Shown piece by piece: positions 1 through 44,978 of a stretch of DNA of 44,978 bases. How positions within the stretch are numbered: position 1 is the first letter of the stretch; the number at the start of each line of letters is the position of its first letter. The stretch spans positions 1-44,978 of the forward strand of contig JAFTUK010000020.1 of NCBI GenBank assembly GCA_017466325.1. The letters are read 5' to 3'. The translations under genes were made by a program, and so were the position numbers. This DNA is from Bacteroidaceae bacterium (lineage in GTDB: Bacteria > Bacteroidota > Bacteroidia > Bacteroidales > Bacteroidaceae). Below the pieces are notes generated by a model. The model was given only the letters and a program-made list of their open reading frames with translations, was not told the origin of the DNA and ran no database searches.

Positions 1-137
1 GTCCGATAAAATGTGTACTTTTGCCCATAGTTATTTGGATGAGTGTGGTAACCGCTAAATAACGAAAAAGGGCTGAATCCTACAAATGGAAACAGCCCTA
101 ATTTTTATTCTGGCAAAAAAGTTTTATCGGACACCAA
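1..137. mobile_element. MITE-like element or IS end
   Basis: The first 11 bases (GTCCGATAAAA) are the exact inverse of 122-132 (TTTTATCGGAC), so about 135 bp is bounded by short terminal inverted repeats. The right terminus, extended to 122-139, recurs in inverted orientation at 44839-44856. Inside is a hairpin (AGGGCTG at 69-75, CAGCCCT at 93-99) followed by a T-rich run, a likely terminator. No transposase reading frame fits in this length. It is either a non-autonomous MITE or the end of a longer insertion sequence cut by the window edge. Target-site duplications cannot be judged because the left flank is missing. Confidence 0.5.
69..110 (+). terminator. Hairpin plus T-run inside the left terminal element
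   Basis: Stem AGGGCTG (69-75) pairs with CAGCCCT (93-99) across a 17-nt loop and is followed by TAATTTTTATT. This is a plausible intrinsic terminator just inside the inverted repeat. Such insulation is common at IS ends. Confidence 0.45.
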
Positions 138-184
138 TAAAAAGGGAATAATATTGTTGGAACTGAAAAAAAGACATATAAATG

Positions 185-216
185 TTTCCTTAATCGGGAA
201 AAAAGTTATAATTTTG
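185..216 (+). promoter_or_regulatory. Candidate carB promoter and leader
   Basis: A -7 box TAATTTTG (209-216) fits the Bacteroidetes TAnnTTTG form. The -33 position holds TTTC at 185-188, one base off TTTG, at 20-bp spacing. It would give a leader of about 200 nt before carB. That leader holds an 8-bp hairpin (TTTTCCTC 269-276 with GAGGAAAA 283-290) and, near 330-355, a weak GC stem before TTTTCTTTT. This could be an attenuator, but nothing identifies a ligand. Confidence 0.4.
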
Positions 217-423
217 TCTGCGATTTAGAAAGAATACTCCATGCTCAAACTGAAAAGCAAGCACATGGTTTTCCTCTGTCCTGAGGAAAAGGAATAGCAC
301 AAGACTGGCCATTCTGCCCGGTGAACCGCCGCCGGCATGAGTGGCTTTTCTTTTATAATATGCAAATTAGGAGCGAGAAGTGGGGGAGCGAGAAGGAAGA
401 CGATAATAATACAACATACAACG

Positions 424-3400
424 ATGAAAAAGCAACTCAAGAAAGTTCTCGTATTGGGAAGTGGCGCATTGAAGATCGGTCAGGCTGGCGAGTTTGACTA
501 TAGTGGTTCACAAGCATTGAAGGCCCTGCGCGAGGAGGGTATCAAGTCAGTGCTCATAAACCCTAATGTGGCTACCATCCAGACAAGCGAGGGTATAGCC
601 GACAAGGTTTATTTCCAACCGGTAGACGCACATTTCGTTACCGAGGTCATCAAGAAGGAACGCCCCGACGGCATCCTGTTGGCTTTCGGTGGGCAGACAG
701 CCCTCAACTGCGGCACCGAACTCTACCTCAACGGCACTCTTAAGCAGTACGGAGTGGAGGTTCTGGGTACCAGCGTGGAGGCCATCATGAACACCGAGGA
801 CCGCGACCTTTTCGTAAAGGAACTGAACAAGATAAACATGAAGTCTCCCGTGAGCAAGGCTTGCGAGAACATTGAGGACGCTATTACTACGGCACGCGAA
901 ATCGGTTATCCCGTCATGATCCGCAGTGCCTACGCCCTCGGTGGTCTGGGCAGCGGTGTCTGCCAGGACGAGGAGATGTTCAAGGAGATTGCCGAGAGCG
1001 CCTTCACTTTCGCTCCCCAGGTTCTTGTTGAAGAGAGCCTGAAGGGCTGGAAGGAGATAGAGTTCGAGGTTATCCGCGATGCCAACGACCACTGCTTCAC
1101 CGTGGCCGGCATGGAGAACTTCGATCCTCTGGGCATACACACCGGCGAGAGCATCGTTGTGGCATCTACCTGCACCCTCAGCGAGGAACAGGTTGCCATG
1201 CTTCAGGACATTGCCGTCAAGTGCGTGCGCCACCTGAACATCGTCGGCGAGTGTAACATCCAGTATGCTTTCAATGCCGAGACCAACGACTACCGCATCA
1301 TCGAGATTAACGCACGTCTGAGCCGTTCTTCTGCTCTTGCATCGAAGGCCACTGGTTATCCCTTGGCTTTCGTCGCCGCCAAGATAGCCTTGGGCTACAC
1401 CCTCGACCAGATTGGCGAGATGGGTACAACGAACAGTGCCTACGTGGCACCTCAGTTGGATTACATCATTGCCAAGATACCCCGTTGGGACCTCACCAAG
1501 TTTGCCGGGGTAAGCCGCAAGATCGGTTCCAGCATGAAGTCCGTAGGCGAAATCATGAGTATCGGCCGCTCCTTCGAGGAAATCATCCAGAAGGGTCTCC
1601 GCATGATTGGCCAGGGCATGCACGGTTTCGTGTGCAACGACCACGTCCACTTTGACGATCTTGACGAAGAGTTAGCCAACCCCACCGACATGCGCATCTT
1701 TGCCATTGCACAGGCTTTGGAGGACGGTTACACTGTGGAGCGCATAGAGGAACTGACTAAGATTGATCCCTGGTTCCTGTCACGCCTGAAGAACATCGTG
1801 GACATGAAGCATCACCTGCAGGAGTACAACTCAGTGGAGGAAATCCCCTTGGACGAACTCCGCAAGGCAAAGGCAATGGGTTTCAGCGACTTCCAGATAG
1901 CACGTTGCGTGTTTAAGGGCAGCGAGGGCGGCATGGAGCGTCAGGTTCTGAAGATTCGCGACTACCGCAAGAAGGTGGGCATCCTGCCTGCCGTGAAGCG
2001 CATCCCCACCGTGGCAAGCGAACACCCCGACCTGACCAACTACCTCTACATGACTTATGCCTGCGAGGGTTACGACGTGAACTACTACAAGAACTCCAAG
2101 AGTGTAATCGTACTTGGTTCGGGCGCTTACCGCATCGGTTCAAGCGTAGAGTTCGACTGGTGCTCCGTCAATGCCATACAGACAGCACGCAAGCTCGGTT
2201 ACAAGAGCATCATGATAAACTACAACCCCGAGACCGTTTCCACCGACTATGACATGTGCGACCGCCTCTACTTCGACGAGTTGAGTTTCGAGCGCGTACT
2301 CGATGTCATCGACCTGGAAAGTCCCAGCGGTGTGATTGTCAGCGTGGGTGGACAGATTCCCAACAACCTGGCTATGAAACTCTTCCGCCAGGCTGTTCCC
2401 GTACTGGGTACCAACCCCGTCAGCATCGACCGTGCCGAGAACCGTGGCAAGTTCAGTGCCATGCTCGACCAGTTGGGCATAGACCAGCCCCGCTGGAGCG
2501 CACTTACCAGCATGGCCGATGTGAAGAAGTTCATCGACGAGGTAGGTTATCCCGTATTGGTGCGTCCCTCTTACGTCCTTTCCGGTGCTGCCATGAACGT
2601 ATGCCACAACGACGAGGAACTGGAGCGCTTCCTGGCAGCAGCCAGCGAGGTCAGCAAGGAATACCCCGTGGTTATTTCCGAATTCATGACCGAGACCAAC
2701 GAGATAGAGTTCGATGGTGTTGCGCAGAACGGCGAGATAGTGGAGTACGCCATCTCCGAGCATGTGGAGTTTGCCGGTGTGCACAGCGGTGATGCCACCA
2801 TGTGCTTCCCTGCCCAGCAGATATCCTTCGCCACCACACGCCAGATCAAGCGCATCTCACGTGCCATTGCCAAGGAACTGAACATCTCTGGTCCCTTCAA
2901 TATTCAGTATCTGGCCAAGGGCCGCGACGTGAAGGTTATCGAGTGCAACCTCCGTGCCAGCCGCTCGTTCCCCTTCGTCAGCAAGGTGCTCAAGCGCAAC
3001 TTCATCGAGACCGCCACACGCATCATGCTCGACGCTCCCTATCGCAAGCCCGATAGCAGTGTCTTTGACATCGACCGTATCGGTGTGAAGGCCAGCCAGT
3101 TCTCCTTCAACCGTCTTGCACCTGCCGATCCCATCCTGGGCGTAGATATGAGTTCAACCGGCGAGGTAGGTTGCTTGGGCGACAGTTTCGAGGAGGCTCT
3201 GCTCAATGCCATGATTTCCACCGGCTACAAGATTCCTTCCAAGGACAAGGGCGTCATGCTTTCCAGCGGCGGTACCAAGGAGAAGGCTTCCCTGCTCGAT
3301 GCCGCCCAGGCTCTGTGCAAGGCTGGTTACACCATCTATGCCACCGAGGGAACAGCCCGTTTCCTGAACGAGAACAACGCCAAGGCCATCCCCGTATGCT

Positions 3401-3660
3401 ATCCTGACGAGGTGGGCACAAAGACCGACATGCTCAACATCATGGACCTGATTGCCCAGCACAAGTTCGATCTTATCGTCAACGTACCCAAGGACCACAC
3501 CAAGCGCGAGAAGACCAACGGTTACCGTATCCGTCGTGGTGCCATCGACCACAACATCCCCCTCATTACCAACGCCCGTCTGGCCAGCGCCTTCATCGAG
3601 GCATTCTGCCGTCTGCCTCTGGAGGACATCCAGACAAAGGCTTGGCAGGAGTACGAGTAG
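424..3660 (+). CDS. carB: Carbamoyl-phosphate synthase large subunit
   Basis: This is the large subunit of glutamine-hydrolysing carbamoyl-phosphate synthase. It makes carbamoyl phosphate from bicarbonate, ammonia and two ATP for pyrimidine and arginine synthesis. The start at 424 gives 1078 residues, the usual family length; an upstream in-frame start at 337 would add a tail with no family character. The protein has two homologous halves, each with a pre-ATP-grasp start (VLVLGSGALKIGQAGEFDYS near residue 8, VIVLGSGAYRIGSSVEFDWC near 560) and an ATP-grasp fold. A C-terminal MGS-like allosteric domain starts near 940. The glutaminase subunit gene carA, usually just upstream, is absent here. 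A strong hairpin terminator follows the gene. Confidence 0.98.
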   Translation: MKKQLKKVLVLGSGALKIGQAGEFDYSGSQALKALREEGIKSVLINPNVATIQTSEGIADKVYFQPVDAHFVTEVIKKERPDGILLAFGGQTALNCGTELYLNGTLKQYGVEVLGTSVEAIMNTEDRDLFVKELNKINMKSPVSKACENIEDAITTAREIGYPVMIRSAYALGGLGSGVCQDEEMFKEIAESAFTFAPQVLVEESLKGWKEIEFEVIRDANDHCFTVAGMENFDPLGIHTGESIVVASTCTLSEEQVAMLQDIAVKCVRHLNIVGECNIQYAFNAETNDYRIIEINARLSRSSALASKATGYPLAFVAAKIALGYTLDQIGEMGTTNSAYVAPQLDYIIAKIPRWDLTKFAGVSRKIGSSMKSVGEIMSIGRSFEEIIQKGLRMIGQGMHGFVCNDHVHFDDLDEELANPTDMRIFAIAQALEDGYTVERIEELTKIDPWFLSRLKNIVDMKHHLQEYNSVEEIPLDELRKAKAMGFSDFQIARCVFKGSEGGMERQVLKIRDYRKKVGILPAVKRIPTVASEHPDLTNYLYMTYACEGYDVNYYKNSKSVIVLGSGAYRIGSSVEFDWCSVNAIQTARKLGYKSIMINYNPETVSTDYDMCDRLYFDELSFERVLDVIDLESPSGVIVSVGGQIPNNLAMKLFRQAVPVLGTNPVSIDRAENRGKFSAMLDQLGIDQPRWSALTSMADVKKFIDEVGYPVLVRPSYVLSGAAMNVCHNDEELERFLAAASEVSKEYPVVISEFMTETNEIEFDGVAQNGEIVEYAISEHVEFAGVHSGDATMCFPAQQISFATTRQIKRISRAIAKELNISGPFNIQYLAKGRDVKVIECNLRASRSFPFVSKVLKRNFIETATRIMLDAPYRKPDSSVFDIDRIGVKASQFSFNRLAPADPILGVDMSSTGEVGCLGDSFEEALLNAMISTGYKIPSKDKGVMLSSGGTKEKASLLDAAQALCKAGYTIYATEGTARFLNENNAKAIPVCYPDEVGTKTDMLNIMDLIAQHKFDLIVNVPKDHTKREKTNGYRIRRGAIDHNIPLITNARLASAFIEAFCRLPLEDIQTKAWQEYE

Positions 3661-3696
3661 GCCGGAAATAATACAATAGTTGAAAGACTAAATAAC

Positions 3697-3726
3697 AGAA
3701 GGCCCGGTGATGCCGGGCCTTCTATG
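3697..3726 (+). terminator. carB terminator
   Basis: AGAAGGCCCGG (3697-3707) pairs perfectly with CCGGGCCTTCT (3713-3723) around a 5-nt loop, 37 bases after the carB stop. This is a strong intrinsic-type stem, although the T-run after it is short. Confidence 0.8.
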
Positions 3727-3741
3727 TTCTTAAAGAATAAG

Positions 3742-3786
3742 CTATAGATTCTATAGCTCCTATAGCTCCTACAACTCTTATACCCA
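3742..3786. repeat. Degenerate 9-bp tandem repeat
   Basis: Five consecutive 9-mers are visible: CTATAGATT, CTATAGCTC, CTATAGCTC, CTACAACTC and the diverged TTATACCCA. They end 8 bases before the ATG at 3794. A second 9-bp array lies at 22154-22234. The role is unknown; slippage at this position could alter the 5' leader of the next gene. Confidence 0.7.
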
Positions 3787-3793
3787 TTTCACC

Positions 3794-4909
3794 ATGCAAC
3801 AACCTCCAAAACGTATAGAGTCATTGGACATACTCCGTGGTCTTGACCTGTTCCTGCTTGTCTTCTTCCAACCAGTGCTGATGCAGATATGTGCCCGTGT
3901 GGACGTCCCCTGGGTCAAGACCATTGGACAGTGGTTCTCCCATGCCGATTGGGAGGGACTGCACCTGTGGGACATGGTTATGCCCCTGTTCCTCTTCATG
4001 GCAGGCGCCTCCATGCCCTTCGCCTTCTCCAAGTACAGGACGGCAGAAACCAAGTGGCCCATCTACCGCAAGATACTGAAGCGCTTCGTCATCCTCTTCA
4101 TTCTCGGTATGGTGGTGCAGGGCAATCTCCTGGGGTTTGACCCGCAGATGTTCCGTTTCTATAGCAACACGCTCCAGGCCATAGCATCGGGTTATCTCAT
4201 TGCCTCGGTGCTGATCCTGCACCTCAGTCTTCGAGCACAGATTGCGGCTACCTGCTTGCTCATGCTCATTTACTGGATACCCATGCACTTCTGCGGCGAC
4301 TACACTGCCGAGGGCAACTTTGCCGAGATGGTGGACAAGGCTGTGCTTGGACGTTGGCGCGACGGTGTATATTGGGACGAACAGGGACAGTGGCACTTTT
4401 CTCCCTGGTATCACTATACTTGGGTGTGGAGCAGCCTCACCTTCGGTGTCACCGTCATGCTCGGCACCTTTGCCGGACAGGTAATAAAGGCCGGTAGCGA
4501 CAATCGCCGGTTTACCGCCCTGCGTCTGGCGGTGATTGCCTTTGCCCTGCTCGTGCTGGGACATCTGCACAGTATGCACGCTCCTGTCAACAAGCACCTG
4601 TGGACAACAAGCATGACTCTGATTTCCGGTGGCTGGTGTTGGGCGCTTATGGCCTTCTTCTATTGGCTGGTGGACGTAAAGGGGCGGAGTAGGGGCCTGT
4701 CGTGGCTGAAGATATACGGCACCAACTCCATTGTGGCGTATATGCTCGGCGAGGTTGTCAATTTCCGTAGCGTGGTGCAATCCGTCAGTTATGGCCTGCA
4801 ACCCTATCTCCAGGACTGGTATAATGTGTGGCTCGCATTCGGCAACTACCTTATCATATTCTTTATCCTAAGGACCATGTACAAAGCACGCATCTTTGTG
4901 AAGATCTGA
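3794..4909 (+). CDS. DUF5009/HGSNAT-like membrane acyltransferase family protein
   Basis: The 371-residue protein opens with RIESLDILRGLDLFLLVFFQ and has about nine or ten hydrophobic segments. This is the pattern of DUF5009/DUF1624 proteins related to heparan-alpha-glucosaminide N-acetyltransferase (NagX-like). Members are thought to move acetyl groups across the membrane or to help amino-sugar use; the substrate here is unknown. The LDxLRG motif and a conserved HxWD segment (HLWDMVMP, near residue 57) support the family. It lies 4 bases before the alpha/beta hydrolase gene, so the two are probably cotranscribed. Confidence 0.8.
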   Translation: MQQPPKRIESLDILRGLDLFLLVFFQPVLMQICARVDVPWVKTIGQWFSHADWEGLHLWDMVMPLFLFMAGASMPFAFSKYRTAETKWPIYRKILKRFVILFILGMVVQGNLLGFDPQMFRFYSNTLQAIASGYLIASVLILHLSLRAQIAATCLLMLIYWIPMHFCGDYTAEGNFAEMVDKAVLGRWRDGVYWDEQGQWHFSPWYHYTWVWSSLTFGVTVMLGTFAGQVIKAGSDNRRFTALRLAVIAFALLVLGHLHSMHAPVNKHLWTTSMTLISGGWCWALMAFFYWLVDVKGRSRGLSWLKIYGTNSIVAYMLGEVVNFRSVVQSVSYGLQPYLQDWYNVWLAFGNYLIIFFILRTMYKARIFVKI

Positions 4910-4913
4910 TATT

Positions 4914-5846
4914 ATGAGCAGATTCTGGCGATATATCCTCTTGCTTGCCGTTGTGCTCTGCATTGCAGTGCTCGGCGCATCGTTCTATATGCTGGACTTT
5001 GCCCTGGCGCGCAGACACACGGCATGGACAGAGGAACAGGCATGGCAGAGGGTGGAGCATTATTATCCATGGGCCGCAGGGTGGATGGATTCCATACGTA
5101 CGAGCGGTGCCCTTCAGGATACCTTCATCCTCAGTGAAGACGGCCGGCGCCTGCATGCCTATTATCTGTCGGGGAGGTCTTCATCTGCTACGGCAGTACT
5201 GGTGCACGGCTACCGTAACTGTGCCATAGACATGATGCATCTGGGCTATATGTACCATCACGACCTGGGATGCAACATCCTGTTGCCCGACCTCCATGCC
5301 CATGGACAGAGCGACGGGGAGTCTATCCGTATGGGGTGGCTTGACCGTCTGGATGTCCTGCGATGGTGCGGTATTGCCGACAGCCTGTTCCATGTCCCCA
5401 TCGTGGTGCATGGCATATCCATGGGTGCCGCCACCACCATGATGCTTTCGGCGGAGGAAGAGTTACCCTCCAGTGTCACTCATTTCGTGGAAGATTGCGG
5501 TTACACCAGTGCATGGGACGAGTTTGAGGGCGAACTGCAGGCCCAGTTCTCCCTGCCGCCGTTCCCCATTCTTCACACCTCCTCTCTTCTCTGCAAGGTG
5601 TTGTACGGCTGGAGTTTCACCGAGGCCAGTGCCTTGGAGCAGGTTGCCGGTTGCCGCCGTCCCATGCTTTTCATCCACGGTGATGCCGACACCTTTGTCC
5701 CTACGTGGATGGTCCATCCTCTGCATGACGCCCATCCAGGTCGCCAAGACATCTGGCTTCCGGAAGGTGTCACGCATGCCCTTTCCTATTACAAGTATCC
5801 TGCGGAGTATACCGAGAGGGTAAGGCAGTTCCTGGCCAAAAAGTGA
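4914..5846 (+). CDS. Membrane-anchored alpha/beta hydrolase
   Basis: A 310-residue serine hydrolase with one N-terminal hydrophobic segment (about residues 6-27), so probably held at or passed across the inner membrane. The oxyanion HG lies at 98-99 (LVHGYRN). The nucleophile elbow GISMGA places Ser169. The candidate acid is Asp259 in GDADTFVP, and the base is His288 in GVTHA. This is the full triad in the usual order of the DUF/peptidase S9-like hydrolases that Bacteroides places in envelope loci. The substrate cannot be read from the sequence. It follows the acyltransferase-like gene by 4 bases, which suggests a joint role, perhaps acyl transfer and acyl removal; that is inference. Confidence 0.85.
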   Translation: MSRFWRYILLLAVVLCIAVLGASFYMLDFALARRHTAWTEEQAWQRVEHYYPWAAGWMDSIRTSGALQDTFILSEDGRRLHAYYLSGRSSSATAVLVHGYRNCAIDMMHLGYMYHHDLGCNILLPDLHAHGQSDGESIRMGWLDRLDVLRWCGIADSLFHVPIVVHGISMGAATTMMLSAEEELPSSVTHFVEDCGYTSAWDEFEGELQAQFSLPPFPILHTSSLLCKVLYGWSFTEASALEQVAGCRRPMLFIHGDADTFVPTWMVHPLHDAHPGRQDIWLPEGVTHALSYYKYPAEYTERVRQFLAKK

Positions 5847-5859
5847 TGAGTAGCGTTTG

Positions 5860-6381
5860 CTACTTTACGCTGAATGGCCACACAACCCAGTCATTCAGTT
5901 CTCCAACCGTTTCTTTTGTGGTCCATGTAAAAATGTATTCGCCGGATTCCAGCGCAGTCAGGGGTTGGAGCAGGAAGGCTTCCTCTCCGTAGGCCTCTAT
6001 ACGGAAAGTGTTCAGGTCAACCAGGATGCACTTGTTATCATGAATCTCTGCCTTTGGAATCTTCCTGTATTCCTTCTTTGATTTCAGTTTGATGAGGACC
6101 ATGTCGCTAAGTAGCAAGGTGTCCGTGTCAACAATGAATTGAGGACGTGTGTCGTCAGTCAGATCTTTGGCGCGTGCGCCCCACAGGTAGCGTTGCAGGG
6201 TGCTCTTCAACTGGATGTCTACTATCTTCCAACCCGGTTTCACCTCAGTTTGTGTTTGCTGGGGTTCTATGGGGTATGCCTTGCCATCGGAATAGAGTCT
6301 TACACTCTGTGCCTGAAGGTCTGTTGTGTTTATTGCCAGAAGCATGCCGGCCAGGACGGCCAATGGTTTTCTATGTTTCAT
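5860..6381 (-). CDS. Secreted protein of unknown function
   Basis: A 173-residue protein whose N-terminus (MKHRKPLAVLAGMLLAIN, then TTDLQAQ) is a signal peptide with likely cleavage near residue 25. The mature part is hydrophilic, with charged beta-strand-like stretches and no motif I can name. It ends just beyond the convergent hydrolase gene (5846). Upstream it faces the NhaD-type antiporter gene, with both promoters in a 120-bp shared region. A -7 box TAACTTTG (complement of 6390-6397) lies directly before the ATG. Confidence 0.75.
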   Translation of the reverse strand: MKHRKPLAVLAGMLLAINTTDLQAQSVRLYSDGKAYPIEPQQTQTEVKPGWKIVDIQLKSTLQRYLWGARAKDLTDDTRPQFIVDTDTLLLSDMVLIKLKSKKEYRKIPKAEIHDNKCILVDLNTFRIEAYGEEAFLLQPLTALESGEYIFTWTTKETVGELNDWVVWPFSVK

Positions 6382-6389
6382 ACTGAAGA

Positions 6390-6397
6390 CAAAGTTA
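6390..6397 (-). promoter_or_regulatory. Promoter -7 box for the secreted unknown
   Basis: The minus strand reads TAACTTTG, an exact TAnnTTTG match, 8 bases upstream of the ATG at 6381. The transcript would be almost leaderless. No good -33 TTTG is visible. Confidence 0.5.
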
Positions 6398-6428
6398 GGG
6401 CTTTTTGTTTGAATAACTTTGTGTATGG

Positions 6429-6460
6429 TTTGTGTTTTTTGATTTTTTTAAGTAAATTTG
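6429..6460 (+). promoter_or_regulatory. Promoter of the NhaD-type antiporter gene
   Basis: TTTG (6429-6432), 20 bases, then TAAATTTG (6453-6460): an exact Bacteroidetes housekeeping promoter. Transcription should start near 6467. This rules out the in-frame TTG at 6458 as start codon and supports the ATG at 6503. Confidence 0.7.
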
Positions 6461-6502
6461 TCGCGGAATATATGCATCCCTGAATTAAATAATTACATAC
6501 AG

Positions 6503-7900
6503 ATGACGATTGCTATAGTTGTTGTGATACTGTTGGGTTACGTGTTCATTGCCACCGAACATGTTACCCATGTAAATAAGGCCCTTGTGGCACTTTTATG
6601 CGGCACGGTCGGTTGGGTCCTGTTCATGTGTACGGGAACCTCCTTCATCAATGGCATGCATGCGGAGGAGTATTTGGATTTCCTTGGCGGAGCGCAGCAG
6701 ACTATACAGACAGGCAAGGAGTTTATTTCCGAACATATCTTCCTGCGGTACGTGGGACAGGTGGGCGAACTGGTTCTGTACCTTCTGGCAACAATGTCTA
6801 TAGTGGAGGTGCTTACCAACAACGAATGTTTCTCCTTCATAGAGCGTTGGCTCAGGCGCAGGAGTACCGCCCAGATGCTTTGGCTGACGGTTCTGATTAC
6901 ATTCCTGCTCAGTGCATGCATAGACAATCTTACCGTTACGGTGCTGATGCTGATGATCCTGCGCAAGATAATCCGCAACGGCAAACAGAGGATGTACATT
7001 GGTTCTGCCATAGTGATAGCCGCCAGTTGCGGTGGCTGCTGGACGGTGATTGGCGATGTCACCAGCCTGATGGTATGGGGCAAGGGTGCCGTTACTGCCA
7101 CCAACTTCAGTGCCGCGCTTGTACTGCCTTCTGTCGTTGCCACGGTTATCCCCACTTTCCTTATCCAGAAGAAGTTGCCCGAGTATCTTGACCTTGACCG
7201 TCCTGCATACTCATTCCGTGGGGATGACAGTATCCTTGTATGGTGGCAGAAGTTGCTTCTTTTCTTCTTCGGCATAGGAGGTTTGTGGTTCGTGCCCTCT
7301 TTCCATAGGATTACGCTTCTGCCTCCGTTCCTCGGTGCATTGTGTTGCCTTGGCGTGGTGTGGGTTCTGAATGAGATTATCAATGTCAACCGCATACGCA
7401 CGGAGCAACCTCAGAACATTTCCCTTGGTCGCAAGTTGCAGTACGAGGTGCTGCAGGTCATCATGTATTGTGTGGGAGTGTGCCTTTGCGTTGACGTGCT
7501 GGTAGAGATTGGCGCCATGCGTGCTGCCGCAGGTTGGTTGGACAGCAATATCCACAACATCTACGTTGCCAGTGTTTTCATGGGATTCATGAGCAGTGTG
7601 CTGGACAATATTGCGCTCGTCATGGCTGGTATAAACATATATTCCGTCCTGCCTCAGGAGGCGGTTCAGGGCGGATACATGGAAAGTTTCGTCCAGAACG
7701 GCCAGTACTGGCATCTGATTGCCCTCAGCGGCAATGTGGGCGGTTGCCTTCTGCCCATAGGAAGTGTGGCTGGCTTTGCCCTGATGAGGGCCGAGGGTGT
7801 TACCGTCTGGTGGTATCTGCGCCGTGTCACTCTGTTTGCGTTCATCGGTTGGGTGGCATCTTTGGGGACATACTTCCTGGTGGACCTTTTCCTGAGATAG
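6503..7900 (+). CDS. NhaD-family Na+/H+ antiporter
   Basis: A 465-residue integral membrane protein with about twelve hydrophobic segments. The segment with CIDNLTVTVLM and, further on, IGDVTSLMVWGKG match the paired half-helix motifs of NhaD/ion-transporter-superfamily antiporters, where the Asp residues carry Na+ and H+. A second matching half-motif, SVLDNIALVMAG, lies near residue 368 and fits the internal duplication of this superfamily. It would expel Na+ at the inner membrane. The start at 6503 lies 43 bases after a canonical promoter. I am sure of the superfamily and less sure of the exact ion. Confidence 0.8.
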   Translation: MTIAIVVVILLGYVFIATEHVTHVNKALVALLCGTVGWVLFMCTGTSFINGMHAEEYLDFLGGAQQTIQTGKEFISEHIFLRYVGQVGELVLYLLATMSIVEVLTNNECFSFIERWLRRRSTAQMLWLTVLITFLLSACIDNLTVTVLMLMILRKIIRNGKQRMYIGSAIVIAASCGGCWTVIGDVTSLMVWGKGAVTATNFSAALVLPSVVATVIPTFLIQKKLPEYLDLDRPAYSFRGDDSILVWWQKLLLFFFGIGGLWFVPSFHRITLLPPFLGALCCLGVVWVLNEIINVNRIRTEQPQNISLGRKLQYEVLQVIMYCVGVCLCVDVLVEIGAMRAAAGWLDSNIHNIYVASVFMGFMSSVLDNIALVMAGINIYSVLPQEAVQGGYMESFVQNGQYWHLIALSGNVGGCLLPIGSVAGFALMRAEGVTVWWYLRRVTLFAFIGWVASLGTYFLVDLFLR

Positions 7901-7967
7901 TGCGCCGGGGACATTAGTGTATTTTATTTCAACAGCAAAGAAAACAGTTCCAGACTTTACAACAATT

Positions 7968-9281
7968 ATGACATACGACCTTCATGCCTTAGGTATTGAG
8001 GCCTTGAATCCCATGCAGGAGGAGATGTTGGCCGAGGTTCGCCGCCACGACTCCCTTGTCTTGCTTTCCCCCACGGGCAGCGGCAAGACATTGGGCTATA
8101 TGCTTCCCGTCCTTGAGACCATGCAGCCCCAGCCACATCCTACGGTGCTGGTACTTGTGCCGAGCCGCGAACTTGCCATCCAGACGCAGGGCGTGGCATC
8201 CAAATTGTGCCGCGACACCAGGGCCAATGCCTGCTACGGAGGCCGTCCTGCCATGGACGAGCACCGTGCCATGCGCAACCTCTCTCCGCAGATGATAATA
8301 GGAACTCCCGGACGTGTGCTCGACCACATGCAGAAGGAGAATTTCGACTATACACACATTGACACTCTGGTCATAGACGAGTTCGACAAGTCCCTTGAAC
8401 TCGGCTTCCGCCAGCAGATGGCCGACATCTTGGCACTCCTCCCTTCGGTCAGGAAGCGTATCCTGCTTTCCGCCACGGACAGTCCCGAGATACCGTCCTT
8501 CGTGGGTGCCGGCAGGGTGCACCGCATGAACTACCTTGCCGATACCGATACTGACTATGCCGACCGCATCAGCCAGTACCTGCTCCGTTCTCCCGAAAAG
8601 GACAAACTGGAGACCCTCGGCCACTTGCTCTGCTCTCTGGGCAGCACTCCAAGCATCGTCTTCCTCAATTATCGAGAAGCCGTGGACCGTGTTTATCAGT
8701 TCCTCCATAAGGCCGGGTTCTGTGTCTCTGCTTTCCATGGCGCCATGGAGCAGAAGGACAGGGAAAGGGCCTTGTTCCGCTTCCAGAGCGGATGCGCCAA
8801 TGTGCTTGTAAGCACCGATCTTGCCGCCCGGGGGCTGGACATTGCAGGCGTGGAGAACATCATACACTATCACCTGCCCATGAACAGCGAGGCCTACATC
8901 CACCGCAACGGACGCACAGCCCGATGGGATAGGGCAGGGGCGTCGTACCTCATCCTGGGTCCCGAGGAGAATCTGGACAAACTGGATTGCCTTACGGACA
9001 TTACACCCATGGAGGTCCCCGACTCCTGTCACGTGCCCTCTTCCCGTTGGGAGACTCTCTACATCGGCCGGGGCAAGAAAGACAAGATAAACAAGGTGGA
9101 CATCGTGGGCTTCCTCAGCAAGACAGGAGGTCTCCAGCGCGACCAGTTGGGCATGGTCACCGTATTCCCCCACTGGTCCTTTGCCGCCGTGGAGCGCTCC
9201 TGCATACGTTCACTCATGTCGCGCATAGACGGACAGAAAATCAAGGGGCAGAAGACCATCATAGAACCCATACGCCGATAA
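7968..9281 (+). CDS. DEAD-box RNA helicase with a DEFD motif II
   Basis: A 437-residue superfamily 2 helicase. It has a Q-motif-like NPMQEEM (14-20), Walker A SPTGSGKT (34-41), motif Ia PSRELA (65-70), GTPGR, motif III SATDS, ARGLDIAG and motif VI HRNGRTAR. Motif II reads DEFD (137-140) in place of DEAD, and motif VI has Asn where Ile or Gly is usual. The catalytic Asp-Glu pair is kept, so it should hydrolyse ATP. The last 80 residues resemble an RNA-binding tail (basic GRGKKDKINKVDIVGFL), as in DbpA-like proteins. The start at 7968 is preferred to the in-frame TTG at 7917, which lacks family sequence. EttA follows, also a ribosome-linked factor. Confidence 0.88.
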   Translation: MTYDLHALGIEALNPMQEEMLAEVRRHDSLVLLSPTGSGKTLGYMLPVLETMQPQPHPTVLVLVPSRELAIQTQGVASKLCRDTRANACYGGRPAMDEHRAMRNLSPQMIIGTPGRVLDHMQKENFDYTHIDTLVIDEFDKSLELGFRQQMADILALLPSVRKRILLSATDSPEIPSFVGAGRVHRMNYLADTDTDYADRISQYLLRSPEKDKLETLGHLLCSLGSTPSIVFLNYREAVDRVYQFLHKAGFCVSAFHGAMEQKDRERALFRFQSGCANVLVSTDLAARGLDIAGVENIIHYHLPMNSEAYIHRNGRTARWDRAGASYLILGPEENLDKLDCLTDITPMEVPDSCHVPSSRWETLYIGRGKKDKINKVDIVGFLSKTGGLQRDQLGMVTVFPHWSFAAVERSCIRSLMSRIDGQKIKGQKTIIEPIRR

Positions 9282-9345
9282 GTCCGCACCGCAGGGCGGA
9301 CAAAGATACAACCAAGCAAAAAATAACAAACAACGACTATTATAC

Positions 9346-11040
9346 ATGGCAACAGTAGACGACAAGAAAATCATTTTCTCCATGGTTGGTGTGAGCAAGA
9401 CCATCACGCAGAACCAGAAACAAGTATTGAAGAACATCTACCTGAGTTTCTTCTATGGCGCCAAGATAGGCATCATAGGTCTGAACGGCTCAGGTAAGAC
9501 TACCCTGATGAAGATCATAGCAGGACTTGAACAACCCTCGCAGGGCGAGGTGGTGTGGAGTCCCGGCTACAGCGTGGGCTATCTGGAACAGGAACCTTAT
9601 CTGGACGATGAGAAGACCGTCCTGGAGGTTGTCAAGGAAGGCGTGAAGAACGTCGTTGACGCTCTGGACGAGTACAACGCCATCAACGACAAGTTCGGCC
9701 TGCCTGAATACTACGAGGACGAGGACAAGATGAACGCCCTCTTTGCACGACAGGGCGAACTTCAGGACATCCTCGATGCCACCGATGCATGGAATCTGGA
9801 CAGCCGTCTGGAACGTGCCATGGATGCCCTGCGCTGTCCTCCTGCCGATCAGAAATGTGCCGTGCTCTCAGGTGGTGAACGCCGCCGTGTGGCACTGTGC
9901 CGCCTGCTCCTGCAGAAACCCGATGTGCTCCTGCTCGACGAGCCTACCAACCACCTCGATGCCGAGAGCATCGACTGGCTGGAACAGCACCTGCAGCAGT
10001 ACGAGGGCACGGTAATCTGCGTTACCCACGACCGTTATTTCCTGGACGATGTGGCAGGATGGATTCTGGAACTTGACCGTGGCGAGGGCATACCCTGGCA
10101 GGGCAACTACAGTTCGTGGCTCGACCAGAAGACCAAGCGCATGGCACAGGAGGAGAAGGTGGCCAGCAAGCGCCGCAAGACCCTGGAGCGCGAGTTGGAG
10201 TGGGTACGCATGGCCCCCAAGGCACGTCAGGCCAAGGGCAAGGCCCGTCTGAAGTCCTACGAGAGCATGCTCAACCAGGAGCAGCGCGAGCGCGAGGAGA
10301 AACTGGAAATCTTCATCCCCAACGGTCCCCGTCTGGGCAACAAGGTCATCGAGGCACACGGCCTTTGCAAGGCCTATGGCGACAAGACCCTCATCAAGGA
10401 CCTCGACTTCATGCTCCCGCCCAACGGCATAGTAGGTGTCATCGGTCCCAACGGTGCAGGCAAGACAACCCTGTTCCGCATGATTATGGGTTTGGAAACT
10501 CCCGATGCAGGTACCTTCGAGGTGGGCGAGACTGTGAAACTGGCCTACGTTGACCAGAGCCACAAGGACATCACCGCCGATGCCAGCGTGTTCCAGGTTG
10601 TCAGCCAGGGCAACGAACTCATCCGCATGGGAGGCCGTGACATAAACACCCGCGCCTATCTGTCACGCTTCAACTTCACCGGTGCCGACCAGGAGAAGAA
10701 GTGCGGAGTCCTCTCCGGCGGTGAGCGCAACCGCCTGCACCTGGCCATGGCACTGAAGGAGGAAGGCAACGTGCTCCTGCTTGACGAGCCAACCAACGAC
10801 ATCGACGTGAACACCCTGCGTGCCCTTGAGGAAGGTCTCGAAGCCTTTGCCGGCTGCGCCGTGGTAATCAGCCACGACCGCTGGTTCCTGGACCGTATAT
10901 GCACCCACATCCTTGCCTATGAAGGCAATGGCGAAGTCTTCTTCTTCGAGGGATCGTATTCCGAGTACGAGCAGAACCGCTGCAAGCGCCTCGGCATAGA
11001 GGAACCCAAGCGCATCCGCTACCGCAAGTTGGATGATTAG
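9346..11040 (+). CDS. ettA: ABC-F translation factor EttA
   Basis: A 564-residue protein with two ABC ATPase domains and no membrane part. Walker A motifs are GLNGSGKT (45-52) and GPNGAGKT (near 369), each with an LSGGE signature and an LLLDEPTN Walker B. The linker after domain 1 (KVASKRRKTLERELEWVR, then a basic KARQAKGKARL stretch) is the P-site tRNA interaction motif of the EttA subgroup. The arm insertion in domain 1 also fits. EttA binds the ribosomal E site and gates elongation by ADP/ATP ratio. The length matches the family (about 555). It ends at a strong terminator. Confidence 0.95.
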   Translation: MATVDDKKIIFSMVGVSKTITQNQKQVLKNIYLSFFYGAKIGIIGLNGSGKTTLMKIIAGLEQPSQGEVVWSPGYSVGYLEQEPYLDDEKTVLEVVKEGVKNVVDALDEYNAINDKFGLPEYYEDEDKMNALFARQGELQDILDATDAWNLDSRLERAMDALRCPPADQKCAVLSGGERRRVALCRLLLQKPDVLLLDEPTNHLDAESIDWLEQHLQQYEGTVICVTHDRYFLDDVAGWILELDRGEGIPWQGNYSSWLDQKTKRMAQEEKVASKRRKTLERELEWVRMAPKARQAKGKARLKSYESMLNQEQREREEKLEIFIPNGPRLGNKVIEAHGLCKAYGDKTLIKDLDFMLPPNGIVGVIGPNGAGKTTLFRMIMGLETPDAGTFEVGETVKLAYVDQSHKDITADASVFQVVSQGNELIRMGGRDINTRAYLSRFNFTGADQEKKCGVLSGGERNRLHLAMALKEEGNVLLLDEPTNDIDVNTLRALEEGLEAFAGCAVVISHDRWFLDRICTHILAYEGNGEVFFFEGSYSEYEQNRCKRLGIEEPKRIRYRKLDD

Positions 11041-11103
11041 TTTGCATCTATAATACCTCCGACCGTACTATCGGTTGTCTGGTATTCCAAAAGCATTAAG
11101 AAT

Positions 11104-11150
11104 AATCGGCCATTAGGGAAAAGTGTATTTCAATCCTCTAATGGCCGATT
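11104..11150. terminator. Bidirectional-looking terminator between ettA and the Smr gene
   Basis: AATCGGCCATTAG (11104-11116) pairs perfectly with CTAATGGCCGATT (11138-11150), a 13-bp stem with a 21-nt loop. It lies between the convergent ettA and DUF2027/Smr genes. The T-run is weak on both strands. Confidence 0.7.
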
Positions 11151-11172
11151 TAGCGTAGGTTTACGTATATGC

Positions 11173-11877
11173 TTAACCGATAGTTACCATAGTTGCTCCG
11201 AAACCATATTGTTGGAAGGACGCGTCCTGGTGACGGCAGGTTTTATATGAGTATTTTAGTTCTGTGAGGATGGCTTTGCGAAGGACACCATCGCCATTGC
11301 CGTGGATGAATACTATACGGCGCCCATGGTCACGGCGGTATTGTTCCATCGTATCGCGAAAGATTTTCATCTGGTAGTCTTTGATTTCTGTGTTGGACAA
11401 TCCCGAGGTGCTGTCCAGAAGGGCATGGGCATGCAAATCAACTTCGATGATTTCGTCTTTTGCGGGTTTCTTTGTCTGTGTCTTTCCGTTTCCTGAAATT
11501 TCAGTAGTACGTACATGTGCCCTCAGTGCATTGGATGCTTCCAACTCGTCTATGCGGTGGGAGAGTTTTTGTACCATACGCTCCAGTTTACATAAGCGTT
11601 CCTCCAGAGACTCCCTTTCCTCTGCGCCAGAAGGTGCGTGCTGCTTCTGTTGTTGTGCCGGACTGTATGCGGAATCGGTTGGTTTCTTCTGGGAAATGTC
11701 ACTTGCCGGTGAAACTTTGTTGTTTTCCGGTATGACAACTAAATCACTTTCAAGCATAGGAATCTCGAAACCGTCCTTGTCTTCAACCAAGATAAATCCT
11801 CCCTTGCGGAATCCCGTAACAACGCCTCCTCCGACTTCTCGGAGGAAGCGCACCTTATCGCCAATATTTATACTCAT
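11173..11877 (-). CDS. DUF2027 and Smr-domain protein
   Basis: A 234-residue protein in three parts. The N-terminal 50 residues (GDKVRFLREVGGGVVTGF) are a small beta barrel of the DUF2027 type. A polar linker ends in a likely coiled coil (about 85-115, EERLCKLERMVQKL). The last 90 residues are an Smr domain with the VDLHAHAL and FIHGNGDGVLR motifs. Smr domains nick DNA or cleave RNA at collided ribosomes in other proteins (MutS2, SmrB). The usual second motif is HGxGxG; here it is HGNGDG, so it is intact. It lies downstream of fucP on the same strand but is probably not part of fucose catabolism. Confidence 0.85.
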   Translation of the reverse strand: MSINIGDKVRFLREVGGGVVTGFRKGGFILVEDKDGFEIPMLESDLVVIPENNKVSPASDISQKKPTDSAYSPAQQQKQHAPSGAEERESLEERLCKLERMVQKLSHRIDELEASNALRAHVRTTEISGNGKTQTKKPAKDEIIEVDLHAHALLDSTSGLSNTEIKDYQMKIFRDTMEQYRRDHGRRIVFIHGNGDGVLRKAILTELKYSYKTCRHQDASFQQYGFGATMVTIG

Positions 11878-11886
11878 GTAGCAATG

Positions 11887-11918
11887 CAGTGTTAGTTTAT
11901 GGTATCTTTCAATGCAAA
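11887..11918 (-). promoter_or_regulatory. Possible promoter of the Smr gene
   Basis: On the minus strand TTTG (11915-11918) is followed after 20 bases by TAACACTG (11887-11894), a two-base departure from TAnnTTTG. It overlaps the end of fucP and would separate the Smr gene from the fuc operon. Confidence 0.3.
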
Positions 11919-11919
11919 C

Positions 11920-13206
11920 TTACACCAACTTTCTATACGAACGTATGCCGTAGATGGTGATGAAGAAGAAGCAAATCAGAGGCAGGACGAAGGATACGTT
12001 TACGGCAGGGTGGCCGGAGATGGTCCCCATGTCGATGATAGTTCCCTGCAATGGGGGCATGATGGCACCGCCAACGATGGCCATGACAAGGAAGGCCGCA
12101 CCAAGTGATGTGTCTCTGCTGTCAACGTTCTCCAGGGCTATGCCGTAGATGGTGGGGAACATCAGGGACATGAAGGCAGAGATGCCCACGAGGCAGTACA
12201 GGCCGGTCATGCCAACAATAAGTATGGAGCCCAAAGTGCAAAGCATTGCACCAATGCCAAACACGGCAAGCAAGGCTCGTGAGTTTACGTATTTCATCAG
12301 GAACGTGCTGATGAAACGGCTGCACAGGAACATGCTCATGGCAAAGATGTTGTAGTTCTGTGCCGTGGCCTTGTTTATGCCCAGATTGTCGGCATACTGG
12401 ATGATGAAGGTCCATACCATTATCTGTGCGGCAACGTAGAACATCTGTGTCAGCACACCTTCGCGGTAGATGGTGTTGTGCCAAAGGCGTCTGAGTGTGT
12501 GCATGGCTGAATCCTGCTCGGCATTGGCCGATGTCTGTGGCATTTTCTTGAAGGCAATGATGATGAACATTATCAGCACCACAATGCCAAGCATTACATA
12601 CGGGTCGCGGATAACCTCCAGGTCATGCAGACGGATTTCTGCCTTTTCTGCCTCGCTCAGTGTGTGGAAGAAGGTGTTGCCCATTTCATCGCGCCTGTCC
12701 GACCAAAGGGCGGGGAGTACCACCAGCGATGCAACGGCCATTCCGGAGAGCGAACCCATGGGATTGAAGGCCTGTGCAAGGTTCAGTCGGCGGGTGGAAG
12801 TCTCCTTGGAACCGAGTGAGAGGATGAACGGATTTGCCGTAGTTTCCAGGAAGGCAAGACCGAATGTCAGAATATAAAGCGACAGGCAGAAGAACAGAAA
12901 GTTCTGCATTGATGCCGCCGGGATAAAGAGAAATGCACCTGTGGCATAAAGTCCTAATCCCAAGAGTATTCCGCTCTTGTAGCTGAACTTTCTGATGAAG
13001 AGCGCTGCCGGTACTGCCATGGTGGCGTATCCGCCATAGAAGGCGCATTGCACCCACGAGGCTTGGAATGCGGAAAGCTCCATCACCGTCTGGAAGGCTG
13101 CCACCATGGGGTTCGTTATGTCATTGGCGAAGCCCCACAGTGCAAACAGGGAGGTGATTAGGATGAAGGTGATAAGATATTTCTTTTCTACGAGTTTTTG
13201 TTGCAT
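11920..13206 (-). CDS. fucP: L-fucose:H+ symporter
   Basis: A 428-residue major facilitator protein with about twelve membrane segments, carrying L-fucose in with protons. It has the FucP-family N-terminal segment ITSLFALWGFANDITNPMV, with the Asn-Asp pair, and FLETTANPFILSLG. The start at 13206 (MQQKLVEKKYLIT) gives the usual length; the longer frame to 13380 overlaps the mutarotase gene and adds 58 low-quality residues. It is the last gene of the fuc operon, 29 bases after the mutarotase stop. Confidence 0.93.
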   Translation of the reverse strand: MQQKLVEKKYLITFILITSLFALWGFANDITNPMVAAFQTVMELSAFQASWVQCAFYGGYATMAVPAALFIRKFSYKSGILLGLGLYATGAFLFIPAASMQNFLFFCLSLYILTFGLAFLETTANPFILSLGSKETSTRRLNLAQAFNPMGSLSGMAVASLVVLPALWSDRRDEMGNTFFHTLSEAEKAEIRLHDLEVIRDPYVMLGIVVLIMFIIIAFKKMPQTSANAEQDSAMHTLRRLWHNTIYREGVLTQMFYVAAQIMVWTFIIQYADNLGINKATAQNYNIFAMSMFLCSRFISTFLMKYVNSRALLAVFGIGAMLCTLGSILIVGMTGLYCLVGISAFMSLMFPTIYGIALENVDSRDTSLGAAFLVMAIVGGAIMPPLQGTIIDMGTISGHPAVNVSFVLPLICFFFITIYGIRSYRKLV

Positions 13207-13235
13207 GGTATATTTAGATAGGTCGTGTAAGTGAA

Positions 13236-13622
13236 TCAATACAGATGGAACATGCGCTCCATCAGTTGCCATTTCTCTGCCGAGGACATTCCTGCCTTGA
13301 CCAGTTGGAACTCTGCCATGTAGTCTTCCCATTCTGCCTGGCGGGGTAGGGTGGCGAGGCGTGCCATTGCCGTGTCCCATTCGAAGTCAAGGGGAGTTTC
13401 CACAATCATGAAGAGGCGTGTGCCAAGGATGTATATCTCCATCTCCAGTATGCCCACCTCGCGGATGCCTGCAAGGATTTCCTTCCAGGCATGCTCCTTG
13501 CTGTGGCGGCGCCGGTACTCGGCAATGAGTTCAGGGTTGTCCTTCAGGTCCAGTGTCTGGCAATAGCGCTTTACGGGACCGTTGTATTCTTGTACGGGAT
13601 AGCCGTTCTTTGGATTTTCCAT
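13236..13622 (-). CDS. RhaM-type sugar mutarotase (probably L-fucose)
   Basis: A 128-residue protein of the L-rhamnose mutarotase family (DUF718 ferredoxin-like fold). It has the conserved YRRRHSKEHAWKEI segment with the catalytic His40 position and a C-terminal MERMFHLY resembling the family's EVFYLP end. These enzymes interconvert pyranose anomers. Its place between fucK and fucP implies L-fucose as substrate, although FucU, the classical fucose mutarotase, has an unrelated fold. It is about 20 residues longer at the N-terminus than E. coli RhaM. Confidence 0.82.
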   Translation of the reverse strand: MENPKNGYPVQEYNGPVKRYCQTLDLKDNPELIAEYRRRHSKEHAWKEILAGIREVGILEMEIYILGTRLFMIVETPLDFEWDTAMARLATLPRQAEWEDYMAEFQLVKAGMSSAEKWQLMERMFHLY

Positions 13623-13643
13623 GTAATAGGGTTTTGTTGTGTG

Positions 13644-15065
13644 TTAGATGTTGTTCGGTTCAAAGACTTTGGGCGTTACGCTGCGGCGTACCACCTCGCG
13701 CAGTTCGGCAAGGTCCGCCACCTCTCCGGCAGCCATGGCCTGCACCAGGATATTGCCCATCGCCGTTGCCTCAACGGGGCCTGCCCATACGGGTATCCCC
13801 AGGGCATCTGCCGTGAACTGGTTGAGCAATCCGTTTTGCGAACCGCCGCCGATTATGTGCAGACGCTTCAGGCTTTCGGGCAGAAGTCCGTTCACGCCCT
13901 CTATGGCATCCTTGTACTTCTTGGCAAGCGACTGGAACAGGCAACGTACGAACTCGCCCTTCGTCTGAGGTACGGGTTGGTTGCTCTGCCTGCAATAGTC
14001 GGAGATTGCCTTTTCCATGGACGGGGGATTGGTGAAGGCCGCATCTGCCACGGGAATGATGCTGGATATGCTTGCCTGTGCGGCGGCAGGCAGCAGTTCG
14101 CCGAAGGTCTGTTCCTCGCCACGCTCCTTCCATTCCGCCATGAGGCGTTGCAGTATCCACAGGCCGGTGATGTTCTGCAGGAAACGTATGCGTCCGCCTA
14201 CGCCGCCTTCGTTGGTAAACTCTGCCTGGCGTGCCTCTTCGGTAAGGATGGGTTCGGGCAGTTCTATGCCCAGCAGCGACCATGTGCCTGAACTGAGGAA
14301 GGCCACAGGACCGTCGCCCTCTATTGCCGGAACGGCGGCAACGGCAGATGCCGTGTCGTGCGAGCCTACAGCAATCACCTTCACGTCTTTCAGTCCTGTC
14401 TCCTCGGCAATGTCCTTGCGTAGTTCGCCACGCACCGTGCCTGGCATCACTATGTCGCCGAAGATGCGCTTGGGCAGTCCCAAGGCTTCTATTGTTTCCC
14501 ACGACCATTCCCTGCGCTTGGCGTCCAGCAGTTCCGATGTGGAGGCTATGCAGTATTCGTTGGTGGCCTTGCCTGTGAGGAAGTAACTGAACAGGTCGGG
14601 CATAAAGAGAAGATGCTCTGCCGCCTCCAGTTGTGCCGTGCCCTTTATGCTGAGCAACTGTGCCAGGGTGTTGATTTCCATCACCTGTATGCCGGTGGTG
14701 GCATAGTGTTCGGTGGGGTTGAGTGTTTCAAACAACTTCTCCGTCATGCCGGCAGTCCTTGCATCGCGATAGCACACGGGATTGCCCAGCAGTTGGCCGT
14801 CGCGGTCGATGAGGCCGAAGTCCACGCCCCAGGTGTCCACGCCAATGCTTTCCACCTCGTAGCCTTTTGACGCGGCTTTCTTCAGGCCTGCCTTCATGTC
14901 CTCGAACAGGGCAGGGAAGTCCCAGTAGACGTGGTCGCCGAGGCGTACCTGGCGGTTGCCGAAACGGTGTATCTCTTCCATTGTCAGTTTGCCGTCTTCT
15001 AACCATCCGGCAATGACACGTCCGCTACCGCCGCCGAAGTCGGCCGCAAGATATACTTTGCTCAT
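13644..15065 (-). CDS. fucK: L-fuculokinase of the RhaB type (FGGY family)
   Basis: A 473-residue sugar kinase. The N-terminus (YLAADFGGGSGRVIAG) is the phosphate-binding loop, and GVDTWGVDFGLID and HIIGGGSQNGLLNQ are FGGY-family motifs. By sequence it is closer to rhamnulokinase RhaB than to E. coli FucK. The operon holds fucI and fucA but no rhamnose isomerase or rhamnulose-phosphate aldolase, so L-fuculose is the likely substrate. It would make L-fuculose-1-phosphate for FucA. The functional name rests on context; the kinase family is sure. Confidence 0.85.
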   Translation of the reverse strand: MSKVYLAADFGGGSGRVIAGWLEDGKLTMEEIHRFGNRQVRLGDHVYWDFPALFEDMKAGLKKAASKGYEVESIGVDTWGVDFGLIDRDGQLLGNPVCYRDARTAGMTEKLFETLNPTEHYATTGIQVMEINTLAQLLSIKGTAQLEAAEHLLFMPDLFSYFLTGKATNEYCIASTSELLDAKRREWSWETIEALGLPKRIFGDIVMPGTVRGELRKDIAEETGLKDVKVIAVGSHDTASAVAAVPAIEGDGPVAFLSSGTWSLLGIELPEPILTEEARQAEFTNEGGVGGRIRFLQNITGLWILQRLMAEWKERGEEQTFGELLPAAAQASISSIIPVADAAFTNPPSMEKAISDYCRQSNQPVPQTKGEFVRCLFQSLAKKYKDAIEGVNGLLPESLKRLHIIGGGSQNGLLNQFTADALGIPVWAGPVEATAMGNILVQAMAAGEVADLAELREVVRRSVTPKVFEPNNI

Positions 15066-15149
15066 GTTGTTTTGTCTTGTTTAAAGGCAAAGGATGAAAA
15101 CACCCGGCGCCCGGCCATAGGCATTTCCATCCGTTGCATTCTTGGTTGA

Positions 15150-15797
15150 TTACTGTTGCAGGGGAGTCTTCTTGCCCAGAACGTAGATGTCCAGGTCCTC
15201 TATCTCCTGAGGTGTGAGCACGGAGTAGTCGCCACCAGTCTGTACGATGATGCGGCATGCCATCTCAAAGAACATGGCCCGTTCGAAAGCCTGGTCGAAA
15301 TCCTTGCCGCAAACCACCTGTCCGTGATTGGTGAGCAGGATGGAGTTGTGGTCCTGCATTGCTTCAACTACTGCTTTTGCTAATTCGGGTGAACCAGGTC
15401 TTAAATAGGGTATTACGGGAATCTCACGACCTACATGGCAGGGTACCTCGGCGGTTACATTGAAGTTCTCGGGCTTCTTCTTCATGCAAGACACTGCGGT
15501 GGCATAGGGAGACTGGAAGTGCAGCACTACATTCACGTCGGGACGTGCACGCAATACGCCCAGATGGAAGCCGCTTTCCATGGAAGGCTTCACGCCGTTC
15601 AGCACCTCGCCGGTGGCAACTACACACTGGGAAACCTTCTCCTTCTGCAGGGTGGGAACCCATGACCCTGTGCCCGACACAAGGGCCTCGTCGCCCAGGC
15701 GCCATGAAAGGTTGCCGCTGCTGCACACTGTAAGTCCGGCATCGCCCACACGGTGTGCCTGCTTGATGAATTCCTCTATATGAAGATTGGTAATCAT
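15150..15797 (-). CDS. fucA: L-fuculose-1-phosphate aldolase
   Basis: A 215-residue class II aldolase, the same length as E. coli FucA. It splits L-fuculose-1-phosphate to DHAP and L-lactaldehyde. Conserved features are SSGNLSWR (phosphate loop), Glu74 (catalytic position), His93 and His158 (in LLTNHGQ). The second zinc-ligand position of the usual HxH is Gln95 (LHFQSPYA) here. The gene follows fucO after a 230-bp gap with four tandem hairpins and precedes fucK by 84 bp. Confidence 0.9.
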   Translation of the reverse strand: MITNLHIEEFIKQAHRVGDAGLTVCSSGNLSWRLGDEALVSGTGSWVPTLQKEKVSQCVVATGEVLNGVKPSMESGFHLGVLRARPDVNVVLHFQSPYATAVSCMKKKPENFNVTAEVPCHVGREIPVIPYLRPGSPELAKAVVEAMQDHNSILLTNHGQVVCGKDFDQAFERAMFFEMACRIIVQTGGDYSVLTPQEIEDLDIYVLGKKTPLQQ

Positions 15798-15898
15798 GAT
15801 TCTTGTCTTTTATTATTATATAAATAAGGTGTAGTGTTTTCTTGAATCTGCGATGCTGCTATATGTGTGTTACGGCAATGCTGTCGTATCTCTGCATT

Positions 15899-15984
15899 TC
15901 TGTTGTAGTATCAACAGGGAAGTGTTGATGTAGCAACACTGCGGTGTTGATGTATCAACAAACCAGTGTTGTCAGTACAACACT
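15899..15984. repeat. Four tandem palindromes at 22-bp period (array A)
   Basis: Four units, centred at 15908.5, 15930.5, 15952.5 and 15974.5, are exactly 22 bp apart. Unit 2 is AGTGTTGATGTAGCAACACT, with a 7-bp stem. Unit 4 is AGTGTTGTCAGTACAACACT (9-bp stem counting one more flanking pair). Units 1 and 3 have 6-bp stems built on TGTTG/CAACA. The two-base joins are GA, GC and CC. The array sits between the fucO stop and the fucA start. Confidence 0.85.
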
Positions 15985-16027
15985 GCCGTAACTATACTAT
16001 AGCATTATGCGCATCATTGCGGAATGG

Positions 16028-17182
16028 TTAGAGAACCTTCTCGTAAAGTCTCTGGATTATCTCTTTGTTGACGAAGCGTGGGTTGCCGGGCGTGCATACG
16101 TCTGCCGCTGCTGCCGTGGCAAGTTTGTCCAGGTCTTCGGCCTTGATGCCCAGTTCGGCAAGATGCTGGGGTATGCCCACACGGATGGACAATTGGCGAA
16201 CGGCCTCTACGGCTGCCTCTGCTGCCTCCTCATTGCTCATGCCTGCCGAGTAAACATTCATTGCCTTGGCAATCTGCACGTACTTGTCTATGGCGGCAGG
16301 CATGTTGAACTCCATCACCGTGGGCAGAAGCAGGGCATTTGCCACACCGTGGGGTATGTCGAAAATGGCGCCCAGAGGGTGTGCCATGCCGTGTACCACG
16401 CCAAGACCCACGTTGGAGAAGGCCATGCCGGCAATGTACTGTGCCACGGCCATGCCGTTGCGTGCCTCTGCGTTCTGTGGCTCGTTCACGGCAGTCTCCA
16501 GATAGCGTGCTATCATCTCTATGGCCTTCAGTTCGAACATGTCGCTCATTTCCCATGCACCCTTGGTGATGAGACCCTCGATGGCATGTGTAAGGGCATC
16601 CATACCGGTGGCTGCGGTCAGGCCGCGGGGTAGGGTGTACATCAGTTCGGCGTCCACAATGGCCATCACGGGGATGTCGTTGGGATCCACGCAAACCATC
16701 TTCTTCTCGTTCTCCTCGTCGGTGATGACGTAGTTGATGGTCACCTCGGCAGCCGTACCGGCTGTGGTGGGCAGTGCTATGATGGGCACGGATTTCTTCT
16801 TGGTGTCAGCCACGCCTTCCAACGAAACCACATCGGCAAACTCGGGGTTGTTGGTTATTATGCCCACGGCCTTGGCGGTATCCATGGAGGACCCTCCGCC
16901 GATGGCTATGATGAAGTCGGCGCCCGACTTGGCAAATGCCTCAACACCGGCCTTCACGTTGGACACGGTGGGGTTGGGCTTGATTTCGCTGAACACCTCG
17001 TATGGGATGCCTGCATTTTCCAGAACCTTCAGCACCTTGTCGGCAACGCCGAACTTGATCAGGTCCTTGTCTGTGGCAACGAATGCCTTCTTGTAGCCCA
17101 TGCGGGATATTTCCTGTGGGAGCACTTCGCGTGCACCGGGGCCGAAGTATGAAACTTCGTTCAGTATAAAGCGGTTTATCAT
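16028..17182 (-). CDS. fucO: Lactaldehyde reductase / 1,2-propanediol oxidoreductase
   Basis: A 384-residue iron-dependent (group III) alcohol dehydrogenase, matching FucO length. It reduces L-lactaldehyde to 1,2-propanediol with NADH, the fermentative end of fucose breakdown. The NAD-binding GGGSSMDTAKA spans 95-105. The four metal ligands expected in FucO are present: Asp195, His199, His264 and His278; His268 is also kept. It lies second in the operon, 84 bp after fucI. Confidence 0.92.
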   Translation of the reverse strand: MINRFILNEVSYFGPGAREVLPQEISRMGYKKAFVATDKDLIKFGVADKVLKVLENAGIPYEVFSEIKPNPTVSNVKAGVEAFAKSGADFIIAIGGGSSMDTAKAVGIITNNPEFADVVSLEGVADTKKKSVPIIALPTTAGTAAEVTINYVITDEENEKKMVCVDPNDIPVMAIVDAELMYTLPRGLTAATGMDALTHAIEGLITKGAWEMSDMFELKAIEMIARYLETAVNEPQNAEARNGMAVAQYIAGMAFSNVGLGVVHGMAHPLGAIFDIPHGVANALLLPTVMEFNMPAAIDKYVQIAKAMNVYSAGMSNEEAAEAAVEAVRQLSIRVGIPQHLAELGIKAEDLDKLATAAAADVCTPGNPRFVNKEIIQRLYEKVL

Positions 17183-17266
17183 TGTATTAAGATATATAAG
17201 GTAAATGTGGAAGTGTTAGAAAGGAAAAGTCTGTCTCTCCTTTCTAACCCTGTTGGATGTTATGCC

Positions 17267-19042
17267 TTACTTATAGATGGGACCGTAGTTCTGGCATGCT
17301 CTGTAGTCGGCACCCTCCTTGTCCATGCCGAATGCGTTCCATGCGGCGGGACGGAAGATGTTCTCCTCGGGCACATTGTGCATGCACACGGGAATGCGGA
17401 GCATTGAAGCCAGGGTGATGAGGTCGGCACCGATGTGTCCGTAACTGATGGCACCGTGGTTGGCACCCCAGTTGTTCATTACGGAATAAACGTCCTTGAA
17501 GGGAGCCTTTGTCTCGTCCAGACGGGGCACGAACCATGTTGTGGGCCATGTGGGGTCGGTACGCATGTTCAGCACCTCGTGTATCTCGGGATCCACGTCG
17601 GCTGTCCATCCCTCTGCAATCTGCAGGACGGGGCCAAGACCCTTGATGAGGTTCAGACGTGACATGGTAACGGGCATGCCGCCCTTTGACAGGAAGTTGG
17701 AAGAGAAACCACCGCCACGGAAGTAGTCGCGGTCGGCGGGCATCCAGTTGGTGTTCTTCAGGCAAGCCTCGGCATCGGCGTCGGTCATTTCCCAAGTGGG
17801 CTTCATGCAGGGTTCGCCTGCGGCATTGGTGCTGGCACCTGTAGCGTCCAGGGTGGTGGCGCCTGAGTTGATGAGGTGAATCATACCGCCGGAAGCCAGA
17901 CCTGTCAGTTCCTTGCCTGTTACGCGCTTCACGGCCTCGGGACTCCAGTATGTACGCACGTCGGAGAACATCTGTCCGCAACCGGTCAGCAACTTGCCGA
18001 AGAGCATTGCCACGGCGTTGCATGCATCGTTCTCGGTGGCAACTACGTATGCCTCGCGGATACCGTTCCAGTCGAATGTGCTGCAAAGCAGAGCCTCGGT
18101 GAAGTCACCGTTGGGCTTCCAGTCGGTCCACTGGCGCTGGCCCTGGAAACCTGCTGCTATGGCATTGTGGCCGATAGCCTCTTCCTTGAAGCCCATTTCG
18201 CGGAGCTTGGGGTTGCCGAGCATCAGGTCGCGCACGATGAGGGTCATCTTCACTACGAATTCCCAGTCGGCATCCTTGCCGGCACGGTCCTTCTGCTTCT
18301 CGGGACGGTTCTTGTCCCAACCCTCGTTCACCTTACAGTATTTCTCTGTCCATGCCATTGCCTTGGCATACTCCTCGTGGTCGTAGATACCCTCTTCCAT
18401 GCGGCGGAGGATTTCTGTCTCGTCCACGCTCTCGTTGCGCATGCCCAGATATTCCTGGAAGAAGTTCTGGTCAACGATACTGCCTGCGATACCCATGCAC
18501 TGGCTACCTACTGACAGGTAACTCTCGCCACGCATAGTTGCAACGGCCAGAGCGGCGCGTGCCCAGCGCAGAATCTTCTCTGCCACGTCCTCGGGGATGC
18601 TGTTGTCTGCCAGGTCCTGAACGTCATGGCCATAGATGCCGAATGCGGGCAGACCCTTCTGTGCATGGCCTGCCAGTACGGCTGCCAGATACACGGCGCC
18701 GGGACGTTCTGTACCGTTGAAACCCCATACTGCCTTGGGCCAGTGGGGATGCATGTCCATGGTCTCAGAACCGTAGCACCAGCAGGAAGTAACGGAAATG
18801 GTTGCACCCACGCCCTCGCGTTCGAACTTGGCCTGGCATGCTGCGGTCTCGGCCACACGGCCGATGGTGCCGTCTGCAATCACGCACTCCACGGGAGTAC
18901 CGTCGGCATGTTTCACGTTAGCGGAGATAAGTTCGGCAACAGCCTTTGCCAGATTCATTGTCTTTTCCTCAAGACTCTCTCGAACACCGCCCTGACGACC
19001 GTCGATAGTGGGGCGGATGCCAATTTTTGGATACTTGCTCAT
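17267..19042 (-). CDS. fucI: L-fucose isomerase
   Basis: A 591-residue protein, exactly the length of E. coli FucI, converting L-fucose to L-fuculose with Mn2+. The opening [20 protein letters not shown] is the family signature, and [13 protein letters not shown] and the C-terminal [20 protein letters not shown] are also typical. It is the first gene of the fuc operon (fucI-fucO-fucA-fucK-mutarotase-fucP). A candidate promoter lies 55 bases upstream. No fucR-type GntR regulator is adjacent. Confidence 0.97.
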
Positions 19043-19097
19043 AGTGTTAAGTTTGTTTGGGTTTGTATTCTTGTATGTTTTTATGCTATTCGCGTAA

Positions 19098-19105
19098 CAA
19101 ATTTA
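19098..19105 (-). promoter_or_regulatory. Candidate fuc operon promoter (-7 box)
   Basis: The minus strand reads TAAATTTG, an exact TAnnTTTG, 55 bases before the fucI ATG. No clear TTTG sits at -33, which would suit an activated or regulated promoter. Confidence 0.45.
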
Positions 19106-19273
19106 GGAAAAATAATTGAGAATCTTTCATAGGGTAGACTATTTTTCTGCAATCAAGTCAACCTTTATTGCAATTAAGACAGGCCAGAGCAGGTGGGTTC
19201 TTTTGGTTCGTAAACTTATAACTAAGGTAATGAGTGTTGGCGGGTGGGCATTTATTTGTCTCACAACATCGCC

Positions 19274-19337
19274 AGTACTCTCGTGAGGAAACTCCAGTAC
19301 TCTCGTGGGAGTACTGGAGTTTTCTCGTAGGGAAACT
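19274..19337. repeat. Three tandem 20-bp units at 22-bp period (array B)
   Basis: Units are AGTACTCTCGTGAGGAAACT (19274-19293), AGTACTCTCGTGGGAGTACT (19296-19315) and AGTTTTCTCGTAGGGAAACT (19318-19337), joined by CC and GG. Unit 2 is a hairpin that extends to a 9-bp stem with flanking bases, and unit 3 is a hairpin with one wobble. Unit 1 is a chimera: its left arm matches unit 2 and its right arm matches unit 3. It lies in the 363-bp gap between fucI and the radical SAM gene. The rest of that gap holds only the fuc promoter. Confidence 0.88.
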
Positions 19338-19405
19338 GAAACGGCCCCTGGCATACCACGCGCCTCCCCAGTATCCACTTTGCGTGAGATGAAAATGAGG
19401 GTAAT

Positions 19406-20095
19406 TCATCCTACGCCAAGGTCGGTGTTGTCTATGAGGACTTCGGCTTTGGAGGATTTCTGTAGGGTGGGGTAGACTTCGGCCAGGAACCATCGGAGCA
19501 TGTCGTCGTTGCGCCGGAGGGCGGTGGTGTTGGGGCAGAATACGTTTACGCTGTAATACTCGAAATGGCGTTCTGCCAAGTCTATGTCGCGGAGCAGGCG
19601 CTCCCTGGTGTCGCCGGGAGTGTCGGTGCAACAGAGCAGGCAGAGTCCTTGGAAGTGACGTGCTATATCCTCGGGCGTGACATGCGGTGGTATGCCTTTA
19701 TGCCAGTTGGCGCGCAGGGTTGGGGAGAAGGTTTCCACACCGCAACGGAACTTTACTACGGCAGGCTGGAACTGCCGTGCAAAGTCGGCAAGCCTGTGGC
19801 GGTACATATAGTGTGCTTCGAACCAGATGGTGTGTATACACTTGTCCTTTACCACTTTCCTTATCTCGGATATGGTTTCGCTGTCCAGTTCCATGGCAGA
19901 ACCAGAATTGATGATGTCCAGCACACCGAACTTGCCGGTGACACGCTTCAGCACCTCCTTGTTGACGTGGTATGGTGTGGGGGAAATGTCGCTACAATAA
20001 TCGCAGAAGGTACACTTGCCCCACTTGCAACTGGTACCTTGCAGGAGGAGGAACTCTCGTGGGAAGTTTCCCCGGATGACGGAATACCTGTTCAT
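19406..20095 (-). CDS. Radical SAM protein, possibly a QueL-like queuosine lyase
   Basis: A 229-residue protein with cysteines 23, 28, 31 and 34 in GTSCKWGKCTFCDYCSD, a CX4CX2C variant of the radical SAM cluster motif. A later GVETFSP segment is typical of SAM-barrel strands. The start at 20095 overlaps the stop of the queuosine-precursor transporter gene as ATGA, so the two are translationally coupled. In Clostridioides difficile, QueL is a radical SAM queuosine lyase that frees queuine and works with transported precursors. Context therefore suggests a queuine-salvage role. The longer frame to 20497 runs through the transporter gene in another frame and is not credible. Confidence 0.7.
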   Translation of the reverse strand: MNRYSVIRGNFPREFLLLQGTSCKWGKCTFCDYCSDISPTPYHVNKEVLKRVTGKFGVLDIINSGSAMELDSETISEIRKVVKDKCIHTIWFEAHYMYRHRLADFARQFQPAVVKFRCGVETFSPTLRANWHKGIPPHVTPEDIARHFQGLCLLCCTDTPGDTRERLLRDIDLAERHFEYYSVNVFCPNTTALRRNDDMLRWFLAEVYPTLQKSSKAEVLIDNTDLGVG

Positions 20096-20772
20096 GCGCC
20101 CCTTCTCCTGTAGTAATGGTTCAGACGGTTTACGGCCACATAGGCCAGCGGCGTGCCGGCAAAGACCTCTATTACGAGTTTCAACACGTATTGCAACAGC
20201 ATCATTTTCAAAAGGTCTTCGGTAGACACCGTGCCGTAGAAGGCAATGAGTACGAAGGGGACGGAGTCGAAGACATATCCCACCATGGAACTGCCTATTG
20301 TCCTGAGCCACATGTGCTTGCTGCGTGTCCACTCCTTCATTCGTTCCATGATGTAGGCGTTGGAGAGTTCTCCCAGCAGGAAGCCTGTGAGCGAACCTAT
20401 CACTATCCTGGGCACATAGGAGAAGATGTGGTTGTAGGCCTGTGCCGTCTCGTCCAGATAGTCGGGCGAAGGCATCCATATGCCTATGTTGGTGCACAAG
20501 ACCAGCACGATGTTACACATGAGACTCAGGTAGATTACGCGCTTGGAGATACGGTAGCCCCATATCTCGGTGAGCACGTCGCCCAGCATGTAGGCGAAGG
20601 GGAAGGTGATGGTTCCTGCGTCGAAGTAAAAAAAGCCGAATATACTGACTATCTTGACAGCCATCACGTTGGAAACGAGATAGAGTGTCACAAACAGTCC
20701 TGTGACTATCATCAGTGGTGTGTCAAAAAATACTCGGTTTTTTAAAGGGTTTTCCGATACCTTGTTATTCAT
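20092..20772 (-). CDS. yhhQ: Queuosine precursor transporter (YhhQ/VUT family)
   Basis: A 226-residue membrane protein with about six hydrophobic segments. The family traits are the early LYLVSNVMAVKIVSIFGF, the FDAGTITFPFAYMLGDVLTEIWGY block, and a C-terminal segment with VEVFAGTP. E. coli YhhQ imports preQ0 and preQ1 for tRNA queuosine. The start at 20772 is chosen because the upstream ATG at 20841 overlaps the promoter -7 box. It overlaps the radical SAM gene by 4 bases. Confidence 0.9.
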   Translation of the reverse strand: MNNKVSENPLKNRVFFDTPLMIVTGLFVTLYLVSNVMAVKIVSIFGFFYFDAGTITFPFAYMLGDVLTEIWGYRISKRVIYLSLMCNIVLVLCTNIGIWMPSPDYLDETAQAYNHIFSYVPRIVIGSLTGFLLGELSNAYIMERMKEWTRSKHMWLRTIGSSMVGYVFDSVPFVLIAFYGTVSTEDLLKMMLLQYVLKLVIEVFAGTPLAYVAVNRLNHYYRRRGA

Positions 20773-20826
20773 TCTTTCGTGTGTGTTGGGTGTATTGTTT
20801 ATGAGATTTCTATCGTTTTTGCGGTG

Positions 20827-20834
20827 CAAAGATA
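20827..20834 (-). promoter_or_regulatory. Promoter of the queuosine-precursor transporter operon
   Basis: The minus strand reads TATCTTTG, an exact TAnnTTTG, 55 bases before the ATG at 20772. It overlaps the codons that would follow an ATG at 20841 and so excludes that start. Confidence 0.55.
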
Positions 20835-20841
20835 CAAACAT

Positions 20842-21151
20842 TTATTGAAGTTTTGACGATGGTTAAACGATAAAATCCCTCAATGCCCGAATGTCACCGC
20901 TATCACATACATGTATTAACAGGGCATCTGGCTAATAAAGTCTGTCAAACGATTGTGCAAAGACCTGATTTATGCAATCTGGCATATCTGTTACCGGATG
21001 TCAGGCAGGGGAAATGTAGTCCTCACATAAGAAAAGTGTCATTATCTACACTAAAAGGCGGGAAAATCCAATAAAAATAGTTATCTTTACAGCCTAATAA
21101 TGACGTTTTGTACTGAATAACCTGTTTGTCGGTACCAAAACGAAAGTATAT
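20842..21151. other. Intergenic 310 bp, no gene seen
   Basis: This stretch separates the divergent transporter and omega-amidase genes. I see no conserved frame, tRNA or strong hairpin. A weak -7-like TATCTTTA at 21082-21089 might serve the omega-amidase gene. Confidence 0.5.
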
Positions 21152-21922
21152 ATGACCATGAAGATAAACCTGATACAGACAGATATCGTATGGGCAGAAC
21201 CGGAGGCGAACCGCCAGCATGCAGAGAGCATCATGCGCTCGCAGGACAAGGCCGACCTTTATATCCTGCCGGAGATGTTCTCTACGGGCTTTGCCACGCA
21301 ACCCGAGGGAATAGCAGAAGACTTTAATGACGGTTCGTGCGCTTCGCTTGAGTGGATGAAGCAGATGGCGGCAGAACTGGATGCCGCCGTAGCGGGAAGT
21401 GTTGCCGTAAGGGAGGAGGACGGCCGCTATTACAACCGTTTCTGCTTCGTGCGCCCAGATGGAGATTGCACCTTCTACGACAAGCACCATCTTTTCACCT
21501 ATGGCGGCGAGCACCATCGTTATACGGCAGGAAAGGAACGTGTGGTGGCTGAGTTCCGTGGTGTGCGCTTCCTCCTGCAGATATGCTACGACCTGCGATT
21601 CCCCGTATTTGCACGCAACAAGGCCGACGAACCCTATGATGCGATTATATATGTGGCAAGTTGGCCCACTCCCCGAGTGGAGGCATGGCTGGCGCTGCTG
21701 AAGGCCAGAGCCATAGAGAACCAGTGCTATGTCTGTGCCGTGAACCGTGTGGGCACAGATCCTGCGTGCCACTATTCCGGCGGCACACTGATGATAGACC
21801 CTTATGGCAAGGTGGTGGCACAATGCCCCATGGATGAAGAAGCATACGTGTCGGCAGAAACTGACCTGGAGGCACTTTGTGCCTTCCGCGAGAAATTCCC
21901 GGTACTGAAGGATGCGGACTAA
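21152..21922 (+). CDS. Omega-amidase, nitrilase superfamily (YafV type)
   Basis: A 256-residue carbon-nitrogen hydrolase. The Glu-Lys-Cys triad is visible: Glu41 in LPEMFSTGF, Lys111 in DKHHLF and Cys145 in QICYDLRFP. PEMFSTGF and CYDLRFPVFARN are the YafV/Nit2 signature. It hydrolyses 2-oxoglutaramate or 2-oxosuccinamate left by glutamine or asparagine transaminases. Starts at 21152 and 21158 are both possible. The aminotransferase operon downstream could generate such amides, but no direct link is seen. Confidence 0.9.
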   Translation: MTMKINLIQTDIVWAEPEANRQHAESIMRSQDKADLYILPEMFSTGFATQPEGIAEDFNDGSCASLEWMKQMAAELDAAVAGSVAVREEDGRYYNRFCFVRPDGDCTFYDKHHLFTYGGEHHRYTAGKERVVAEFRGVRFLLQICYDLRFPVFARNKADEPYDAIIYVASWPTPRVEAWLALLKARAIENQCYVCAVNRVGTDPACHYSGGTLMIDPYGKVVAQCPMDEEAYVSAETDLEALCAFREKFPVLKDAD

Positions 21923-22120
21923 GGAAACGGAAAACTGGAAACGGAAATCTGCGAGTAAGCGAGAGCAGAGAAAATTTATTTACTCTGCCGAGCGGAAGCA
22001 GATTCGACGAAGTCAAAACGGAAATCGGAAAACGGAAAACTCCAATTATTCCGAAAAGGACTAAGGAAACTGAACCATAGAATTATAGTGGCGGACACGG
22101 CATGCCGTGTCCCTACAAGA
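21923..22120. repeat. Composite intergenic repeat with long hairpin and perfect palindrome
   Basis: The segment after the omega-amidase gene has purine-rich copies of CGGAAAAC/CGGAAATC. It has a nested hairpin (ATCTGC near 21947 pairing with GCAGAT near 21999; GCAGAG pairing with CTCTGC). It then has the perfect 20-bp palindrome GGACACGGCATGCCGTGTCC at 22093-22112. No gene is credible here. It resembles dispersed intergenic repeats of Bacteroidales. Confidence 0.6.
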
Positions 22121-22153
22121 GAGAAAAGACCGCGAAGCGGGATTAAAACGGAA

Positions 22154-22234
22154 AACTCCGAGAACGCTGAATAATCTAAGTAATCAGAATAATCAGAATA
22201 CTCCGACAACTCCGAATACTCCGATTAATACAAT
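22154..22234. repeat. Nine degenerate 9-bp tandem repeats
   Basis: Nine consecutive 9-mers: AACTCCGAG, AACGCTGAA, TAATCTAAG, TAATCAGAA, TAATCAGAA, TACTCCGAC, AACTCCGAA, TACTCCGAT, TAATACAAT. They mix two subtypes, xACTCCGAx and TAATCxGAA. The array ends 54 bases before the iorA start. A shorter 9-bp array lies at 3742-3786. Confidence 0.8.
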
Positions 22235-22288
22235 AACACCAAGCCCCTCTGCAAAGGAGAAGAGGGCAGACAAAATAGATAATCAACT

Positions 22289-23881
22289 ATGAAGAAACTA
22301 CTACTTGGAGACGAGGCTATAGCACTGGGTGCCATACATGCCGGTTTGGGAGGCGTGTATGCCTATCCCGGCACTCCCTCCACTGAGATAACGGAATATA
22401 TACAGGCAGATGCACTTGCACGCGAACGTGGGGTGCATAGCCGTTGGTGTACAAACGAGAAGACCGCCATGGAGGCCGCCCTGGGCATGTCCTATGCAGG
22501 AAAGCGCGCCTTGGTGTGCATGAAGCACGTGGGAATGAACGTGGCCGCCGATGCATTCGTGAACTCTGCCATAACGGGTGTGCACGGAGGCTTGGTGGTG
22601 GTGGCGGCCGACGACCCCTCTATGCACTCCAGCCAGAACGAGCAGGACAGCCGTTTCTATGCCTCCTTTGCCATGGTGCCTGCCATGGAGCCAGGCAACC
22701 AGCAGGAGGCCTACGACATGATGCGCGCGGCATTTGAGTTGTCGGAACAGTTGCGCGAACCCGTAGTGCTCCGCATAGTCACACGCCTGGCGCATAGCCG
22801 TGCCGCGGTGGAGGTGAGCGAACCCATGGAGGTGCAGGACAGAGGGATATGCCAGGAACGGTGGGTCTTGTTGCCCGGCATTGCCAGGGGGCGCTATGCC
22901 GCCCTTCTGGAGAAGCAGGACGATATGCTGGCGTCTTCCGAGACCTCTATATATAATAAGGTGGAAAAAGGCGAAGGTTCCCTGGGCATAATAGCATGCG
23001 GCATTGCCTACAACTATGTGAAGGAGGCATTGGGCGACAAGGCTAATGTCCTGAAGGTAAGCCAGTATCCCTTGCCCGAATCCAAGATATGCCAACTGGC
23101 AAAGGAGAACGATGCCATAATGGTGGTGGAGGACGGACAACCCGTGGTGGAACAGCAGGTGAAGGCACTGCTTGGTGCCGATTACCCGGTGAAGGGACGT
23201 CTGACGGGCGACTTGCCACGAGCCGGCGAACTGACCCCCGACAATGTGGCCAAGGCCCTTGGCGTGGAAGGCAAGGAAACCATGCAACATTCCACTATAG
23301 TTGCACCACGTCCCCCTCAACTGTGCCAAGGCTGCGGTCACCGCGATGTCTATACGGCACTGAACCAGGTGCTTGCCACATATCCCGACTACAGAGTGTT
23401 TGGCGACATAGGCTGCTATACCCTCGGTGCATTGCCTCCGTTCAAGGCACTGGCCAGTTGTGTGGACATGGGCGCTTCCATCACCATGGCAAAGGGTGCT
23501 GCCGATGCAGGTTTCCATCCGTCGGTGGCCATAATCGGCGACTCCACATTCACGCATAGCGGCATGACGGGTCTGCTGGATGCCGTAAACGACGGGAGCA
23601 ACATCACCGTGGTAATCTCCGACAATCTCACTACGGGCATGACCGGCGGACAGGAGTCGGCTGGAACAAGCAAGTATGAGGCCATCTGCACCGCCCTCGG
23701 CGTGGAGCCTGAGCATGTGCGAGTGGTAGTCCCCCTGCCAAAGAACATGGAGGAGATAACGCGCATACTGAAAGAGGAAATAGACTATCCGGGCGTGTCC
23801 GTTATCATTCCGCGCAGGGAATGTATACAGACGGCGGCACGCAAGGCTCGTGAAGCGCGTAAGTTACGAGAGAACAACTGA
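22289..23881 (+). CDS. iorA: Indolepyruvate:ferredoxin oxidoreductase alpha subunit, no ferredoxin domain
   Basis: A 530-residue thiamine-diphosphate enzyme subunit. It has an N-terminal pyrimidine-binding domain (GVYAYPGTPSTEITEY), a middle domain, and a C-terminal pyrophosphate-binding domain with QGCGHRD, GDIGCYTLG and the GDSTFTHSG...N TPP motif. With IorB it interconverts aryl-pyruvates (indole-, phenyl-, hydroxyphenylpyruvate) and aryl-acetyl-CoA plus CO2, using ferredoxin. Archaeal IorA proteins (about 600+ residues) end with a two-cluster ferredoxin domain; here the protein stops before any such Cys motif. iorB follows 29 bases later. Confidence 0.9.
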   Translation: MKKLLLGDEAIALGAIHAGLGGVYAYPGTPSTEITEYIQADALARERGVHSRWCTNEKTAMEAALGMSYAGKRALVCMKHVGMNVAADAFVNSAITGVHGGLVVVAADDPSMHSSQNEQDSRFYASFAMVPAMEPGNQQEAYDMMRAAFELSEQLREPVVLRIVTRLAHSRAAVEVSEPMEVQDRGICQERWVLLPGIARGRYAALLEKQDDMLASSETSIYNKVEKGEGSLGIIACGIAYNYVKEALGDKANVLKVSQYPLPESKICQLAKENDAIMVVEDGQPVVEQQVKALLGADYPVKGRLTGDLPRAGELTPDNVAKALGVEGKETMQHSTIVAPRPPQLCQGCGHRDVYTALNQVLATYPDYRVFGDIGCYTLGALPPFKALASCVDMGASITMAKGAADAGFHPSVAIIGDSTFTHSGMTGLLDAVNDGSNITVVISDNLTTGMTGGQESAGTSKYEAICTALGVEPEHVRVVVPLPKNMEEITRILKEEIDYPGVSVIIPRRECIQTAARKAREARKLRENN

Positions 23882-23910
23882 TTGTCCCACCATACATAAA
23901 GAAAAGCATT

Positions 23911-24480
23911 ATGAAGAAAGACATTATACTATGTGGTGTGGGAGGTCAGGGAATACTTTCCATTGCCACCATCATAGGCGAGGCTGCCACCAGGGCAGGA
24001 CTGAACCTGAAGCAGGCCGAAGTGCATGGCATGAGCCAGCGTGGAGGTGACGTGCAGAGCCACCTGCGCCTGTCCGACAAGACGATATACAGCGACCTGA
24101 TAGCACAGGGAAGTGCCGACATGATTATCAGCATGGAACCCATGGAGAGCCTGCGCTACCTGCCATACCTGTCCAAGGAGGGTAGGGTGGTGACGGGCAG
24201 CAAGCCCTTTGTGAATATCCCCAACTATCCCGAGGAGGAGGCCCTGCAGGGTGCTCTCGCAGAATTGCCCTCCCTGTCCATGATGGACATAGATGCCGTG
24301 GCCAAGGATGCCGGCAATGCGCGCGGTGCCAACATGGTGCTGCTGGGCATGGCGGCAAGGCATTTGCAGATACTTGGCGCCGACGAACTGCGTGATGCCA
24401 TACGCACCGTATTCGCCCGCAAGGGAGAGGCCGTGGTAGAGGCCAACCTGAAGGCCTTCCAGGCAGGACTGGGCGAGTAG
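23911..24480 (+). CDS. iorB: Indolepyruvate oxidoreductase beta subunit
   Basis: A 189-residue gamma-domain subunit of the 2-oxoacid oxidoreductase family. The opening ILCGVGGQGILSIATIIGEA is the family signature, and EVHGMSQRGGDVQSHLRL is also typical. It pairs with IorA. Its length matches other IorB proteins. It lies 30 bases before the first paaK gene. Confidence 0.93.
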   Translation: MKKDIILCGVGGQGILSIATIIGEAATRAGLNLKQAEVHGMSQRGGDVQSHLRLSDKTIYSDLIAQGSADMIISMEPMESLRYLPYLSKEGRVVTGSKPFVNIPNYPEEEALQGALAELPSLSMMDIDAVAKDAGNARGANMVLLGMAARHLQILGADELRDAIRTVFARKGEAVVEANLKAFQAGLGE

Positions 24481-24510
24481 CAACAGAGTCAAGAAGTAAA
24501 GCAAAAAGTG

Positions 24511-25842
24511 ATGAAGAAGATTCTTCCCAACGACAATAATCCCTTCTTCGACGAGAAGATGGAGACCATGACGCGTGCCCAGATAGAAGCATTGCAACTG
24601 GAACGCCTGCAGGCCACCGTGCAGCATTGCATGAACTCGCCGTTCTACAGGAAACGTTTCGAGGAGGCTGGCCTCAAGCCCGAGGACATCAAGACCCTGG
24701 ACGACATCAGGCGCATCCCATTTACCACAAAGCAGGACCTGCGCGACACATATCCCTTTGGCATGGCCAGCGTACCCTTGCGCGAGTGCACACGACTTCA
24801 CTCATCGAGCGGCACAACAGGCACGCCAACCGTTATCCTGCACACACAGAAGGACCTGGAGGAATGGGCGGCACAGGTGGCACGCAACCTGTGGATGGTG
24901 GGATTGCGCCCCGACGACGTGTTCCAGAACTCCAGCGGATATGGCATGTTCACAGGCGGTCTTGGCTTCCAGTATGGTGCCGAGCGCCTTGGCATGCTTA
25001 CCATACCTGCCGCCGCAGGCAATTCCATACGTCAGATAAAGTTCATTACCGACTTTGGCACCACCGCCCTGCATGCCGTGCCGTCATACGTTACACGCCT
25101 ATACGAAGTGATGCAGAGCATGGGTGTGGACCCTCGCCGTGATACCAAACTGAAGGTGCTGGCCATTGGTGCCGAGCCTCATTCCGAGGAGCAGCGCCGG
25201 CGCATAGAGGAGATGATGGGCGTGAAGGCCTACAACTCCTTCGGCATGTCGGAGATGTGCGGTCCTGGTGTGGGTTTCGAGTGTCAGGAACAGAACGGCC
25301 TGCACTTCTGGGAGGACTACTATATAGTGGAGATTGTCGACCCCGAGACTCTGGAGCCCGTGCCCGACGGAGAGGTGGGCGAACTGGTGCTGACAAGCCT
25401 GTGCCGCGAGGCAATGCCCCTGTTGCGCTACCGTACTCGCGACCTTACCCGAGTGCTTGGCAGAACATGCCCCTGCGGACGCAACCATGTGCGCATTGAC
25501 CGCATGCGCGGACGTAGCGACGACATGATGGTTCTTCGCGGCGTGAACATCTTCCCCATACAGATAGAGAAGATACTGATGACCTTCCCCGAACTGGCCA
25601 GCAACTACCTCATCACACTGACCACCGACGAGGACAACGACAACATGACCGTGGAGGTGGAACTGGAGGAACTCTTCACCGACGACTACCGCCGCCTGCA
25701 GAACCTGACCAACCGCATACAGCGTGCCCTGAAGGACGAGATACTCCTCACTCCGCACGTGAAACTCCTGCCCAAGGGCTCTTTGCCCGTTTCCGAAGGC
25801 AAGGCCGTGCGTGTAGTAGACAAGCGTACCGTGTATCAATAA
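24511..25842 (+). CDS. paaK: Phenylacetate-CoA ligase 1
   Basis: A 443-residue acyl-adenylate-forming ligase. HSSSGTTGTPTV (near 93) is the ATP-binding loop. YNSFGMSEMCGPGVGFEC is the adenylate motif. RYRTRDLTR is the hinge region, and GRSDDMMVLRGVNIFP is typical of PaaK. The C-terminal Lys near KGSLPVSEGKAVRV fits the usual catalytic site. It activates arylacetates with ATP and CoA. The ATG at 24511 is taken as start; a GTG lies one codon before. It shares the operon with a second ligase of about equal length. Confidence 0.92.
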   Translation: MKKILPNDNNPFFDEKMETMTRAQIEALQLERLQATVQHCMNSPFYRKRFEEAGLKPEDIKTLDDIRRIPFTTKQDLRDTYPFGMASVPLRECTRLHSSSGTTGTPTVILHTQKDLEEWAAQVARNLWMVGLRPDDVFQNSSGYGMFTGGLGFQYGAERLGMLTIPAAAGNSIRQIKFITDFGTTALHAVPSYVTRLYEVMQSMGVDPRRDTKLKVLAIGAEPHSEEQRRRIEEMMGVKAYNSFGMSEMCGPGVGFECQEQNGLHFWEDYYIVEIVDPETLEPVPDGEVGELVLTSLCREAMPLLRYRTRDLTRVLGRTCPCGRNHVRIDRMRGRSDDMMVLRGVNIFPIQIEKILMTFPELASNYLITLTTDEDNDNMTVEVELEELFTDDYRRLQNLTNRIQRALKDEILLTPHVKLLPKGSLPVSEGKAVRVVDKRTVYQ

Positions 25843-25862
25843 CAATCACATAACAGGTTTTT

Positions 25863-26291
25863 ATGAAGAATACATTAAAGCAACTTTCCATCTTCATCGA
25901 GAACAAGAGCGGCACACTGATAAAGGTGCTGGAACTGTTCAGCAAGGCTAAGATACAGATCATCGCATCCACCATAGCAGACACTCAGGACTATGGCATT
26001 TACCGTGTCCTGTGCTCGGCTCCATGCGAGGCTTACACCATACTGAAGGAGCATGGCATCAACGTGCAGCTGACCGATGTGCTGGCCATTGCCATCGAGG
26101 ACGAACCCGGGCATGCCGCCCTGGCCATCAGTGCCTTGTCCCAGGCAGAGGTGAACATCCTCTACATGTATTCCTTCCTGTGGAAGGGCAGAGGAGTGCT
26201 GGTGATGCGCACGGATGAAAGCGACAAGGCCCTGGAGGTGATAGCAGAGAACGATATGGACCTGCTGAACGAGGATAACTTTATAATTTAA
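25863..26291 (+). CDS. Tandem ACT-domain amino acid-binding protein
   Basis: A 142-residue protein made of two ACT repeats (about 3-68 and 72-142). The openings are QLSIFIENKSGTLIKVLELF and DEPGHAALAISALS. ACT pairs bind amino acids, and paaK-linked members of this family are common in anaerobes. It lies between the two paaK genes, so it probably senses an aromatic amino acid and regulates a ligase or the oxidoreductase. The effect, direct or allosteric, is unknown. Confidence 0.88.
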   Translation: MKNTLKQLSIFIENKSGTLIKVLELFSKAKIQIIASTIADTQDYGIYRVLCSAPCEAYTILKEHGINVQLTDVLAIAIEDEPGHAALAISALSQAEVNILYMYSFLWKGRGVLVMRTDESDKALEVIAENDMDLLNEDNFII

Positions 26292-26298
26292 GACAACT

Positions 26299-27618
26299 AT
26301 GATATTCAATCCGGAAATAGAATGCATGTCGCGCGAGAAGATGCGCGAATTGCAGAGCGAGCGTCTCATTGCCACGGTAAAGCGCTGCTATGAGAACGTG
26401 CCTTTCTACAGAAAGAAAATGGACCAGAAGGGTATCCGCCCAGAGGATATCAAGTCCATAGACGATATAACAAAACTTCCCTTTACCACCAAGCACGACT
26501 TGCGCGATGAGTATCCCTATGGCCTCCAGGCAGTGCCCATGAGCGAGATAAAGCGCATACATGCCTCTTCGGGTACTACGGGAAAGCCCGTGGTGGGCAC
26601 CTACACGCAGAACGACCTGGACAACTGGGCGGAGTGTGTGGCACGCGTGCTGGCCGTTGGCGACATAGGTCCTGGCGACGTGGTACAGGTGTCCTATGGC
26701 TATGGTCTGTTCACGGGCGGACTTGGCGCACACGACGGTGCAGGAAAAGTCGGTGCCATACAGTTGCCCACCTCTTCGGGCAATTCCGAGAAGCAGGTGA
26801 TGCTGATGCATGACTTTGGCACAACTGCCCTCTGCTGTACTCCCTCCTATGCCTTGCACCTAACAGAGGTCATGGAGAAATGCGGCATCAAGAAAGAAGA
26901 CCTCAAACTGCGTGTCGGTTTCTTCGGTGCCGAGCCCTGGACTTGGGGCATACGCCGTGAACTGGAGGCAAAGTTGGGCATCAAGGCCATAGACATATAC
27001 GGTCTTACGGAAATGTCGGGTCCCGGTGTGGGCGGAGAGTGCCAGTACCAGGACGGCACACACGTTATGGAGGATATGTTCTATCCCGAGATTATCAATC
27101 CCGACACGCTGGAACCTGTAGCGCCGGGCGAGCGTGGCGAACTCGTCTTCACATCACTTTGCAAGGAGGCAATGCCTATCCTGCGCTATCGTACACGCGA
27201 CCTTACGCACCTTATCTACGAGAAGTGCCGTTGCGGACGTACCACCGTGCGTTTGGGCAAGATCCTGGGACGTAGCGACGATATGCTCATTATCCGTGGC
27301 GTGAACGTATTCCCCAGCCAGATAGAGGCCATACTGACGGAGTTCCCTGCCTTTGCGCCCCAATACTTCATCACCGTGGACCGCAAGCACAACGAAGATA
27401 CCTTCGACCTGGACGTGGAGTTGCGCGAAGACCTGTTCTCGCCGAACCCTGCCAAGCAGATGCCTTTCATCAAGTACCTCTACGACCGTCTGGTTTCCGT
27501 TACCGGCATAAAGCCCAATATACACATCCAGCCGCCAGGAACCATAGAGCGCTCGCAGGGCAAGGCAAAGCATGTGCTTGACAAGCGCGACTTCTCGGAT
27601 TGGGAGAAGGGCAAGTAA
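26299..27618 (+). CDS. paaK: Phenylacetate-CoA ligase 2
   Basis: A 439-residue ligase of the same family as the product of 24511-25842. It has HASSGTTGKPVVG, YGLTEMSGPGVGGEC, RYRTRDLTHL and GRSDDMLIIRGVNVFPSQIE. The two proteins share most motifs but differ along their lengths, so they may prefer different arylacetates (phenyl-, indole-, hydroxyphenyl-). It starts 8 bases after the ACT gene stop. Confidence 0.92.
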   Translation: MIFNPEIECMSREKMRELQSERLIATVKRCYENVPFYRKKMDQKGIRPEDIKSIDDITKLPFTTKHDLRDEYPYGLQAVPMSEIKRIHASSGTTGKPVVGTYTQNDLDNWAECVARVLAVGDIGPGDVVQVSYGYGLFTGGLGAHDGAGKVGAIQLPTSSGNSEKQVMLMHDFGTTALCCTPSYALHLTEVMEKCGIKKEDLKLRVGFFGAEPWTWGIRRELEAKLGIKAIDIYGLTEMSGPGVGGECQYQDGTHVMEDMFYPEIINPDTLEPVAPGERGELVFTSLCKEAMPILRYRTRDLTHLIYEKCRCGRTTVRLGKILGRSDDMLIIRGVNVFPSQIEAILTEFPAFAPQYFITVDRKHNEDTFDLDVELREDLFSPNPAKQMPFIKYLYDRLVSVTGIKPNIHIQPPGTIERSQGKAKHVLDKRDFSDWEKGK

Positions 27619-27651
27619 GACATCATCCCCTTTGACTATCATATTTAGAAA

Positions 27652-28965
27652 ATGAAGATATTCTCAGACGAACTTGTGCAGGAGGCGGCAAGAGTCAATC
27701 ATGTCGCCGACCTGACCCATGCTACGATAGGCGAGACTCTGCTCGTGGCGCAATATCTGGAACAGAAGACGGGGTTGCCGTTCATTCGTATGGATCAGGG
27801 AAGCCCTGGTCTGCCTTGCAACGCTTTCGGCATAGAGGCAGAAAAGAAGGCTCTGGATGCCGGTGTCAACAGCCAGTATCCTGCGGCGGCAGGCATACCC
27901 GAACTGAAGGAGGCGGCAAGCCGTTTCGTAAAGGCTTTTCTGGACATAGACATAAGTCCGCGAGCCTGCATCCCCACAGTGGGTTCGGTGGCAGGCAGTT
28001 TCGGTGCTTTCATAGCATGTTGCCAGCGTGACGGGAAGAAGAATAAGGTACTGTTTATCGACCCGGGTTTCCCGATACAGAAGTCACAGTTGCGCATCCT
28101 CGGCATAGGATGGAAGAGTTTTGACATATATCCTTACCGTGGCCAGGCCTTGCGCGAAAAATTGGAACAGGAGGTAAGTGGCGGAGACATAGCGGCCATC
28201 ATCTATTCCAACCCCAACAATCCCGCATGGATATCGCTGGAGGAGGAGGAACTGCAGATTATAGGCGAGACAGCCACTAAGCACGACATCATCGTCATGG
28301 AGGACCTTGCCTACTTTGCCATGGACAGCAGGCGCGACCTCTCACGTCCCTTCCAACCTCCCTTCGTGCGTACCGTGGCAAGGTATACCGACAACTATCT
28401 GCTCATGCTCTCGGCCTCAAAGATATTCTCTTATGCAGGCGGACGTATAGCCCTGGTATGCATCAGCGACAAACTCTTCGACCGCCAGTTCCCTGCCCTG
28501 GCAAAACGCTATAATGATAGCGGAGTCTTCGGCCCCACGTTCATCGCAAGCATACAATACATGATTACCTCGGGCTGCACGGCCAGCACACAGTATGCCT
28601 ATGCCGAGATGCTCCGCCTGTCATGTGAAGGCGTGATAAACTTTGTTGAGGATACCAAGGCTTATGCCGAACGTGCCCGAAGGATGAAGAAGATATTCTG
28701 CGACAACGGTTTTACCATAACCTATCCACGTGACGTGACGGAAGAGATTGGCGACGGTTTCTTCTTCTCCCTCTCGTATCCTGGCATGACTGGAGGCGAA
28801 CTCGTAAGCGAACTGATTTCCTACGGAGTTTCCAGCATCAATCTGGATACGACGGGTTCCCTTGAACACGGCGTAAGGGCATGCACCAGCCGCATGCGCG
28901 ATGAACTCTATCCTGTTCTGGAGGAACGCATGCAGATGTTCAGGCAGGATCATCCGCTTCCCTAA
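27652..28965 (+). CDS. PLP aminotransferase (class I/II), probably aromatic
   Basis: A 437-residue fold-type I aminotransferase. SNPNNPAW, VMEDLAYFAMD (PLP-ring Asp) and SASKIFSYAGGRIAL (Schiff-base Lys) are in the usual order. Aromatic-ketoacid donors would link to the upstream aryl-pyruvate oxidoreductase, giving phenylalanine, tyrosine or tryptophan. The gene follows paaK2 by 33 bases and closes the operon. The amino acid preference is inferred from context only. Confidence 0.85.
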   Translation: MKIFSDELVQEAARVNHVADLTHATIGETLLVAQYLEQKTGLPFIRMDQGSPGLPCNAFGIEAEKKALDAGVNSQYPAAAGIPELKEAASRFVKAFLDIDISPRACIPTVGSVAGSFGAFIACCQRDGKKNKVLFIDPGFPIQKSQLRILGIGWKSFDIYPYRGQALREKLEQEVSGGDIAAIIYSNPNNPAWISLEEEELQIIGETATKHDIIVMEDLAYFAMDSRRDLSRPFQPPFVRTVARYTDNYLLMLSASKIFSYAGGRIALVCISDKLFDRQFPALAKRYNDSGVFGPTFIASIQYMITSGCTASTQYAYAEMLRLSCEGVINFVEDTKAYAERARRMKKIFCDNGFTITYPRDVTEEIGDGFFFSLSYPGMTGGELVSELISYGVSSINLDTTGSLEHGVRACTSRMRDELYPVLEERMQMFRQDHPLP

Positions 28966-28978
28966 GAATACAAAGGGC

Positions 28979-29018
28979 GAGTCCGACGAACTATAACTGC
29001 TTATAATTCGTCGGACTC
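28979..29018 (+). terminator. Terminator of the aryl-pyruvate operon
   Basis: GAGTCCGACGAA (28979-28990) pairs perfectly with TTCGTCGGACTC (29007-29018). It lies 14 bases after the aminotransferase stop and extends with near-perfect TATAA/TTATA inner pairs. Confidence 0.8.
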
Positions 29019-29073
29019 ACTATATTTATCAAGAAATATTGGCATGGAGAACCAATAATTCTATTATAAAAAA

Positions 29074-29109
29074 GGATGTGTCACATCATTTGTTCATGAG
29101 GACACATCC
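29074..29109 (-). terminator. galE terminator
   Basis: On the minus strand GGATGTGTC pairs with GACACATCC around a loop and is followed by TTTTTTATAATAG. It lies 26 bases beyond the galE stop. Confidence 0.75.
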
Positions 29110-29135
29110 CTAATAACTATACAAAAATCTGATTT

Positions 29136-30152
29136 TTATTCTTCGAAACCGTTGGGGTTATTCTTCTGCCAGTTCCAGCTGTCGCGGCACATTTCCTCGA
29201 TACCGAACTGAGCCTTCCAACCGAGTTCTGCCTCAGCCTTGGCGGGGTTGCAGTAGCATGTGGCAATGTCGCCCGGACGACGGGGCTTGATAGAGTAGGG
29301 AACGGGTACACCGTTGGCCTTCTCGAATGCCTTGACAACGTCCAATACAGAATAGCCGTGACCGGTACCTACATTGTAGATAGCGATACCCTTCTTTGCA
29401 ACGATAGCCTTCAGTGCTGCTACGTGAGCGCGTGCCAGGTCAACAACGTGGATATAGTCGCGTACGCCAGTACCGTCGTGTGTGTCGTAGTCGTCACCGA
29501 ATACGCCCAGTTCAGCACGCTTGCCTACGGCTGTCTGTGTGATGTAGGGCATCAGGTTGTTGGGGATACCGTTGGGATTCTCGCCGATGGTACCGCTCTT
29601 GTGAGCACCGATGGGGTTGAAGTAGCGGAGCAGAACGATGTTCCATTCGTTGTCGGCCTTCTGTACGTCCATCAGAACCTCCTCAAGCATAGACTTGGTC
29701 TGTCCGTAGGGGTTGGTGCAATGGCCCTTGGGGCACTCCTCGGTGATGGGGATGATAGCGGGATCACCGTAAACGGTAGCGCTGGAAGAGAAAATCATGT
29801 TCTTGCAACCGTTCTTGCGCATTACGTCAACCAGAACGAAAGTACCGTTCATGTTGTTCTCATAGTACTCCAGAGGCTTTGCGCAGCTCTCGCCTACAGC
29901 CTTGAGACCGGCAAAGTGGATACATGCGTCGAACTTGTGCTCGTCGAATACCTTCTGCAGACCTTCGCGGTCGCGGATGTCCACCTTGTAGAAGGGAACC
30001 TCCTTGCCGATAATCTTTGCAACGCGCTTCAGGGAGATAGGAGATGAGTTGTCCAGATTGTCAACAACTACTGCCTCGTGACCAGCCTCGGTCAGTTCAA
30101 TCAGGGTGTGGCTTCCGATAAAGCCTGCACCGCCAGTTAACAGGATTTTCAT
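29136..30152 (-). CDS. galE: UDP-glucose 4-epimerase
   Basis: A 338-residue short-chain dehydrogenase-type epimerase of the usual length. It has the NAD loop TGGAGFIGSH (7-16), the SSSATVYG catalytic Ser region, the YGQTK Tyr-Lys pair and the substrate-site RYFNPIGAH. It interconverts UDP-glucose and UDP-galactose. It stands alone between convergent and divergent neighbours and has its own promoter. Confidence 0.96.
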   Translation of the reverse strand: MKILLTGGAGFIGSHTLIELTEAGHEAVVVDNLDNSSPISLKRVAKIIGKEVPFYKVDIRDREGLQKVFDEHKFDACIHFAGLKAVGESCAKPLEYYENNMNGTFVLVDVMRKNGCKNMIFSSSATVYGDPAIIPITEECPKGHCTNPYGQTKSMLEEVLMDVQKADNEWNIVLLRYFNPIGAHKSGTIGENPNGIPNNLMPYITQTAVGKRAELGVFGDDYDTHDGTGVRDYIHVVDLARAHVAALKAIVAKKGIAIYNVGTGHGYSVLDVVKAFEKANGVPVPYSIKPRRPGDIATCYCNPAKAEAELGWKAQFGIEEMCRDSWNWQKNNPNGFEE

Positions 30153-30196
30153 TCTAAGTATTAGTTTATGTGATTAAAAACGTTCATTCTTCTGTA

Positions 30197-30227
30197 CAAA
30201 GTTAGTTATTCTTTTTTATAACACAAA
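30197..30227 (-). promoter_or_regulatory. galE promoter
   Basis: On the minus strand TTTG (30224-30227), 19 bases, then TAACTTTG (30197-30204), 44 bases before the galE ATG. This is a near-perfect Bacteroidetes promoter. Confidence 0.65.
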
Positions 30228-30311
30228 GGATTTTGTCTAGTTTTGTTTGCTTCGTTGGTGTTTTATTTGCTTTTGCTTGTAATGTATCTGTGTGTTATGG
30301 AAATAATTGTA

Positions 30312-30319
30312 TAACTTTA
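30312..30319 (+). promoter_or_regulatory. Possible lipoprotein-gene promoter
   Basis: TAACTTTA differs from TAnnTTTG in its last base and lies 23 bases before the chosen ATG at 30343. It is the only such match in this AT-rich gap. Confidence 0.35.
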
Positions 30320-30342
30320 CGTAAATGTTTTCAAAAAGTGTT

Positions 30343-31134
30343 ATGGTGTACAATCAGATTATATCAATTGTCAGTAATCAAAGACTTGGTTATGTTTTGT
30401 TGTTAGTGTTATTTGTCTTTACTAATGTTGCTTGTACGCAGAAAAAAGGTATTACAGATGATTGTTCTGAAAAATTAGCAACTATGGCTATTGACACCCT
30501 GCTGACTGACACCACGTTCATGAAAGAGTGCAAGCCTGTATTGAATACGACACGTTTAGGAAATCATATCCGTCCCCTTCCGCCGGCATATACGTTAGCC
30601 AAGTTGCCAGATACTGTTGTGCGTGTCGACTTTGATTACAAAGATTTTGATTGGGAATTACGGCAATTAACCTTCAAACTTTTTAGTATGGATGTATATG
30701 ACTCGTTGGAAATATGCCAAATGCAGGTCGGAGATACTTTAAAATACTCAGATAGAGAGATTATATTCAATGACATGAAGCATGAGGATGAATACTTGAC
30801 AATCAACAATGGATTGTATGAAGGTGGGGCTTGGTTAAAGCCTATTGGAAATGGCCTCTACAGAGCTTCAGAAGAAGGTGGTTGCGCCACATATACATGC
30901 ATCGGAACAACATCATTCCCTTTGGCGTCTGATGTCATTATTGTGGATTTTAGGTTCGAACCTGAGGAAGGAGAAGAATATTATAAATTCCATCTTGTCT
31001 ATGACACCATAACATCTTCAACGGAAGAATATATCAGGTCAAAGGAATGTGATAGTTTGTATTGGAACACATGGGAGGATTTGCTTGTAGAGAATGACTC
31101 CATTACCAAGATAATTAGATTCTATACACCCTAA
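30343..31134 (+). CDS. Putative lipoprotein, AT-rich, unknown function
   Basis: A 263-residue protein with a hydrophobic segment (about 15-30) ending in a lipobox-like TNVAC (Cys31), so probably outer-membrane lipidated. I recognise no domain. Its wobble positions are clearly richer in A and T than those of its neighbours (galE, MBL hydrolase), a sign of recent arrival or relaxed selection. An in-frame ATG at 30325 would add 6 residues but sits on the expected transcription start. The next gene converges on it. Confidence 0.6.
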   Translation: MVYNQIISIVSNQRLGYVLLLVLFVFTNVACTQKKGITDDCSEKLATMAIDTLLTDTTFMKECKPVLNTTRLGNHIRPLPPAYTLAKLPDTVVRVDFDYKDFDWELRQLTFKLFSMDVYDSLEICQMQVGDTLKYSDREIIFNDMKHEDEYLTINNGLYEGGAWLKPIGNGLYRASEEGGCATYTCIGTTSFPLASDVIIVDFRFEPEEGEEYYKFHLVYDTITSSTEEYIRSKECDSLYWNTWEDLLVENDSITKIIRFYTP

Positions 31135-31143
31135 TGTACAAGG

Positions 31144-31791
31144 TTAGCTAATATATGGATTTGCGTCCATCTCTTCACCAATTGTACTTTCTGGACCATG
31201 TCCGGGCAGGATGACGGTGTCCTGAGGCAGTGTGAAAATCTTGTGACTGATGCTCTCCAGTTCCTGTTGATAGTTGCCTCCCGGCAGGTCGGTACGTCCT
31301 ATGCCCATACGGAAGATAGTGTCGCCTGTGAGAACCACCCTTCCCTCCGGTATGTAATAACACACTCCGCCTGGGGTGTGTCCAGGTGTGTGCAGTACCT
31401 GTATGGAGGTTTCGCCCAATTTCAATACAGATGTCTCGCTGATGGACGCTTCGGCTTTTGGCAGCATGCCGGAGATGTCTATGCGGAACCATTTCTGCAC
31501 CATGTCGGGTGCCGCCTGATATACGGGTATTTCCGCAGGGTGGCACATGGGCGTAAGTCCGTATTGTCCGCATATGGTGCCAAGACCCAGGCAGTGGTCG
31601 AAGTGCATATGTGTTTGCAACGAGTATTTCAGCGTGATGCCGTTCTCGCTGAGGAAATCACTTATTCTTGCATGCTCGCCCTTTGTCCACGCGCCACAAT
31701 CCACTATTGCACCCTCGTGGCTGATGTCGTCCCAGATGATGTAGCAGTTCTCCTCTATGGGATTGACAACGAAACGCTTATAGTGAAACAT
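31144..31791 (-). CDS. MBL-fold metallo-hydrolase
   Basis: A 215-residue metallo-beta-lactamase fold protein. The zinc motif HMHFDH gives His61, His63, Asp65 and His66. TPGHTPGG (His further on), GDTIFRMGIGRTD and ILPGHGP follow. These are the glyoxalase II-like/hydroxyacylglutathione hydrolase-type features. Members of this group act on thioesters such as S-lactoylglutathione or related persulfides, but the substrate here is open. The start at 31791 is chosen for the family N-terminus; the longer frame to 31812 adds 7 residues. Either start overlaps the rsmG 3' end. Confidence 0.88.
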   Translation of the reverse strand: MFHYKRFVVNPIEENCYIIWDDISHEGAIVDCGAWTKGEHARISDFLSENGITLKYSLQTHMHFDHCLGLGTICGQYGLTPMCHPAEIPVYQAAPDMVQKWFRIDISGMLPKAEASISETSVLKLGETSIQVLHTPGHTPGGVCYYIPEGRVVLTGDTIFRMGIGRTDLPGGNYQQELESISHKIFTLPQDTVILPGHGPESTIGEEMDANPYIS

Positions 31792-32398
31792 ATACAACCT
31801 TTTTGGTTTCAAAGAATTCCTCCTCGAAGTAATCGCTGAGGCTTGTGATGAGGGTGTGCGCCTTCATGGGCAGTACCTCGTTTGCAAGTTCTCCGCCTTT
31901 CAGGCAGATGAGTCCGTTAGGCATGGCATTCTGTGCCTTGGGAGCAATGTTCTTGCGTACCAGTTTCACAAGGTCTGCCAAGGGCATTACCGCCCTCGAT
32001 ACTACAAAGTCGTATTTCTCCTTCAGGTTCTCGGCACGTGTCCATTCCGTGGTGACATTTGTCAGTCCCAAGGCTGTGCGCACTTCGTCGCAAACACGTA
32101 TTTTCTTGCCTATGCTGTCCACAAGATGGAAGTGTACCTCAGGGAACATGATGGCCAAGGGTATGCCAGGGAAGCCTCCGCCTGTGCCAAGGTCCATGAC
32201 GCGCGTTCCAGGCTTGAAGTTGATTATCTGGGCAATTCCCAGAGAGTGCAGGATGTGATGCTCGTAGAGATTGTCTATGTCCTTACGGGAAATCACGTTG
32301 ATTTTGGAATTCCAATCCCTGTAGAGGGCATCGAGTGCGGCAAAGCGCTGGCGCTGCTCTTCCGTTATGTTTGGGAAGTATTTTTTGATGAGTTCCAT
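31778..32398 (-). CDS. rsmG: 16S rRNA (guanine527-N7)-methyltransferase
   Basis: A 206-residue SAM-dependent methyltransferase. GTRVMDLGTGGGFPGIPLAI is the SAM loop, and HFHLVDSIGKKIRVCDEV the second motif. It methylates G527 of 16S rRNA at N7. The start at 32398 (MELIKKYFPN) is preferred to the TTG at 32410. It lies 8 bases after the DUF3298 gene stop and overlaps the MBL gene start by 14 bases. Confidence 0.95.
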   Translation of the reverse strand: MELIKKYFPNITEEQRQRFAALDALYRDWNSKINVISRKDIDNLYEHHILHSLGIAQIINFKPGTRVMDLGTGGGFPGIPLAIMFPEVHFHLVDSIGKKIRVCDEVRTALGLTNVTTEWTRAENLKEKYDFVVSRAVMPLADLVKLVRKNIAPKAQNAMPNGLICLKGGELANEVLPMKAHTLITSLSDYFEEEFFETKKVVYVSL

Positions 32399-32406
32399 GG
32401 TCCTTG

Positions 32407-33216
32407 TCAATTGGTCTTCAGGTATTGCTTCAGTGTGTCGTAACTGAGGCTTATATATGTTATTCCGCTGGAATAGGGGGCAATGTCGTATTGTCCGAAG
32501 CAGAAGATGATGCTGTCCTTGCCGAGGTGGAAATTCTCTGTCAGGTACAGGTCCCCAAGACCCAGTATGCCCGTCTTCTCTATAAGTTCCTCGCGTGTGG
32601 AGCAGTCGTTGTCCTTCAGGAGTCTTGCCAGCATGATGTCCAGTATGGCCCGTTCGTGTGCGGTGTCCAGCACATCACTGATACTTATGGCAAGGCCAGT
32701 ACGCCTGGAGAAGTTCAGCGTAAACAGTACGTAGGAACCGTGTGCTCCGCCTGTGTACATGTCAATGGCGTAGTGGTACACTATCACCGTGTCTGCGGCA
32801 TCAGCAACGAAGCGTCCCTTCCTGCCGACGTGATACGTGATTTCGCCGAATGTCTCGTCGTCGGGGTCATGGAATTCCGTCACCTCGGCCTTCAGCGCAT
32901 CGATTTCCTTGGCCAGAGCAGTGGTGATGTCAGTGCGTATGTCGGCATCGTGACGGCCGGAAATACATTGCTCGTTAATCTTGGCATTTATGCTATCAGC
33001 CACTACACTTCCCGGTTTAAGGAAATGGAAGTCATAGTCTACGGAGATGATATCGTCCGTACTCTTGCTTATGTGCAAGGAATCGGTAACAAGAGGTGTT
33101 TCCTCCTTTTTATTGTCCTCCTTTCCGCCTTTGCCTTTCTGCACGCATGAGGCAAGAGAGAACACCGCTATGGCAAACAGGAATGTAAGTAGCAGGCTTT
33201 TCTTGGTTTTTCTCAT
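32407..33216 (-). CDS. DUF3298 (RsiV-like) lipoprotein
   Basis: A 269-residue secreted protein. The signal peptide ends in a lipobox with Cys24 (LASCVQK). The mature part has the DUF3298/RsiV C-terminal fold, with DMYTGGAHGSY and the closing YDIAPYSSG motif. Related domains bind lysozyme in RsiV and occur widely in Bacteroides lipoproteins. No anti-sigma domain is seen. It precedes rsmG on the same strand, which may be accidental. Confidence 0.82.
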   Translation of the reverse strand: MRKTKKSLLLTFLFAIAVFSLASCVQKGKGGKEDNKKEETPLVTDSLHISKSTDDIISVDYDFHFLKPGSVVADSINAKINEQCISGRHDADIRTDITTALAKEIDALKAEVTEFHDPDDETFGEITYHVGRKGRFVADAADTVIVYHYAIDMYTGGAHGSYVLFTLNFSRRTGLAISISDVLDTAHERAILDIMLARLLKDNDCSTREELIEKTGILGLGDLYLTENFHLGKDSIIFCFGQYDIAPYSSGITYISLSYDTLKQYLKTN

Positions 33217-33231
33217 GGGAATATTGTTCTT

Positions 33232-34347
33232 TTACTTCTTCTTATGGAAGATGATGTTAATAATGGTGATGGTACCCAGAATGTACGGGTAATATAAATA
33301 AGGTATGATGTCCAGCGGGTTTATGGAGGCCAAACCTGCGGCAATGAGCAGTTGTGCGCCCCATGGGATGATACCCTGTGCAAAGCACGACATGGTGTCC
33401 AGTATGGATGCAGAGCGTTTTGCCTCTATGCCGTATCGGTACGAGATACTGCGTGCCACCGGACCTACGGCCAGAATGGCAATGGTGTTGTTCGCCGTGA
33501 GCATGTCCACCGCCACCACGGCACCCGCAATGCTCAGTTCTGCACCACGGCGCGAAGAAACGATGCGCCCCAGATTCATTATCAGCCAGTCAATGACTCC
33601 GCGCTTGCGCAACTGGTCGATTATTACGGCAGCCAGGATGGTTACGATAATCAGGTCATGCATGCCTAGTATACCCTTTTGCGTGGCTTCCCAGATGGAT
33701 GCCATGTCCATGCTTCCGTCAAAAAATCCCAAAGCGGAAGCCGTCAGGATGCCCATAATAAGCACCCATATCACATTCATGCCAGCCAAGGCAAGAACAA
33801 AGACTACCAGATAGGGCAGTATGTTCAGTGGATTGCCTAAATTCAGTGCCGTCTGCGATTCTATTCCATAGCCCAGAAACATGTATGCCACCACGGTCAG
33901 AAGTGCTGCCGGCAGGGCAATGAGGATGTTGGCCTTGAATTTGTCCGACATCCTGCATCCCTGGGTCTTGGTGGCCATTATGGTTGTGTCCGAGATGAAG
34001 GACAGGTTGTCGCCGAACAGGCTTCCTCCCACCACCACTGCCGTGGCCATGGGCACATTGGCTGATGTTGCCGTGGCTATGCCCACGGCAATGGGTGTCA
34101 ACGCCGCAATGGTTCCGCAACTGGTACCTATGCTCAGGGACACAAGACATGCCGCTATGAACATTCCCACCAGGATGAAGTTTCCCGGCAATATGGCCAA
34201 CGTGAGGTTTACCACACTGTCCACACATCCCATCTCCTGCGCTATGGAGGAAAAGGCACCAGCCAGGATGAATATCAGAAGCATGAGCATTATCCCCCCG
34301 TTGTCCTCTGTCTTTCGGGGTGGGGTGGAGGTATTCTTCTCTGCCAT
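33232..34347 (-). CDS. NhaC-family Na+/H+ antiporter, short N-terminus
   Basis: A 371-residue membrane protein. SIGTSCGTIAALTPIAVG, GGSLFGDNLSFISDTTI and MSCFAQGIIPWGAQ are NhaC-family motifs, and Asp in FGDNLS is the usual ion site. Members in this phylum are usually near 430-440 residues. Here the first 17 residues (MAEKNTSTPPRKTEDNG) are polar and replace the two or so N-terminal helices usually present. The frame opens only 42 bases after the fabI stop, so an upstream start is not available. Confidence 0.82.
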   Translation of the reverse strand: MAEKNTSTPPRKTEDNGGIMLMLLIFILAGAFSSIAQEMGCVDSVVNLTLAILPGNFILVGMFIAACLVSLSIGTSCGTIAALTPIAVGIATATSANVPMATAVVVGGSLFGDNLSFISDTTIMATKTQGCRMSDKFKANILIALPAALLTVVAYMFLGYGIESQTALNLGNPLNILPYLVVFVLALAGMNVIWVLIMGILTASALGFFDGSMDMASIWEATQKGILGMHDLIIVTILAAVIIDQLRKRGVIDWLIMNLGRIVSSRRGAELSIAGAVVAVDMLTANNTIAILAVGPVARSISYRYGIEAKRSASILDTMSCFAQGIIPWGAQLLIAAGLASINPLDIIPYLYYPYILGTITIINIIFHKKK

Positions 34348-34389
34348 AGTTTCAGTATTGTGTGCGTTCTGGCGAAACTGGTATTCTTC

Positions 34390-35247
34390 TTATCCGTATA
34401 TTATGTTGCCGTTCTCGTCCATGTACTCCTCCAGTCCCTTCTCATATGTGGCCATGGCACGCAGGCTCATGCCCATGCTGGAGAAGCCGCCGTCGTGGAA
34501 AAGGTTCTGCATCGTCACCTTGCGTGTAAGATCGGAGAACATCACCATACAGTAGTCGGCACATTCGTCGGCACTGGCATTGCCCAGGGGGGACATGCGG
34601 TTGGCAAAGTCGAAGAGCCTGTCCATGCCCTTTACACCGCTTCCTGCCGTGGTCATCGTGGGAGACTGGGAAATGGTGTTGATGCGCACATGGTGCTCGC
34701 GTCCGTAGATGTAACCGAAACTGCGTGCTATGGATTCCAGCAGAGCCTTGGCATCGGCCATGTCGTTGTAACCGAACATGGTGCGCTGTGCAGCCATGTA
34801 GGTCAGTGCCACAACGGAACCGTATTCCGCAATGGCATCCTGCTTCTTGGCAGCCTGTAGCATCTTGTGGAAGGAAATGGCGCTTATGTCCAGCGTCTTG
34901 CCTAACATGCCGTAATCAAGGTCATCGTATGTACGGCCCTTCCTCACGTTGGGCGACATGCCTATGGAGTGCAGTACGAAGTCTATCTTGCCGCCAAGCA
35001 CTTCCTGCGAACGGCGGAACACCTCCTGCAGGTCCTCGTAACTGGTGGCGTCGGCGGGTATCACCTCGCAGTTCAGTTGCTTTGCCAGGTCGTTCACCTG
35101 TCCCATTCTGATTGCTATGGCTGTATTTGACAGGGTGATTGTTGCGCCTTCTTCAACAGACTTCACCGCCACCTTCCACGCTATGGACTGCTCGTTCAGT
35201 GCGCCGAAAACAACGCCTCTTTTGCCTTTCAGTAATCCGTAACTCAT
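34390..35247 (-). CDS. fabI: Enoyl-ACP reductase (NADH)
   Basis: A 285-residue short-chain dehydrogenase. It has the early GVVFGALNEQSIAWKVA NAD loop, HSIGMSP, and the catalytic Tyr-x6-Lys in YNDMADAK. It performs the last reduction of fatty acid elongation. The FabI form (triclosan target) rather than FabK or FabL is indicated by the motif. Its own promoter lies upstream, and the antiporter gene follows after 42 bases. Confidence 0.95.
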   Translation of the reverse strand: MSYGLLKGKRGVVFGALNEQSIAWKVAVKSVEEGATITLSNTAIAIRMGQVNDLAKQLNCEVIPADATSYEDLQEVFRRSQEVLGGKIDFVLHSIGMSPNVRKGRTYDDLDYGMLGKTLDISAISFHKMLQAAKKQDAIAEYGSVVALTYMAAQRTMFGYNDMADAKALLESIARSFGYIYGREHHVRINTISQSPTMTTAGSGVKGMDRLFDFANRMSPLGNASADECADYCMVMFSDLTRKVTMQNLFHDGGFSSMGMSLRAMATYEKGLEEYMDENGNIIYG

Positions 35248-35284
35248 AATCGTTATGTTAATGTTAGTGTTGTCAAATTCATTA

Positions 35285-35316
35285 CAAAGGTAGTGAATTT
35301 TCGTTATTAATGCAAA
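35285..35316 (-). promoter_or_regulatory. fabI promoter
   Basis: On the minus strand TTTG (35313-35316), exactly 20 bases, then TACCTTTG (35285-35292), 37 bases before the fabI ATG. This is a consensus match. Confidence 0.7.
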
Positions 35317-35491
35317 ACTTAGAGCGTTTAACGTTCATATTGCGCATCCAATTAATAATGAGAAGCGGTTTGCAGTTCAATATAAATGTTATGTAGTTTT
35401 GCCCAAAAGAAGTTTTTACTAAAATCTTTAGAAACATATCCGCTGACCGGTTCTGGGCAATAATATTCTAAAATGGAAAATAAAAACTATG

Positions 35492-35564
35492 AGCGGTAGA
35501 CGGGGTTCGAACCCGCGACCCTGGGCTTGGGAAGCCCATGCTCTGCCAACTGAGCTACTACCGC
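35492..35564 (-). tRNA. tRNA-Gly(CCC)
   Basis: Minus-strand 73-mer with acceptor GCGGTAG/CTACCGC, D stem GCTC/GAGC, anticodon stem TGGGC/GCCCA around loop TTCCCAA (anticodon CCC), and T arm with GTTCGAACC. The discriminator is U, as in tRNA-Gly. CCA is not encoded. It reads GGG codons. Confidence 0.95.
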
Positions 35565-35578
35565 ACTCATATCTATTG

Positions 35579-35609
35579 CAAAGGTACACATTTTTTGTAT
35601 ATCTTGCAA
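35579..35609 (-). promoter_or_regulatory. tRNA-Gly promoter
   Basis: On the minus strand TTG (35607-35609), 20 bases, then TACCTTTG (35579-35586), 14 bases before the tRNA 5' end. Both elements fit the phylum consensus. Confidence 0.65.
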
Positions 35610-35670
35610 GTTTTAAACATCTTTTAGGGTTATTTTACACAAAAGATTCTTCATTATAATCAAAAAGCAT

Positions 35671-35695
35671 TACTTTTGCATTGTAATTATAACAA
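35671..35695 (+). promoter_or_regulatory. perR promoter with a PerR-box-like operator
   Basis: A -7 box TACTTTTG (35671-35678) is followed at once by TTGTAATTATAACAA (35681-35695). That is a 7-1-7 inverted repeat, 6 of 7 pairs matching, close to the PerR/Fur box form TTATAATnATTATAA. It would cover the transcription start and fits autoregulation. Confidence 0.5.
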
Positions 35696-35711
35696 ATACA
35701 ATTATTCGACA

Positions 35712-36143
35712 ATGACGGACGTGAATCAGATAAAAGAAGCATTGGTTAAGTGTGGCATATCGCCATCCCGTCCCAGAACAGCCATATTGGGTTATCTGCG
35801 CAATCACTATACGCACCCTACTGCTGATGAGATTTTCCGTGACCTGAGAGGAAGTGTTCCAACTCTGTCGCTTACAACGGTATACAATACCCTTAAACTT
35901 TTTGCCGAGAAGGGATTGTGCCTGTCGCTTACAATAAATGAGAAGCAGGTATGCTATGATGGACAGACATATCCACACGGCCACCTCTTGTGTAGCAGGT
36001 GTGGCAAGATACATGACATTGTGCAGGAGAGTGTTTCTGCTGTTACGGCGGAAAATTTCATCTGTGGACATCGTGTTACGGAAGTTCATTATTATTATAA
36101 GGGTATATGTTCCGAGTGTCTGGTCAATGAGAATGTTTCCTGA
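35712..36143 (+). CDS. perR: Fur-family peroxide regulator, PerR type
   Basis: A 143-residue Fur-family repressor. It has a winged helix (SRPRTAILGYL, LSLTTVYNTL) and two structural CxxC pairs, Cys94/97 and Cys133/136. The regulatory metal site reads His35, Asp83, His89, His91 and Asp102. The Asp at both carboxylate positions (B. subtilis PerR Asp85 and Asp104) favours PerR over Fur. The start at 35712 drops 12 upstream in-frame residues that lie on the promoter. The neighbouring rubrerythrin gene is a classical PerR target. Confidence 0.88.
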   Translation: MTDVNQIKEALVKCGISPSRPRTAILGYLRNHYTHPTADEIFRDLRGSVPTLSLTTVYNTLKLFAEKGLCLSLTINEKQVCYDGQTYPHGHLLCSRCGKIHDIVQESVSAVTAENFICGHRVTEVHYYYKGICSECLVNENVS

Positions 36144-36156
36144 CAGTAACTAAATG

Positions 36157-36171
36157 ATAATACATTATTAT
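36157..36171 (+). promoter_or_regulatory. Possible second PerR-box-like repeat before rubrerythrin
   Basis: ATAATACATTATTAT is a 7-1-7 inverted repeat with 6 of 7 pairs, 26 bases before the rubrerythrin ATG. It is AT-rich and could be chance; no -7 box is clear here. Confidence 0.3.
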
Positions 36172-36196
36172 ATACTAAACATAAAAAATTAAGATT

Positions 36197-36742
36197 ATGA
36201 GTAAGAAATTTGTTTGTACCGTTTGTGGTTATATTCACGAAGGTGACGAGGCACCCGCAAAGTGTCCTCAGTGTGGTGTTCCAGCATCCAAGTTCAACGA
36301 GATGGCTGCTGAGCAGTCTTATGTAACAGAGCATGTTATCGGTGTGGCACAGGGTTGCCCCGAAGAGATTATGGAAGGTCTCAAGGCCCACTTCGCCGGC
36401 GAGTGCACTGAGGTTGGCATGTATTTGGCCATGAGCCGTCAGGCGGATCGCGAAGGTTATCCCGAGATTGCCGAGGCTTTCAAGCGTTATGCATTTGAGG
36501 AGGCCGACCATGCCAGCAGATTTGCCGAACTGATTGGTGATGTTGTTTGGGATACCAAGACTAACCTACAGAAGCGTGCAGAGGCCGAATGTGGCGCATG
36601 TGCCGGTAAGATGGACATTGCCAAGGCTGCCAAGGCTGCAAATCTTGATGCTATCCATGATACCGTTCACGAGATGGCAAAGGACGAGGCACGTCATGGA
36701 CGTGGATTTGAAGGTCTGCTGAAGCGTTACTTCTCAAAATAG
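36197..36742 (+). CDS. Reverse rubrerythrin (NADH peroxidase component)
   Basis: A 181-residue protein with domains in the reverse order: rubredoxin first (Cys7, Cys10, Cys23, Cys26), then a four-helix di-iron ferritin-like domain. Iron-site candidates are Glu69, Glu72, Glu102, His105, Glu164 and His167. It reduces hydrogen peroxide in anaerobes. An extra CxxC (Cys132/Cys135) lies between helices. The gene follows perR by 53 bases, and a terminator follows it. Confidence 0.94.
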
Positions 36743-36782
36743 CGGTAATTTGTAAGGCAAAAGGTTCTTGACCATAAAACAG

Positions 36783-36813
36783 GGCTGACTTCCAGTTTGG
36801 CAAGTCAGCCTTT
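36783..36813 (+). terminator. Rubrerythrin terminator
   Basis: GGCTGACTT (36783-36791) pairs perfectly with AAGTCAGCC (36802-36810) and is followed by TTTATTAT. It lies 40 bases after the rubrerythrin stop. Confidence 0.75.
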
Positions 36814-36883
36814 ATTATGCTTGTGCAATAGACAAAGTGATGTGAAATCCAACAGATGTCCTCTTGTGCCCCTCGCCGAGCCG

Positions 36884-36955
36884 TCGGTGGCGGTAAATTT
36901 ACAGCCCTCGGCGATAAATTTCACCGCCAGTGGCGGCTTGTTTTACCGCCACCGA
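36884..36955. repeat. Three GC-rich palindromic units at about 22-bp period (array D)
   Basis: Units with ideal form GGCGGTAAATTTACCGCC are at 36889-36906, 36910-36928 and 36932-36950, centred at 36897.5, 36919 and 36941. The outer 14 bases TCGGTGGCGGTAAA (36884-36897) and TTTACCGCCACCGA (36942-36955) are an exact inverted repeat. It fills most of the gap between the rubrerythrin terminator and mce. The 83-codon frame across it has no gene character. Confidence 0.75.
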
Positions 36956-37080
36956 GGATTGGAAAGGTGTCTCGTGGGAATAAAGTCAGAACCCTTAGAA
37001 AATGACAAGGGAGAGGAACCGAGTCCTCCCCCTTGTATAATACGCTAAAATGAGGCGGTATTATTAATCTTTTCAAAATT

Positions 37081-37485
37081 TTATTCCTCGCACAACTCGG
37101 TCAGGATGCCGCAGGTGCTCTTGGGATGCAGGAAAGCAATCTTCAGGCCATCGGCACCACAACGGGGAGCCTTGTCGATAAGGCGGATGCCATTTGCTTC
37201 GCATTGGGCCAAAGCCTCGGTAACGCCATCCTCAACCTTGAAGGCAACATGGTGGATGCCACGGCCGCCATTGTCCAGGAACTTCTGGATGGTGCTCTCG
37301 GGGCATGTGGGCTCCAACAGTTCAATCTTTACTTCGCCTACCTTCAGGAATGCGGTCTTCACCTTCTGGTCTTCTACAACCTCCTCCTTATAGAACTCCA
37401 AACCGAGAACGTCGGTGTAGTAGGGGAGAACTTCTGCAATGTTCTGGACAGCGATGCCCAGGTGTTCGATTCTTGAAATCTTCAT
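37081..37485 (-). CDS. mce: Methylmalonyl-CoA epimerase
   Basis: A 134-residue vicinal-oxygen-chelate protein. It has RIEHLGIAVQNI (metal His near residue 7), GIHHVAFKVED (second His) and a C-terminal HPKSTCGILTELCE ending in Glu. These are the metal-binding positions of MCE. It interconverts the R and S forms of methylmalonyl-CoA in the succinate-propionate route common in Bacteroidales. The start at 37485 is preferred to the frame to 37575, which overlaps panD. It follows panD by 22 bases, so it probably shares the panCD transcript. Confidence 0.92.
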   Translation of the reverse strand: MKISRIEHLGIAVQNIAEVLPYYTDVLGLEFYKEEVVEDQKVKTAFLKVGEVKIELLEPTCPESTIQKFLDNGGRGIHHVAFKVEDGVTEALAQCEANGIRLIDKAPRCGADGLKIAFLHPKSTCGILTELCEE

Positions 37486-37507
37486 AATGAATATAGATTT
37501 AAAAGTG

Positions 37508-37861
37508 TTATTGTTTCTTGGGTAATGTGTTGTTCTCGGGGAACGCCACTTGAGGGGTGAAGTCCATGGCCTCATCCGGAGTCATGCGTGCATAGGCCAT
37601 GATGATGATGGTATCGCCCACCTGCACCTTGCGTGCGGCGGCACCGTTGAGGCATACGCATCCGCTTCCGCGTTCACCGGAAATGGTATATGTGTCAAAG
37701 CGTTCTCCGTTGTTGTTGTCTACGATAAACACTCTCTCTCCCGGTATGATGCCCACGGCATCCATCAGGTCCCTGTCCAGGGTGATGCTGCCCATGTAGT
37801 TCAGGTTTGCTTCCGTTACCTGTACACAGTGCAGTTTGCTTTTGAGTACTTCTATTGTCAT
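37508..37861 (-). CDS. panD: Aspartate 1-decarboxylase proenzyme
   Basis: A 117-residue pyruvoyl enzyme making beta-alanine for pantothenate. The self-cleavage site Gly24-Ser25 is in NYMGSITLD, and [10 protein letters not shown] and [12 protein letters not shown] are typical. Length and cleavage position match E. coli PanD (126). It overlaps panC by 4 bases (ATGA). Confidence 0.96.
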
Positions 37862-38700
37862 TTGTATCTGATGTGGTCAATCAAACGTATAGGTGTCTTG
37901 CCGCAATATACAGTAATACAACCGACTACTGAGGCGGAATCAGACCAGTCTTCTATGTCGGCCAGTGTGTCTCCGTCCACTATGCTGTAGTATTCCACCT
38001 CTAAGCCGGGAATCTCGTTGATGTTGCAGACAACCCATTCCCGTGTCTCGCTAACGGTAAGTCCAAGGCTTTTGCTTTCCTTTAGTATGCGGTAGATGTT
38101 GGGGGCAATTGCCTTCTCGTCGGGAGCCAGCAAGGTGTTTCTGCTGCTCATAGCCAGTCCGTCTGCTTCGCGTATTACGGGGCATGGGATGATGTCCACA
38201 CGGAACTTCAAATCCTCCACCATGCGGCGTATGACGGCTATCTGCTGGTAGTCCTTCTCTCCGAAATATGCCCTGTCCGGGTCGGTAATCATGAACAGTT
38301 TGCTTACAATCTGGCATACGCCATTGAAGTGTCCGGGACGGCGTGCCCCCTCCATTACAGAGTCGGTGGGGGGATATGAGAACCGGCGGGTGTCCGGTTC
38401 AGGGTATATCTCGCCTACGCTGGGGGCAAAGGCAATTTGCGCTCCGCACTCCTCAAGTATTGCGCAATCGCTTTCCAGTGTCCTTGGATAGCGCTCCAAG
38501 TCCTTGGGGTCGTTGAATTGCGTGGGGTTCAAAAATATGCTTACTACCGTAATGTCGTTCTCTGAAACGCTTTTGCGAACCAGCGAGGCATGCCCCTCGT
38601 GCAAGGCCCCCATGGTGGGGACAAGCCCGATTGACATTCCTTTTGCACGCTCGGACACAAGAATGTCCTGCAACTGTGCTATCGTGTTAATTACCTGCAT
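37858..38700 (-). CDS. panC: Pantothenate synthetase
   Basis: A 280-residue ligase joining pantoate and beta-alanine with [17 protein letters not shown] holds the HIGH-like nucleotide motif. [25 protein letters not shown] and the KMSKS-like MSSRNTLL are present. It leads a panC-panD-mce transcript and diverges from the GT5-like gene over a 192-bp promoter region. Confidence 0.96.
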
Positions 38701-38740
38701 TGCAATGGTTGAAAAATAACTGTTTGTTCAAAAATTCATG

Positions 38741-38748
38741 CAAAGGTA
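38741..38748 (-). promoter_or_regulatory. panC promoter (-7 box)
   Basis: The minus strand reads TACCTTTG, an exact TAnnTTTG, 40 bases before the panC ATG. Confidence 0.5.
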
Positions 38749-38854
38749 AAATATTTATAGGTATCTAAAGAAAGAAATCGTCCTAAAAAAGCAAAAAAGT
38801 GCTAAATTGAATAAAACAGATGGCAGTCAGGACATGAATGTCGCCGTTTTTTTG

Positions 38855-38862
38855 TAACTTTG
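38855..38862 (+). promoter_or_regulatory. Promoter (-7 box) of the GT5-like gene
   Basis: TAACTTTG, an exact TAnnTTTG, 30 bases before the ATG at 38893. With the panC box it makes a divergent promoter pair. Confidence 0.5.
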
Positions 38863-38892
38863 CACACAAGATAATATGTATATTGCGCATAT

Positions 38893-39750
38893 ATGGAGAA
38901 AGCAAAGAAGATACTTTTCCTGACGCAGGAGATAGAGCCGTACGTCTGTGAAACACCCTTGAGTTCAATAAGCCGTTCGCTTATTCCCGCCGTTCAGGAG
39001 TCTGGCCGTGAGGTCCGCACTTTTACTCCCAAGTGGGGGCAGATCAATGAACGCCGCAATCAGTTGCACGAGGTCATACGCCTTTCCGGCATGAATCTGA
39101 TAATAGACGATACCGACCATCAACTGATTATCAAGGTGGCAAGTATCAATGCGGCACGTATACAGGTATATTTTATCGACAATGACGATTTCATGAAGAA
39201 TCGTCTTATGTTGGCGGACGACAAGGGAAAGTTGTATAAGGACAATGTGGATAGAGTAATGTTCTTCGCACGTGGTTCGCTTGAGACGGTCAAGAAACTT
39301 CGTTGGGTTCCGGAAATAGTGCATTGTCAGGGAATAATGAGTTCTTTGGCTCCATATCTGTTGAAACTGGCATATTATGACGAACCGAGTTTTCGCGAGT
39401 CAAAGATAATCTTTACACCGTCAACGGATATTCCGGAGTCTCCGCTTCCCAAGAATTTTGATGGCATATTGTCTTTCCGTGAGGCTAACAGGACAGCCTT
39501 GTCCACACTTGGCAGTCTGGCCAACCTGGAAGACTTGAACCGCATCGGTATGTTCATGAGCGACGGGGTTGTTCTTAACGAACCCAACGAATACTACCAG
39601 CGTATGGCAAGGGAGATGGGAAAGCCAGTGGCAATACTGGACCCGGAGAATCTCGTGGCCGCTCCATTGGAGTTGTATGATACCTTGTGGGACGAGGTTG
39701 TCAGGAACAGGCCCAAGGAGGAAGACGACGACGAAGGTTTCCTGTTTTAG
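38893..39750 (+). CDS. Glycogen/starch synthase N-domain-like protein, probably not catalytic
   Basis: A 285-residue protein matching only the N-terminal half of GT5 glycogen synthases (KKILFLTQEIEPYVCETPL). Full enzymes are about 480 residues with a second Rossmann domain; it is absent. The ADP-glucose-binding KxGGL motif is replaced by CETPLSS. The form is conserved in Bacteroidales beside panC and the DUF4270 gene, which argues against a broken gene. A regulatory or scaffold role is inferred. Confidence 0.82.
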   Translation: MEKAKKILFLTQEIEPYVCETPLSSISRSLIPAVQESGREVRTFTPKWGQINERRNQLHEVIRLSGMNLIIDDTDHQLIIKVASINAARIQVYFIDNDDFMKNRLMLADDKGKLYKDNVDRVMFFARGSLETVKKLRWVPEIVHCQGIMSSLAPYLLKLAYYDEPSFRESKIIFTPSTDIPESPLPKNFDGILSFREANRTALSTLGSLANLEDLNRIGMFMSDGVVLNEPNEYYQRMAREMGKPVAILDPENLVAAPLELYDTLWDEVVRNRPKEEDDDEGFLF

Positions 39751-39818
39751 GTAGGTTCTGTCATTCAGCATTGAGGTGTTTGATGTTGGTCGTGTTTTGA
39801 TTAGAAAGGACTTTAGAA

Positions 39819-41375
39819 GTGAAGAAACTTAATATATTGGACCGTATAGGTTCATTGGTAGTGGCTTCGGCCATGGCATTTTTAGTCTCCTGTACAGAGA
39901 ATACTGGGAACATAGGCATTCCTCCTGCAAATGAAACATTGGAGAGTAGTGTGGCGGTTTGGGATGTCTACACAAAGTCGGTGAAACTGGATAGCATAAA
40001 GGCACATTCAGTTTCCTCTTATTTGGGGTCGATTTACGACCCGGAAACCAACGGACGTCTTACCGGCAATTTCATCACCCAGTTTGCCGTGATGGAGGGG
40101 TTCAGGTACTTTCCTCCGATAGACTCCATTACATCAAGGGATTCGGAAGGAAGCCCCCGTTGCGACAGCGTCATGTTGCAATTGAATTTTGACACTTATT
40201 ACGGCGATGTCAATACCCCGTTGAAGTTGGCGGTATATCCGTTGGACATGAACAATCCGTTGAGCGAAGACAGCGTATATTACACCAACACGGATTTGAG
40301 AAAGTACATACGTCCCGGATACGAGGACAAGCCCATAGCAACAAAGGTATTCACCGCGTGGGACAGAATACACGGTTCTGACCCCTCTAACGCCACGTCA
40401 GGCAGTTATCCCAGTATACGTATTCCTTTGCCATTGTCTGAAGGCAATCAGATAATGGACAAGTACTGGGAGTACCTGGAAGACAACAAGGGACTTTCAG
40501 AAGAGGAGCATGTAAACCGCAACTTTGACGATTCATATCATTTCATCAGAAACGTCCATCCCGGTTACTATGCTGAAATAATAAACGGTGAGGGTGTGAT
40601 GGTGCGTGTCTTTGTGGATGCCCTGTATCTGATATACAATGCACGTGTACTGAATGACAGCATTGTGGAGGAGGTGCCTTCATATAGCGTGTTTGCAGGT
40701 ACTCCAGAGGTTATCCAGAGTTGCCAGTTCTCGGAATCCGATGTTGCCGAACTGGTGGAAGATGAATCATGCACATGGCTTAAGACACCTACGGGAATAT
40801 GTACGGAGGTAACACTGCCCATTGATGATATCTTCTCAGGAAGCCACAAGAACGACAGTATCAGCCGTGTGGAACTGATGTTCAACAGATACAATAAGGA
40901 GCAGACAGGAAACCAATTCGGTATTCCCCAGAATCTTCTGCTTGTCCGCAAGAGCGAGGCCAACAGTTTCTTCATCCAGAACAAGACTCCGGATGAGGTG
41001 ACGTCTTACCTTGCAGCCTTCCAAAAGGCCTACAATACGTACACGTTCAACAACATCAGCCAGATGGCAACCTTCATGTACAAGGATCGCGAGAATGCCG
41101 TTATGGCCTACATCAAGGATGTACTGAAGGTGGATAACCCTACGGAGGCACAGATTGAGGAGGAGACACACGAATGGACCAAGCGCAATCCTGATTGGAA
41201 CAAGTGTTGCCTTATACCTGTAGAGATTACCACCAATACCGCTTCCGGTTCCATAACAAGCGTAAGCCACGACCTCTCCCTTACGAGCGCCCGTCTGGTA
41301 AAGGGAACCAAGGATGAACCTATCCGCATACAGGTATACTATACCCGTGTAGCCTCCGCCTCCAACAATGAGTAG
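39819..41375 (+). CDS. DUF4270 outer-membrane lipoprotein
   Basis: A 518-residue protein with a lipobox at Cys25 (FLVSCTEN) after a signal peptide, so lipid-anchored. It matches DUF4270 of Bacteroidetes, a large extracellular beta-rich family of unknown role. Translation starts at GTG (39819), giving MKKLN; no nearby ATG fits the signal peptide. Its last 8 bases overlap the helicase gene. Confidence 0.82.
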   Translation: MKKLNILDRIGSLVVASAMAFLVSCTENTGNIGIPPANETLESSVAVWDVYTKSVKLDSIKAHSVSSYLGSIYDPETNGRLTGNFITQFAVMEGFRYFPPIDSITSRDSEGSPRCDSVMLQLNFDTYYGDVNTPLKLAVYPLDMNNPLSEDSVYYTNTDLRKYIRPGYEDKPIATKVFTAWDRIHGSDPSNATSGSYPSIRIPLPLSEGNQIMDKYWEYLEDNKGLSEEEHVNRNFDDSYHFIRNVHPGYYAEIINGEGVMVRVFVDALYLIYNARVLNDSIVEEVPSYSVFAGTPEVIQSCQFSESDVAELVEDESCTWLKTPTGICTEVTLPIDDIFSGSHKNDSISRVELMFNRYNKEQTGNQFGIPQNLLLVRKSEANSFFIQNKTPDEVTSYLAAFQKAYNTYTFNNISQMATFMYKDRENAVMAYIKDVLKVDNPTEAQIEEETHEWTKRNPDWNKCCLIPVEITTNTASGSITSVSHDLSLTSARLVKGTKDEPIRIQVYYTRVASASNNE

Positions 41376-44300
41376 CGAGTGGTTTCAGGAGATGGGGATA
41401 CTCTATTCCCTGTTGCCGGACTATGAAACCGCTTATGCAAGATTAGGCAGGATATTTTTCGAGTTGCTTGACGATGCAACTTCCGAGTCGGATGTCTTGT
41501 TGGCAGGTTGCTTTGCCAAGACGGATTATCTGCTGAAGCAGAAATCAGCAAAACCACAACTCAGACGTATGGTCAATGGCATGCGTCTGAGGTTGACCAA
41601 GGATAAAGGAACACAGAGTGCCGGGAATTTCATGTATGATTTTCAGGCTCTGTGTCTTTTTATTGCCCTGCTGCTGGGCAAGGAGGTCCCGGCGGAACTT
41701 GAAGAACTGTTTCCCAAGGAGCGCCAATCGGGCGGTATATATGCCGTAGATGCTGACTACATCCGTGTTATTCTCCATGATTGGGACGATGAGTTCCTGC
41801 ATTGTACCTCCGAATCGGGAGAAGAGGACATACGGATAAGGTATTCGGGTGAGGGGCAGTTGTATGGACATGACAACTCCTATCTCTCGGAATTGCTCTG
41901 CAAGGGCATGATGCTCAACGTTGTCCGTCCCAGAAAGTCGGAGGACGGAGTCCTGCTGCCTGAACTTCTTGTCCTGGAACCGGACTTTCTTGTAGATGTC
42001 TCCACCATAGCATCGTGCTTCGAGTCTTATGCCGAATCCCCTGTCGTTTCTTTGTTGAGGAGGTTGGAACCGCCGGCAATAACAGAACCCATCCTTATGG
42101 GTAATATGGCATCCGAACTTCTGGATACGGTCATTCACGACAGAGGTAGTGTAGCAGGGCGCTCGTCCGAGATGATGAAGGACCTCTATGTGGAAGCGGC
42201 CAAGAGGTTTTTCCAGAGCAATGCCGTTGGTGTGATGTATGCCCATCCCGACAAATCCTTCCATTCCCTCGCATGGCAACAGATGCAGAACATACACAAG
42301 GCATTGCATGCCACCTTGCCCGAAGCGGTAGACAGGTATGACGAGACCAATGTTGTGGTGGAACCGACATTCTTCTCCGAAATGCTGGGCCTGCAGGGGC
42401 GTATGGATATGCTTCAGACGGATATGAGGGTGCTGGTGGAGCAGAAGGCAGGCAAGGCGGCTTATGTCTATGGCGACGCTGATGCCGACACCCCAAAATA
42501 CAAGGAGCAACACTACATCCAGATGCTCCTGTATATGGCCATTATAAGGTATAATTTCCGTCAACTTTATGAGACTAACAACCGCGAACTGCATGCATTC
42601 CTTCTTTATAGCAAGTACATGCATCCGCTTGTCGGACTGGGGTTTGCACCTGAACTTTTGCACAGGGCCATTGTCCTGCGCAACAGGTATGTGGCACAGG
42701 AGAGGGACCTCTGCCAGGGAGGCATTTCCAAACTGATGTCGTCCACCGCCGAGAGTCTGAACCTGAACGAAGTCCGTGGCAGGCTATGGGAGCAGTATCA
42801 GCGTCCGCGCATTGAAGGCCTGCTTTGCCGTTTCCGCCTTTCATCGGAACTGGAGCGTGCATATTTCCAGCGCTTCTATCGTTTTGTCGCCCTGGAACAC
42901 AGACTCTCCAAGATAGGAAACCAGACAAAGGAGTGTTCCGGATTTGCCAGTGCGTGGCTGTCTTCGTTGGATGAAAAGCAGCAATACGGCAACATTCTTC
43001 TTGGCCTTGCCATAAACGCCGGCCGTTTCCCTGATACGGGACATATATCACACCTGGTGTTGGAATATAGCGGCGAGTCGGGCAATTTCAGACAGGGGGA
43101 CATAGTAGTGTTGTATTCCTATCCGGAAGACCATGCCCCCGACATAAGACGGACGATGGTGTTCAGGGCAGTGATAAGCAACGTTTCGCCCTCTGAAATA
43201 ACCTTGAAACTCAGGAACACGCAGAAGGATGCTTCCGTCTTTCATTGCCCGACGGGCAGTGCATGGTGCCTGGAGCATGACTTCATGGAGAGTTCCTATA
43301 GCGGTCTTTACAAAGGTCTGTATTCCTTTCTGTGTGCTCCCCAGGAGCGCAAGGATCTTGTGCTGATGCAGCGCTCTCCCCGTGTCAATCCTGATGTGTC
43401 CTTGCGTGGTGATTATGGCGGCTTCAACGGTTTGCAGAAAAGGATCAAGGCCTCCAGAGACCTTTTCCTGGTTATCGGTCCGCCGGGAACGGGAAAGACT
43501 TCCTTTGGCATGCTCCATACCTTGCAGGAAGAACTGCTGGAGGGTGACACCAGGGTGCTGGTAGTGTCGTATACAAACCGTTCGGTGGACGAGATATGCA
43601 GCAAACTGTATCCGGAAATAGACTTTATCCGCCTTGGTGGCAATGTGTCGTCCGTCGAAACCTATTCCGAACGCTATCTCGGCAGCATCGTTGCCGAATG
43701 CAAGACCTCGGCTGAGTTGAGGGATAGGGTAGCGGCCGCACGTGTCGTTGTAGGGACAACATCGTCGGCCATGTCGCATCTGCCCCTCCTGTCCATGGAC
43801 CGCTATTCACTCTGCATCATAGATGAGGCCAGCCAGATTCTGGAACCTCATCTTCTGCCTCTGCTCTCCCTTTGTTGTGCCGACGGCACTCCCTGCATCT
43901 CAAGGTTCGTGATGATAGGAGACCACAAACAACTGCCTGCCGTGGTGCAGCAACGCAGCAGGGAGTCCCGTGTTGATGACCCATCCCTGAACGCAATCGG
44001 ACTGTCTGATTGCCGTAACTCCATGTTCGAGAGGCTTCTGACCAGATACCGCCACAATCCGGAAGTCTGCTACATGCTCACCCGTCAGGGACGCATGCAC
44101 AGGGATATCGCACATTTTCCCAATATTGCTTTCTATGGAGGCAAGTTGCAGGAGGTACCCTTGGAACACCAGCTTGCCGCTTCGGCACATTCCAGAGTTC
44201 GTTTTATTGATGTCCAGCCACAGGACTATTCCCAGACGGACAAGGTGAATCCCTCCGAGGCATTCGTCATTGCCGATGAACTCATGCTTATATGGCAACG

Positions 44301-44673
44301 CCATCAGCATGAATTCAAACCCGAGGAGACCGTGGGTGTCATTGTGCCTTATCGCAACCAGATATCTGCCATACGCACAGTACTGGCCGAGAGGCTCGAC
44401 ACTCCTGACCACCCGCTCCTGCACATCACCATAGACACGGTGGAACGATACCAGGGCAGCCAGCGCAATTACATAATTTACGGCTTCACCGTTCAAAAGG
44501 TCTATCAGTTGCGTTTCCTCACAGAAACCACATTCCAGGAAGACGGCATGACGATAGACCGCAAACTGAATGTTGCCATGACACGTGCCAGGGAATACCT
44601 CATCCTCGTAGGCAACAGCCCCCTGCTCTCGCGCGTACCTTTATATAAAAGGTTGCTGCATTATTGCGGTTAG
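41368..44673 (+). CDS. Dna2-like PD-(D/E)XK nuclease and superfamily 1 helicase fusion
   Basis: A 1101-residue protein. The N-terminal 230 residues are unassigned. A Cas4/RecB-like nuclease follows: Asp347 in GRMDML and Glu358-Gln-Lys360 in VEQKAGKA fit the PD-(D/E)XK active site. The second half is a UPF1/Dna2-type helicase with Walker A GPPGTGKTS (704-712), Walker B IIDEAS (817-822), GDHKQLPAVV, VGVIVPYRNQ and NVAMTRAREYLILVG. This order is that of Dna2, which trims flaps and resects ends. It overlaps the DUF4270 gene by 8 bases. Conserved pairing with DUF4270 is a Bacteroidales habit, but no functional tie is known to me. Confidence 0.85.
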   Translation: MSSEWFQEMGILYSLLPDYETAYARLGRIFFELLDDATSESDVLLAGCFAKTDYLLKQKSAKPQLRRMVNGMRLRLTKDKGTQSAGNFMYDFQALCLFIALLLGKEVPAELEELFPKERQSGGIYAVDADYIRVILHDWDDEFLHCTSESGEEDIRIRYSGEGQLYGHDNSYLSELLCKGMMLNVVRPRKSEDGVLLPELLVLEPDFLVDVSTIASCFESYAESPVVSLLRRLEPPAITEPILMGNMASELLDTVIHDRGSVAGRSSEMMKDLYVEAAKRFFQSNAVGVMYAHPDKSFHSLAWQQMQNIHKALHATLPEAVDRYDETNVVVEPTFFSEMLGLQGRMDMLQTDMRVLVEQKAGKAAYVYGDADADTPKYKEQHYIQMLLYMAIIRYNFRQLYETNNRELHAFLLYSKYMHPLVGLGFAPELLHRAIVLRNRYVAQERDLCQGGISKLMSSTAESLNLNEVRGRLWEQYQRPRIEGLLCRFRLSSELERAYFQRFYRFVALEHRLSKIGNQTKECSGFASAWLSSLDEKQQYGNILLGLAINAGRFPDTGHISHLVLEYSGESGNFRQGDIVVLYSYPEDHAPDIRRTMVFRAVISNVSPSEITLKLRNTQKDASVFHCPTGSAWCLEHDFMESSYSGLYKGLYSFLCAPQERKDLVLMQRSPRVNPDVSLRGDYGGFNGLQKRIKASRDLFLVIGPPGTGKTSFGMLHTLQEELLEGDTRVLVVSYTNRSVDEICSKLYPEIDFIRLGGNVSSVETYSERYLGSIVAECKTSAELRDRVAAARVVVGTTSSAMSHLPLLSMDRYSLCIIDEASQILEPHLLPLLSLCCADGTPCISRFVMIGDHKQLPAVVQQRSRESRVDDPSLNAIGLSDCRNSMFERLLTRYRHNPEVCYMLTRQGRMHRDIAHFPNIAFYGGKLQEVPLEHQLAASAHSRVRFIDVQPQDYSQTDKVNPSEAFVIADELMLIWQRHQHEFKPEETVGVIVPYRNQISAIRTVLAERLDTPDHPLLHITIDTVERYQGSQRNYIIYGFTVQKVYQLRFLTETTFQEDGMTIDRKLNVAMTRAREYLILVGNSPLLSRVPLYKRLLHYCG

Positions 44674-44695
44674 CAGCACACTACACGCCGTGCCC

Positions 44696-44759
44696 AGTCC
44701 TCTCGTGAGAGTACTGGAGTTTTCTTGCGAGAGTATTGGAGTTTCCTCGTGGGGAAACT
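44696..44759. repeat. Three tandem 20-bp units at 22-bp period (array C)
   Basis: Units are AGTCCTCTCGTGAGAGTACT (44696-44715), AGTTTTCTTGCGAGAGTATT (44718-44737) and AGTTTCCTCGTGGGGAAACT (44740-44759), each joined by GG. Unit 3 is a perfect 7-bp hairpin, unit 1 has one mismatch, and unit 2 is a chimera of the two arm types. It is the same family as 19274-19337, sharing the centre TCGTG. It lies 23 bases after the helicase stop. Confidence 0.88.
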
Positions 44760-44838
44760 GGATTTCGACCAAGTCTAAAAGAAGGTACGGGTGTAGAATA
44801 AATGAGTATTGTCAAATGTGTATTATCATATATTTTTA

Positions 44839-44978
44839 TATTGGTGTCCGATAAAAGTTTAAAAGTGTATAAGAGTGTGTCTCAATCGCAGTATTTATGC
44901 GGTTGAGATTTCTTTTTTCAAATTCCAAGCCCCCAATTCAGAAAAGAGTTAATTGATGTGGCGAAATTTCATCAAAAA
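44839..44978. mobile_element. Left end of an insertion sequence (cut by window end)
   Basis: TATTGGTGTCCGATAAAA (44839-44856) is the exact inverse of 122-139. Just inside is a terminator hairpin at 44881-44907. The remaining bases on the minus strand read like the 3' end of a transposase frame ending in a short MKFRHIN-like tail, but too little is present to name the IS family. The element probably runs beyond the window. Confidence 0.5.
44881..44917 (+). terminator. Terminator inside the right IS end
   Basis: CTCAATCGCA (44881-44890) pairs with TGCGGTTGAG (44898-44907), with one G-T pair, and is followed by ATTTCTTTTTT. It lies about 25 bases inside the inverted repeat, mirroring the left end. 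Confidence 0.5.

Follow-up and report, generated by a model that had tools for sequence, protein, structure and literature searches.

Intergenic arrays of 20-bp dyads on a 22-bp lattice in a Bacteroidaceae genome: candidate cores of a dispersed repeat element

Three arrays of short dyads, none with an assigned strand, are present in the window, that is, the whole stretch of 44,978 nucleotides analysed from the genome of a Bacteroidaceae bacterium. Array 1 (15899-15984), of the AGTGTTG family, consists of four 20-bp dyads starting at 15899, 15921, 15943 and 15965, i.e., at a 22-bp step, and is located in the intergenic gap upstream of a minus-strand ORF (15150-15797). In the predicted fold, it is framed by two imperfectly pairing plus-strand arms, TATATGTGTGTTACGGC on the left (15860-15876) and GCCGTAACTATACTATAG on the right (15985-16002). 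It is contained in a 190-bp segment (15831-16020, no strand assigned) which is missing in the relative G093 and, with slightly different edges, nearly so in G094; this segment has no clean edges, and other relatives have a different gap there. Array 2 (19274-19337), of the AGTNYYC family, has units at 19274-19293, 19296-19315 and 19318-19337 joined by the linkers CC and GG, and as a whole forms a near-palindrome with its axis at the middle unit. Array 4 (44696-44759) belongs to the same family, with units at 44696-44715, 44718-44737 and 44740-44759 and GG as both linkers; it is intergenic, its first base lying 22 bp past the stop codon of a plus-strand ORF (41368-44673). With seven arm positions per unit, 6, 7, 5 and 7 are paired in array 1, 4, 7 and 6 in array 2, and 6, 4 and 7 in array 4, and mismatched units are found at 19274 (AGTACTC with GGAAACT) and at 44718 (AGTTTTC with GAGTATT).

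A previous, sequence-only reading of this DNA had proposed four such arrays, each with three or four units of 20 bp at an exact 22-bp step. This geometry is borne out at 15899, 19274 and 44696, but not at the site noted earlier as array 3 (36884-36955, no strand assigned), where the best arrangement over unit lengths of 14-24 and periods of 20-24 reaches 14 of 21 pairs, a value also attained at several ordinary places of the window. This non-member folds as one long hairpin with a 14-bp outer stem (arms 36884-36897 and 36942-36955). Elsewhere in the same genome, a shorter hairpin (L034:340-372) has arms nearly identical to those of 36884-36955.

The source genome (G000) is a draft assembly, 88% complete, with 56 contigs totalling 2.59 Mb. 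The window and 40 stretches of this genome (828,039 bases) were scanned, in a search of the sequence-blind kind that the sequence-only reading had suggested, for three units with 7-bp complementary arms, over unit lengths of 14-28 and periods of 16-33 (the period being at least as long as the unit), and any three-unit window with at least 17 of 21 pairs was scored as an array. At unit 20 and period 22, 16 arrays were found in the 828 kb, a number not matched by random DNA (mean 0.13 and maximum 1 in fifteen second-order Markov simulations, and none in a mirror-repeat control). This cell of the grid is a sharp single peak, most other cells containing 0-3 loci. The next cells reflect these arrays with their units lengthened or shortened around unchanged centres (22/22, 9 loci; 18/22, 7; 16/22, 6), whereas odd units at period 23 form a second class of up to 6 loci, and an echo at 1.5 periods is visible at 20/33 (5 loci). 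Twenty of the 40 scanned stretches came from contigs already known to carry arrays; the remaining 20 (383 kb) contain by themselves 6 arrays with at least 17 pairs.

With regard to genes, the centres of all 16 scan arrays fall outside called genes, as do 22 of 22 hand-listed arrays, the coding fraction being 0.83. The genes were called with a simple, crude script, whose plus-strand call to the right of 19274 we judge to be wrong, because the minus-strand ORF at 19406-20497 looks real. Among the 20 arrays with a gene on both sides, 10 are in convergent, 6 in tandem and 4 in divergent gaps, while 52 of the 236 background gaps of at least 100 bp are convergent. Since half of the placeable arrays are located between convergent genes, with no upstream bias according to this crude caller, a role as operators was dropped as the leading interpretation.

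All families are built on a common plan, namely a 7-bp arm, a 6-bp centre, a 7-bp arm and a 2-bp linker, giving 22 bp. In the source genome, the arms are AGTGTTG, AGTNYYC (AGTTTCC, AGTACTC, AGTTCTC and others), AGTACYG and, as a minor family at period 23, AGTCCTC. Unrelated arms on the 20/22 plan occur in other genomes, with GTTAAGT in G005, G008 and G012, CAACTTC in G012, and one AATCTTC array in G085. The evidence outside the source genome is thinner and was mostly obtained with the threshold set at 16 pairs. In G008 and G012, 5 arrays each were found, four of them in each genome belonging to a recognisable family, against off-period counts of 0.77 on average (maximum 4) and 0.36 (maximum 2), respectively; the stretches from G005 were partly selected for AGTACTC matches. 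The counts in G004 (2), G138 (1) and G134 (1, with 16 pairs) are within the off-period background, and no array was found in G016, in five further congeners (one locus each) or in four stretches from two genomes of other families in the order.

The exact unit AGTGTTG-N6-CAACACT is present in 4 of 139 genomes of the genus, the source genome included. The two-unit pattern AGTNNYC-N6-GRNNACT occurs at 14 places in the source genome and at 3 in each of G093 and G094, and has no match in 6 of the 12 genomes searched. In a named genome collection, the two-unit AGTNYYC pattern was found in 45 stretches, mostly from ruminant-gut Bacteroidaceae and Prevotellaceae assemblies. Carriage by phages or plasmids was rejected, the two-unit pattern having no match in viral contigs and array 2 none in plasmids. 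Most arrays have three units, i.e., 9 of 13 in the source genome and 13 of 15 in RGIG4467 (G163, another Bacteroidaceae assembly) by a strict count, a looser count in RGIG4467 giving 12 arrays of three units and 3 of four.

It had also been claimed that the two arms of a unit change together, so that pairing or two-fold symmetry is what is kept. The arms do change together between families and in two orthologous units, the last unit of L067 (A:T to G:C) and the first unit of an array compared between G088 and G094 (T:A to C:G); one-sided changes are present as well (the first unit of L067 in G093; L062). The claim fails for the mismatched window units and for RGIG4467, where 13 of 45 units have identical arms compared with 19.7 in shuffles, most units being mismatched. 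Pooled over families in the source genome, pairing is far above shuffle at arm positions 4 and 7, and not clearly so at positions 5 and 6 (p 0.08 and 0.28). When G-U pairs are allowed, AGTNYYC-type arms are paired above shuffle in the source genome (109 of 128, 91.7 shuffled), not clearly above it in near relatives (113 of 140, 109.3 shuffled) and below it in RGIG4467 (130 of 180, 145.3 shuffled), and C-A mismatches between arms are about as frequent as G-U.

The arms of RGIG4467 are mainly of two types, A (AGTACTC) and T (AGTTTTC), and the linkers follow them, T' being joined to A by CC and A' to T by GG, each of the two linkers occurring 15 times in the fetched loci; CC also precedes all 15 arrays, and GG follows 13 of them. 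Exactly one A-A'-type unit is present in each of the 15 arrays in the fetched loci, but as a strict rule the single core was abandoned, C38:28451 having two A-A' units and a GC linker (18 of 19 arrays conform). From this arm pairing and linker order, it follows that the constant feature is a lattice of inverted half-sites, and of the earlier claim, two-fold symmetry on a fixed 22-bp lattice stands, but strict complementarity does not.

At the dyad, the 6-bp centre reads R-Y in all 37 units of the source genome and in all 35 of its near relatives (AGT...ACT type, these counts being inflated by common descent), and is mostly YYRYRR in these genomes; in RGIG4467, the R-Y rule applies to only 29 of 45 units. 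The centre is inverted in the last unit of L067 (ccgtat versus acacgg) and between RGIG4467 copies whose flanks were set in the same direction (acgtga in L218 versus tcacgt in L221 and L225). Spacers of identical-arm units in RGIG4467 occur in both orientations, as does one mismatched-unit spacer (ACACGT/ACGTGT), but orientation depends on the stored strand of each array, so the wider claim of spacer flips was withdrawn and limited to these two flank-registered cases.

A chain of RNA hairpins had been considered in the sequence-only reading. If placed at mRNA 3' ends and acting in stability, pausing or two-way termination, it would account for the position of half of the placeable arrays between convergent genes, for the above-shuffle pairing of AGTNYYC arms in the source genome and for the much greater stability of the folds of arrays 1, 2 and 4 relative to their shuffles (z -4.0 to -6.7). 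The predicted folds are, however, mostly nested hairpins that extend over adjacent units (arrays 1 and 4 each have a single unit that folds alone), and they do not correspond to independent unit hairpins kept by compensatory change, in spite of the two orthologous double changes. Nor are the order and orientation of units tuned for folding on average. When they were permuted, the mean fraction of rearrangements at least as stable was 0.52, 0.48, 0.61 and 0.64 in four groups, with a split result in RGIG4467 (8 of 15 arrays at 0.21 or less, 7 of 15 at 0.65 or more), and selection on the RNA fold was rejected. Given in addition the weak arm pairing outside the source genome, the frequency of C-A mismatches, and Rfam, in which only tRNAs reached the gathering score for the window and eight array loci, we regard such a hairpin chain as very improbable.

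Comparison with G093, which is 96-98% identical around several arrays and 87-95% around others, revealed both occupied and empty sites, a trait of MITEs. Six arrays have both flanks alignable in this relative, of which four are filled and two empty (window 15899 and L033:5901); the further arrays are uninformative, their alignment being one-sided or absent. At L033:5901, the insert measures 102 bp and is flanked by imperfect 9-bp direct repeats, TTGCGGATA and TTACGGATA (8/9 match), while no clean target-site duplication was found at window 15899. At the site of L051, G093 and G094 have an array of the 23-bp type in the corresponding gap. Arrays at orthologous sites also differ by whole units, with 4, 6 and 3 units at L067, one extra 23-bp unit at L054 in G093, and a difference of one 22-bp unit between L222 and L256. 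Some arrays are long-lived, because four orthologous ones are retained in G093 and two gaps keep their array between genomes that are 76-79% identical there. Many array gaps coincide with breaks of synteny relative to G093, yet synteny is low across the whole 20 kb of the window tested, and for this reason no role in rearrangements is claimed.

Paralogous copies are found at unrelated loci (L250/L252, 77 bp at 96%; L051/L064, 81 bp at 92.6%; L241/L250, 91 bp at 91%). In the closest pairs, 2-18 bp are common beyond the array on each side and the 150-bp flanks are otherwise unalignable; in pairs of lower identity, the common sequence on one side extends to as much as 28-43 bp, and a stretch of 25-45 bp is common (by eye) to six RGIG4467 copies, partly reaching into similar adjoining gene ends. 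These near-identical arrays at unrelated loci would be left unexplained if the arrays were plain minisatellites, i.e., palindromes duplicated by slippage and corrected by template switching, with neither trans factor nor function. Exact unit duplications at orthologous loci, the two orthologous co-changes of both arms and the two inverted centres are what such a process would produce, but it does not account for one 20/22 geometry across several unrelated sequence families, and arm changes may be one-sided; we therefore consider it unlikely.

The fixed inverted lattice fits the idea, raised in the sequence-only reading, of dimer-binding dyads on one DNA face, as candidate binding sites. The arrays could serve the host, a dimeric nucleoid or regulatory protein occupying three or four dyads and organising the chromosome or insulating convergent genes. 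The lattice of inverted half-sites, the R-Y dyad centre in all 72 units from the source genome and its near relatives, the prevalence of three units, the share of convergent gaps (10 of 20 versus 52 of 236) and the retention of some arrays at 76-79% identity all agree with such a function. What makes it rather doubtful is the patchy presence of the arrays, with empty sites in a close relative and no pattern match in 6 of 12 genomes, together with family-specific sequences that differ between congeners, the lack of the upstream bias expected of operators, and the size of arrays in the Parabacteroides and Bacteroides loci, which reaches five or eight units (five and eight in Parabacteroides, at L245 and L255).

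The arrays are dispersed, copied and partly missing from a close relative, which had escaped the sequence-only reading and points first to a repeat element; they also gain and lose units and keep a fixed geometry while their sequence changes. The best supported reading, to which we give about an even chance, is that they represent the cores of repeat elements that are dispersed, non-coding and probably non-autonomous, with a length of roughly 80-130 bp, array 1 being contained in a 190-bp missing segment. On the other side, no transposase could be tied to the arrays, some of them are long-lived, the borders of the element are not sharp, the rule for the centre is much weaker in RGIG4467, a repeat resembling a target duplication is present at only one site and is imperfect (8/9), and even close copies differ, which recent copy-and-paste would not predict unless units turn over fast. 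Features of a repeat element, a host-function array and a minisatellite may also hold together.

Candidate movers for such elements were sought among three protein families. Y1_Tnp (PF01797) had no match in the source genome (88% complete) or in the array-bearing G005 and G008, G093 being outside that search. DDE_Tnp_1 (PF01609) had three matches in the source genome and four in G163, but none in the array-bearing G093, G005 and G088 (drafts 69-89% complete), and none of the four loci examined (L281, L282, L285, L286) has an AGT...ACT array. A RAYT or DDE_Tnp_1 transposase was thus discarded as the mover, its presence being inconsistent among array-bearing genomes. The 6-bp centre resembles the crossover region of tyrosine recombinases; PF00589 is, however, uninformative, because it was found in all eight genomes tested, including G004, which has no match to the two-unit pattern, and a tyrosine recombinase was set aside on this ground. 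Neither the transposase families searched (PF01797, PF01609) nor PF00589 could be linked to the arrays, and no protein or footprint was found for the dyads.

In the open-licence literature, at the level of titles and the beginnings of abstracts, neither a description nor a name for 22-bp palindrome arrays in Bacteroidales was found among the matches listed, in line with the earlier remark that this is not a recognised named family. Bacteroidales also include Porphyromonas gingivalis. In this species, BrickBuilt, which is near in kind, has been described as a minisatellite-MITE with 19 copies in strain ATCC 33277, each element containing between 1 and 22.8 direct repeats that have 0-11% mismatches, and carrying IS5-like ends (PMC4596501). 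According to the parts of that report considered here, BrickBuilt and the present arrays are both intergenic and dispersed, with tandem short units in variable number, no spacer between units, predicted long stem-loops and no internal transposase (PMC4596501). Its 23-nt period is that of the minor AGTCCTC family, the main period here being 22, and we read its unit as having a similar TARTA centre (PMC4596501). The arrays differ from this partial description in having mostly 3-4 diverse 22-bp dyads and no IS5-like ends. Exact matches to the BrickBuilt 23-nt unit, AGAYCATARTATCCTCTCRTRTG, are absent from all 292 fetched loci, and the IS5-type terminal inverted repeat GAGACCWTTGCA has matches in 9 of the 292, six of these being copies or orthologues of one array locus, L067, in which the match lies about 0.45 kb from the array and not at its ends. 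A trait found in common is that of an intergenic tandem minisatellite with a variable unit number.

Other related kinds of repeats have been treated in PMC3733652 and PMC6006769 (see also PMC5771137). REP/BIME sequences associated with RAYT (TnpA-REP) are, as outlined there, short clustered extragenic palindromes with many copies and genome-specific families, and include an atypical subclass 2.6 in Bacteroidetes (PMC3733652, PMC6006769). In the portions of these sources used, REP dimers are mostly 20-100 bp apart (some 1-5 bp), as opposed to the contiguous 22-bp lattice observed here. The arrays also lack a fixed GTAG or CGTC foot, and the source genome lacks a Y1_Tnp match, the structures of subclass 2.6 being outside this comparison. 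The ten commonest 4-mers outside the arrays vary among three groups (TGCC, TTCC, AGTC, TTTC, CATG and others), CGTC appearing once in each of two groups and GTAG in none of the three lists. The dRS3 element is a short inverted repeat with a variable centre, and in pneumococcal BOX elements a variable number of inner repeats is enclosed by outer arms, as in array 1. Neisserial dRS3 is named in PMC3733652, and the descriptions of dRS3 and BOX, as far as they were covered, contain no 22-bp dyad arrays. The arrays are closest in kind to BrickBuilt and to REP/MITE elements, and by the tests made they belong to neither.

Returning to the repeat-element reading, we can propose that elements are copied into intergenic gaps, often convergent ones, and then gain or lose whole 22-bp units. 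Movement or copying would require a trans-acting protein reading the dyads (7-bp arm, 6-bp centre, 7-bp arm), with the centre read as YYR|YRR in the source genome; with a 22-bp step, neighbouring dimers would sit on the same side of the helix, and the sequence families would each be recognised by a different member of one protein family. Concerted arm changes and centre flips would most simply arise from template switching inside the palindrome during replication, and hairpin-templated correction or inversion would explain the double changes and the inverted centres. Going further, it is possible, although we put this forward only tentatively, that many unrelated short sequences within one bacterial genus are shaped to one 7-6-7+2 = 22-bp lattice of about three units by a single diversified family of dimeric DNA-binding or recombining proteins, spreading the sequences and reading geometry and dyad centre over sequence, which would make the arrays an undescribed array-forming mobile repeat.

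The unusual feature is that many sequences adopt a single geometry. Whereas small intergenic repeats are as a rule defined by their sequence, here the layout outlives it, so repeat finders based on sequence would miss the kinship between families. If a protein reads the lattice, non-coding DNA would be spread by a new mechanism in an abundant gut order; if none does, template switching and slippage of units would have left a natural record in the arrays. The two-unit AGTNYYC pattern is also carried by Caecibacteroides pullorum AN421, Parabacteroides faecis JCM 18682, P. goldsteinii and Bacteroides sp. GM023, and the named Parabacteroides and Bacteroides strains make laboratory testing possible.

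Towards its right end, the window carries a stretch (36.75-44.98 kb) for which no match at E<=1e-20 was found in G093, a draft assembly of a close relative, with 40 of the 75 candidates scored. This stretch, which represents a possible island, harbours an open reading frame of 1101 residues (41368-44673) whose product, inspected by eye, reads like a helicase. Across those portions of the genome that were scanned, the hairpin element, with arms resembling CGGTGGCGGTAAA and TTTACCGCCACCG, is present in two copies, namely, at 36884-36955 in the window and at positions 340-372 of the fetched locus L034, and the interior of one copy is much longer than that of the other.

A further tandem family, centred on AGGCCT (GTAAAGGCCTCAACTTGTCCGG) and with a period near 22 bp, was noticed in L047 of the same genome (10570-10700) and in L151 of G093 (7640-7760); the L047 flank query containing it matched six places in G093. 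Both genomes also possess a GTCACCC-t-CGGTGAC family with a 23-bp period (L057:4841 and L151:7869, respectively).

With regard to RGIG4467, another Bacteroidaceae assembly with arrays of 20-bp dyads, TTC TAA TGAG apparently closes three genes directly ahead of an array when read by eye (L218:964, L221:1219 and L225:5783-5804), as if the end of the element provided their stop codon.

The sequence of about 90 bp lying some 290 to 190 bp to the left of the L062 array (at 18374), in the window's own genome, is a dispersed repeat in its own right and bears no relation to the arrays; about 20 matches to it, full or partial, are present in G093.

Follow-up and report, generated by a model that had tools for sequence, protein, structure and literature searches.

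What are the short tandem palindromes that stand between the genes of a Bacteroidaceae bacterium (GCA_017466325.1), and what might hold them at a spacing of 22 bp? Here, we follow these arrays from the window, the 44,978-nucleotide stretch of contig JAFTUK010000020.1 that was analysed, through the rest of the genome and its relatives to a candidate partner protein, DUF6078 (PF19555).

Palindrome arrays in the window

Three arrays, at 15899-15984 (four units), 19274-19337 (three units) and 44696-44759 (three units), consist of 20-bp imperfect palindromes separated by 2-bp joints and spaced exactly 22 bp apart; none of the window's arrays is assigned to a strand. The first, whose leading unit has diverged, has the arms AGTGTTG and CAACACT (family B) and lies between a class II aldolase gene (15150-15797, minus strand) and an Fe-ADH gene (16028-17182, minus). 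The second, of family A, separates the start of fucI, the L-fucose isomerase gene (17267-19042, minus), from the 3′ end of a gene of unknown product (19406-20497, minus), its units combining two arm types, a and b, as a/b, a/a and b/b. The last, also of family A, has an AGTCCTC left arm with a type a right arm, followed by b/a and b/b units, and begins 22 bp after the stop codon of an AAA/helicase-domain gene (41368-44673, plus).

The preliminary description had counted a fourth array on the same exact period, at 36884-36955 between convergent rubrerythrin and glyoxalase-family genes, but here the units are 18-19 bp long, start at 36889, 36910 and 36932 (spacings of 21 and 22 bp), are joined by 3 bp and carry GGCGG..CCGCC arms without the AGT and ACT edges, and the array test fails. 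This is a worn copy of family C, cleaner copies of which occur at loci L046, L049, L057, L081 and L083. A chain does emerge here once the setting is loosened to consider palindromes only. The exact period is retained for the other three, and what had been taken for one family with one plan proves to be three (A, B and C).

The two arms of a unit had also been thought to change together. Across family A this is largely so, 40 of 50 units having matching arm types (Fisher p 4e-5) and 10 being mixed, but within the window the rule breaks down at the units starting at 19274 (AGTACTC with GGAAACT) and 44718 (AGTTTTC with GAGTATT), each with 4 of 7 pairs; in relative G005, just 6 of 17 units have matching arm types. 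At columns variable on both sides, pairing is 0.48-0.49 within a unit and 0.31-0.38 across units, figures inflated by the choice of dyad axes for maximal pairing.

A constant geometry with changing sequence

The possibility that shuffled DNA would give such arrays just as often was not borne out: ten local shuffles of 795 kb of the window's genome (41 pieces, some picked for holding arrays) yielded none, while the real sequence contained 32 at the looser and 20 at the stricter threshold, and the arrays at 15899-15984, 19274-19337 and 44696-44759 are beyond chance. Counted over periods 14 to 40, three-centre arrays that show repeat identity numbered 20 at period 22 in the same 795 kb, compared with 0-3 at each of the others, and the 26 pieces picked regardless of arrays (483 kb) held 15. 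Their description as intergenic mostly stands, 6 of the 32 lying inside crude ORF calls made as greedy longest ORFs.

Relatives from the same genus gave 15 arrays at period 22 and 0-3 at other periods under the stricter setting, and 23 under the looser one, followed by 7 at period 18. Eighty named fucI loci of the Bacteroidales, some of which, like some of the faecal scaffolds, may come from the same genus as the window, gave 8 as against 0-2 elsewhere, and relative G035 gave 33, with none at periods 18-21 and 23-27. Palindrome sequences vary between genomes; the 22-bp geometry is constant. In many of the relatives' families pairing reaches the dyad with no loop (the axes being chosen for maximal pairing), and the joints, 2-3 bp in the families of the window's genome, comprise in some relatives 8-12 bases of lower conservation. 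Joints of these lengths do not match the plan of a CRISPR array, in which unique spacers are about as long as the repeats.

The window's fucI was used both to retrieve named relatives and as a control. It is present in 21 genus relatives, but the window's upstream neighbour accompanies it in none and fucO in G004 only, so that the gaps holding the first two arrays lack comparable orthologues. Fourteen named fucI gaps inspected by eye held no arrays. Arrays of other families lie about 490 bp behind fucI in G067 and about 285 bp ahead of it in G033, the latter roughly in the place of the array at 19274-19337.

An exact 22-bp unit has been gained or lost between sister genomes G012 and G024, as would be expected of plain minisatellites, in which units slip without any partner and both the palindromes and their proximity to DUF6078 genes are incidental. 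However, the arrays of these sisters differ less than their other intergenic DNA does (14/318 versus 255/2896), one array is copied at many loci, unrelated sequences share the period and the gene linkage described below contradicts this explanation, to which we attach very little credence.

A gene linked to the arrays

A strict array lies within 260 bp of 32 of 43 DUF6078 genes, compared with 103 of 1142 background genes and none of 20 fucI genes. By set, the linkage was seen for 20 of 29 genus genes (29 of 30 fetched loci, one each from 30 of 31 genomes, with fragment L361 left out), 3 of 4 further copies of the window's genome and 9 of 10 full loci elsewhere; the background comprised 45/579 genes in the window's genome, 43/357 in G035 and 15/206 in the relatives' stretches (a few DUF6078 genes included). 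At a looser threshold 36 ‘home’ arrays were found among 42 genes, 31 of them on the 3′ side, at distances of -26 to +79 bp relative to the stop codon. All 13 loci examined from non-genus sources, the spirochaete plasmid pTS1 among them, had an array at this looser threshold, and the linkage also appears in Parabacteroides, Bacteroides and Treponema plasmid records. DUF6078 genes at L343, L349 and L355 have no array at threshold, and those at L333, L335 and L093 have one by eye only.

Of the five DUF6078 copies in the window's genome, four adjoin arrays of, respectively, family A with a arms, family A with b arms, family D and family B, one array family per paralogue. Those beside family A are G000:C33:125187 and C20:39923, and the gene beside family B is split (G000:C18, L083 16097). 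Separate copies beside a-arm and b-arm arrays would account for the mixing of arms within family A. No large paralogous family was found among 643 proteins of this genome, the biggest cluster having four members. Words from home arrays recur at further loci, one in G079 only and a second in G003, G079, G029 and G067, out of 20 genomes. This second word is frequent in G079, although the DUF6078 gene fetched from that genome is accompanied by another home array.

Families C, F1, F2 and F3 share the geometry and have no known partner. For family C, no DUF6078 partner was found in the loci examined, and five of nine F1 genomes lack a PF19555 hit, in drafts that are 62-89% complete. When partners were sought for the non-DUF6078 families (127 arrays and 222 ORFs whose 3′ ends point to one), DUF6078 alone stood out, the other clusters with at least two genomes resembling orthologous loci or overlapping frames.

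Protein and array have diverged together: across 34 loci, protein identity correlates with half-site similarity (Mantel r 0.29, 0/2000 permutations). This set left out L083, L093, L333, L335, L338, L343, L346, L349, L355 and L361, in which the array is missing, sub-threshold or doubtful or the gene is split, and also L363-L365, where the 3′ flank only is available. In an exploratory residue-window partial Mantel analysis of 34 windows, several gave p values of 0.005-0.035, residues 93-108 and 25-36 among them. Such co-divergence could arise without recognition, if the home array hitch-hikes alongside the gene.

The DUF6078 protein and the copying of arrays

DUF6078 is a protein of about 145 residues, of unknown function, with four conserved cysteines that are predicted to be zinc ligands. 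Three of the proteins match PF19555 at 111-124 bits, the curated Pfam cut-off being 27, and the family was detected in 4 of 119 genomes of the order. Residues with 95% conservation or more over the 58 aligned rows are the start Met, Cys16, Cys21, Cys27, Cys57, Leu28, Pro48, Ala69, Gly71, Gly106, Pro112, Gln115, Gly126 and Asp134. Structure searches gave no significant match, so that a DNA-binding domain, for which an XRE-type helix-turn-helix is a candidate, is only suggested; a sequence search of the PDB gave nothing meaningful. No DUF6078 was found in viral contigs (five ‘phage’ hits are unannotated faecal scaffolds), a PADLOC search found none and PHROGs returned chance-level rows only.

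Could DUF6078 itself mobilize the arrays, as a transposase or recombinase from a novel family with the arrays as its substrates, in the manner of REPINs and RAYTs? The home array does lie beside the gene, families vary between genomes, the window's genome has no RAYT, and in family F1, albeit one without a known DUF6078 partner, whole blocks of three units are copied in both orientations, 26 times in G035. These copies were detected by a three-centre test, so shorter F1 arrays would be missed. F1 pairing is slightly above the null within units (0.70 versus 0.64) and below it across joints (0.58 versus 0.64), and in the outer flanks beyond 7 bp pairing within copies is no better than between copies; F1 had no match in the viral contigs and plasmids searched, and families C and F3 show imperfect outer inverted repeats on visual inspection. 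Against mobilization by DUF6078, no conserved catalytic residue set appears in the 58-row alignment, the home array is matched on the opposite side of the gene beyond 60 shuffles at just 1 of 36 loci, and neither a consistent direct repeat nor a clear target duplication was seen by eye beside array copies. We regard a mobilizing enzyme as unlikely.

DNA sites or RNA hairpins

Two readings had been offered for the geometry at the outset, namely dimers bound cooperatively along one side of the DNA and a chain of RNA hairpins. As RNA, the arrays would form hairpin chains within 3′ untranslated regions and serve in mRNA protection or processing, and DUF6078 might bind them in its own transcript; the position of most home arrays near the DUF6078 stop agrees with this, as does the scarcity of arrays in divergent gaps (7 of 55 gap-resolved arrays versus 122 of 489 background gaps, p 0.045). 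Placement toward gene 3′ ends is weakly biased overall (convergent excess, p 0.053; tandem 3′ nearness, p 0.18). Palindromic candidate structured RNAs are also known from Bacteroidetes in the available part of one metagenome survey (PMC8040213), a likeness of description only. However, G.U and A.C mismatches on the gene strand stand at 49:49 pooled over tandem gaps and at 34:47 behind DUF6078 genes. The sense strand, moreover, folds worse than the antisense behind these genes (mean -30.4 versus -32.4 kcal/mol, p 0.007; 32 3′-side home arrays, comprising 29 read with the gene and L363-L365). The dyads are often paired to the centre, and an Rfam search of the window matched nothing apart from one tRNA. 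The arrays are improbable as RNA.

Tandem hairpins might instead be built into intrinsic terminators or insulators, for which gene-end location speaks, together with at least one array that forms the loop region of a terminator-like stem (L328 418-486); just 4 of 32 home arrays, however, are followed by four consecutive T, and this explanation seems highly improbable. Cooperative dimer binding is now the reading with the best support, since a candidate binder both adjoins AGT...ACT arrays and co-diverges with them, and the hairpin chain is disfavoured.

A proposed protein-array partnership

We put at roughly 0.6 the probability that DUF6078, the candidate partner, binds arrays of the AGT...ACT class cooperatively as its DNA targets. 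Each array would offer a set of candidate target sites, usually three dyads exactly two helical turns apart, a spacing that would let dimers of a protein line up along the same face, and DUF6078 is predicted to bind there as cooperating dimers. For families A, B and D, and hence for the window arrays at 15899-15984, 19274-19337 and 44696-44759, the cognate protein would be DUF6078, with a conserved Cys4 module and perhaps a helix-turn-helix region. A typical gene keeps its home array right after the stop codon, with copies of that array dispersed between genes of the same genome. Specificity and half-sites may drift jointly, which would make the palindromes particular to each genome and leave the 22-bp geometry intact. 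Possible roles are local chromosome control, transcription control or simply self-maintenance.

At slightly less than even odds, these features amount to a new class of partnership, in which a Cys4 DNA-binding protein, DUF6078, combines fast-diversifying half-site recognition with a 22-bp three-dyad frame, each paralogue seeds a genome-wide array family, and families C, F1, F2 and F3 have further partners. Among open-licence papers, none was found for ‘DUF6078’ or ‘PF19555’; the analysis suggests that the DUF6078-repeat partnership has not previously been described. It would give an initial clue to a Pfam family without a known function, and a class of dispersed bacterial repeat set by geometry and not by sequence, which sequence-based repeat finders would therefore miss. 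Should specificity truly follow the arrays, a recognition code could be read from dozens of protein-site pairs that nature provides.

Comparison with known systems

The likely partnership of DUF6078 with its arrays would resemble that of REPs and RAYTs. REPs and REPINs with their RAYT (TnpA-REP) are, in the accessible part of the account consulted, short extragenic palindromes in species-specific dispersed families with a cognate gene that has an adjacent copy (PMC3733652), and the present arrays are likewise short extragenic palindromes in many copies, with many families per genus. Could they be ordinary REP elements moved by a RAYT, that is, a Y1 tyrosine transposase? Strong PF01797 hits do occur in 5 of 36 genus relatives (G013, G022, G027, G032 and the array-rich G035), but there is none in the window's genome (88% complete) or in eight array-bearing relatives (G001, G002, G005, G008, G011, G012, G025 and G033). 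The GTAG and CGTC tags are not enriched over shuffles either, occurring in 12 and 9 of 32 arrays in the window's genome (14.3 and 15.1 in shuffles) and in 5 and 7 of 35 in G035 (14.2 and 10.3). The strict three-dyad 22-bp geometry and a partner without a known catalytic motif set the arrays further apart, and an ordinary REP origin is scarcely credible.

The BrickBuilt MITE of Porphyromonas gingivalis, also of the Bacteroidales, is intergenic, dispersed and made of tandem units of about 22-23 nt. As far as the available portion of its description goes (PMC4596501), it is a single family of 23-nt repeats, with up to 22.8 copies, a leader and a tail, and no partner gene is mentioned; the units here are palindromic, usually three in number and of many unrelated sequences. 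PINSR of Prevotella intermedia, a dispersed, lineage-specific intergenic repeat without terminal inverted repeats, is a 188-bp element in 177 and 184 copies, for which the accessible text mentions neither a period nor palindromes (PMC4755523), a separation by description alone. The candidate structured RNAs of the human microbiome are palindromic, intergenic and 80-132 bp long, some of them confined to Bacteroidetes; again by description alone, they differ in that most are predicted terminators, and the portion of the survey at hand mentions neither a tandem period nor DUF6078 (PMC8040213). Among the matches listed in searches of open-licence papers, the relevant ones for such repeats were only REP/REPIN, BrickBuilt, PINSR and these RNAs.

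In geometry, there is a parallel in lambda OR/OL and in the sites of restriction controller proteins, where adjacent dyads about two turns apart are occupied by cooperative dimers. Those multi-operator arrays are single regulatory sites upstream of genes, whereas here the array stands behind its gene and has copies at many loci.

Geometry and frequency of the arrays

Re-examination of the window sequence bore out an exact 22-bp period for array 1 (15899-15984, family B) and for arrays 2 (19274-19337) and 4 (44696-44759), both of family A, all three being built of imperfect 20-bp palindromes with joints of 2 bp. The preliminary description had given all four arrays one plan, from which array 3 (36884-36955) must be removed, being a worn copy of a different family (family C, GGCGG..CCGCC) with joints of 3 bp and spacings of 21 and 22. 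The concerted change of the two arms is likewise incomplete: unlike arms are joined in two of the six family-A units of the window, 50 family-A units of the genome divide into a/a 22, b/b 18, a/b 6 and b/a 4, and arms match in 6 of 17 units of the relative G005. Elsewhere in the genome (contig C50; L096, 19769 onward), family-C sequence directly follows a family-A array.

The genome is a 2.59-Mb draft of 56 contigs, one of which is the entire window, and was sampled as 41 pieces (795 kb including the window), 26 of them (483 kb) picked blind to arrays. The score took in repeat identity and the presence of three palindromic centres spaced by one set period. Under the stricter setting, 20 arrays were scored at period 22 and 0 to 3 at each of the other periods from 14 to 40 (3 at period 23), and none arose in 10 shuffles of the sample. 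Period 22 gave 15 arrays in 39 stretches from genus relatives (720 kb; other periods 0 to 3), 8 in 80 named loci of fucI, the L-fucose isomerase gene (1.39 Mb; others 0 to 2), and 33 in the relative G035 (520 kb; 0 at periods 18-21 and 23-27). In G011 (220 kb) just two arrays were noticed and period 22 was not distinct by count. Twenty-one genomes from other families of the order (256 kb) gave none at the stricter setting and, at the laxer, one array clear by eye (L107).

Variable sequence and constant geometry

The palindromes of relatives differ from those of the window (e.g. AAGACGCGCGTCTT, TTCCCAGCCTGGGAA and TTGAACATACATGTATGTTCAA); it is the palindrome that differs among relatives and the geometry that stays. 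Family F1, present in 9 of 61 genus genomes, matches at 117 forward and 121 reverse positions in G035 and at none in the window's own genome (up to two mismatches). The 26 aligned F1 copies of G035 each contain a three-unit 66-bp core, occur in both orientations and all lack a fourth unit. No match to RAYT, the Y1 transposase of REP elements, was found in the own genome, and array copies showed no consistent target duplication. Between two sister genomes (40 kb), all five comparable arrays occupy the same place in both, one differing by exactly one 22-bp unit; the counts of differences are 14/318 for arrays, 255/2896 for the remaining intergenic DNA and 2204/36375 for CDS. The array at L328 418-486, which differs from that of the sister genome (L329) by one exact 22-bp unit, is enclosed as the loop of a stem resembling a terminator, AAAACATCTACTGCC..GGCAGTAGATGTTTT.

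Pairing at the centre bears on whether the symmetry acts as a DNA dyad or an RNA hairpin; all its percentages are upper values, the dyad axis having been picked for maximal pairing. Centres are often paired up to the axis in relatives and less so in the own genome: for even palindromes, pairing at offset 0 is 64% and 31%, respectively, and at offset 1 it is 85% and 65%. Gene-strand G.U:A.C mismatches in tandem gaps stand at 33:24 for the own genome and 16:25 for G035, and at 34:47 behind genes for DUF6078 (PF19555), where the sense strand also folds more poorly. Centre pairing, mismatch ratios and this poorer folding together favour a DNA-level dyad.

Around fucI (17267-19042, minus strand), which lies between arrays 1 and 2, FucI reaches 98% identity in other named Bacteroidales MAGs (L146-L157), with upstream gaps that appear unrelated, possibly reflecting exchange of fucose genes. 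In G033, an array of unrelated sequence (L244 1151-1217) precedes fucI by about 285 bp, at approximately the position that array 2 has in the window, and the upstream neighbour is not that of the window. An approximately 41-bp tandem repeat (CCGTCCGACGGTCGCAAAAA...) lies upstream of fucI in L147, before position 1910.

Association with DUF6078

Clustering of array neighbours brought out DUF6078, among other small clusters. Four of its five copies in the own genome adjoin an array: those at C33:125187 and C20:39923 have family-A arrays with b and a arms, respectively, that at C18:34580 a family-D array of 23-bp period, and that at C18:16183 (L083 16183-16592) a family-B array. The last is split into two frames, either a broken gene or an assembly error; the fifth copy, C33:58624, has array traces only, 3' of the gene. 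The adjoining arrays represent the principal AGT...ACT families of the genome, and mixing in family-A units would be accounted for by a pair of related copies whose arms differ.

DUF6078 is matched in 31 of 61 genus genomes, from 30 of which one locus each was taken. A strict array lies within 260 bp of 20 of the 29 genes from the genus, 3 of the 4 remaining own copies and 9 of 10 full loci from elsewhere, the control values being 45/579, 43/357 and 15/206 for genes of the stretches (a few DUF6078 genes included) and 0/20 for fucI loci. In L333 and L335, arrays were seen by eye straight after the stop codon. At a looser setting, all 13 loci read outside the genus set have an array: three order relatives (3 of 6 DUF6078 genes from other genera were taken), five faecal scaffolds, Prevotella sp. 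UBA2746 and four plasmid records, namely two of Parabacteroides distasonis, one of Bacteroides finegoldii and pTS1 of Treponema saccharophilum. On pTS1 (L368) the array has the 22-bp period and the host is a spirochaete, so the pair is present in a second phylum. On one P. distasonis plasmid (L366 1446-2938), DUF6078 directly follows a gene annotated as RhuM family protein. Home arrays, those beside DUF6078 genes, have a 23-bp period at L362 915 (own contig C18), L354 947, L359 2041 and L360 2008, which span at least three separate sequence families.

Of 119 order genomes, only 4 gave a PF19555 match, and 5 of the 9 F1 genomes gave none. Families C, F1, F2 and F3, which share the array geometry, have so far yielded no partner gene.

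Half-sites and the DUF6078 protein

Words from home arrays turn up again elsewhere in the genome that carries them. The home-array word GAGACANTTCYGTCTC occurs at three contigs of G079 and in 0 of 19 other genomes; that of G003, GTCTCACNGGTGAGAC, occurs on four contigs of G003, five of G079 and one each of G029 and G067, and in none of 16 others. Across 34 loci, half-site similarity increases with protein identity (Mantel r 0.29, reached in 0 of 2000 permutations), a correlation that home arrays travelling with the gene could also produce. Read outward from the dyad, half-sites approximate, by eye, to the form G..AC(T/A), with outer GT/AC in common and variable inner bases; this corresponds to the AGT and ACT edges first described as shared.

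Neither DUF6078 nor PF19555 is named in any paper found in the open-licence literature. The family comprises proteins of about 145 residues; among 58 aligned members, Cys16, Cys21 and Cys27 are invariant and Cys57 is present in 98%, with few further common residues and no obvious catalytic set. Two AlphaFold2 models have mean pLDDT values of 87.8 and 95.3. Structure searches returned no significant PDB or viral match; the weak matches include several helix-turn-helix proteins, ranking no higher than unrelated folds. The protein may accordingly combine a putative Cys4 zinc module with a putative DNA-reading part.
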